Below, piece after piece: positions 1-30,980 of a stretch of 30,980 nucleotides of DNA. Source of the DNA: a virus; the IMG/VR virus record IMGVR_UViG_3300037882_000980, positions 1 through 30,980 of that record; one strand, written 5' to 3'. Position 1 is the stretch's first letter, and every line of letters begins with the position of its first letter. The position numbers and the translations under genes are program-made. A model generated the notes under the pieces. It was not told the origin of the DNA. It did no database searches and saw only the letters and a list, made by a program, of their open reading frames with translations.

Positions 1-188
1 GTGAGAGCCGGGTCGGGGTCGCGCAGACCGCGCGCCGTGTATGGCCTCGCGGTCGAGCCGCACTCGCACCGCTCGTCCTTCGGCGGTGGGCAGATAAACA
101 CAGGCTGAGGCGCCTCCCACCGATCCCACTTCACCGCGCGCCCGTCCCATGCCACTGGCAGAGGGAACGACGCGATAGTCAGCGTCAA
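1..188 (-). CDS. Partial small protein with a C-x-C pair (left-edge truncated)
   Basis: An open frame runs from a TTG at 186-188 to the window edge with no stop. The TTG overlaps the TGA of the next gene upstream (TTGA). The visible protein (about 62 residues) begins LTLTIASFPLPVAWDG and contains PPPKDERCECGS, a C-x-C pair that could belong to a zinc ribbon. Codon use and the tight overlap match the neighbouring operon. The C-terminus lies outside the window and no function can be assigned. A start at an internal GTG is possible. Confidence 0.55.
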   Translation of the reverse strand, partial: MTLTIASFPLPVAWDGRAVKWDRWEAPQPVFICPPPKDERCECGSTARPYTARGLRDPDPAL

Positions 189-370
189 GAGCTCGCCCCG
201 GAATCAGGAGAAGTTGGCACGACCTCAAGCCGGACATGGCAAGCCTGCACCATGACCGCCGTACCATCTTCGTAGTGCAGCAGAACGCGCTCACCGTCGC
301 GGATCGACCACTTCACATCGCGATCACCGCCAGCATCGAGGGCATCAAGAATCTCATCGACCTTGCTCAT
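185..370 (-). CDS. Hypothetical protein, 61 aa
   Basis: A 61-residue acidic protein starting MSKVDEILDALDAGGDRD. Its ATG (368-370) overlaps the TGA of the upstream gene as ATGA, a translational-coupling arrangement used throughout this arm. The middle part (VKWSIRDGERVLLHYEDGTA) looks like a short beta-hairpin. The C-terminal SPDSGASS resembles the SPDSGSEQ tail of the gene at 597-740, suggesting shared junction sequence. Function unknown. Confidence 0.75.
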   Translation of the reverse strand: MSKVDEILDALDAGGDRDVKWSIRDGERVLLHYEDGTAVMVQACHVRLEVVPTSPDSGASS

Positions 371-600
371 CGGTCACCCTCCCCGGAAACAGGGCGAGGG
401 CCAGGTACGCGAGGCAAAGGCCAGTCGCCCCCGCTGGGTGCCAAACTCGGCCAGAAGCGGATACGAGTGCGCTGATAGGCGCGTTCCGTGAGCGGGTCGC
501 CGTCGAGCACTTGCACCGCGCTCGGCAACCGGTGTGACGCACGTTCGACGCGGGCACGATTGATGCCCTCTCTGATTCGGCGCGCGTGGCTGGCCCTCAC
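367..600 (-). CDS. Hypothetical basic protein, 77 aa
   Basis: The GTG start at 598-600 overlaps the stop of the upstream gene (GTGA) and the stop overlaps the next ATG (ATGA). The protein is Arg-rich at the N-terminus (RASHARRIREGINRARVE) and Pro/Trp-rich at the C-terminus (FWPSLAPSGGDWPLPRVPG). The open frame extends further upstream, but that part overlaps other genes, so the coupled GTG is preferred. The basic N-terminus could bind nucleic acid; this is inference. Confidence 0.6.
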   Translation of the reverse strand: MRASHARRIREGINRARVERASHRLPSAVQVLDGDPLTERAYQRTRIRFWPSLAPSGGDWPLPRVPGPRPVSGEGDR

Positions 601-740
601 TGCTCGCTCCCGGAATCGGGCGAAGTACGCAGAGCCTCCGCGCCAATCCGCACAGCCTCGATGTAGTGCTCGCCCCAGCCCTCTTCGGGCAGAAGTCGCG
701 CGAGGGTTTCGAGCTGCCCTGCCGCTGTCTTCTTGTCCAT
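597..740 (-). CDS. Hypothetical protein, 47 aa
   Basis: Begins MDKKTAAGQLETLARLLPEE. The ATG shares one base with the upstream stop (TGATG) and follows an AGGAGAACAG-type ribosome site. It is mostly predicted helix (QLETLARLL, YIEAVRIGAEAL). The ORF could be extended upstream to 77 residues, but that would lie inside the preceding gene in another frame with unlikely residue composition. Function unknown. Confidence 0.7.
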   Translation of the reverse strand: MDKKTAAGQLETLARLLPEEGWGEHYIEAVRIGAEALRTSPDSGSEQ

Positions 741-964
741 CACTGTTCTCCTGTCGTCGTGGTGCTGGAAACGGGCGCGGCGATGCCGTAGTCGGCCAAG
801 TTCGTGCTGCCCAGGTTCTCGATGCCCCACGAGCCCCAGAGCGGGCCGAGCGCATCCATGAACGCGCGAGCCTCAGTCGAACCCGCGAACGGTCCGAGCG
901 GGGTCGGCAGGAGTCGAGTGGCCGCCGCATCGAGGTGGACGTGCCCAGTGACTATCGTCGGCAT
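740..964 (-). CDS. Hypothetical protein, 74 aa
   Basis: Starts MPTIVTGHVHLDAAATRLLP and ends in a Thr-rich tail (SSTTTTGEQ). Its ATG at 962-964 is coupled to the TGA of the upstream gene (964-966). No membrane segment, Cys pair or enzyme motif is visible. Its place in the chain of overlapping frames supports expression from the same early message. Function unknown. Confidence 0.7.
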   Translation of the reverse strand: MPTIVTGHVHLDAAATRLLPTPLGPFAGSTEARAFMDALGPLWGSWGIENLGSTNLADYGIAAPVSSTTTTGEQ

Positions 965-1215
965 CAGTCGGTGCTCCTCTCGGAATCGTGTGGTTTCGGG
1001 CCTTCATCCTCACGAATGTACTGGTCATACATTGCGCCCAGTTCAGACTCGTCAAGATCGTCCAGGGCAATACGCACTCGCTGAATAAAATCTTCCTTGC
1101 TCAGCATGTCGTACCAGCCACCATCAACATCTTCCAGATAGGTGATAAGCGCATCGCGCAAATTACCCAGATCAACGTTGAGCCTGTAGTGCAAGCCGTC
1201 GCCACCGCGAGTCAT
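964..1215 (-). CDS. Hypothetical acidic protein, 83 aa
   Basis: An acidic 83-residue protein (GNLRDALITYLEDVDGGWYD) with alternating predicted helices and a charged C-terminus (YIREDEGPKPHDSERSTD). The ATG overlaps the stop of the 48-residue gene upstream (ATGA at 1212-1215). Such small acidic early proteins often bind or inhibit host proteins in other phages, but nothing in this sequence identifies a partner. Confidence 0.75.
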   Translation of the reverse strand: MTRGGDGLHYRLNVDLGNLRDALITYLEDVDGGWYDMLSKEDFIQRVRIALDDLDESELGAMYDQYIREDEGPKPHDSERSTD

Positions 1216-1358
1216 GCGTCTTCCTCACCCTCTCCATCGGGATCGCTTAGAACGCGCAGATTCTCGTACCCAATAAGGTCAATGTCAACCAGCGCACTAA
1301 TGAAGGCGTCTGACTTTTCATCCGGCACGGTGACTCGGTAAACCCATTGGCCGCTCAT
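1212..1358 (-). CDS. Hypothetical protein, 48 aa
   Basis: A 48-residue frame starting MSGQWVYRVTVPDEKSDAFI and ending DPDGEGEEDA. Both ends overlap neighbours as ATGA (start 1356-1358, stop 1212-1214). It fills an otherwise gene-free gap exactly, which is the main evidence that it is real. Fold guess: one beta strand pair and one helix. Function unknown. Confidence 0.7.
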   Translation of the reverse strand: MSGQWVYRVTVPDEKSDAFISALVDIDLIGYENLRVLSDPDGEGEEDA

Positions 1359-1618
1359 GCGAACACCCGCTCACTGCGGAACTCGTCAGCAGCATCAAGC
1401 AGTCGCTCAACATAGTCGGGATGCTTCGGGTCGTGCGGGTCATAGCCACCGACAGCAGAACGCGGGCTGTGGTAGTAATCAGCGTAAGCCTCCATTGCCT
1501 GAGCGCCCATGAAGTCAGCCCAATCAATGTCACACATTTGGATTTCACCCGACTCGTCAAAAACCATCTCCGTGCGGTCAAACATTTCACCGCAGTCGTC
1601 GCACTTGTAGTAGGTCAT
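1355..1618 (-). CDS. Zinc-ribbon-like protein, 87 aa
   Basis: The N-terminus MTYYKCDDCGEMF carries a C-x2-C knuckle followed by C28 (IQMCDID), so it may bind zinc with three Cys plus an acidic or His ligand. The remainder is acidic and helical (VERLLDAADEFRSE) with a DPHDPKHPDY linker. Small zinc-knuckle proteins are common in actinophage early regions. A nucleic-acid or protein-binding role is inference. Coupled to both neighbours by ATGA overlaps. Confidence 0.75.
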   Translation of the reverse strand: MTYYKCDDCGEMFDRTEMVFDESGEIQMCDIDWADFMGAQAMEAYADYYHSPRSAVGGYDPHDPKHPDYVERLLDAADEFRSERVFA

Positions 1619-2235
1619 GCTTTGGCTCCCTTCCGTAGAGAACGGGCCACCAGAACAGCAAACCCGATAAGGAAAACACTACCGCCAAAAAGCATTGCGG
1701 TCAAGGGGTCAAAACCAGTTTCCGCAAGCTCACGCGGAGGCGCGGCAGGGGGGGTCGGCTCAGGCGTAACCGTCACACACTCAGGCACGTCAACGTAGTC
1801 CGACAACTCAGAGTGCTGAGCCGCATAAATCGGAGGCCAACCAATGTTGTCATGCGGGTACTCAATGCTCTCAGGCCACACAAACCCGCCAGTGTGGGAC
1901 ACCTTATCCTGCTGCACACCCCAACCGTCACCGCACACATAGTCCGGCAGGACGCCAGGGAACTCAGCAAAATACACCGTACCCGACTGGGTAGCGATCA
2001 AATCCTGCACACCCGAATTGGGCCACGACGCGGGAGCATTTACGTCGAGTTTCTTGTAGATGTAAAAAGCAACCTCATAGAACACGCCAGGGTCGTCAGC
2101 CACGGGCGGGTGTGTAGGTGCCGTAGCAACAATCGCCTCGTCGGCGGGGCCACAAACGTAAACCTCGTCAGCGGGGATGGCCTCTTCACCGGGCGCACAT
2201 TCCAGGGCGTAAGGGTCAGCATTCGTGTTCGTCAT
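1615..2235 (-). CDS. Sortase-anchored (LAETG) surface protein
   Basis: 206 residues. The C-terminus is a textbook cell-wall sorting signal: LAETG at about residues 170-174, then a hydrophobic stretch (TAMLFGGSVFLIGFAVLVA) and a basic tail RSLRKGAKA. The LAXTG form is typical of class E sortases of Actinobacteria. A Pro/Thr linker (TPEPTPPAAPPREL) precedes it, as in wall-spanning proteins. The ectodomain has four Cys (13, 28, 100 and 152 approximately) that could form disulfides. No N-terminal signal peptide is visible (MTNTNADPYALEC) and the frame cannot be extended upstream, so the route of export is unclear. It may alter the host surface during infection, for example by blocking superinfection; that is inference. 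Confidence 0.8.
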   Translation of the reverse strand: MTNTNADPYALECAPGEEAIPADEVYVCGPADEAIVATAPTHPPVADDPGVFYEVAFYIYKKLDVNAPASWPNSGVQDLIATQSGTVYFAEFPGVLPDYVCGDGWGVQQDKVSHTGGFVWPESIEYPHDNIGWPPIYAAQHSELSDYVDVPECVTVTPEPTPPAAPPRELAETGFDPLTAMLFGGSVFLIGFAVLVARSLRKGAKA

Positions 2236-2531
2236 TAGTTGCCTCCAATGTTCGTGTAGTAAATCGGATCGTCTTTACGGCGACGGCCAGGGGTAGAAGT
2301 CGGCAAATTGCCAAACCACTCGTTGACTTGTGCTGCCGGTGCGCCAGTCACTTTCTGCGCCATGTAGCGCGTCACCCCGGCAGTGTGGGCATCCTGAACC
2401 GCTGCCCTCATTTGCAGGGAGAAAAGCAGTTCAGCATTGTCAATCTGCTTCTGCAATTCACCTACTACTTTTATCCGGTGGGCATTTGCGCTCTCGTGAA
2501 ACGATGCGAATTGCGCGAGAGGGTTGCTCAT
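2235..2531 (-). CDS. Hypothetical protein, 98 aa
   Basis: Starts MSNPLAQFASFHESANAHRI. A predicted helical N-terminal two thirds (KVVGELQKQIDNAELLFSLQ) is followed by a possible HTH-like stretch (AGVTRYMAQKVTGAPAAQVN) and a short basic segment GRRRKDD. The C-terminal codons (GGN) form the GGAGG ribosome site for the downstream LAETG gene. It could bind DNA, but no family is recognised. Confidence 0.75.
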   Translation of the reverse strand: MSNPLAQFASFHESANAHRIKVVGELQKQIDNAELLFSLQMRAAVQDAHTAGVTRYMAQKVTGAPAAQVNEWFGNLPTSTPGRRRKDDPIYYTNIGGN

Positions 2532-2659
2532 TCGTCTACCCGCCGCTTCGCCTCGAAGCCGATCTTGTCTGCCACATACTCGGGCGTGAAATGAGCGTGC
2601 GGAAACGTAGCCTCGTACTGGCTGCCGCGAATCTCCATCACCACGCGGTCGGCGCTCAT
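2528..2659 (-). CDS. Hypothetical protein, 43 aa
   Basis: A small frame starting MSADRVVMEIRGSQYEATFP and ending EAKRRVDE. Both ends are ATGA overlaps. Its last codons and stop (GGGTAGACGAATGA on the coding strand) recur exactly at the ends of the next two genes upstream. Predicted beta-beta-alpha. Function unknown. Confidence 0.7.
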   Translation of the reverse strand: MSADRVVMEIRGSQYEATFPHAHFTPEYVADKIGFEAKRRVDE

Positions 2660-3057
2660 TCGTCTACCCCCAAAATCGCCGTAGCAATCTCAAGTTCAGG
2701 CCCGAGTCGACCGGCGAAGATTTCGGAACCCGCAGCAATTGCGGCATTGTTCGCTTTTCCCAGCCATTCCAGCGCCGAACGCATCATGGTCAACTGGGCA
2801 TCCACGGTGCGATGCAAAGCCAAATATAGCGCCCGGTTTGCCCCTTCCTCGCGGTAAGGCATATCGTTCTGACCGCTCATAAAACTGGCTACATGCCAAG
2901 CGTCGTTATGCTCAGCGTTCACGCCCTGAGCATTGGGCGCGGCAAGATCGGTAAACACGTCGCCCGCGTTCCGCGCGTAGAGAGGCCCCGGAGTGCTCGC
3001 GGCTTTCAGGCGTTCGATCTTCTCGACTGCTTTCTGCAACTTCTCTTGAGGCGTCAT
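2656..3057 (-). CDS. Hypothetical protein, 133 aa
   Basis: Starts MTPQEKLQKAVEKIERLKAA at the ATG (3055-3057) that overlaps the upstream stop. A longer frame exists upstream but lies inside the next gene. An N-terminal helix leads into STPGPLYARNAGDVF, a pattern seen in many small phage proteins. A long helical region follows (ALHRTVDAQLTMMRSALEWL). It carries the GVDE tail formed by the repeated junction sequence. Function unknown. Confidence 0.75.
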   Translation of the reverse strand: MTPQEKLQKAVEKIERLKAASTPGPLYARNAGDVFTDLAAPNAQGVNAEHNDAWHVASFMSGQNDMPYREEGANRALYLALHRTVDAQLTMMRSALEWLGKANNAAIAAGSEIFAGRLGPELEIATAILGVDE

Positions 3058-3407
3058 TCGTCTACCCCGTCGAACTCGATAGTGAAACCACCAGCGGTTG
3101 CCGCGTTCTCGTCGCACCACCCATCGCGCCCCAACCACGGGCAAGGCTTTTGCATGGGTGCGGTGAAAGAGAAAACCTTTCCATCTTTTGCGCGTCGGAT
3201 GACTGCCCCGAACTTCGTAGGCACCGACACGATTTGCTCGAAATGCCACGGGTCTTCGTGCCAGCACCAAAAGTCCGGCAACTGCCCGACATGAAGCTTG
3301 CATCCCGCACTGGTGACATCTTTGACACGCCCCTTGACCACCATGGCATCGTCGCCAATCGTTGCCCGTACTTTGTCGCCAACCTTCGGCACATACTTCT
3401 CACCCAT
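3054..3407 (-). CDS. Hypothetical protein, 117 aa, possible small beta-barrel
   Basis: The ATG at 3405-3407 is chosen because GGAGGTAAGC sits directly before it. Residues 6-40 (YVPKVGDKVRATIGDDAMVV) resemble the start of a small beta-barrel (SH3/KOW-like) domain. The centre is Trp/Cys/His-rich (FWCWHEDPWHFEQ, CPWLGRDGWCDE), which may bind a metal. The GVDE tail is formed by the shared junction sequence. A nucleic-acid-binding role is possible but unproven. Confidence 0.75.
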   Translation of the reverse strand: MGEKYVPKVGDKVRATIGDDAMVVKGRVKDVTSAGCKLHVGQLPDFWCWHEDPWHFEQIVSVPTKFGAVIRRAKDGKVFSFTAPMQKPCPWLGRDGWCDENAATAGGFTIEFDGVDE

Positions 3408-3445
3408 GCTTACCTCCTTCTCAATAGAAACCATTTCAGCGTATC

Positions 3446-3712
3446 TCAAATTGGGATGATGCGCCAGCAGTCACGCGCATATTTTCGGCAATCAGCACAC
3501 TTATAGTCGTTTGCCATTTTCAGCAAGTGAATGGTTTGCGCAACCTTACAGAAATTCATGCTCGTCATACACGAAACGCCACGCGCAACAACCTCAACCG
3601 TGCACTCTTCCGAATGCTCCATTTGGCATTTCAGCGCATCCTCAAACGCCTCTTCCAGCATGGCAATCTCGGCAGCACCGGCAGGTTCATGCGGGCGGAT
3701 TTCAGTCTGCAT
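3446..3712 (-). CDS. Cys-rich protein, 88 aa
   Basis: Starts MQTEIRPHEPAGAAEIAMLE after a GGGAGGTTACAA ribosome site. It has seven Cys: C29, C37, C48, C55, then a C-x2-C (YKCADC) and a final C (RDCW). The spacing suggests one zinc site in the C-terminal part. It is separated by short gaps from its neighbours rather than overlapping them. Function unknown. Confidence 0.75.
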   Translation of the reverse strand: MQTEIRPHEPAGAAEIAMLEEAFEDALKCQMEHSEECTVEVVARGVSCMTSMNFCKVAQTIHLLKMANDYKCADCRKYARDCWRIIPI

Positions 3713-3723
3713 TTGTAACCTCC

Positions 3724-4446
3724 CTACCTAAGTAAAAGGTTCGGCTGAATCAGCGCCTCGAACGTACCCGACGCGCCCCCAATGTCACCAAAAACACGCG
3801 CGTGCACCGGCCCCGGCTTATTGGGGTTGTCCGTCTTAGTGAACTGGAAACGCGCCACCCCAGAGCGCCCGCCCAACCACTTCACGGCAGTATCCACACG
3901 CCCCAGGAATGAGGTTTTCAGGCTCAACGTGCTCGCGCCAAACTCGGTAGTCTCATCAGGGAACAGCCGCTCGACAGGCGGGAACTTACCACCGATCAAA
4001 TCAAACCGCGCACTCTGAACAATCTCAGGCGCATTGCTTTCAGTGTCGTCGTAACGCTCCCAGTTGACACCCGACAGAACCTGGATGCGCACAACCGGGC
4101 CGTCACTTGAATCAAACGCCAACCGGATTGCAAAGAACTGCGCATCACGCTTATCGCCAAACTGGGTAGCTCGCATCTTAGCCACAAACTTCACCGCATC
4201 CAGCGGCAGGATCGCCCCCTGGAAGTTTTCGCCCTCAAACCGGGCGCGCATGTAGTCATGCGAGTCATAGGCGGGCATGTAGCGCCCAACCGTGTACCGG
4301 TCTGTCGCCAGCAGCGCGCCCTCAGGGGACACGCACATGCCCGTAATGACCGGTGTGGCGTTGTCTTTGCTGACGTGCGGCATCACAGCATTGAACGCCG
4401 CCACCGCCTCTGTGAACGGAAATGTAATCGTGGTAGTGGTGCTCAT
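3724..4446 (-). CDS. dnaN-like: DNA sliding clamp, DnaN-like, two-domain size
   Basis: 240 residues. The N-terminal region has the clamp pattern of helix then strands: AVAAFNAVMPHVSKDNATPV followed by ITGMCVSPEGALLATDRYTV, which matches the beta-clamp signature of a core gene strand followed by ATD plus a Tyr or Leu. A second copy of the fold is suggested by LIGGKFPPVERLFPDE, resembling the DnaN G-x-FP-x-Y motif. The end QPNLLLR resembles the C-terminal strand of clamps. Bacterial beta has three domains in about 370 residues; this protein has room for two, as in phage T4 gp45 and PCNA, which act as trimers. It probably tethers a phage or host polymerase. Strong GGAGGTAACGC ribosome site. Confidence 0.75.
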   Translation of the reverse strand: MSTTTTITFPFTEAVAAFNAVMPHVSKDNATPVITGMCVSPEGALLATDRYTVGRYMPAYDSHDYMRARFEGENFQGAILPLDAVKFVAKMRATQFGDKRDAQFFAIRLAFDSSDGPVVRIQVLSGVNWERYDDTESNAPEIVQSARFDLIGGKFPPVERLFPDETTEFGASTLSLKTSFLGRVDTAVKWLGGRSGVARFQFTKTDNPNKPGPVHARVFGDIGGASGTFEALIQPNLLLR

Positions 4447-4625
4447 GCGTTACCTCCCTCTTCCATCTCCCGCATCCAAAACGATTTGACAAACGCTGCC
4501 GGTTCCATACCCGATGCGAGCAACTGTCCCGACTCGGTACGGTACTGCCACCGGCCACGCGCCTTTTTAGCGAACACACCAGTCGGGCCTTTAGCCGACA
4601 CGAATTGGCTATCAATGAGCTTCAC
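4443..4625 (-). CDS. Hypothetical protein upstream of the clamp gene, 60 aa
   Basis: The GTG start (4623-4625) follows TTAGGAGGATTC, a strong ribosome site. The stop overlaps the clamp ATG. The protein (MKLIDSQFVSAKGPTGVFAK) is basic with a WQYRTESGQLLASGMEP stretch suggesting a beta hairpin, and ends MEEGGNA, where GGNA is encoded by the clamp's ribosome site. Co-transcribed with the clamp from the promoter at 4671-4699. Possibly a replication accessory; inference from position only. Confidence 0.75.
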   Translation of the reverse strand: MKLIDSQFVSAKGPTGVFAKKARGRWQYRTESGQLLASGMEPAAFVKSFWMREMEEGGNA

Positions 4626-4640
4626 GAATCCTCCTAACGT

Positions 4641-4664
4641 CTACCGGCCAGCGTTTGCGGCCAT
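4641..4664 (-). CDS. Possible leaderless 7-codon leader peptide (MAANAGR)
   Basis: An ATG lies exactly 6 nt after the -10 element TAGTGT of the promoter at 4671-4699 and opens a seven-codon frame, MAANAGR, that ends 15 nt before the GTG of the downstream gene. The 6-nt spacing equals that of the leaderless genes elsewhere in the window. It could couple translation start or act as a leader peptide. It is so short that chance cannot be ruled out. Confidence 0.35.
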   Translation of the reverse strand: MAANAGR

Positions 4665-4670
4665 GAGTAA

Positions 4671-4699
4671 ACACTATGCCCCAAAGGGTTTGCTGTCAA
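4671..4699 (-). promoter_or_regulatory. Sigma70-type promoter for the clamp operon
   Basis: On the minus strand a perfect -35 TTGACA (4694-4699) is followed after 17 bp by TAGTGT (4671-4676). It lies in the 165-bp gap between the genes at 4794 and 4625, pointing into the clamp operon. One of the few perfect -35 boxes found outside coding sequence in the window. Confidence 0.65.
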
Positions 4700-4793
4700 G
4701 GGGTTTCTTCGTGACAACCGCAAAAACATTTACCACCCCAACGGGATGCCGTCGTGCAGCACAACTCTTCATCGTCAGCGCCGATTGCGTAAC

Positions 4794-4928
4794 TCACATC
4801 TCCACCACACGAACCAGGTCAATGTCAAGGCCGTCGAAATCGGGGTCACTGTTGACCAAATCCCAAGCCTCACTCTCTGACTCGAACCCGCTTGCCAAAA
4901 GCTTGTAAACCGCGTACTGCTTAGCCAT
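4794..4928 (-). CDS. Hypothetical protein, 44 aa
   Basis: Starts MAKQYAVYKLLASGFESESE after GAAGGAGAAACGC, a clear ribosome site. A short beta strand is followed by a helix and an acidic tail (FDGLDIDLVRVVEM). It resembles small early proteins such as the 64-residue gene at 5311. Function unknown. Confidence 0.7.
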   Translation of the reverse strand: MAKQYAVYKLLASGFESESEAWDLVNSDPDFDGLDIDLVRVVEM

Positions 4929-4943
4929 GCGTTTCTCCTTCGC

Positions 4944-5123
4944 TTACCAGTAGGTGTTGAGCGACAGCGGGATGCCGTGCTCACAGTAGCAATCTTCGGC
5001 CGTGCAGCCGTGGTCATTTTCGTTCATGTCATGGCGAGATTCACCCTGGTAGTCCTCGTGGCGGCAAGTGCAGGGGACGGTCAAAAACTCACCCTCAGGG
5101 CCAATTGCAGTGGCGCTAATCAC
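4944..5123 (-). CDS. Cys/His-rich protein, 59 aa, probable zinc binder
   Basis: The GTG at 5121-5123 overlaps the upstream stop (GTGA). The sequence has two metal-ligand clusters, CTCRH and CTAEDCYCEH, giving two C-x-C-x-H groups that could bind one or two zinc ions. Between them is a charged loop (EDYQGESRHDMNENDH). A longer frame upstream exists but overlaps the neighbouring gene. Small zinc proteins are typical of phage early regions; function unknown. Confidence 0.65.
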   Translation of the reverse strand: MISATAIGPEGEFLTVPCTCRHEDYQGESRHDMNENDHGCTAEDCYCEHGIPLSLNTYW

Positions 5124-5314
5124 AGCGGCACAATCCCGAACTCTGCAAGCGCAGCCTCGAAATCTTCCCAAACGATCACTTCGTCAACCGAACAGCGCGC
5201 CTCACATTCGTCTACAATGCGCAAACCCTCAACATCTGACATGCCTTCAGGCAACCGGTAGAAGTTGTCGAAAACGGTAAACCCATCCTCACTGGGGACG
5301 TTTATGAACGTCAC
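5120..5314 (-). CDS. Hypothetical acidic protein, 64 aa
   Basis: Starts MTFINVPSEDGFTVFDNFYR. The ATG overlaps the upstream stop (ATGA at 5311-5314) and the stop overlaps the next GTG. Acidic with two Cys (VDECEARC). Predicted beta hairpin then helix (IVWEDFEAALAEFGI). Function unknown. Confidence 0.7.
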   Translation of the reverse strand: MTFINVPSEDGFTVFDNFYRLPEGMSDVEGLRIVDECEARCSVDEVIVWEDFEAALAEFGIVPL

Positions 5315-5502
5315 TTGCCCGCCTCCCGCTCGTAGTCACTGATCGCTTGCGCAACGTAGCTCATGACGTTACCCAAGTAGTCGTGGTGGATGTTGGTGTT
5401 CAGTTCGTCAAGGCGTTCGCCGGTACGCGCGTTCACAACGTAGACCTCAGCGCGCCAAGCGCCTTCCTCGTGCCAGACCTGAACTTCGTAGGTTTTATCC
5501 AT
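5311..5502 (-). CDS. Hypothetical protein, 63 aa
   Basis: Two starts are possible: GTG at 5503-5505 and ATG at 5500-5502. The ATG is chosen because GGAGG lies 7 nt upstream and it overlaps the upstream stop as TGATG. The protein (MDKTYEVQVWHEEGAWRAEV) looks like a beta sheet followed by a C-terminal helix (GNVMSYVAQAISDYEREAGK). Function unknown. Confidence 0.7.
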   Translation of the reverse strand: MDKTYEVQVWHEEGAWRAEVYVVNARTGERLDELNTNIHHDYLGNVMSYVAQAISDYEREAGK

Positions 5503-5657
5503 CACTTGACCTCCTTACGAATCACAGTGAACGAATCTTGGTAGTCGGTGCTATAGGCGAGGCAAGTGACCTCTGCCGCCTCGCGGTTCATGTGGGTGCT
5601 GACAGTTCTGCCACGGTCACCATTGGGCAGGACGTGAACGACGTCAAAGTAGATCAC
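5502..5657 (-). CDS. Hypothetical protein, 51 aa
   Basis: The GTG at 5655-5657 overlaps the upstream stop (GTGA) and the stop overlaps the next ATG. Sequence begins MIYFDVVHVLPNGDRGRTVS and ends SFTVIRKEVK, where the last codons (AAG GAG GTC AAG) also form the ribosome site of the next gene. Beta-alpha-beta pattern. Function unknown. Confidence 0.65.
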   Translation of the reverse strand: MIYFDVVHVLPNGDRGRTVSTHMNREAAEVTCLAYSTDYQDSFTVIRKEVK

Positions 5658-5809
5658 GCGGGCACCGCCTCACGAGCGGCCTCAACCGCTGCCATGAAAT
5701 AGCCATTGCGCGGGCACGAGCAACCACCCGGCTCGCACCGGGCGTGCTTAGGGCGCTTAACAATCAGCATCCGGTTGAACACTTCACGGCGCTTAGCAAT
5801 GTAGCTCAC
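5654..5809 (-). CDS. Hypothetical basic Cys protein, 51 aa
   Basis: GTG start at 5807-5809 preceded by GGAAGGGGATAAGC. Basic N-terminus (SYIAKRREVFNRMLIVKRPK) and three Cys in CEPGGCSC, a possible metal site with the nearby His. First gene downstream of the promoter at 5858-5886. Function unknown. Confidence 0.65.
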   Translation of the reverse strand: MSYIAKRREVFNRMLIVKRPKHARCEPGGCSCPRNGYFMAAVEAAREAVPA

Positions 5810-5857
5810 GCTTATCCCCTTCCATTACGGGCCAGCATCCCCGGCCCCTCGTAAACC

Positions 5858-5886
5858 AATCTAGTGCATAGGTTTAGTGGTAGCAA
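5858..5886 (-). promoter_or_regulatory. Candidate leftward promoter
   Basis: On the minus strand TTGCTA (5881-5886) is separated by 17 bp from TAGATT (5858-5863), each matching 4 of 6 consensus bases. It lies in the 104-bp gap between two genes and points into the 5809 gene. An overlapping alternative (TTGGGG, 17 bp, TATGCA) is almost as good, so the exact boxes are uncertain. Confidence 0.4.
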
Positions 5887-5913
5887 GCCCCAACAGGCCC
5901 TGTAACCAAACCG

Positions 5914-6438
5914 TTACAAAGCATTAGCGCGGGCAAACTCTTCGACCTCAAACGTCAGCAGCGCATCACACTGGTCGTAGGTGAGCCGCGTACCGTCTGC
6001 GAAGTACCAATGGCACTTGTTGTCCTCCCCATAAGCAACCGTGTACCGCGTACCGTCAGGGGCCACAAAGGACGTGTGGTGCCCAGCCTCGGTTACGCCA
6101 GCAGCACCGGCAGGGCCAAACAGCCAACCGCCCACGTCTACAATGCCGTCAGCAAGCGGGGCCAAAGTGTCACCCGCGTAAGCTTCGGCACGAGCAATCA
6201 AATCTTTCAGCAAATCGTTCCGCGTTACACCGGTAATCAGCCCGATGCCGTAGTTGGACAGCCCCCGCTTTTTCAGCGATGCCACCAGCGCCAAAGTTTC
6301 ATCCTCCACTTTGCGGCGTGCCATTTTTACCAACAAATCGGCTTCCCGTTTAGCATCCTCCACAATACTTTTTATCGGTTCAAAACGCGCTTTACCTTCG
6401 ATGAACAAAGGATTTTCGTGGATATTCGGACGACCCAT
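5914..6438 (-). CDS. Helix-turn-helix protein, 174 aa
   Basis: Starts MGRPNIHENPLFIEGKARFE after GGAGGTAACGCATA. Residues about 20-60 form a long charged helix. Residues 54-85 (LKKRGLSNYGIGLITGVTRN) match an HTH: helix, GLS turn, then a recognition-like segment. The C-terminal half (TSFVAPDGTRYTVAYGEDN) looks like beta sheet, perhaps a sensing or dimer domain. The HTH pattern is echoed in the next gene upstream, so the two are likely a related pair. A regulatory DNA-binding role is inference. Confidence 0.75.
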   Translation of the reverse strand: MGRPNIHENPLFIEGKARFEPIKSIVEDAKREADLLVKMARRKVEDETLALVASLKKRGLSNYGIGLITGVTRNDLLKDLIARAEAYAGDTLAPLADGIVDVGGWLFGPAGAAGVTEAGHHTSFVAPDGTRYTVAYGEDNKCHWYFADGTRLTYDQCDALLTFEVEEFARANAL

Positions 6439-6728
6439 TATGCGTTACCTCCATAGTAATTGGCGATGTTTTCCTGGCAGTATTCGATAAGGTTTTTGCG
6501 TTTAGTGCTTGACTTTATGCCAGCCGCTTTAGCAACCCCATAAACACTCAGCCCGGATTTTAGCGCGTGCATTATCGCTTCCGATTTATGCCACAACATT
6601 TTGCGCTCGATTTGTGCAATCTCGTTTTTCAGGCTGGCAATCTTGTCGGCAGCATCCCGCTCAACACTCACCACATACAGGGCAAGCTCAACATACCGTT
6701 CGTCTAACTGAATCGGTTTTCGGGGCAT
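6438..6728 (-). CDS. Helix-turn-helix protein, 96 aa
   Basis: ATG at 6726-6728 (MPRKPIQLDERYVELALYVV) is chosen for its nearby GAGG; an ATG ten codons upstream (6758) is possible. A coiled-coil-like helix (DKIASLKNEIAQIERKMLWH) precedes the HTH segment ALKSGLSVYGVAKAAGIKSS, which aligns with the HTH of the downstream neighbour (GLS-x-YG-x3-x2-G). Ends YYGGNA, with GGNA encoded by the next ribosome site. First gene after the 0.8-kb non-coding gap, so it may act on sites in that gap; inference. Confidence 0.75.
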   Translation of the reverse strand: MPRKPIQLDERYVELALYVVSVERDAADKIASLKNEIAQIERKMLWHKSEAIMHALKSGLSVYGVAKAAGIKSSTKRKNLIEYCQENIANYYGGNA

Positions 6729-7531
6729 CTCGGGCCTCACTTTCGTCTGGTCATGCATCCGTCAACAACAGTCGAAACCGCTCAGAATCTTGCAATCTGA
6801 CCGCTTTCGACCCCCGCCGTCAGAGTAACTGTATCACGATGGGTCGTTCTGAATCTACATTCGAGGGGTTCTATAACTCGAAATACCCCCATTCGTTTTG
6901 GCTGTCAGTGATGGATATTGCTTGGGGAATCCGGTCAGAACGTCTCAGATTGGTCAGGCTATGGTCTATAGCCAGTCCAAAGTGGAGGATTTTGGTCGTT
7001 CTATGGGGGTTTTTTGCTCTGACCTTTCTTAAGCGTAAAGAATATATATACATACATTAGAGACGTATAGAGAGTATAAGGGAACCTGTATTCGTGTTAC
7101 GCACTACGGGAGAACACAAACGCATCCAGGAATCTCCCAGGATTCACGCTCTGTGAACCGATCTGGTAGGCACCCTTCGATCTGTAGGGTTTCCGTACTC
7201 TGGTGTCCTCTCGTTGCTACCCCCGGCTAGTACCTGCTGGCATCGCAGTGTGGGAACTAGCCACCGGCGCGCCGTAGCATGCTGCCAGGGGGCAACCGGT
7301 AGCAATATGCCATGGCTGGCCCTCAGCGCCATTCTGGGACACTTTCATGGCACTCTAGGCACTAGGTAGCCAATAGGGGGCGCCAACCGCTTAGAATGGC
7401 ACGTAGCGCCGCTAGACATAGCTCACCCCCTGCCGGTCGAGAAAACTAGCAGGGGGCGAACGTCTAGCAATAGGGGACACTGCAAGCGTGCGCAGCCACG
7501 AGATACAGGGCCACGAATAGCAGGGGGAGAA
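6729..7531. other. Non-coding region with AT-rich tract, inverted repeats and G-run repeats
   Basis: No frame here has credible composition or a ribosome site. Visible structure: TTCGAG/CTCGAA arms around 6860-6884; GGCTAT/ATAGCC at 6957-6973; the motif GGTCGTTCT at 6842 and 6993 with its inverse CAGAACG at 6937; an AT-only-like tract AATATATATACATACATTAG near 7040; and a G-run motif (AGCAGGGGG or AATAGGGG) at about 7371, 7448, 7468 and 7519, with a similar run at 7285 and an inverse copy near 7426. It separates two parts of the leftward arm and could hold an origin or promoters. A minus-strand TATACT at 7072-7077 is a possible -10. Confidence 0.5.
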
Positions 7532-7741
7532 TTAGGCGCATTGTTCTTTGCGCTCGGAATGAGCGCACGAGAATTCGGAGAATAGCGGCCCGATAATCAC
7601 GGCTGGCATATCGTCAGACATTACCGAATAGCCAGCGTCAACTAATGCAGTAATGAGAGAATCAGCGCAAGCGCCGTGCATTCCGTATTCTTTGTCTGTT
7701 GTACGAATTCTGACAATTACGCCAGTGACGTTTAGCGACAT
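7532..7741 (-). CDS. Hypothetical protein, 69 aa
   Basis: Starts MSLNVTGVIVRIRTTDKEYG after GGAGAAACGCTA, with the ATG sharing a base with the upstream stop (TAATG). Alternating strand-helix-strand pattern (CADSLITALVDAGYSVMSDD) like a small ferredoxin-fold protein. Ends with CAHSERKEQCA. Last gene of the block before the non-coding gap. Function unknown. Confidence 0.7.
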   Translation of the reverse strand: MSLNVTGVIVRIRTTDKEYGMHGACADSLITALVDAGYSVMSDDMPAVIIGPLFSEFSCAHSERKEQCA

Positions 7742-7854
7742 TAGCGTTTCTCCACAATTACCGGCGCGCCATTATGCCCGATAGTCTCGTGCACTAATGC
7801 ACCCGAATAGGTGCAATTACGCATTCCGCATAAAGTGCAAACATAAAGTGTCAT
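7741..7854 (-). CDS. Mini C2H2-type zinc finger, 37 aa
   Basis: ATG at 7852-7854 with GGGAGACTTT just upstream. The whole protein is close to a single zinc finger: Y-V-C-x2-C, then 12 residues, H, 4 residues, H (CTLCG ... LVHETIGH). This is the classical C-x2-C-x12-H-x4-H spacing, although the usual central Phe is replaced by Asn. It may bind DNA or a protein. A longer upstream frame is rejected as it overlaps the next gene. Confidence 0.7.
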   Translation of the reverse strand: MTLYVCTLCGMRNCTYSGALVHETIGHNGAPVIVEKR

Positions 7855-7864
7855 AAAGTCTCCC

Positions 7865-8035
7865 TTACAGTCCGTGAGTAAAATGGGCAGGGGCAGACAA
7901 CGCAGCAGAATAGCCCGTCGTGTAACCCTGAGAATGGGCAGCGTGTAGTGCGTTGATAAGCTTAGTCTGCTCACCGAATGACAGCCCTGCAAAGTTTACG
8001 CCAGCGTCTCTGAGGATTGAGCGGTAATCGGTCAC
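7865..8035 (-). CDS. Hypothetical protein, 56 aa
   Basis: GTG start (8033-8035) overlapping the upstream TGA. Begins MTDYRSILRDAGVNFAGLSF and ends LSAPAHFTHGL. Mostly predicted helix. It fills the gap between two better supported genes and keeps the coupling pattern. Function unknown. Confidence 0.65.
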   Translation of the reverse strand: MTDYRSILRDAGVNFAGLSFGEQTKLINALHAAHSQGYTTGYSAALSAPAHFTHGL

Positions 8036-8226
8036 GCCATCACCCGCTCTACTGTGTACGCCGGGAACACGTTCATTCTTCCGTAGGCGCGTGCTTCATC
8101 CTCAGAATCGAAAACGTAAGCATTCCAAGACTGAGCGTTACGAACTAGGGCTAGTCCGTTTTCGTCTTTCTTGTAGACAACCCATACCGGCGTGCCCTGT
8201 TCCATGAAACTAGCCTGTCTTGCCAT
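8032..8226 (-). CDS. Hypothetical protein, 64 aa
   Basis: ATG at 8224-8226 (MARQASFMEQGTPVWVVYKK) is chosen because GGAGGACAAGAAA precedes it; starts up to 14 codons earlier are possible. A beta-hairpin pattern (PVWVVYKKDENGLALVRNAQ) is followed by an acidic helix (DSEDEARAYGRM). Function unknown. Confidence 0.7.
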   Translation of the reverse strand: MARQASFMEQGTPVWVVYKKDENGLALVRNAQSWNAYVFDSEDEARAYGRMNVFPAYTVERVMA

Positions 8227-8275
8227 TTTCTTGTCCTCCATCATTGTTTCGTCATTCGAGCGAATCACGCGGGAA

Positions 8276-8299
8276 CCCTAGAGTCGTGAGATTCTAGGG
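8276..8299. repeat. Inverted repeat CCCTAGA/TCTAGGG
   Basis: Perfect 7-bp arms (8276-8282 and 8293-8299) around a 10-nt spacer in the gap between two leftward genes. No T-run follows on either strand, so it is more likely an operator or mRNA element than a terminator. Each arm contains CTAG, the tetranucleotide enriched in this block. Confidence 0.5.
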
Positions 8300-8314
8300 C
8301 AACCGTGCAGCGCG

Positions 8315-8494
8315 CTAGTCGTCCTCCATGCCCCTAACCTGGTCAAGCGTTCGATACCCTGTGACAACATATAGGATATCTTCTAGCGCCTCTAGGTGCC
8401 ACCCGTTTATCGAGGTTACAACCGTGAGAGTTTGCTCACTCACCCCGCACGATTCTTGCAAGTAGTCCCACAGTTCCTCAGTGTCTTTGCTCAT
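8315..8494 (-). CDS. Hypothetical acidic protein, 59 aa
   Basis: Starts MSKDTEELWDYLQESCGVSE, with AAGGA about 10 nt upstream, and ends YRTLDQVRGMEDD with TAG. Helix, then GVSEQTLTVVTSINGWHLEA, which resembles a short HTH-like turn, then another helix. No family recognised. Confidence 0.7.
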   Translation of the reverse strand: MSKDTEELWDYLQESCGVSEQTLTVVTSINGWHLEALEDILYVVTGYRTLDQVRGMEDD

Positions 8495-8499
8495 TGTCT

Positions 8500-8763
8500 T
8501 TAGTCCTTAGTGTTGGTGATGCTGATTAGTTGCGACTCTGTGACGTGTGTGCATTCTCTCGTGTTGCGCGACTGCACGTAGAGAAGAACCGGCGAGTTAG
8601 GCAAGTAGTCGCGCGTCCATGCCGACAGGACGGTAACGGGGTCACCCGAACGCATAATGACATGGCCGTCAGTCTCCCCATACGCGAGCGCATAGGGGGA
8701 CGAACCGGGGGGAAGATAGGTTGACTCTGTCCCTACTAGGGGGTGCATGGCGGGGGTGAACAC
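8500..8763 (-). CDS. Hypothetical protein, 87 aa
   Basis: The GTG at 8761-8763 overlaps the upstream stop (TAGTG) and has a G-rich run 5-6 nt before it; an internal ATG five codons later (8748) lacks a ribosome site. Residues such as STYLPPGSSPYALAYGETDG and LSAWTRDYLPNSPVLLYVQS suggest a beta-rich fold. Function unknown. Confidence 0.65.
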   Translation of the reverse strand: MFTPAMHPLVGTESTYLPPGSSPYALAYGETDGHVIMRSGDPVTVLSAWTRDYLPNSPVLLYVQSRNTRECTHVTESQLISITNTKD

Positions 8764-8894
8764 TAGCGGCCCCCGTTCGCGCGCGCGAGAACCTTGGCGG
8801 CTCTTTCGGCGCGTCGTTGGCCGGTACGCTCGCGGCGCTTGCGTTCGGCTAGGGTGTAGGCGTCGCGGCGTGCTTGTGATTGGTGATGGGTCAT
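8763..8894 (-). CDS. Small Arg-rich basic protein, 43 aa
   Basis: Starts MTHHQSQARRDAYTLAERKR and ends AERAAKVLARANGGR. About one quarter of the residues are Arg, forming one long amphipathic basic helix, so it probably binds nucleic acid or a negatively charged partner. The stop overlaps the next GTG. Function unknown. Confidence 0.65.
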   Translation of the reverse strand: MTHHQSQARRDAYTLAERKRRERTGQRRAERAAKVLARANGGR

Positions 8895-8896
8895 TG

Positions 8897-9022
8897 TTAC
8901 AGTCTCCCGTCAGCGTCGTAGGTGGGCGCATAATCGTTAGTTTCCGCCGGTTGCTTGGACTCAGCGCCGTGCCAGTAATCGACAGCGTCAGGGTAACGCC
9001 CGTAGCCACATGGGTTGCACAT
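8897..9022 (-). CDS. Hypothetical Tyr-rich protein, 41 aa
   Basis: Starts MCNPCGYGRYPDAVDYWHGA after GAGGAACAAGAAT. A C-x2-C pair at the N-terminus is followed by six Tyr; the tail is TNDYAPTYDADGRL. The Cys pair could bind metal with the nearby His. The 93 nt upstream of its start (9023-9115) hold no gene I can support. Confidence 0.6.
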   Translation of the reverse strand: MCNPCGYGRYPDAVDYWHGAESKQPAETNDYAPTYDADGRL

Positions 9023-9115
9023 ATTCTTGTTCCTCGTTCTCGTTAGTGTCTAGCGGGGTTGCTAGTAACACTCAGCCGCCTAGCGCGCGTGATGTCGCTA
9101 GGGGGCGGGGTGGCA

Positions 9116-9286
9116 CTAGAGTGCAGCGGTCGTGCCGTTGACGTGAACCGCAATGCTAGATGCGCCGCGAGCAATGGCAGCGCGGATAATCCGCACGCGG
9201 TCGTTGGACCGACCCTCAATCACGTTGACGCGCTGGCCGTCGAGGGTGAAGCTCACGCCGTTGGAGGGGGTGTCGTTGTTGTTCAT
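9116..9286 (-). CDS. First leftward gene, 56 aa, leaderless
   Basis: Starts MNNNDTPSNGVSFTLDGQRV and ends IAVHVNGTTAAL. The ATG (9284-9286) lies 6 nt after a GATAAT -10 element with a -35 TTGCGC 17 bp further up, so its mRNA is probably leaderless. The protein looks like a small beta-alpha-beta domain (VNVIEGRSNDRVRIIRAAIA). As the first gene of the leftward arm it is likely expressed early. Function unknown. Confidence 0.7.
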   Translation of the reverse strand: MNNNDTPSNGVSFTLDGQRVNVIEGRSNDRVRIIRAAIARGASSIAVHVNGTTAAL

Positions 9287-9292
9287 GTCCCC

Positions 9293-9321
9293 ATTATCGC
9301 GCGTAATAGGTTCGGGCGCAA
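9293..9321 (-). promoter_or_regulatory. Leftward early promoter
   Basis: Minus strand: TTGCGC (9316-9321), 17-bp spacer, GATAAT (9293-9298, 5 of 6 consensus). The hexamer ends 6 nt before the first leftward ATG. The spacer contains the first copy of the CGCGCGTAATAG repeat, suggesting control by a bound protein. Confidence 0.6.
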
Positions 9322-9422
9322 GCGTTTACCGCTGCCAATATGTAACGGTTAGGTAACGGTCACGCGCATAGGCACGAGGGCGCGCGTAATAGTGAGCAAG
9401 TTTCAGCGCACACTTGCAGCGG

Positions 9423-9441
9423 AATGTCAAGTGTTGACATT
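9423..9441. promoter_or_regulatory. Palindromic operator candidate AATGTCAA-GTG-TTGACATT
   Basis: Perfect 8-bp arms with a 3-bp centre. The right arm contains the TTGACA -35 box of the rightward promoter, so a bound dimer would block it. The string GTGTTGACA recurs at 9562-9570. Confidence 0.6.
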
Positions 9442-9462
9442 GGGGCGCACTCGTGCTATGCG
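9434..9462 (+). promoter_or_regulatory. Rightward promoter in the divergent region
   Basis: Perfect -35 TTGACA (9434-9439), 17-bp spacer ending TGC (extended -10 signature), then TATGCG (9457-9462). It points toward the rightward operon whose first gene starts at 10004, implying a leader of about 530 nt. A second TTGACA at 9565-9570 with GATTAT 19 bp later (9590-9595) is a weaker candidate. Confidence 0.5.
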
Positions 9463-9495
9463 GCAAACTTGTGAGGGGCGCGCGCAATAGTGACA

Positions 9496-9511
9496 AACAC
9501 TCATTAGTGTT
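9496..9511. repeat. Inverted repeat AACACT-CATT-AGTGTT
   Basis: Perfect 6-bp arms with a 4-nt centre, directly after the third CGCGCGCAATAG copy. Probably another protein-binding site in the control region. Confidence 0.45.
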
Positions 9512-9599
9512 GCACGGCGCATACGCCACACCGACCCCCGCGCGCTACCCCCACAACGGGGGTGTTGACAAGCAGGGGCAAAGGCTACGGATTATCGGC

Positions 9600-9615
9600 A
9601 TACCCCCAGGGGTAT
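9600..9615. repeat. Inverted repeat ATACCCC-CA-GGGGTAT
   Basis: 7-bp arms with a 2-nt centre, near a second GC-rich inverted repeat (ACCCCC/GGGGGT around 9547-9563). The centre is too short for an RNA hairpin, so a DNA operator is more likely. Confidence 0.45.
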
Positions 9616-9703
9616 CGGAGTTCGCCCACCTCCGCGCGAAACTTTGGTCTGAAGGCTCGCATGAAACTTTCCCCCATGTTCCATAGTTGCCCCGCGTCGA
9701 GTC

Positions 9704-9752
9704 TGACTACGTTTTCCACATCAAAAGCCCATGACTACGTTTTCCACATCAA
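9704..9752 (+). repeat. Tandem 21-bp direct repeat with DnaA-box-like core
   Basis: Two exact 21-bp copies (9704-9724 and 9732-9752) start 28 bp apart. Each contains TTTTCCACA, one mismatch from the DnaA box TTATCCACA. Position between divergent arms fits a replication origin or initiator-binding iterons; alternatively an operator pair. No initiator gene is in the window. Confidence 0.5.
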
Positions 9753-9874
9753 GACGCTCAGCAGCCAACACGGCAACATCTCCGCTTTAGCCCCTTTTCT
9801 GCCCGTAAAAGTGGCTTTTCACCCGGTTGTCTGCCATTTTTTTTGTTCACAAAATTGCCTTTAAGGCTCCGAAG

Positions 9875-9916
9875 GTGGGCTTTTCCCCACTTTGCGCGGT
9901 GTGGGTTTTTGCCCAC
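9875..9916 (+). other. Pair of near-identical hairpins in the rightward leader
   Basis: GTGGG-CTTTTC-CCCAC at 9875-9890 and GTGGG-TTTTTG-CCCAC at 9901-9916. A weaker relative, AGTGGCTTTTCACC, lies at about 9810-9822. The arms of the two hairpins can pair with each other, so alternative folds are possible, as in attenuators. They lie 90-130 nt before the first rightward gene. Confidence 0.45.
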
Positions 9917-10003
9917 TTGAGGCGTTACAAAACTGTGACCGTGCGCGCCCCTATGCTGCCCGATGTGGTTGTAGGCTGGGGGCATCTAGTGGAAGGAGCA
10001 GTA

Positions 10004-10243
10004 ATGGCTGATTGGCGAGATGTACCAGAGCCGATTAAGTGGGTAAACGATATGGGCCAAGTTCGATGGCAGGCTCAAGTGAACAGTGGTCACGTTGCCG
10101 CAATTGGTCGGGCTTTTGGCACACTGATTTGGACAAAAAGTTTCGAGTATAAACCGTGGTTGCGGTTAACCAAGGCGGGCGCTAAGCGTTTGGCGCGTAG
10201 GTGGCAGAAGAAGATGGCCAAAGAGTTTCGGGAGGAGCGGTAA
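10004..10243 (+). CDS. Hypothetical basic protein, 79 aa, first rightward gene
   Basis: ATG at 10004 is chosen because GGAAGGAGCAGTA precedes it; the open frame extends upstream without a ribosome site. The N-terminal half is Trp-rich (WRDVPEPIKWVNDMGQVRWQ) and beta-like; the C-terminal helix is strongly basic (GAKRLARRWQKKMAKEFREE). A DNA- or RNA-binding role is possible. Weak upstream -10 candidate TAGGCT at 9972-9977. Confidence 0.75.
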   Translation: MADWRDVPEPIKWVNDMGQVRWQAQVNSGHVAAIGRAFGTLIWTKSFEYKPWLRLTKAGAKRLARRWQKKMAKEFREER

Positions 10244-10428
10244 TGGTTGTTCGTATTGCGTGGTCGGTGACGTTCGTCTCTGCCGTGCTAATGTTTGCGG
10301 CTTTTTTGGCCGCGGTTTGGCTGTCTGATAGCCGTTGGGCGTTGACTGCTTTTGCGCTGTTTTGCGTGTCTGCGGTTGGTTCGATTGTTGGTATGAACTT
10401 TGAGTATGAGGAGATGCGGAAGCGATGA
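10243..10428 (+). CDS. Two-span membrane protein, 61 aa
   Basis: Starts MVVRIAWSVTFVSAVLMFAA; ATG overlaps the upstream TAA (TAATG) and GGAGGAGCGG serves as ribosome site. Two hydrophobic helices (about 5-26 and 32-51) flank a short DSRW loop, and the tail EYEEMRKR is charged. Size and topology resemble small holins or membrane modulators, but it sits in the early-type operon, so no function is claimed. Confidence 0.7.
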   Translation: MVVRIAWSVTFVSAVLMFAAFLAAVWLSDSRWALTAFALFCVSAVGSIVGMNFEYEEMRKR

Positions 10429-10583
10429 GCGCAGAAATCCAAGCCCTGTTCGCTTTCGGTGACGCGGTTGAGCAGTCGGGCATTGCGCGGCGTAATGGTG
10501 CGTCGATCATCTTCTGGCATGAAGGCCGCGAGTACCTTTTGGATGTGCGGGCGTTTGACGTGACGGAGGTTGAGGATGCTTGA
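10425..10583 (+). CDS. Hypothetical protein, 52 aa
   Basis: Starts MSAEIQALFAFGDAVEQSGI; ATGA overlap with the upstream stop. Helix then beta hairpin (ASIIFWHEGREYLLDVRAFD) and acidic end. Overlaps the next gene by 8 bp. Function unknown. Confidence 0.65.
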   Translation: MSAEIQALFAFGDAVEQSGIARRNGASIIFWHEGREYLLDVRAFDVTEVEDA

Positions 10584-10668
10584 TCCTATGACGGTGTTCT
10601 TAATTGGTTGCGTTTTTGCTTTTCTGTTTCTGGTTGCGGTAAACGAGTGGTTTGATCCGCTGGCATGA
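10576..10668 (+). CDS. Micro membrane protein, 30 aa
   Basis: MLDPMTVFLIGCVFAFLFLV then AVNEWFDPLA. One membrane helix (about 5-22) followed by an acidic/aromatic tail. GGAGG lies just upstream. The NEWFDPL tail resembles DWFDNNL in the next gene, so the two are probably related by duplication. Function unknown. Confidence 0.6.
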   Translation: MLDPMTVFLIGCVFAFLFLVAVNEWFDPLA

Positions 10669-10772
10669 GCGACGCACAAGCGCTAGTAATTTTTATCGGT
10701 GCCAGCATTATGCTCGGGCTGCTTATCGGCTGGGCTGTTGAGGACTGGTTCGACAACAATTTGATGCTATGA
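10665..10772 (+). CDS. Micro membrane protein, 35 aa
   Basis: Starts MSDAQALVIFIGASIMLGLL, one membrane helix, tail EDWFDNNLML. Start and stop are ATGA overlaps with its neighbours. Tail resembles the preceding gene. The operon may deliver several small membrane proteins in equal amounts. Function unknown. Confidence 0.6.
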   Translation: MSDAQALVIFIGASIMLGLLIGWAVEDWFDNNLML

Positions 10773-10882
10773 GTGGGGAAGAAGCGGCAATGTTGATTTG
10801 GGGAGTGCTCATAGGGATTTTCATTGGCGCGTTTGGTCTCATTGCTCTAGCCGCTACGGATCAGAGCGATGACCCGCTATGA
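10769..10882 (+). CDS. Micro membrane protein, 37 aa
   Basis: Starts MSGEEAAMLIWGVLIGIFIG, one long membrane helix with small-residue GxxxG-like spacing, and an acidic tail TDQSDDPL. Coupled to both neighbours by ATGA. Third consecutive single-span protein. Function unknown. Confidence 0.6.
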   Translation: MSGEEAAMLIWGVLIGIFIGAFGLIALAATDQSDDPL

Positions 10883-11076
10883 GAACATCTGAAGCCTGCG
10901 GTTGCGGTGGTTCGTTTAGTGGTGCGCGCCGCGATTGGCTGGTGTGGCGTAAAGGCCATGATTGCGTGATGGTGCCCGCTGAGCCGCAACGGATGGGCGC
11001 GGGTGATTCGTGGTTGCAGATTCAGACGCAGGATGGCCGGTGGCTGTTTGATCGTGAAATCCCGGAGGTGTTGTGA
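10879..11076 (+). CDS. Hypothetical protein with C-x-C, 65 aa
   Basis: Starts MRTSEACGCGGSFSGARRDW. An N-terminal C-x-C and a later Cys (GHDC) may bind metal; the C-terminal part (DSWLQIQTQDGRWLFDREIP) looks like a beta hairpin. ATGA overlap upstream; TGATG downstream. Function unknown. Confidence 0.7.
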   Translation: MRTSEACGCGGSFSGARRDWLVWRKGHDCVMVPAEPQRMGAGDSWLQIQTQDGRWLFDREIPEVL

Positions 11077-11291
11077 TGCAGAAGTACCCGAACGATGAGG
11101 TGCCGTACCGGTTTAGGCGTAAGCGGCCTAAAACGTGTTGTGTGTCTAAGGTGGGTATTGCGAAGCAGTTTTGGGCAACCGAGGATGGTGCTCGTGAGTT
11201 CATTGGCGACAAAGCGCTTGAGGGCGTGTTGGAGCCGTACCCGTGTCGGCAGCATGGAGGGAACTGGCATGTGCGGTCGAAGCGCAAGTGA
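11076..11291 (+). CDS. Hypothetical basic protein, 71 aa
   Basis: ATG at 11076 (TGATG overlap) with GGAGG 7 nt upstream; a GTG one codon earlier is possible. Basic N-terminus (RFRRKRPKTCCVSKVG) and basic C-terminus with a C/H pair (CRQHGGNWHVRSKRK). Possibly nucleic-acid binding; function unknown. Confidence 0.7.
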   Translation: MQKYPNDEVPYRFRRKRPKTCCVSKVGIAKQFWATEDGAREFIGDKALEGVLEPYPCRQHGGNWHVRSKRK

Positions 11292-11293
11292 TG

Positions 11294-11302
11294 TGCTAGG
11301 TT
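11294..11302 (+). promoter_or_regulatory. Extended -10 promoter TGCTAGGTT
   Basis: TGC plus TAGGTT (11297-11302) ends 6 nt before the ATG at 11309. No -35 is apparent. Member of the window-wide extended -10 set. Confidence 0.5.
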
Positions 11303-11308
11303 TTGGGC

Positions 11309-11470
11309 ATGGATGATGTCATCTTCGTCGTTTACGCGATTGACTGCGCGTGCGACTGCTGCGGGTACGTCGCGTGCCGAACTTTTGATGCGCGTGACGA
11401 GGCGGAGATTTGGATTGCATCACAGCCGAACCCACATAACTACTTCATAGAAGAGGAAGAAGCGCCGTGA
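11309..11470 (+). CDS. Cys-rich protein, 53 aa, probably leaderless
   Basis: Starts MDDVIFVVYAIDCACDCCGY. Five Cys (C-x-C-x-C-C ... C) give a likely metal site. The tail is acidic (YFIEEEEAP). No ribosome site, but a TGCTAGGTT element ends 6 nt before the ATG. The stop overlaps the next GTG. Function unknown. Confidence 0.65.
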   Translation: MDDVIFVVYAIDCACDCCGYVACRTFDARDEAEIWIASQPNPHNYFIEEEEAP

Positions 11471-11682
11471 AAGTGTTTATGCAGGAAGGCAACGACCCTT
11501 ACGGAGCCACCGAGCTTGTGATTATGTTGCACGACGCAGGCTCCGACATGAACGTGTGGTCGCTGGATGTTGCTGGCGAGGAGCGCGTGTTTTTTGAGGT
11601 TGCCGAAGATGGTGACGCGATTGACATTATTGATGCAGCGTTTGAGGCGCGCAGGAAGATGAAAGAGGATAGCAATGGCTAA
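11467..11682 (+). CDS. Hypothetical acidic protein, 71 aa
   Basis: GTG start overlapping the upstream stop (GTGA). Sequence MKVFMQEGNDPYGATELVIM begins a beta-alpha pattern; the rest is acidic with a C-terminal helix (AIDIIDAAFEARRKMKED). Overlaps the next gene by 8 bp. Function unknown. Confidence 0.7.
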   Translation: MKVFMQEGNDPYGATELVIMLHDAGSDMNVWSLDVAGEERVFFEVAEDGDAIDIIDAAFEARRKMKEDSNG

Positions 11683-11992
11683 AGCACAAAACGTAGAAGT
11701 CTCGTTGGATCGCCAGTCGCGTGACAGTATTCGGTCGCTGGTGGCGGCGGTTGATGGGCTTGCGAAGGCGATCAATGACGGCAAGAAGGTTGACACTGAT
11801 TGGGTTGCAAACCCTGGCGATGTTGCCATCCTTCAGCGGCTTGTGGAGGATGTGACGCGGCGCGAAACTTCTGACGGCCAATCGCTGCCCAATGATGAGT
11901 CGTATTACCGTGATGCCGATGGGCGCTTGCAGCGCGATAGGCGTGATCGCCCTAACGTTGACCAAGTTTTCACTGAGCGAACGGCGGGCTAG
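11675..11992 (+). CDS. Hypothetical protein, 105 aa
   Basis: Starts MAKAQNVEVSLDRQSRDSIR with a long helix (SIRSLVAAVDGLAKAINDGK) that may form a coiled coil, and a charged disordered C-terminus (DADGRLQRDRRDRPNVDQ). Resembles small coiled-coil proteins found before terminase genes in many phages. Function unknown. Confidence 0.75.
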   Translation: MAKAQNVEVSLDRQSRDSIRSLVAAVDGLAKAINDGKKVDTDWVANPGDVAILQRLVEDVTRRETSDGQSLPNDESYYRDADGRLQRDRRDRPNVDQVFTERTAG

Positions 11993-11993
11993 G

Positions 11994-12236
11994 ATGATCG
12001 AGTTGTCTGAAACCCCTACCGAGTACACGGCGCGTTACGCCAAAGTGGTGCCGAGTGTGCAGGATGCGTTCGTGTTTGTGATGGCCCACATGGACAAAGT
12101 TGGCGCTGACGTCGAGGTGTTGATTACACCGGTTTGGGCGCACGGGCATGGCCTTGACGGCGAAATGATTGCACCGCAACGCATGTTCGAGGTTGCCGTG
12201 AGTGGGATGGTTGAACTTCCAGACGTGGTAGGCTAG
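11994..12236 (+). CDS. Hypothetical protein, 80 aa
   Basis: Starts MIELSETPTEYTARYAKVVP one base after the preceding TAG; a longer upstream frame overlaps the neighbour. Beta-rich C-terminal half (DVEVLITPVWAHGHGLDGEM). The last codons GGC TAG are also part of a TGGTAGGCT promoter-like element. Last gene before the double terminator. Function unknown. Confidence 0.7.
   Translation: MIELSETPTEYTARYAKVVPSVQDAFVFVMAHMDKVGADVEVLITPVWAHGHGLDGEMIAPQRMFEVAVSGMVELPDVVG
12226..12234 (+). promoter_or_regulatory. Extended -10 promoter TGGTAGGCT
   Basis: TGG plus TAGGCT (12229-12234) overlapping the end of the preceding gene. A start near 12241 would give an RNA of about 65 nt ending at the terminator at 12271-12308, with no gene inside. 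Confidence 0.4.
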
Positions 12237-12270
12237 TTCCATTCCGCCAGATGTTTCGACTACTGGTTGC

Positions 12271-12308
12271 GGCCCCTGACCTTTACTGGTTGGGGGCCTG
12301 CTTCTTTT
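12271..12308 (+). terminator. Rho-independent terminator
   Basis: 11-bp stem (12271-12281 with 12288-12298, including two G-U pairs), loop TTTACT, then a T-rich tract (CTTCTTTT). It ends transcription of the small-gene operon. Confidence 0.75.
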
Positions 12309-12309
12309 G

Positions 12310-12318
12310 TGCTAGGCT
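12310..12318 (+). promoter_or_regulatory. Extended -10 promoter TGCTAGGCT between two terminators
   Basis: TGC plus TAGGCT (12313-12318). A transcript starting near 12325 would meet the next terminator after about 45 nt. It has no gene of its own. Confidence 0.4.
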
Positions 12319-12330
12319 AAACCTGTTACG

Positions 12331-12370
12331 ACCACCCGGCTCGGCTTCGGCCTCCGGGTGGTTTTCTTTT
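12331..12370 (+). terminator. Strong rho-independent terminator with UUCG loop
   Basis: ACCACCCGG (12331-12339) pairs with CCGGGTGGT (12354-12362); an inner GGC-TTCG-GCC forms a stable tetraloop; a TTTTCTTTT tract follows. Insulates the structural operon from upstream transcription. Confidence 0.85.
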
Positions 12371-12378
12371 GCTAGACT
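12370..12378 (+). promoter_or_regulatory. Extended -10 promoter TGCTAGACT for the terminase operon
   Basis: TGC plus TAGACT (12373-12378) directly after the terminator T-tract and ending 7 nt before the small terminase ATG, implying a leaderless message. No -35 match, since the terminator hairpin occupies that position. Confidence 0.6.
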
Positions 12379-12385
12379 GGCCTGC

Positions 12386-12898
12386 ATGGCAGGTACAGGG
12401 CTTTCAATGCGGGATCAAAAAGTGCTAGACCTTGCCTACAAGGGGTTGACCGCCGAAGACATCGCTGCGGAAGTCCACGCACCCGTCGAGGTTGTGGTAC
12501 GTGAACTAGACCGGCTTACCGGCACGCTGGACTGGCTGACTGACCTCCAGCGCATGAAATTGCTCACGCATGGCGTGCAGAGTCTTTTGGGGGCGCTCAA
12601 GGACAAGGCCGAGTCAGGGCAGGATGCGCTGATTACGACGGCTTACATCAATGCGATCAAGTTGGCGTTTGACCAGTTGGAGCGGCAGAGCGCAAAGATT
12701 GACGCTGACATTGCCGTCGTTCAGAACGCCCAAGCAAAGGTGCTTGTAGATATTGTTGACCGAGCTTTTTATCACACTCTTGGAAAACTTGAGGGGCGCT
12801 TCAAAGAAATGGGTTTGCCTCGGGAAGAAATTGAGCAAGTCTTTCAGCAGAGCATTATGACGGTTGCCGCTGAGATTGATGCGCAAGGGGCCAACTAG
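12386..12898 (+). CDS. terS: Terminase small subunit
   Basis: 170 residues; the ATG at 12386 (MAGTGLSMRDQKVLDLAYKG) is chosen over the longer frame because terminators lie inside that extension. Residues 8-45 form an HTH (KGLTAEDIAAEVHAPVEVVV) expected to bind the packaging site. The rest is long helices (LGALKDKAESGQ, FDQLERQSAKIDADIAVVQN), fitting an oligomerisation core. TerS rings deliver concatemer DNA to TerL at the portal. Identification rests on size, HTH and position before terL; an endonuclease gene now separates the two. Confidence 0.75.
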   Translation: MAGTGLSMRDQKVLDLAYKGLTAEDIAAEVHAPVEVVVRELDRLTGTLDWLTDLQRMKLLTHGVQSLLGALKDKAESGQDALITTAYINAIKLAFDQLERQSAKIDADIAVVQNAQAKVLVDIVDRAFYHTLGKLEGRFKEMGLPREEIEQVFQQSIMTVAAEIDAQGAN

Positions 12899-12904
12899 GT
12901 AGTG

Positions 12905-12910
12905 TATACT
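12905..12910 (+). promoter_or_regulatory. -10 element TATACT for the first homing endonuclease
   Basis: TATACT (5 of 6 consensus) ends 7 nt before the GTG at 12918, giving a leaderless message for the inserted endonuclease gene. Confidence 0.55.
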
Positions 12911-12917
12911 TTTTAGG

Positions 12918-13958
12918 GTGCAGAGCAATAATTTGATTTACGGGCTTTCGTGCCTATGCCACCCCGAGCGCGGAATACGATACGTAGGCAAGACTACGCA
13001 GGGAACAAAGTTGCGCCTAGCCGAGCACATTAAGCGTGCGCGGAATCCGCACTATCCGGTCAATCATTGGATTGCAAAGCATGGTTCAGAAAACATCTCA
13101 ATCAACGTTTTGGAGTATTGCGATCCAGCCCAACTTGATGCTGCCGAAGAAAAGTGGATTGCCGAGTTGCGCACCTTTCGAGACTGGAAGCAGGGCGGTC
13201 TAAACGCAAGTCTCGGAGGTCGCAATATGCCCCTAACTATTGAAAAGGTCAAGCAACACGTTGCGGATTCAATAAAGAGGGGCCGTCCAAACCAAGTGCT
13301 TAGTTGGGAAAAGGCAAAAGAGATTCGTGACTACTACTTAAATAACGAAGTCAGCATGTCTCAGGTCGTGCGAGATTTAGGATTGCCGAGAGCGGCAGTG
13401 ATGTCATGCCTTTCAAACGAAACCTGGAAAGACCCGGACTACCTACCAATTGTCAGAAGGATCAAATCCGAGCGCGCAAAGTCTGCGCAAAAACACGATC
13501 CATATTCCAGCAATAGAGCAAAGTTTAACCCTCAGCAAGTTATTGAACTGCGATACGAATACTGCCAAATTGGCACTAGCGCACAGGATTTGGCAAAAAG
13601 GCATTCGTGCTCGTATCAAACAATGGTTATGCTTCTCAACAACCAAACATATTTCGATCCCGAATACGCCAATACAAGAAAAGACAAGTTCCCAGGCATT
13701 AGCCAGTCGCATCGTGACGCAATTAGCGCAAGTAGCAAAGGCCACAAAAAGCCTGAGGGCTTTGGCGCTAAGATTAGTGCAGCCATGACGGGCGAGGGGC
13801 ACAGCATGGCAAAACTTACCGAGGCTCAAGTAGTTGAGATGCTTGCAAGATTTGCGAAAGGCGAAACCGTAAAGACTCTTGCTGGCGAGTATGGCGTTAG
13901 CGTCGCACAGGCGAGGCGAATAAAAACCGGTGAGCGATGGGGGCACCTTCCAAGATGA
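12918..13958 (+). CDS. GIY-YIG homing endonuclease
   Basis: 346 residues from a GTG with no ribosome site but with TATACT 7 nt upstream. The N-terminal GIY-YIG nuclease motif is visible as IYGLSCLCHPERGIRYVGKT, followed by the Arg/His part (LRLAEHIKRA) and WIAKHG. The C-terminal two thirds contain repeated DNA-binding modules with HTH-like ends (MSQVVRDLGLPRAAVM, SAQDLAKRHSCSYQTM, TLAGEYGVSVAQARRI). It sits between terS and terL and overlaps the terL start. Such free-standing enzymes cut the matching gene junction in phages lacking them and spread by repair. Composition is more AT-rich than the neighbours, fitting mobility. Confidence 0.88.
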   Translation: MQSNNLIYGLSCLCHPERGIRYVGKTTQGTKLRLAEHIKRARNPHYPVNHWIAKHGSENISINVLEYCDPAQLDAAEEKWIAELRTFRDWKQGGLNASLGGRNMPLTIEKVKQHVADSIKRGRPNQVLSWEKAKEIRDYYLNNEVSMSQVVRDLGLPRAAVMSCLSNETWKDPDYLPIVRRIKSERAKSAQKHDPYSSNRAKFNPQQVIELRYEYCQIGTSAQDLAKRHSCSYQTMVMLLNNQTYFDPEYANTRKDKFPGISQSHRDAISASSKGHKKPEGFGAKISAAMTGEGHSMAKLTEAQVVEMLARFAKGETVKTLAGEYGVSVAQARRIKTGERWGHLPR

Positions 13959-15568
13959 GCATTACCGACATTGCGGGTATCGCCCTAGAGAAGTTAGATC
14001 AGAAGTCCAAAGCTCGTAGATACGTTAACGATCCCGTAGCCTGGGCCGAAGAGTACCTTGGCCTTCAACTCTGGAGTAAGCAGAAGGAAATCCTCTATTC
14101 CATCCGAGACAACCGCGCAACTGCCGTAGCGGCGGGGCACGGCGTGGGAAAAAGTTTTGTTGCTGGCGTTGCGGCTTGCTGGTGGATGGACGTTCACCCA
14201 CCGGAAGAAGTTGCGCTTGTGTCTACGGCACCTACTGTTGCGCAGACGGACGTTCTATGGAACAACATTAAAATGTTTTACGCCATTGCAGAGCGGCGCT
14301 ACAACGAGGGCCTTGTCGATCACAAACTTCCGGGTTATGTTACCGGCGATAACAAGCTCAAGATTGATGGCCGCAAAGTGGGTGAAGGGCGCAAGCCCGC
14401 CGAGCAAAACGCTCAGGACAGCCTGCAAGGAACCCACGCCACTTACCTTTTGGCGATTGGCGACGAAGCGGTGGGTCTAAGCAATAAGATTCTTGATGCT
14501 CTTGGCAACATGGCCACCGGCCCGCATAACCGCCAGTTGCTTATCGCCAACCCGACCGATCCGTCTTCCGCGATGGCGCAGATTTGGAAAAAGAACCTTT
14601 CCCAGTGGCGTCGAATGCACATCGGTGTTTTTGATTCACCTGCGGTTACAAATGAGCCTGGCTTTGACGTTTCGCAAGCTTCTGCGCTTTCCGGCCTCGA
14701 CTACATTGAGCAGATGCGGGAGCAATGGGGCGAAGATCATCCCATCTACATTTCTCGCGTGCTTGGACAGTGGGCATTCGATAGGGGCAACTCGGTCTTC
14801 ACCGAAAGCGACATTACCAACTGTCTAAACGCTTACGTGTTACCCGACCCGGATGCCCCAATCCATTTGGGCGTTGACATCGCCTGGAGCGACAAAGGTG
14901 ACTTTAGTTCCATCTACTCGTGCCAGTCGGGGGAAGTGTGGGAGACTGACGACGAAACCGGCAAGCCCGCCATCGCCACCGGCAGGCAGGGTTGGATTGT
15001 GCGCCGCGTAGCCATTTGGAAGGGAGCACCGCTGGCGGGGCATAACCCGGACAATCCGAGCAACGCTGACCGCATCGTTGACTTTACGATGGCTACTGGT
15101 GGGCAGTTTGTGAAGGTGGACTCGTCGGGCGTTGGCATGGCGGTCATTCAAGATTTGGCGTCAAGAGATTTGACGTTTGACTTGTACAAGATGGCCGGTG
15201 GCGATCCGGCGCGAGAAAACAAGACCTACACCAACTCGCGCGCTGAAGCGTTCTTTGACATGAAGATTGCAGCACACCAAGGGTTGCTTGACCTCGACAT
15301 TGACGATGAAGATTTTATCGACCAGTTGCGGAGCATCCAGTACGAATATGATGCGCGTAACCGGATCAAGATTCAGTCGAAAGCCGACATGCGCAAAGAG
15401 GGCAAAAAGTCTCCCGACTTTGCCGACGCCGCCTGGTATTCGTTTTACATCCCCGAAGACATGCGGGATGAGTTCGGGCGGCTGGGGAGCGTTGTTGCTG
15501 TTGAGCCTGAAGAAATCCCCGATTTTGGTTTTCACGACCTAATCACCTCTGAAGGTTGGCCCATGTAG
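13937..15568 (+). CDS. terL: Terminase large subunit
   Basis: 543 residues. ATPase motifs: Walker A as AAGHGVGKS (about residue 61) and Walker B as LLAIGDEA (about 170-177). The nuclease domain has HLGVDIAWSDKGD (first acidic residue, about 313), FVKVDSSGVG and a final DFADAAWYS acidic cluster. It pumps DNA into the capsid and cuts the concatemer. ATG at 13937 has GGTGA 3 nt upstream; an ATG at 13955 that overlaps the endonuclease stop (ATGA) is an alternative. The 22-bp overlap with the endonuclease gene suggests insertion reshaped this start. Confidence 0.93.
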   Translation: MGAPSKMSITDIAGIALEKLDQKSKARRYVNDPVAWAEEYLGLQLWSKQKEILYSIRDNRATAVAAGHGVGKSFVAGVAACWWMDVHPPEEVALVSTAPTVAQTDVLWNNIKMFYAIAERRYNEGLVDHKLPGYVTGDNKLKIDGRKVGEGRKPAEQNAQDSLQGTHATYLLAIGDEAVGLSNKILDALGNMATGPHNRQLLIANPTDPSSAMAQIWKKNLSQWRRMHIGVFDSPAVTNEPGFDVSQASALSGLDYIEQMREQWGEDHPIYISRVLGQWAFDRGNSVFTESDITNCLNAYVLPDPDAPIHLGVDIAWSDKGDFSSIYSCQSGEVWETDDETGKPAIATGRQGWIVRRVAIWKGAPLAGHNPDNPSNADRIVDFTMATGGQFVKVDSSGVGMAVIQDLASRDLTFDLYKMAGGDPARENKTYTNSRAEAFFDMKIAAHQGLLDLDIDDEDFIDQLRSIQYEYDARNRIKIQSKADMRKEGKKSPDFADAAWYSFYIPEDMRDEFGRLGSVVAVEPEEIPDFGFHDLITSEGWPM

Positions 15569-15574
15569 GTGCGA

Positions 15575-15580
15575 TAGAAT
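15575..15580 (+). promoter_or_regulatory. -10 element TAGAAT for the portal gene
   Basis: TAGAAT ends 7 nt before the portal ATG at 15588, with no ribosome site in between. Not of the TGN type here (CGA precedes it). Confidence 0.5.
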
Positions 15581-15587
15581 GGGTTTT

Positions 15588-17147
15588 ATGCCTGAATCGA
15601 CGCCTTTCCAAGCCATTGAAGAACAGTTCGATGCTTTGCGCACCGAAAATGAAGACTTGCGGGAAAGTCTCGACAATGTGCGGCGCTCGCTCGCTTTTGA
15701 GGATCGTGGCTGGACACTGATTTCAGGCGTGCTTGGCAACGACCATTCTGAAGGCCTCACGCTCGATGAAGTGAAAGACATTTCCGAGACTATTCGCCCC
15801 TACGTGGTGGGCGGTAGCCTCATGCAGCGCGGCGTCAACCTGCGGCGCGGGTATGTGTGGGCGAAAGGCATCCACATTGAAGGCGTGGAGCCGAGCAAGA
15901 AGGCTGGCGCTCCGAGTCGTTTGCGGCGCTTCTACGAGCGGCAAGTAAACCAGGACAACTTGTTTGGCGCTTCAGCGCATTCGGAAATGGAGCGGTGCGC
16001 GTACACGGATGGCGTGCGGATTGCACTGTGCTACACGGCGCTGGATGAGGTGCGTTCGTTCCCGCTGGAGCAGGTTAGCGACATTCGGTTCAACCCGGAT
16101 TTCCCCGACGAAGTGTGGGCAATTCAGCGAACGTGGCCCGCGCCGGAATCGGGCAAGGTTCGTAAAGAATGGTTCTACACTAACAAGTTCACGGGCGCGC
16201 GCCAGAAGAGCATTAGTGTCAACAACGAGAACGTCAAAGTTGCCGAAAACGTTACGGCGGTTGTGAAGCGATTTAATCGCCAAACGGGTTGGCCGATGGG
16301 TCTGCCGGACTCGATTGCCGCACTACCTTGGTATGAGGCGTATTCGGAGATTATGCGTTACGGGCGCGTTGTCAATGAGGCGCTGTCGAAGATGCTGTAC
16401 AAGATCACCACTAAGAGTGGCAAGGCGGCGACTGCTACCTCCACGAAGGTGAAAAACGCTACCGGTCACGGCCAGACTGCGGTGATGACGGACGGCCAAG
16501 ACCTCCAGGCGATCAACACTGCCGGTAAAGGTTACGACTTCACTTCGGCGCGTCCCGTTGCGGCGATGATGGCTGCGGCACTTGATGTGCCCAACATTGA
16601 GCTTCTGTCTGACTCGGCTGCGGCTGGCTCATCGTATGGTGCGGCGCAGTCGCTTACGCCTTCCACGATTAACGCGATGCGTTTCCGCCAGGATGAGTGG
16701 GTTGAGTTTTACGCCGAAGTGTTTTCCGCTTTCTCAATTCCGGTGCCGAAGATGTGGTTTGATCCCATCCAAGAGCCTGACCCGTACCGTGAGATGCAAC
16801 GCTCCATCATCGCTTGGGGCACTGGCCTGCTCCACGCCGACGAGGGCCGTTCCAACATCCTAGACATTCTCGACGTTGCGCCCTTGCATGACAAGGCCCC
16901 CGATGGCGTCATGCTGCCGAACAATACGGCATCCCTGCCACGCAAAGACGTTGACACGGATGTGAACACTCAGGCCGCATCTCCCGACCAGGGGCGCGGC
17001 AATAACACGGGCGGTAATGATGTCGGCGCTAACGACATGCGAACCGATATTCTGTCAAACGCTTTGCAAAGTTTTCGTTTAGACGAAATGCGCGAATTGG
17101 TGGAACGGTTTGAGGCTACCGCTATTGCGCTTAGGGGCGACGCATAA
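15588..17147 (+). CDS. Portal protein
   Basis: 519 residues. ATG at 15588 (MPESTPFQAIEEQFDALRTE) is chosen because the earlier in-frame ATG lies inside the -10 hexamer. N-terminal coiled coil, then the portal body: SDIRFNPDFPDEVWAIQRTW in the wing region and an Ala-rich segment (AAALDVPNIELLSDSAAAGS) followed by SYGAAQSLTPSTINAMRFRQ, typical of actinophage portals. The C-terminus has an Asn/Gly-rich linker (QGRGNNTGGNDVGAND) and a final helix. It forms the dodecameric DNA gate at one capsid vertex. Probably leaderless. Confidence 0.88.
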   Translation: MPESTPFQAIEEQFDALRTENEDLRESLDNVRRSLAFEDRGWTLISGVLGNDHSEGLTLDEVKDISETIRPYVVGGSLMQRGVNLRRGYVWAKGIHIEGVEPSKKAGAPSRLRRFYERQVNQDNLFGASAHSEMERCAYTDGVRIALCYTALDEVRSFPLEQVSDIRFNPDFPDEVWAIQRTWPAPESGKVRKEWFYTNKFTGARQKSISVNNENVKVAENVTAVVKRFNRQTGWPMGLPDSIAALPWYEAYSEIMRYGRVVNEALSKMLYKITTKSGKAATATSTKVKNATGHGQTAVMTDGQDLQAINTAGKGYDFTSARPVAAMMAAALDVPNIELLSDSAAAGSSYGAAQSLTPSTINAMRFRQDEWVEFYAEVFSAFSIPVPKMWFDPIQEPDPYREMQRSIIAWGTGLLHADEGRSNILDILDVAPLHDKAPDGVMLPNNTASLPRKDVDTDVNTQAASPDQGRGNNTGGNDVGANDMRTDILSNALQSFRLDEMRELVERFEATAIALRGDA

Positions 17148-17168
17148 ACTTTAGCCAAAATCCGGTGA

Positions 17169-17177
17169 TGATATGAT
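17169..17177 (+). promoter_or_regulatory. Extended -10 promoter TGATATGAT
   Basis: TGA plus TATGAT (17172-17177), 10 nt before the ATG at 17188, so the leader would be only a few nucleotides long. Confidence 0.45.
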
Positions 17178-17187
17178 TGTGAGTATC

Positions 17188-18090
17188 ATGTCGGAGATGC
17201 TTACTGAAGTCGCCACCGCGCCGGTTAAGGCCGGAAAGCGTTGGCGCGTAAAGATCGCCACGCCCGGCCAGGGTTCCAGCGGCTACTACTCTGCTGACGT
17301 TTTGCGTGAGTATGGCCCGGTTGCGATTCCGGCTGGTACGAAAGCGTTTCTTGGGCACGCTAAGCCTCAGGATCGCAGTCTGCGCGATTTGGTTGGCACG
17401 TATCCCGATGGCGCTTTTTGGGTAGAGGAAGAGAACGCGCTTTTTGCTGACCTCCAGCCCGCCACAAAGAAGTGGGCCGACGTGCTGGATGAGTTGGGGC
17501 CGCTTGCCGGTGCCAGCATCAGCGTTTCTGGCAGCAAAGATGCCCAAGGCAACGTACTCACAATGGAGTACCACCGCGCAAACAGCGTTGACCTCGTTCC
17601 CGAACCGGGCCTTGAAGGCTCTGGCTTGCAGGAGCAAATCGAAAGTCTTATCGAATCGGCACGTTTTGATTCGGAAAAACCTGGCGTCACCTCGGCGTCC
17701 ACGGAGAAAGAAATAATGGACAACAAGGAAATCCTTGAAGGCTTTGCGGCCCTCAAGACCCTCGTTGAGACCCTTATTGCCAAGATCGATGGCAAGACGC
17801 AGGTCGAGGCCCAGGCTAAGGTTGACGCCGAGGCTCTGGACGCGGCTGTGACGGAGGCCCTTACGGCTTTCGACGCCAAGCGTGCGCTCATCGAATCGGT
17901 GGAGCTTCTGCCCAGTCAGCGCGCGTCGCTGATCGAGCAGGCGCGTAGTGGTGCAGATGTTGCACCGCTCATCGAGCAGGCAAAGAAGGTCTTTGACGAG
18001 GCTAAGTCGGCTGTTCTCACTGAGTCTGAGGTTGGGCGTGGCTTCACGTCGCCCACCGAAGACTGGAACGTTAGCGGGGTGCGGTTCTAA
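17188..18090 (+). CDS. Capsid maturation protease with C-terminal scaffold-like region
   Basis: 300 residues from ATG 17188 (MSEMLTEVATAPVKAGKRWR); in-frame ATG/GTG codons at 17173 and 17179 lie in or next to the -10. The N-terminal 150 residues match actinophage prohead proteases: AGTKAFLGHAKPQDRSLRDL then VGTYPDGAFWVEEENALFAD and GASISVSGSKD. His in FLGHAKP and Ser in ASISVSGS are plausible catalytic residues. The C-terminal half is helical and charged (coiled coil), as in scaffolds. It processes capsid proteins after assembly. It precedes the decoration and capsid genes as expected. Confidence 0.82.
   Translation: MSEMLTEVATAPVKAGKRWRVKIATPGQGSSGYYSADVLREYGPVAIPAGTKAFLGHAKPQDRSLRDLVGTYPDGAFWVEEENALFADLQPATKKWADVLDELGPLAGASISVSGSKDAQGNVLTMEYHRANSVDLVPEPGLEGSGLQEQIESLIESARFDSEKPGVTSASTEKEIMDNKEILEGFAALKTLVETLIAKIDGKTQVEAQAKVDAEALDAAVTEALTAFDAKRALIESVELLPSQRASLIEQARSGADVAPLIEQAKKVFDEAKSAVLTESEVGRGFTSPTEDWNVSGVRF
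17716..18090 (+). CDS. Probable nested in-frame scaffold protein
   Basis: An internal in-frame ATG (17716) preceded by ACGGAGAAAGAAATA could start a 124-residue product beginning MDNKEILEGFAALKTLVETL. It is almost entirely helical and charged, as scaffolding proteins are. Lambda makes its scaffold Nu3 from an internal start in the protease gene C in the same way. No separate scaffold gene exists between protease and major capsid gene, which supports this. Confidence 0.6.
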   Translation: MDNKEILEGFAALKTLVETLIAKIDGKTQVEAQAKVDAEALDAAVTEALTAFDAKRALIESVELLPSQRASLIEQARSGADVAPLIEQAKKVFDEAKSAVLTESEVGRGFTSPTEDWNVSGVRF

Positions 18091-18530
18091 TGGCAATGAA
18101 CATGACTCTGCACTACTCGAAGACTGAAGTGTGGCCCGTTGTTGACGGAACCCTCTCGGGCGCTGCGGTTGTTTCGACCGCCGCAAGTGGTCGTCAGCCC
18201 GGTGTCGCTCTCACGTCTGAGGGCGGTGCCACTCGTAGCGAGACGTTTGGCCCGTACACCATCAGTGGCATTCCCTCTGGTGGGGTTGGCCTTCCCGACA
18301 ACTACGCTACCGTCGCAATTGATGGTGCATTCCGGTTCCCCGTGGTTGGCGCTTCGGCTTCAACTGCGGTCAACACGCCGGTCTACGCTGTTGTTTCCAG
18401 CGACGCCGTTACTGGCCTTACGTTGACTGCCAGCACCAACCCGCCTTTCGGCAAGATTCACCGTTTCCTTGGTGAAACTTCCGCGACGGAGTGCTCGGTA
18501 GTCATCGGTGACTTTGTGGATGCGACCTAA
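18090..18530 (+). CDS. Capsid decoration protein (DUF2190-like)
   Basis: 146 residues starting MAMNMTLHYSKTEVWPVVDG; TAATG overlap with the protease stop. Beta-rich. The segments GVALTSEGGATR, VNTPVYAVVSSDAVTGLTLT and GKIHRFLGETSATECSVVIG follow the pattern of DUF2190 head-stabilising proteins, which sit on the capsid surface as trimers at threefold positions. Found directly before the capsid gene in many siphophages. Confidence 0.7.
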   Translation: MAMNMTLHYSKTEVWPVVDGTLSGAAVVSTAASGRQPGVALTSEGGATRSETFGPYTISGIPSGGVGLPDNYATVAIDGAFRFPVVGASASTAVNTPVYAVVSSDAVTGLTLTASTNPPFGKIHRFLGETSATECSVVIGDFVDAT

Positions 18531-18531
18531 T

Positions 18532-19680
18532 ATGACTGAGAAAAAGTACAAGGATGGCTTCACCGCTGACGGGCTTCTGAAGCCCGGTGGTCACGTCACC
18601 AAGGCCAAGGTTTCCAAGGTTAAGAGCCTTATGGAATCCGCTCTCCGTGGAGACCGCGTTGCTAGCGCAACCCTCACTGAGACCATCACCACGTCGGATG
18701 CGCTCTTCAACGCCGCGTACCTGACTACTCTTCAGATTCTCCCCCAGTTCGAGGAACTTCCTCGCACCTGGAGCCAGATTGCAGGCGTGCGGGTTCTCCC
18801 CGACTTCCGTCCGGCAGTTCTGCGTGGCGTTTTTGGTGAGTTCGTTGGTCTTGAGCGTCAAGGCATTACCGACCTGAACAACCCCGAGGGCATTGCACCT
18901 ATTGTGCCCGAAAACAGCCCGTACCCGTATGCAACCGTTGCTAATGTCGAGTCGGCCTATGGTCGCCTTGCCAAGCGCGGCTTCGGAGTTTCGTGGACGT
19001 TTGAGGCGCAGGTCAACGACAATGCTGCTGACTTCTTTGCTTCGATTCCGGGCGAGATGATTCAGACCATTCTTGATAGCGAAGAGTGGGAAGTCTACCA
19101 GGCGCTCATCAACGGCACGACCGCTTCGCAGCAACTTGACGGCGGCGTGGTCTACAACGGTGACACGGTTCTGCCGAACGCTCCGCTTTCGCGCAACGCC
19201 ATCGTTCGCGCCTTGGAGGAGCTTGCGCTTCGCCAGGTGAACGGTCGCTACGTTGGTCGCTCCTCGAACGGGTACAACCTCATTGTGGGTATCGGTCAGG
19301 GGCCTGCGGCTAACTTCATCCTCAACCAGCAGATTATCGAGGCTCAGGATGGCTCGTTCACCCTGTCGGTCACGGATCAGGCTGGCCTGGGTTCGATTAC
19401 CGTTATTGAGTCGCCGTATGTGTCGGCTCCGAACTGGTACATCCTTCCCAAGCCGGGTGGAGTGCGTCGTCCGGTTCTTGAACTGGGTCGCTTGCGCGGT
19501 CACGAAGCCCCGCAGCTTCGAGTCAAGACGAACGCTACGCCGTTCGCCGGTTCGAGCGCACTGGCTCCGTTTGCTAGTTTCGAGTTCGATGACATCTCCA
19601 TGGAGATTCGGATGCCGATGGCGGGCCTTAACTGGTTCCCGGACTTCATCATCTGGTCGAATGGCACGGGCGTTGCGTAA
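18532..19680 (+). CDS. Major capsid protein
   Basis: 382 residues starting MTEKKYKDGFTADGLLKPGG; an ATG four codons upstream (18520) has a better ribosome site (GGTGA) and may be the true start. HK97-like organisation: N-terminal charged helix, E-loop region, and a C-terminal P-domain ending GLNWFPDFIIWSNGTGVA. Internal segments such as LPDFRPAVLRGVFGEFVGLE and SIPGEMIQTILDSEEWEVYQ are typical of actinophage capsid proteins. The gene is followed by a strong terminator. Its codon use is the most biased in the window, as expected for the most abundant protein. Confidence 0.88.
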   Translation: MTEKKYKDGFTADGLLKPGGHVTKAKVSKVKSLMESALRGDRVASATLTETITTSDALFNAAYLTTLQILPQFEELPRTWSQIAGVRVLPDFRPAVLRGVFGEFVGLERQGITDLNNPEGIAPIVPENSPYPYATVANVESAYGRLAKRGFGVSWTFEAQVNDNAADFFASIPGEMIQTILDSEEWEVYQALINGTTASQQLDGGVVYNGDTVLPNAPLSRNAIVRALEELALRQVNGRYVGRSSNGYNLIVGIGQGPAANFILNQQIIEAQDGSFTLSVTDQAGLGSITVIESPYVSAPNWYILPKPGGVRRPVLELGRLRGHEAPQLRVKTNATPFAGSSALAPFASFEFDDISMEIRMPMAGLNWFPDFIIWSNGTGVA

Positions 19681-19698
19681 GTAGCCCCGTAGCGAAAG

Positions 19699-19721
19699 CC
19701 CCCGTTTCGGCGGGGGTTTTT
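19699..19721 (+). terminator. Rho-independent terminator after the capsid gene
   Basis: CCCCCG (19699-19704), loop TTTCGG, CGGGGG (19711-19716), then TTTTT. Stops most capsid transcripts before the inserted endonuclease gene. Confidence 0.85.
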
Positions 19722-19726
19722 GCTTG

Positions 19727-19735
19727 TGCTAATAT
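19727..19735 (+). promoter_or_regulatory. Extended -10 promoter TGCTAATAT for the second endonuclease
   Basis: TGC plus TAATAT (19730-19735), ending 6 nt before the ATG at 19742. Gives the inserted gene its own leaderless transcript downstream of the terminator. Confidence 0.6.
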
Positions 19736-19741
19736 TTACAG

Positions 19742-20569
19742 ATGGAGCACGCGAAAACCTTTGAGGTTTACGGCATATCAGACATTGGCGACCCCAGGCG
19801 GATTCGCTATGTCGGAATGACCAGGGTCGGCATGGAGGAAAGGCTTAAGGGCCACTGGAAGGATGCCCGTCGTGGGCTGAAGCGACCCCTTTCGCTGTGG
19901 CTCGGCAAAAGGAGTCCCGATGAAGTTTTAATCGTTCTGATTGAATCACTGGATGGAGAGGGGGCCATGTGTGAGTCAGAAATCAACTGGATTTCACACT
20001 ATCGCTCGCTGGGCATGGCAGACCTAAATCTCGCAAAAGGCGGCATCGGGAATCCCCTACCCCATTCCGAGAAATCAAAAGACAAACTGCGCGCCATAAA
20101 TGCGGGCAGAAAAATGAACTGGAGTCCGAGTGAAAAGCACAGGAAGGCTGTGGGCGATTCAGCAAGAAAGCGTCTTTCCGGCCCAGAGGCAAAAGCGGCT
20201 CACGCAGAAAAAGTTGGTAGGCTGAAAAGTTCAGAAGTGCTACAGATAAAGAGAAGGCTTTGGATGGGAGAGTCGCAATCTACCATTGCCAGAGATTACG
20301 GAATGGCATTTCAGAACATTGGGAAGATATACAACAATCAAATCTGGTTGCACATACCGTGGCCCATTGGCCCTAAAAGGCCGCCGTATAAAAATCAACC
20401 ACAAAGGGGCCAGATGTCCCCTTCGGCTAAGCTCAACGACGAATTGGTAAGAAAGATTCGTCAAAGCGCAACTCTAGGTAATTACGGTGCCTTGGCCGAA
20501 GAGTATGGGGTCTCGGTGGCGACTATTTCCAATATAGTAAACAGAAAATCCTGGGCACACGTTGAGTGA
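19742..20569 (+). CDS. GIY-YIG homing endonuclease (second copy type)
   Basis: 275 residues starting MEHAKTFEVYGISDIGDPRR. The motif is read as VYGISDIGDPRRIRYVGMTR, followed by ERLKGHWKDARR and ESEINWISHYRSLG, the usual conserved Arg, Glu and Asn region (LNLAKGGIGN). C-terminal HTH modules (SQSTIARDYGMAFQNI, ALAEEYGVSVATISNI) resemble those of the endonuclease at 12918, notably the EYGVSVA core. The gene is AT-richer than its neighbours and lies between the capsid gene and a small gene, with its own leaderless promoter. Likely an invasive element with a target in the capsid-gene flank. Confidence 0.87.
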   Translation: MEHAKTFEVYGISDIGDPRRIRYVGMTRVGMEERLKGHWKDARRGLKRPLSLWLGKRSPDEVLIVLIESLDGEGAMCESEINWISHYRSLGMADLNLAKGGIGNPLPHSEKSKDKLRAINAGRKMNWSPSEKHRKAVGDSARKRLSGPEAKAAHAEKVGRLKSSEVLQIKRRLWMGESQSTIARDYGMAFQNIGKIYNNQIWLHIPWPIGPKRPPYKNQPQRGQMSPSAKLNDELVRKIRQSATLGNYGALAEEYGVSVATISNIVNRKSWAHVE

Positions 20570-20574
20570 TGCGC

Positions 20575-20580
20575 TAAACT
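20575..20580 (+). promoter_or_regulatory. Candidate -10 element TAAACT
   Basis: TAAACT lies 42 nt before the next start, leaving a leader that carries the AAGGAAAACC ribosome site. The preceding CGC is not a TGN extension, so support is modest. Confidence 0.35.
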
Positions 20581-20622
20581 GGAAACGACTAGTCGCACCA
20601 CCTAAACCTTTAAGGAAAACCA

Positions 20623-20823
20623 ATGCCCGCAGCAAAGCCGATCACTCTTACCCGCTCCGCCACCAACCCTAGCGCCCTCAACCCTGAGCCTTTGGTGCTG
20701 GTTGGGGATTTCCCTTCGACCGCGCTCACTGTGGTGCCCGGTTCGTTTGCTGACCTCGCCGCCGTGAGAACCTACCTTTCGACTTTGGTGACGGAACTTA
20801 AGGCCAGCCCTTACTTCAGTTGA
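20623..20823 (+). CDS. Hypothetical protein, 66 aa
   Basis: Starts MPAAKPITLTRSATNPSALN after TTTAAGGAAAACCA, a good ribosome site. Beta strand-like N-terminus and one C-terminal helix (FADLAAVRTYLSTLVTELKA). It follows the second endonuclease and precedes a strong terminator, so it forms a one-gene unit. Possibly a small virion component because of its location; function unknown. Confidence 0.7.
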   Translation: MPAAKPITLTRSATNPSALNPEPLVLVGDFPSTALTVVPGSFADLAAVRTYLSTLVTELKASPYFS

Positions 20824-20857
20824 TCCAAATAGGGTTACACCCGACAAGGTAACGCTA

Positions 20858-20891
20858 AACGCCCTGGGGCCTGAAAATCCCAGGGCGTTTT
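20858..20891 (+). terminator. Strong rho-independent terminator
   Basis: AACGCCCTGGG (20858-20868) pairs perfectly with CCCAGGGCGTT (20879-20889) around a 10-nt loop; TTTT follows. Ends the unit of the 66-residue gene. Confidence 0.88.
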
Positions 20892-20895
20892 CTTC

Positions 20896-20904
20896 TGCTA
20901 CACT
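20896..20904 (+). promoter_or_regulatory. Extended -10 promoter TGCTACACT for a candidate small RNA
   Basis: TGC plus TACACT (20899-20904), just 5 nt after the terminator T-tract. Initiation would fall near 20911. No convincing gene follows before the next terminator. Confidence 0.5.
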
Positions 20905-20910
20905 TATGTC

Positions 20911-21007
20911 CATAAGAGCGTCCTTCCCGCTCGCGGCCCCCTTGTTGAGTCACCCCGAAAGTTTTTCCCTCCTTCTCCTTTCGGTCAGATTCCAAGGGGG
21001 CCTTTTT
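20911..21007 (+). ncRNA. Candidate structured RNA with anti-Shine-Dalgarno loop
   Basis: Between a promoter-like element and its own terminator. The basal stem GGCCCCCTTG (20935-20944) pairs perfectly with CAAGGGGGCC (20993-21002), then TTTTT (21003-21007). Inside, CCGAAAG (20955-20961) pairs with CTTTCGG (20978-20984), leaving a 16-nt pyrimidine loop, UUUUUCCCUCCUUCUC. CCUCCUU in the loop equals the anti-Shine-Dalgarno core of 16S rRNA, so the RNA could pair with ribosome sites of mRNAs. The start is inferred. A 41-codon frame (ATG 20906) also crosses the region but has no ribosome site and lies 1 nt from the -10. Confidence 0.5.
20935..21007 (+). terminator. Long-stem terminator forming the 3' end of the candidate RNA
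   Basis: 10-bp perfect GC-rich stem followed by five T. The 48-nt interior contains the inner hairpin. Transcription from the next promoter (21015) restarts directly after it. Confidence 0.7.
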
Positions 21008-21014
21008 GCGCCCC

Positions 21015-21023
21015 TGGTAGAAT
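21015..21023 (+). promoter_or_regulatory. Extended -10 promoter TGGTAGAAT for the fibre module
   Basis: TGG plus TAGAAT (21018-21023). The leader of about 26 nt contains GGAAAGG upstream of the ATG at 21056. Confidence 0.55.
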
Positions 21024-21055
21024 TGGTGTAACCGTTTGGAAAGGTTCCCACAAAC

Positions 21056-21397
21056 ATGCCCGCAACCGTTGCCGACAAATCCGTTTACAGCGGAGAAACT
21101 TTGTCGTGGGAGTTCCGTTTCCGCACCGAACCATCGCCTGCCGGTTCACCGTCAGACCTGTCGGCTTGGACTTTTACCGCACAGTGGCGTAGCGAGCGTG
21201 ACGCAGAAAACGCACTCGACTTTGCTGTAGATCAAACTAACAAAGCCACAGGTGTCATCATCTTGACCATGACTTCTGAGCAGACCGAAGCGATGGCTGG
21301 CGGTGGCTACTTCGATTTGGATGGGTACAACGGAACCGATTTGGTGACTTTCCTACAGGGGCGCTCTTTGTGGACTCAAGGCATAACCCGTGCCTGA
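21056..21397 (+). CDS. Virion beta-sandwich protein, 113 aa
   Basis: Starts MPATVADKSVYSGETLSWEF. The pattern (GETLSWEFRFRTE, SDLSAWTFTAQWRS, ATGVIILTMTSEQTEAMAGG, YFDLDGYNGTDLVTFLQGR) is that of small beta-sandwich domains found at the base of phage fibres and receptor-binding complexes. It overlaps the collagen-like gene by 8 bp, suggesting they work together as base and shaft. Functional call is by pattern only. Confidence 0.6.
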   Translation: MPATVADKSVYSGETLSWEFRFRTEPSPAGSPSDLSAWTFTAQWRSERDAENALDFAVDQTNKATGVIILTMTSEQTEAMAGGGYFDLDGYNGTDLVTFLQGRSLWTQGITRA

Positions 21398-21857
21398 AGT
21401 TGTTGAGGTTTTAACGCCAGCGGTTGCGGCGGTTGTTGAAGTTTCCACGCCAGCAATTGCCGATGTCGTAGAAGTTGTTGAACCCGCCGAAGTTGGCGTT
21501 GTGGAGGTTGTTGAACCCAGCGTTGTAGGCTTTGTCGAGGTTATCGAACCTGGCCCCTACGAAGTTGTCGAGGTTATCCAAGTTCAGGGCATCCCCGGCC
21601 CCCCTGGGCCTGCGGGCGGCTTGCAGGACACGTTTGAAACGGTTGCGCAGAACTTGGAGGGGTCTGCGTATTCGTTGACGTGGGCGGGTGGTTTGGTGTC
21701 GTCGGTGGTGTACGTGTCGGGGGTGACGAAAACGTTTGCCTATTTGGGGGATGTGTTGTCGTCGGTGACGTTGAGTGGTGCGACACCGGGCGGCATTGAT
21801 TTGGTGAAGTCTTTTACGTATTCGGGGTCTGAGTTGGTGGGGGTGGCTTACAGCTAA
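21390..21857 (+). CDS. Repeat-containing fibre protein with collagen-like motif
   Basis: 155 residues from GTG. Residues 3-63 are about five imperfect repeats of VVEV(V/I)EP-x4-VG spaced 10-11 residues, then GIPGPPGPAG, a short collagen-like G-x-y run. The C-terminal half (SLTWAGGLVSSVVYVSGVTK) is beta repeats around a YxG pattern. Such a protein would form a trimeric rod. It is located next to beta-helix proteins and before the connectors, so a capsid or neck fibre is likelier than a tail fibre. Repeats at DNA level (GTTGTTGAACCC) suggest expansion by slippage. Confidence 0.65.
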   Translation: MPEVVEVLTPAVAAVVEVSTPAIADVVEVVEPAEVGVVEVVEPSVVGFVEVIEPGPYEVVEVIQVQGIPGPPGPAGGLQDTFETVAQNLEGSAYSLTWAGGLVSSVVYVSGVTKTFAYLGDVLSSVTLSGATPGGIDLVKSFTYSGSELVGVAYS

Positions 21858-24427
21858 TGGCAACGTTTACGATTACTACAGCGCAGAACATTGACGCGCT
21901 TGCGTCAAAAACGGGTGGCGACCTCTACAACGTCAACGGTGGCACACTCACCATCGACCAGGACTCTCGTGTGGGTTTGAATCAGACCACATCTACCACG
22001 ATGGGTAGCATCACCCTGTCGGCGTCGCTGGGCGGCACGGTCAACATTGACGGCACCGCAGTTTGGATGATTCCCTACACGGGCGGTTCGGGCAACGTGC
22101 CTGCGTGGAACGCGGTCATCACGAATGGCACAGGCACAGGCAAGTTGATTGGCGTGCATTCGGCGCTGACGGCGGCATCAACCGCCACGGGCGCTGCTAT
22201 GCCCGCGACGGGGTTCATCCGGGTGAAGCAGAAGTCGGGCGACTACGTGGCTGGCGCTCTGACGGGTATTACGGCGACGGCGGCGGACGCGGGGCGTGTG
22301 GGTTGGCTGGAGATTGCGGGCGATGAAGCGGCCACGGTAAACGCTAACCGTTTGGGAACTTTCAACATCACGGGCGCATGGTACGAGGTTGGCACGACCA
22401 GTGGCGTGTCGAATCAGACGATGCAGATCCCCAACAACGGCCTGTTGCGGTACGCGGCGGGTGTGTTCATCGAGCAAACTGTCGGCGGTGGAGACTACGA
22501 GTTCTACCCGAACGCGGGCATTGTCACAACTACGGGCACGGAGGCCGCTCGGGGCAAGTGTGTGTGGATTGACAACACGGGGTTGGTTCGCATTGGAAAC
22601 TCGGGCGCTGCGACGAACGGTTACACGCCAGTTTCAGGTTTGAAGGTTGTCATCGGCAACATCTTCTTTGAGAACTGCACAACCGCAGCACGTACTGCAA
22701 ACGTGATTCCGAACGCGACGGTTGCTACCCGCTACGACTTCACCACTACGGGTGGCGGGGTGGTGTCGATTGATAAGTGCAACATGGCGTGGTATCTGTC
22801 GTGCACGCAGGCGTATTCGGTGAACGTGTCCAACTCTGGGTTTGTTGACGCCATCCTTCTGTCGGAGGTTGCGACGGCGATGACGTTCACGAATGTGGGG
22901 GTCGGCAACAAGCCGACGACCGCTTTGGTGGTTGCGCCCCTCACCATGACGTTGTGCCTTGCGGGCGGGACTTTTACTGACTGCCGCTTTCAGCGGGTTG
23001 CGACAGCGGCAAACAACTCAACTCAGGTGGTTTTGACCGACTGCGACGGGTTCACATTCACTCGTATGCAGACACGGTATGCGGCTTTGCGCGCCCACAC
23101 GCTGCCCACCTCTATCAGCGCCAACCGCGTCAACAACACCACGTTCACCGACCTGACCATGATCGACGGCCAGTTTGCGCTTGCTACCTGCTCCAATGTG
23201 ACGATCACGGGCACCAAATACATCGGACAGGTATCCGGCACCACCGGCACGGCAAACCCGTGCACCATTTTCCTGCCCACATCGAACTGCCTCAACCTGA
23301 CCATCGACGGGTTGACGTTTCCCGTAACCAACACGCACCCGTACACGGCCCTCGTGACGGTAGGTGTGGCCGGATGCACCAACACGACCATTCGCAACAT
23401 TGGCACCTACGCTTCACCGCTGAGCTTGGGGAGCGCGAACGCTACCGGATACATTTTCACTCTCGGCGGTGGCGCGGCGGCAATCAACACTCGCGTGCAA
23501 CGAGTGTATTGCTCTAACACTCGTTCGGGCATGATGACGGGGGACAACTCGTCTAAAGGTCTCACCATACAAAACGTGTCAGGCGACTATGCTGACGCGG
23601 CAGACGTGTCGGCTGTCATCAACTTGACGCAACGCGCCCTCGGGGGCACGAAGGCCCTCACCGCTCAAACGGGTGTGTACGGCACGCATTGGCTGGACTA
23701 CTTCACGTCCACCACGGCGGGCCGTCTGGCGGTGGTGATGAACGAACCCACCGCAGAAACAGCAACGCAGGTTACGTTGACGGGCGGTGCGGCGTTCACC
23801 GCAGCGGGCGGATTGTACATGCCCACCATTGGGCAGTCGGCAACGTTTGAAACGCCCAACTTTGTCATCGGCCACACCGGCTTCACCAACTCTGCGCTGG
23901 TCATGGCTGGCGGTACGGCGACGAACTACAACTACAACTATTCCATCGACAAAAATGATGGCAACGGTTGGTCAACGATGACGGTGGCAAACTACACGCC
24001 CACCACGCTTGGCACGGCCCTCAACGGCATCACCGGTTTGAGCGCGATCCTCGGGTTCAAGTTGCGACTGAAAGTGACCACCACGGTCACTAACACGACG
24101 GCGATTACGTCCGTGTACATGCCCACCACGTCAACCACAACTACGCAGGCATACCAATACCCGCTAGACACCATCACCCTCACCCTGACGGGTTTGGTTG
24201 CCGGGTCAGACGTGGTGGTGCTTGCGGCAGGCACCGACACGGAGCGGGTGAACGTGGATGCGAACCCCACCACCACCTACGGATACGTATACGAAACGCC
24301 AGAAGCAATCGACATTGGCGTGTTCAAAGCCGGATACGTGCCGTTCTACATTCGCAACTACTCACTCACCTCCAGCAACGCCAGCCTCCCCATCGCCCAA
24401 ATCGCTGACCGCAACTACATCGCATAG
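21857..24427 (+). CDS. Large beta-helix virion protein, 856 aa
   Basis: Starts MATFTITTAQNIDALASKTG (TAATG overlap). The sequence is rich in Thr, Asn, Gly and Val with repeated strand-turn rungs such as NVTITGTKYIG, LNLTIDGLTFPV and NTTIRNIGTYA, the pattern of right-handed beta-helices found in fibres and adhesins. The C-terminal part (about residue 690 on) has fibronectin-like strands (YNYNYSIDKNDGNGWSTMTV). No enzyme residues identified. Probably a surface appendage; its place between capsid and connector genes suggests head fibre. Confidence 0.65.
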   Translation: MATFTITTAQNIDALASKTGGDLYNVNGGTLTIDQDSRVGLNQTTSTTMGSITLSASLGGTVNIDGTAVWMIPYTGGSGNVPAWNAVITNGTGTGKLIGVHSALTAASTATGAAMPATGFIRVKQKSGDYVAGALTGITATAADAGRVGWLEIAGDEAATVNANRLGTFNITGAWYEVGTTSGVSNQTMQIPNNGLLRYAAGVFIEQTVGGGDYEFYPNAGIVTTTGTEAARGKCVWIDNTGLVRIGNSGAATNGYTPVSGLKVVIGNIFFENCTTAARTANVIPNATVATRYDFTTTGGGVVSIDKCNMAWYLSCTQAYSVNVSNSGFVDAILLSEVATAMTFTNVGVGNKPTTALVVAPLTMTLCLAGGTFTDCRFQRVATAANNSTQVVLTDCDGFTFTRMQTRYAALRAHTLPTSISANRVNNTTFTDLTMIDGQFALATCSNVTITGTKYIGQVSGTTGTANPCTIFLPTSNCLNLTIDGLTFPVTNTHPYTALVTVGVAGCTNTTIRNIGTYASPLSLGSANATGYIFTLGGGAAAINTRVQRVYCSNTRSGMMTGDNSSKGLTIQNVSGDYADAADVSAVINLTQRALGGTKALTAQTGVYGTHWLDYFTSTTAGRLAVVMNEPTAETATQVTLTGGAAFTAAGGLYMPTIGQSATFETPNFVIGHTGFTNSALVMAGGTATNYNYNYSIDKNDGNGWSTMTVANYTPTTLGTALNGITGLSAILGFKLRLKVTTTVTNTTAITSVYMPTTSTTTTQAYQYPLDTITLTLTGLVAGSDVVVLAAGTDTERVNVDANPTTTYGYVYETPEAIDIGVFKAGYVPFYIRNYSLTSSNASLPIAQIADRNYIA

Positions 24428-24435
24428 GACACCTC

Positions 24436-25938
24436 ATGGCAAAGATCACAGACCCCGACCTCATCAACGTTGGCACCGAACTCACCCTCGACACTGCCGC
24501 ATCCACGTTCACCCTCAACGTGGCAGGCAACCTTGTCGCCAAAGACGGTGTGACCATTCAGGCGCTGTACTCAAAGTTTGTTGACCTGTGGACAACTTCG
24601 GCTTACAACAAGTTCGAGTTCCCCATGTACACCATCGACGCAAGTTCCGGCCAGTACCAGTTCGGTACAGATGGGGCGACGTTCTCGGGCTGGAAGCCTG
24701 CCAACGATGCGACCCGTCAAATGCTCCGAGACGGTGGTTGGTCAGAGTTCACCTCGGCGGGCGTGCTCGACCGGCAGTATGTGGGCATCGTTTCGCTTGG
24801 TGAAGTGAACGCGGGCGCACAGCTCTACTACCAGAAAACTTCCGGCGGTGCGGCGGCTGACTTCACGTTCACCGACGAAGTGAACGAAGGCATCCTCGTC
24901 TACCAGGATGGCGGCATCGACAACCGCACCTACTTCAAAGGGTACGTGCGTGAGTACGCGAAAAAGTACGACGACTCGATCTTGGCCGACACCGGTCTTT
25001 CGGCTACGGGCGCGTTCAAAGTCAACATGCTGCTTGGTAACGAAGACGACCTGAAGATTCAGGACACTGACGTAAACGTTGCCGCGAACGCTCCCTATAC
25101 GGGCATCACGGCGACGTGGGTTTCCGGCACCGGGTTCACCACTGCCACCGTGGGTAGCCTGTCGGTTGACGATGTGCGGCAGGACACGGCTGGCCGTTGG
25201 TTCCGATGCACTGGGGCGGGCACCATCGACGCGGCAGGTGTGGCGAACTACACGGCGAACGGTGGTACGGCGACGCTGGCCGCTTTTGCTGGAGAGCGTG
25301 AAATCGGCGGCTCCTACTACCCGTTCTCGATCATTGTGGACGGCAACGGCGCGGTGGCCGAAGACGTGTACACGAAGATTCAGTACCTGCTCCGTCAAAA
25401 CTCAGACATCGACTCGGGCGCTGGAACTCAGACGGGCATCGTCACCCAACTGCTTATGGGCTTTGTGGGTGACACGCTCATCACCACGACGGGTGTGTAC
25501 ATTGACGACTACGACGCGAACGATGTCAACCGTCTCACGTTCACCGACTCGACCGGCGTGGCGCGTACCGAACCGTACACGGCGACGGGCACGCTGAACT
25601 TCAATAGCGTGCTGACCGCTGGCGGAACCGGCTACTACCGCATGTACTTCACCGACTTGGCGGGTGCCAACGACTACGGCCTGACGGGTGCCATTACGGT
25701 TCAGAACGCCCTTGGTGTAGATGTAGCGGGCACCATCACCGGATCGTCCATCCCATTCACGTTCGACTATGACGGGAACGTGCAGGGTGGTCGCACGGCG
25801 GGCACTAACGCGGCAGTGACAGTGGTTGCCGGTAACGCTGGTTCCGCTAAGCCGGTCGTCACGACTTACACCATCACTCGCGCAACGAACCAGGGCATTA
25901 CGTTGACCGCAGAGACCGACCGCGCCTACCTTGTCTAA
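24436..25938 (+). CDS. Virion structural protein, 500 aa
   Basis: Starts MAKITDPDLINVGTELTLDT after AGGACACCTC. The N-terminal 200 residues are mixed alpha/beta (ALYSKFVDLWTTSAYNKFEF, ATRQMLRDGGWSEFTSAGVL); the rest is beta-rich with Gly/Thr repeats (TATWVSGTGFTTATVGSLSV). The motif DLW with W/Y-rich neighbours also appears at the start of the next gene, suggesting the two share a domain. Likely a fibre or head-surface component; no known family is recognised. Confidence 0.6.
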   Translation: MAKITDPDLINVGTELTLDTAASTFTLNVAGNLVAKDGVTIQALYSKFVDLWTTSAYNKFEFPMYTIDASSGQYQFGTDGATFSGWKPANDATRQMLRDGGWSEFTSAGVLDRQYVGIVSLGEVNAGAQLYYQKTSGGAAADFTFTDEVNEGILVYQDGGIDNRTYFKGYVREYAKKYDDSILADTGLSATGAFKVNMLLGNEDDLKIQDTDVNVAANAPYTGITATWVSGTGFTTATVGSLSVDDVRQDTAGRWFRCTGAGTIDAAGVANYTANGGTATLAAFAGEREIGGSYYPFSIIVDGNGAVAEDVYTKIQYLLRQNSDIDSGAGTQTGIVTQLLMGFVGDTLITTTGVYIDDYDANDVNRLTFTDSTGVARTEPYTATGTLNFNSVLTAGGTGYYRMYFTDLAGANDYGLTGAITVQNALGVDVAGTITGSSIPFTFDYDGNVQGGRTAGTNAAVTVVAGNAGSAKPVVTTYTITRATNQGITLTAETDRAYLV

Positions 25939-25952
25939 ACTGGAGGCAACCT

Positions 25953-26459
25953 ATGTTGAGCTTCGACGGGCCAACAAAACTCATCACCATCACAACAGTC
26001 AACGAACTGGACGTCAAAGACCTTTGGTCGCGTTGGCTTGACTGGTGGTTGACGGGCGATAACAGTAAGTATGGTGTCGCCATGCAACAGGTTGGCGGTA
26101 ACGACATTGACCCTGTTGCGGGCACATCCATCCCGATCTACGTTTACTTGCTAGACGGGTGGAAGGTTCGACCGCGGGAAGCAAACCACACGTTGCAGGT
26201 GACGCACGGCATCCTGCTAACGGATGACGGCAGCGACCCGTTTGTGAACACGGTCGGTGCGTTTATGGTTCGGGTCAACTATCAGCAGCCGGTTCAGGCG
26301 TTGACTGTTTCGACGGGCGGCGGTGGCGGTTTGACTGCTCAGCAGGTTCGAGATGCCATGGCTTTGGAGTTGTCTGCTGTGGCGGAGCCGGACAGCGTTG
26401 ACGCGAAACTGGATGCGGCTGTGGCTGCGGCTCGGCTGTCGGCGGCGTTGAGTGCTTAG
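25953..26459 (+). CDS. Virion structural protein, 168 aa
   Basis: Starts MLSFDGPTKLITITTVNELD after CTGGAGGCAACCT. The N-terminal domain (VKDLWSRWLDWWLTGDNSKY, GWKVRPREANHTLQVTHGIL) resembles a beta-sandwich with a conserved DLWSRW helix. A Gly-rich linker (STGGGGGLTAQQVRDAMALE) leads to a C-terminal helix. Similar two-part proteins occur near phage fibres. Exact role unknown. Confidence 0.6.
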   Translation: MLSFDGPTKLITITTVNELDVKDLWSRWLDWWLTGDNSKYGVAMQQVGGNDIDPVAGTSIPIYVYLLDGWKVRPREANHTLQVTHGILLTDDGSDPFVNTVGAFMVRVNYQQPVQALTVSTGGGGGLTAQQVRDAMALELSAVAEPDSVDAKLDAAVAAARLSAALSA

Positions 26460-26464
26460 GCCTG

Positions 26465-26470
26465 TAGAAT
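26465..26470 (+). promoter_or_regulatory. -10 element TAGAAT for the connector operon
   Basis: TAGAAT (TG directly before it) ends 6 nt before the ATG at 26477, implying a leaderless transcript. Confidence 0.55.
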
Positions 26471-26476
26471 AGTTAT

Positions 26477-26926
26477 ATGTCTAACCCTGGCGTTTCCCCA
26501 CCTGACTTCACCACAACTGTCGGCCAGTTCCGTCTGCTCGCAAACGACGTTTACAATGTGCCGCTCAGCCCCACCGTGGCAGGCCAAGGCGACTACACGC
26601 TGTTTTCGGATGCTGAAATCGACGGCTTTTTGGCTTTGCAGGGAAACGTTTACCGCGCTGTAGGGCTTGCCTATTTGAGTTTGGCGAACGCTGCCGCACT
26701 TGAAGCGGAGTCAATCAAAGACTACGACTTGGCTGTTGACCGTCGCCAAAAAGCGGAACAGTTGCGCCTACAAGCAAACACTTTTTTTGCTCAAGCCGAC
26801 ACTGCCGACATGGAAGGCGATGAAGGTTTCCTGATTGTTGACACGGGCAAACAGTACGAGTGGCCTCCCGAACTTGGGCCGGTGCCGGTGACGCGCTGGC
26901 CGTGGCCTACCGGGTACATTGTCTAA
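26477..26926 (+). CDS. Head-to-tail adaptor
   Basis: 149 residues starting MSNPGVSPPDFTTTVGQFRL. The helical pattern (YTLFSDAEIDGFLALQGNVY, RAVGLAYLSLANAAALEAES, YDLAVDRRQKAEQLRLQANT) matches connector proteins of the HK97 gp6 type that form a ring below the portal. It is the first of four short genes in the usual adaptor-stopper-completion-terminator order. Leaderless start. Confidence 0.75.
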   Translation: MSNPGVSPPDFTTTVGQFRLLANDVYNVPLSPTVAGQGDYTLFSDAEIDGFLALQGNVYRAVGLAYLSLANAAALEAESIKDYDLAVDRRQKAEQLRLQANTFFAQADTADMEGDEGFLIVDTGKQYEWPPELGPVPVTRWPWPTGYIV

Positions 26927-27348
26927 TGAGGGCACCTTCGCAGTGGGCTGATTCTATTGCCAACGTCAGCACTCAGTTTATGAATGCGACGGTGGACATC
27001 CTTGACCCTTCTGAAGTCGTATCAACTTTTGACGTGGACACCAACGCTTACACGTCCACCGGAAACGCCGTGGTGGCTGAAAACATTTCGGCGCGCGTAC
27101 AGCCCGTCAGGCTTTCCGTTGATTCGCGCGGTGGTGGTAATCCTAGCGGCGAGGTTCGCATCCGAGTGCAAATACCTCGTGACTCGTACAGTGGGCGGAT
27201 CAAACGCGGCTGGCTGATTAGTGTCACTGCCGCCGAGCGCAACCCGGAACTGCTTGGCTACCTGTTTGTGGTCGATTCTGAAGTGAACTCGTCTTGGCGC
27301 GCAACGACCACCATTGAGGCGACTGTGAACGTAGAAAATGTCGTCTAA
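26926..27348 (+). CDS. Head-to-tail stopper
   Basis: 140 residues from ATG 26926 (TAATG), starting MRAPSQWADSIANVSTQFMN. A beta-barrel pattern (NATVDILDPSEVVSTFDVDT, AENISARVQPVRLSV, VRIRVQIPRDSYSGRIKRGW) fits stopper proteins, which close the connector after packaging. Assigned chiefly by position and beta-rich pattern; the longer upstream frame is rejected. Confidence 0.65.
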   Translation: MRAPSQWADSIANVSTQFMNATVDILDPSEVVSTFDVDTNAYTSTGNAVVAENISARVQPVRLSVDSRGGGNPSGEVRIRVQIPRDSYSGRIKRGWLISVTAAERNPELLGYLFVVDSEVNSSWRATTTIEATVNVENVV

Positions 27349-27773
27349 TGGGAGTCAAGTACACGAAAGGTAGCCCGCAGGCGCTTATCGCAGAGTTGCA
27401 GAAGCGCAAGCGTGAAATCCCGCTGAAGGCTTTTGCCATCGTTGATGAAAGCGTAAAAGAGGGCGAAGAAATCCAACGCGACTTCCTTGACAAAGCGACT
27501 ACGCCTTATGGCCGCTACCGCTTCGGGCGCAATATCGGTAACAGTGCCGGACGTAACGATTCTGGCGACATGATGAAAGCAATTTCGTCTGACACGAAGA
27601 AAGAGTCGAAAACCCTCATCGTAGGCCGCTGGGGCTGGCTGAAAGAGATTCTTGAATACTTTGAGATTCAAGAAAAAGGCTACGGAGTGCCTGAAGCGCG
27701 CAGCCTGCTGGATTCCTATGTGGTTGTGCGCGAAAAGTTTATGGCGAGAATGAAAGCAGAGTTCGGACGATGA
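27348..27773 (+). CDS. Tail completion / HK97 gp10-like protein
   Basis: 141 residues (MGVKYTKGSPQALIAELQKR), basic, with an N-terminal long helix (ALIAELQKRKREIPLKAFAI) and a beta part (KTLIVGRWGWLKEILEYFEI). Position, size and the GWLKEILEYFEIQEKGYG segment fit HK97 gp10-like neck proteins. Ends in ATGA overlap with the tail terminator gene. Confidence 0.7.
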   Translation: MGVKYTKGSPQALIAELQKRKREIPLKAFAIVDESVKEGEEIQRDFLDKATTPYGRYRFGRNIGNSAGRNDSGDMMKAISSDTKKESKTLIVGRWGWLKEILEYFEIQEKGYGVPEARSLLDSYVVVREKFMARMKAEFGR

Positions 27774-28201
27774 CGGTCAACCCTTACGCAGACCAGGAAG
27801 CACTGGCCGCATACTTCCGCACTCAACTTGCGCAAGACGTGCTCGAAGACGGCTACCCGGAACCCGGCGACATGCCGTGGACGAACAACATCCTCGTTCC
27901 CTACATTGTGATTGACTTTGGTTCGCCGGTTGCGACCACGCAGGGCCGAAGTGTGGCCGGTGAGGAGAAGCAGCCCACTAGCCAGCGGGTCGTCTTGAGC
28001 GCGGTGGCTTCCAGCGGCAAAGTGGCGCGTGAAATCGCTGGCAAGATTGCCGAAGTGGGGACGGGGTATTCGGTGTCCAGCAACACGGGGCCGTTGCGGC
28101 TGGTCGGTGGGGGGCAGTTCAGCCAAGTCGTTGAGTCGAAACCGACAGTGTACGTGAGTGAAGTCTACTTTTTGTACTGGGCTAATCTCACCGACGCATA
28201 A
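27770..28201 (+). CDS. Tail terminator protein
   Basis: 143 residues (MTVNPYADQEALAAYFRTQL). N-terminal helix, then strands (VPYIVIDFGSPV, QRVVLSAVASSGKVAREIAG) and a C-terminal strand (PTVYVSEVYFLYWANLTDA), like lambda gpU/HK97 gp9 terminators, which cap the tail tube. Order before the tube gene supports this. Confidence 0.7.
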   Translation: MTVNPYADQEALAAYFRTQLAQDVLEDGYPEPGDMPWTNNILVPYIVIDFGSPVATTQGRSVAGEEKQPTSQRVVLSAVASSGKVAREIAGKIAEVGTGYSVSSNTGPLRLVGGGQFSQVVESKPTVYVSEVYFLYWANLTDA

Positions 28202-28221
28202 TACACCCTATGGTGTAAACT
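28202..28221 (+). promoter_or_regulatory. Palindrome overlapping a -10 element (TAAACT)
   Basis: TACACC-CTAT-GGTGTA is a perfect 6-bp inverted repeat at 28202-28217. The -10 TAAACT (28216-28221) overlaps its right arm and ends 6 nt before the ATG at 28228. A protein bound to the palindrome would block the tail-gene promoter. Confidence 0.55.
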
Positions 28222-28227
28222 GGACTC

Positions 28228-28455
28228 ATGCCTTTAGCAATCAACACTGTCACCGGAGTGATTAGGGATTATCCCAGTAACATCATTTCGCACCGGAAAC
28301 TCGGCAAAAACCTCGAACTGTATTTCGAGGACGAAGAAGAGTCCGACAAGGTTGTTATTGCCAAAAAGGTCTACCCCAAGAAGTCCGAGGCTCCTGCGGA
28401 GGACAAGACTACCAAGGAGTCCCCTGTGACTGATCTTTTTGAGGATGGTGAATAA
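28228..28455 (+). CDS. Hypothetical protein before the tail tube genes, 75 aa
   Basis: Starts MPLAINTVTGVIRDYPSNII with no ribosome site but a TAAACT element 6 nt upstream. Strand-rich N-terminus, then a charged Glu/Lys tail (KKSEAPAEDKTTKESPVTDL). Stop overlaps the next ATG as TAATG. In the position of a small tail protein, but no family is recognised. Confidence 0.7.
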   Translation: MPLAINTVTGVIRDYPSNIISHRKLGKNLELYFEDEEESDKVVIAKKVYPKKSEAPAEDKTTKESPVTDLFEDGE

Positions 28456-28985
28456 TGGCTGAGCAGAAAGTTTTGCGCGGTAATGTCACGATCTGGGCTG
28501 CATTCCCGGAATCCCGCACCGACTGGAGCGCACCGAGCGCCGCCGACATCGCACTGGATGTTGCTGACGGCCTGATCCTCGACATTTCGTGCGCCATTAC
28601 GGATGATAGCGCCGAGTCGCTGAATGAGTCTGACCCGGCCACCGACGACACTCAGAGTGCTTGCGACATCGCAAGCGTCGAAACGCAGACGTACCGCAAC
28701 TATGAGGCGGAGCTTGACGGCTTCCGCAACAAGACCGGCACGACCGACACGCCCTACTACAACACGTTCTACGACCTCTTCAACGGGGTGGGCCGCGAAT
28801 ACTGGCTCGTCAAGCGCGTGGACAAGTTGCAGGGCGAAGTGATTGCCGCAAACGACATCCTTTCGGCCTTCCTTTTCGAGACTGACTACGGCACGGACAT
28901 TGCCGAAGACGGCGGTCTCACCTACTTCGGTGCCCGCTTTAAGCCGCAGGGCGAAATCTACACGAATGTGAGCGTGGTCGCGTAA
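28455..28985 (+). CDS. Major tail protein (tube subunit), 176 aa
   Basis: Starts MAEQKVLRGNVTIWAAFPES. Beta-rich with the tube pattern: N-terminal strand, DDTQSACDIASVETQTYRNY loop, a central helix (DTPYYNTFYDLFNGVGREYW) and C-terminal strands (GLTYFGARFKPQGEIYTNVS). It shares length-wise pattern and the PQG-x-YTN ending with the next gene, so the two are paralogues. Confidence 0.75.
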   Translation: MAEQKVLRGNVTIWAAFPESRTDWSAPSAADIALDVADGLILDISCAITDDSAESLNESDPATDDTQSACDIASVETQTYRNYEAELDGFRNKTGTTDTPYYNTFYDLFNGVGREYWLVKRVDKLQGEVIAANDILSAFLFETDYGTDIAEDGGLTYFGARFKPQGEIYTNVSVVA

Positions 28986-29737
28986 TGGCTAAGCAAACTG
29001 CTAACGGATACGTGAAGGTTGCGTGGATTCTTGAAGCCGACCTCACCAACCCTGAGTTCCCTAGCGCCACTGAACTGAACAACGACGGCCTTGACCTGTC
29101 AAGTGCTATCGCTTGGGAAGACTACGCGCTCGGCTCAACCGGTTCGGACGACATCGAAGACCGCGCCCTCACCGACCTGGGCAACGCGGTTAGCCGTGGC
29201 TCGGGAAACTATGAGGCCGTGCTTGACTTCTTCCGCGACAAGAACAACCAAGCCGCCGACTCGGTGTATGTGGATGCTTTTGAGGCGTTCCGCACGTCGG
29301 GTGTGACCGGCTACCTTGTGACGCGCATTGCCGAGAAGCCTGCCACTCAGGTGTTTGCTGCGGCTGACAACATCAGCGTGTACAAGGTTACGGTTTCGTT
29401 CACGGCCGACCTCACTTCGGGTGACACGTCCACGAAGTTTCAGGTCAACTTCTTGCCCCAAGGTCTGCTCTACACGAACACGATGGTTGCTTCGGCTTCG
29501 GCCATTTCGGGCCTTCCGGCAACCGACACGATGGCCGTTGGCGACCGGGTTGTGCTTCTGCCCACACTCGATGGCAAGTCGATCCGTTCGCGTGCAACGT
29601 ACACGTCGAGTGATAGCACTAAGGCTACGGTTTCGAGCCACGGTGTCGTGACTGCCATTGCTACGGGCAGCGCCACGATCACCGCCGCCTACGGGGCTTC
29701 GGGTACTGCTGACACGACGGCCATTACCGTTTCGTAG
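28985..29737 (+). CDS. Second major tail protein with C-terminal Ig-like domain
   Basis: 250 residues (MAKQTANGYVKVAWILEADL). The first about 165 residues repeat the tube fold of its neighbour, including a helix (ADSVYVDAFEAFRTSGVTGY) and the end LPQGLLYTNTMV. Residues about 170-250 are an extra domain of the bacterial Ig-like group 2 (Big_2) type: GDRVVLLPTLDGKSI, ATYTSSDSTKATVSSHGVVT, AIATGSATITAAYG. Such add-on domains decorate the tail tube surface and may bind cell-wall carbohydrate. Confidence 0.75.
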   Translation: MAKQTANGYVKVAWILEADLTNPEFPSATELNNDGLDLSSAIAWEDYALGSTGSDDIEDRALTDLGNAVSRGSGNYEAVLDFFRDKNNQAADSVYVDAFEAFRTSGVTGYLVTRIAEKPATQVFAAADNISVYKVTVSFTADLTSGDTSTKFQVNFLPQGLLYTNTMVASASAISGLPATDTMAVGDRVVLLPTLDGKSIRSRATYTSSDSTKATVSSHGVVTAIATGSATITAAYGASGTADTTAITVS

Positions 29738-29747
29738 CAACTTACTC

Positions 29748-29756
29748 TGCTAGACT
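29748..29756 (+). promoter_or_regulatory. Extended -10 promoter TGCTAGACT for the chaperone genes
   Basis: TGC plus TAGACT (29751-29756), identical to the terminase promoter. The likely start point falls near 29763, within the left arm of the hairpin at 29758-29790. Confidence 0.55.
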
Positions 29757-29757
29757 T

Positions 29758-29790
29758 GACCCGCCGCCTGAGTTTACGGGCTGGCGGGTC
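29758..29790 (+). terminator. Hairpin (weak terminator or attenuator) overlapping a promoter
   Basis: GACCCGCC (29758-29765) pairs with GGCGGGTC (29783-29790); AAAGTCTTTT follows. RNA from upstream contains both arms and could terminate; RNA from the overlapping promoter lacks most of the left arm. The T-tract is poor, so termination is uncertain. Confidence 0.5.
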
Positions 29791-29810
29791 AAAGTCTTTT
29801 AGGAGGATTC

Positions 29811-30464
29811 ATGGTCGAGGCAAGCGAAGACGGCATCAACGAGAACGAGATTATCGAAAGCGCAATTAGTGGCGCTGAAGAAATCAAAAAGCGGCTCGCT
29901 TCTGACCCGGATGCTGTGCGCAAGATTCTGGCTGAAGACATTGACGTGTCGGACACGGTTACCGTGTACCCGAACAAGCGTGTCAACTTGGCGTTTGAGA
30001 AGCACAATGAGGCGCTGCGCACGCTGAAGGCTGAGTCGGCTCGTCAGATTGGCGAAGAGGATGCCGCATATGAGGCGCGCATTCTGGCACTGAAGCCCCG
30101 CCTGGAGGCACTGGACGCGGAAGGTGCTGAACTGCGTGAGGCAATTGAAGCGTCTGCGGTCACGTTCGAGTTCCGTGGTTTGGGTAAGCGCGCAATCAAG
30201 CGCATCCGAAACGATGTGCGCAAAGACTACCCGTTGCCTCCTGCTGGAACGCCTGACGACCCGACGTTTGCTGAGGAGCGCGACGACTTCTACCAGGATC
30301 GCGTCATTGCGGCCCACATTCAGCACGCCGGGTACACGCCGGATGATGTGGCTGACTTCCGCGACAAGTGGCCGACCGTTGAGTTTGGCAAGTTGTGGGC
30401 GATGGCTTTGAAGTTGTCGATCACCGACGACTACTTGCGTGGGGCTGTTGACGCAGATTTTTGA
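29811..30464 (+). CDS. Tail assembly chaperone, upstream product
   Basis: 217 residues starting MVEASEDGINENEIIESAIS after TTAGGAGGATTC. Acidic and helical, with a long coiled coil (EEDAAYEARILALKPRLEAL) and a globular C-terminus (TPDDVADFRDKWPTVEFGKL). Matches the first (gpG-like) chaperone of siphophages by size, order and overlap with a second frame. These proteins guide tape measure folding and tube assembly. Confidence 0.8.
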   Translation: MVEASEDGINENEIIESAISGAEEIKKRLASDPDAVRKILAEDIDVSDTVTVYPNKRVNLAFEKHNEALRTLKAESARQIGEEDAAYEARILALKPRLEALDAEGAELREAIEASAVTFEFRGLGKRAIKRIRNDVRKDYPLPPAGTPDDPTFAEERDDFYQDRVIAAHIQHAGYTPDDVADFRDKWPTVEFGKLWAMALKLSITDDYLRGAVDADF

Positions 30465-30886
30465 TTCAGCTCCTCGCCTCGTCGGGGGGAGCCAGATACA
30501 TGACGCATCTGAGGTCTGCAATCGAATTGGGGCTACGACCTAGCGCGCACATCCTTGCGCTGAAGAAGCCTAACTCTAATTGGTCTGAATGGGATCACAA
30601 GTTTGCTGTTGCTTTTTCGCGCCTCAATGCTGAGATGTGCGATAAGTGCGGCAATGCCATATGGCTGTGCAGGAATCCTGATAGCGCAATCCGCTTTAAG
30701 GTTGACACGTATGTGTGTTATGCCGATAAAGAATTGCACAAGCGCCGCAAAGAGCGCGAGAAGAACAAGCGAAAACTAAAAGACGGCGAATATGAGTTCG
30801 TGCGCGCGATTCCAGATTCGGGCGTTAGCGAATTGCCGACTCGTGACGACTACTACGCTTACATTGCCAAACAGGCAAAAGCCTGA
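30452..30886 (+). CDS. Tail assembly chaperone, frameshift extension
   Basis: The open frame runs from 30452 to 30886 and is expected to be translated as a fusion to the upstream chaperone (residues after the slip: LIQLLASSGGARYMTHLRSA). The sequence contains four Cys in a zinc-like layout: C-x2-C (MCDKCGN), WLC, and YVC. A basic helix (RRKEREKNKRKLK) and a final YYAYIAKQAKA follow. Zinc-type Cys in the extension are common in actinophages. An independent start at an internal ATG (MTHLRS) is less likely. Confidence 0.75.
   Translation, partial: RRFLIQLLASSGGARYMTHLRSAIELGLRPSAHILALKKPNSNWSEWDHKFAVAFSRLNAEMCDKCGNAIWLCRNPDSAIRFKVDTYVCYADKELHKRRKEREKNKRKLKDGEYEFVRAIPDSGVSELPTRDDYYAYIAKQAKA
30458..30464 (+). 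promoter_or_regulatory. Programmed -1 frameshift site (TTTTTGA)
   Basis: The upstream frame ends GAT TTT TGA. A -1 slip on the run of five T (30458-30462) lets Phe-tRNA re-pair and continue as TTG ATT. The downstream frame is blocked by TGA at 30449-30451, so the shift must occur between 30452 and 30464, and this is the only slippery run there. Confidence 0.7.
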
Positions 30887-30887
30887 C

Positions 30888-30896
30888 TGGTAGAAT
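30888..30896 (+). promoter_or_regulatory. Extended -10 promoter TGGTAGAAT before the tape measure gene
   Basis: TGG plus TAGAAT (30891-30896), followed by a leader of about 30 nt with TTAGGCGG near the GTG. A small CAGGC-AAAA-GCCTG hairpin lies just upstream (about 30872-30885). Confidence 0.55.
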
Positions 30897-30932
30897 AAGG
30901 GGTAGGCTTTTCCCTTGACTTAGGCGGTGTGC

Positions 30933-30980
30933 GTGGCTGACGACATGAACATGAATGTTCAGATTTCAGCCGACGTTCGA
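30933..30980 (+). CDS. Tape measure protein, 5' end only
   Basis: GTG at 30933 with TTAGGCGG 4-5 nt before it; visible residues are MADDMNMNVQISADVR. The position after the chaperone pair and the NVQISADVR-type start, common in tape measure proteins, support the call. Continues beyond the window. Confidence 0.6.
   Translation, partial: MADDMNMNVQISADVR

Follow-up and report, generated by a model that had tools for sequence, protein, structure and literature searches.

The window, by which we mean the whole stretch of 30,980 bases analysed here (IMGVR_UViG_3300037882_000980, probably an incomplete virus record), falls into two arms, one leftward and one rightward, and the latter forms a virion module with a homing endonuclease, TerL, portal, protease, capsid, a second endonuclease, head-tail genes, tail tube and tail assembly chaperone, as well as the terminase small subunit, whose identity is assigned by position. 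The leftward ORF at 9286 is a real gene, its product being 49% identical to gp5 of Microbacterium phage Lifes. The nearest relatives of the window are other IMG/VR contigs (TerL identity 62-84%); the TerL of phage Pan2 is 66.7% identical, and Microbacterium phages and a Leifsonia aquatica prophage follow at about 33%. When the capsid protein was used as a query against viral and genome contigs, no relatives were retrieved. Most of the hits are to Microbacterium, Arthrobacter and Streptomyces phages, and most cultured relatives support the assumption of an actinobacterial host; Pan2, unlike most of these cultured relatives, carries a cyanophage label.

Eight rightward genes start shortly after a TANNNT hexamer, and direct reading of the sites confirmed the coordinates and gaps that the initial annotation had given for all of them. 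The hexamer ends 6 nt ahead of the ATG at 11309 (TAGGTT, 11297-11302, TGC extension, the same in relatives G002 and L004), 19742 (TAATAT, 19730-19735, TGC extension, a homing endonuclease gene), 26477 (TAGAAT, 26465-26470, a head-tail connector-like gene) and 28228 (TAAACT, 28216-28221). The gap is 7 nt at ATG 12386 (TAGACT, 12373-12378, TGC extension, terminase small subunit), at GTG 12918 (TATACT, 12905-12910, the other homing endonuclease gene, the same in L005) and at ATG 15588 (TAGAAT, 15575-15580, portal), and 10 nt at ATG 17188 (TATGAT, 17172-17177, TGA extension, prohead protease). Most genes internal to the units overlap or abut the preceding stop codon and have no such -10 site.

Terminator-like hairpins stand immediately before two of these promoters. 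One follows the major capsid gene at 19691-19724 (z -5.7) and precedes the 19742 promoter, and two, at 12271-12298 and, followed by a T-rich tract, at 12330-12363 (both z -5.2), precede that of the terminase small subunit. Between the latter lies a motif match, TGCTAGGCT (12310-12318), as the -10 of an extra promoter, which would yield a short terminated RNA of about 40-50 nt. In G002 the same region is a single terminator-promoter unit, where the promoter of the gene comes directly after the first hairpin.

Other sites of the same kind lie further upstream. As had been claimed, the copies at 21015-21023 (TGGTAGAAT, ATG 21056), 29748-29756 (TGCTAGACT, ATG 29811, tail assembly chaperone) and 30888-30896 (TGGTAGAAT, with a leader of about 30 nt before the tape-measure gene), all three motif matches, precede leadered genes, and a promoter-like TAAACT at 20575-20580, with the Shine-Dalgarno sequence AAGGA before ATG 20623, is one more. 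Since the same type of -10 is found at a distance from units with Shine-Dalgarno leaders (20623, 21056, 29811), the element appears to be transcriptional rather than a translation signal. At 29757-29791 a hairpin overlaps the start region of the promoter ahead of AGGAGG, a layout shared with G002 and Pan2; it is predicted to fold fully in read-through RNA and only partially in RNA made from the 29748 promoter.

Among the 31 rightward starts, seven have TANNNT at a gap of 6 or 7, compared with a mean of 0.80 under a first-order Markov null built on the same upstream regions, in which none of 20,000 simulations reached seven; binomial P values range from 9e-7 (local background) to 5e-6 (composition). 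A comparison of motif frequency with shuffled sequence, which the initial annotation had proposed, gave no such signal, as TGNTANNNT occurs 27 times across the window against 30.7 expected, with no excess over shuffles. Thus the claim holds for place and not for frequency: it is only the placement of the motif relative to starts that is special, not its abundance. A count of TANNNT-to-ATG spacings across the genome, whether or not at gene starts, proved too noisy and was dropped. The choice of 12386 over 12251 and of 15588 over 15579 as starts could look as if it was guided by the motif, but it is backed by the orthologous proteins, whose alignments begin at the start residues of 12386 and 15588.

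The spacing is also conserved. Five gene starts (terminase small subunit, portal, protease and two head-tail genes) keep the -10 and its spacing while the flanking bases diverge, in freshwater relatives, in Pan2 and in Microbacterium phages Lifes and Roman, bearing in mind that orthologues are not independent samples. For the portal gene, the gap is 6-7 in the window, L017, Pan2, G006, L004, L032, L033, L025, Lifes and Roman, with hexamers such as TAGAAT, TAGACT, TAAACT and TACCAT. The terminase small subunit has a gap of 6-7 in L004, Pan2 and G006, of 6 in L032, L033 and Roman, and of 9 in G002 and L002, whereas that of the protease varies from 10 in close relatives to 8 in Pan2, L004 and G006 and 6-7 in L032, L033, L025 and Roman. 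The gene at 26477 has a gap of 6 in seven genomes whose proteins are 37-63% identical (including G002, Pan2, L004, G006, L032 and L033), and that at 28228 has 6-7 in four (including G002, Pan2 and G006), with a gap of 7 at 23081 in Roman. Inserted endonucleases share the arrangement, as had been suggested: those of the window at 12918 (with L005) and 19742, and those in G002 and L017, each have their own promoter at a gap of 6-7, so that these insertions apparently travel with a ready-made, predicted leaderless promoter. The arrangement is not obligatory, because the Lifes units of the terminase small subunit and the head-tail genes have leaders with a Shine-Dalgarno sequence; our gene caller found only one start at gap 6 or 7 in that phage, since several units there either have a leader or show a gap of 9.

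When 1,469 starts called by one simple mechanical gene caller in TerL-related loci were pooled, 88 genes fell at gap 6 and 61 at gap 7, compared with 11, 27, 29, 38 and 27 at gaps 5, 8, 9, 10 and 11; we estimate that a quarter to a third of the hits at 6 and 7 are due to chance. Internal ATG and GTG codons gave three-base codon periodicity alone, and phages Lambda and HK97, processed in the same way, gave no peak. With the GenBank-annotated starts of Pan2, 7 of 102 lie at gaps 6 and 7 (P 0.0015), and there are extra sites at gap 8 and, once the start of gene 13 is moved to 8848, at gap 7. The base before the ATG is C or T in 76% of ATG starts at gap 6/7 compared with 46% elsewhere (P 3e-10). 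Transcription initiation usually prefers a pyrimidine-purine step at +1. In Mycobacterium tuberculosis, 85% of transcripts start with a purine (PMC3898074). The bias at -1 therefore independently supports a start of transcription on the A of the ATG.

Regarding the type of promoter, the TGC/TGG extension that the initial annotation described as frequent is found as a true TGn at three of the seven gap-6/7 sites (11309, 12386 and 19742) and also at 17188; at 12918, 26477 and 28228 the TG abuts the hexamer directly, and 15588 has neither arrangement. Across the window and its relatives TGn occurs at 15 of 35 family sites, and among pooled starts at 54 of 161 with gap 6/7 versus 153 of 599 with other gaps (P 0.046). 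The late sites lack a -35 element, as extended -10 promoters do: the best TTGACA matches scored 2.0, 1.7 and 1.8, no better than the 2.3-2.4 at random TANNNT sites, and a sigma-70 two-box scan gave zero matches at late leaderless-type starts. No shared upstream box emerged in the window family, column information being low and the consensus limited to T or TG near the -10, and the seven window sites resemble one another slightly more than random TANNNT sites do (P 0.003). The leftward gene at 9286 was said to show the same layout, and its 6-nt spacing is indeed the same and its geometry is conserved in Lifes; its hexamer, GATAAT (9293-9298, minus strand), is not a TANNNT, however, and it has a -35, reading TTGCGC-17-GATAAT-6-ATG where the Lifes orthologue reads TTGACA-17-TACTAT-6-ATG. 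This one gene pair hints that early and late genes may differ in promoter type. It is true, as had been noted, that none of the listed starts has a ribosome site, and a Shine-Dalgarno 5-mer at -16 to -5 is found at 0 of 161 pooled gap-6/7 starts, but because the hexamer occupies the Shine-Dalgarno position this absence is partly forced by geometry and is weak evidence; we discarded it as an independent argument.

Upstream of each late leaderless promoter, L032 and L033 carry CTG repeats in 11-bp steps, and the TG ahead of the -10 is part of the final CTG. All five such array sites in L032 and all five in L033 lie 6-7 nt upstream of a start codon, where shuffles expect none; the whole contigs hold six and eight array sites, and 12 of these 14 have a start codon at 6-7. 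A close variant of the array is present in L025 (mean pairwise match 15.8/30 versus 8.1, with 0 of 5,000 random sets reaching it). The window, G002 and G006 have no such sites, and the single match in Pan2 is not beside a start. These phased arrays are more novel than the leaderless layout and point to an uncharacterised late activator in related phages.

The position statistics, the conserved spacing, the 6/7 peak, the pyrimidine at -1, the lack of a -35 and the promoters of the endonucleases all support a leaderless reading, as first suggested. We consider it very probable that these are -10 promoters of a host-type polymerase, positioned to make the mRNA begin with the start codon; in most late units transcription seems to set in on the first start codon or one base ahead of it. 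Host RNA polymerase with its primary sigma factor would recognise TANNNT, often with TG upstream, without a -35, and would start transcription at the start codon or one base before it; a gap of 7 would allow a start one base upstream, and for the protease start at 17188 and its orthologues, with gaps of 8-10, a leader of 2-4 nt is likelier than none (about 4 nt is predicted at 17188). The first cistron of each unit, presumably expressed late, would be leaderless and translated without a Shine-Dalgarno sequence, and later cistrons would be translationally coupled through TAATG-type overlaps. Some units would be compact modules of terminator, promoter and start, with the terminator directly ahead, and homing endonuclease insertions would bring in such a promoter of their own. 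The proposal of a phage-wide system with many independent starts survives for the late module, while in the leftward module few starts show the spacing.

One may also consider that the promoters are real but secondary, i.e. that a few strong upstream promoters make most of the late mRNA and the internal ones top it up, portal, protease and others being translated mainly by coupling or re-initiation on read-through RNA. Many starts do lie 17-26 nt past the previous stop with no terminator between them (15568-15588, 26459-26477, 28201-28228), yet the -10 spacing is kept while the flanks diverge, terminators precede 12386 and 19742, and in related phages every promoter of this kind has a shared array, so we hold this scenario to be possible but unlikely. 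Comparably doubtful, in our estimate, is a phage-controlled polymerase, in which an activator or sigma-remodelling protein, modelled on the role that gp39 is thought to play in Thermus phage P23-45, confines the -35-less promoters to late infection. It would fit the contrast between late sites without a -35 and the -35/-10 pair of the leftward gene and its Lifes orthologue, as well as the phased CTG repeats of L032, L033 and L025, and the late promoters of P23-45, of the extended -10 class, are less affected by gp39 (PMC7403470). The window family, however, has no shared upstream box, and a Pfam scan of 61 Pan2 proteins returned one weak LuxR/GerE-type helix-turn-helix match and no sigma factor or known remodeller, although small uncharacterised proteins could do the job. 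More speculative still is the idea that the lineage runs most of its virion module as serial leaderless units under a dedicated late switch, a phage factor that host polymerase would require at -35-less promoters and that would bind the 11-bp-phased CTG in L032, L033 and L025, the last CTG doubling as the TG; the branch of the window would then have lost the box or replaced it by the TG extension alone. Finally, chance or crowding, by which short intergenic gaps such as those seen here leave AT-rich motifs near starts, would agree with the lack of TGNTANNNT enrichment across the window but predicts a broad spread of gaps instead of a peak at 6-7, conserved at orthologues and accompanied by the -1 pyrimidine bias, and is highly improbable.

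Leaderless -10 promoters at start codons are of a kind already known. Middle and late transcripts of P23-45 are leaderless. In Actinobacteria, a TANNNT whose first T lies about 12 bp ahead of the start is an established leaderless signature, and such TA-led genes account on average for 19% of the genes of a genome (PMC3160421). The window starts, with TANNNT some 10-12 bp ahead of the start codon, resemble these genes in motif, distance and absence of a Shine-Dalgarno sequence, and differ in that the phage sites lie on conserved late units and have TGn in 15/35 cases, versus 7% of TANNNT promoters in M. tuberculosis, where it marks stronger ones (PMC3898074). In Cluster O mycobacteriophages (Corndog), also phages of an actinobacterium, leaderless promoters PL1, PR2 and PL2 have been predicted (PMC4351075); those are SigA promoters predicted by scanning for sigma-70 -35/-10 pairs, and two of these promoters lie in a divergent control region, whereas in the window -35-less sites recur at the terminase, portal, protease and head-tail genes. 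The leaderless transcripts of P23-45 would have a counterpart in the predicted leaderless starts of the window. Its late promoters are of the extended -10 class (PMC7403470), as the window sites with TGn would be, but it infects a host of another phylum, and no gp39-like factor was identified in the family of the window (Pfam, 61 Pan2 proteins). Among the papers searched, none dealt with leaderless expression in Microbacterium phages.

Overall, the layout is real and widespread and follows the leaderless habit of actinobacterial hosts, and what is new is its serial use across the late module and the depth of its conservation. It offers a rule, based on sequence, for locating start codons and transcription units in actinobacterial phages, whose annotation leans on Shine-Dalgarno sites, and it suggests that leaderless mRNA can serve to express virion genes, which are needed in large amounts.

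The leftward arm of the window and its rightward, virion-gene arm are separated by a control region (9298-9752), in which CGCGCGTAATAG occurs three times and TGACTACGTTTTCCACATCAA forms a direct repeat of 21 nt, its copies lying 28 nt apart. Within the rightward arm, the stretch 5' of the terminase small subunit gene (12300-12386) holds a terminator, a promoter, a second terminator and a second promoter in tandem, an arrangement predicted to yield an RNA that terminates after about 40-50 nt; the related contig G002 has one terminator-promoter unit at the same place, as against two in the window.

Upstream of the tail assembly chaperone gene there is a strong hairpin whose start falls inside the start region of the promoter, both in the window (29748-29811) and in the related phages Pan2 (approximately 10368-10416) and G002. 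According to predicted folding, the window hairpin is complete in read-through RNA (-27.2 kcal/mol) and forms only in part in promoter-derived RNA. The annotation of HK97 places a putative terminator at the equivalent junction, before the tail assembly chaperone.

Pan2 (ON968453.1) is recorded as a phage of the cyanobacterium Pseudanabaena. Its closest cultured relatives, as judged by the terminase and capsid of the window, are mostly phages of Actinobacteria. The GC content of Pan2 is reported to be significantly higher than that of its stated host, and co-existing bacteria were present in the culture (PMC9837993). Its host assignment deserves a check.

In several relatives, CTG repeats spaced at 11-bp steps lie upstream of late leaderless promoters, namely in loci L032 (9412-15978), L033 (9415-15933) and L025 (11803 and neighbours) and on the G008 contig (L126, L128), and in nearly all cases the start codon follows the -10 element by 6-7 nt. 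Between the capsid genes on one side and the head-tail genes on the other, such a promoter precedes a very short GTG-initiated ORF and then a terminator-like sequence, the ORF having 12 codons in L032 (approximately 15871-15960) and 20 in L033 (approximately 15831-15920). The CTG arrays look like a late-activator site, as yet uncharacterised.
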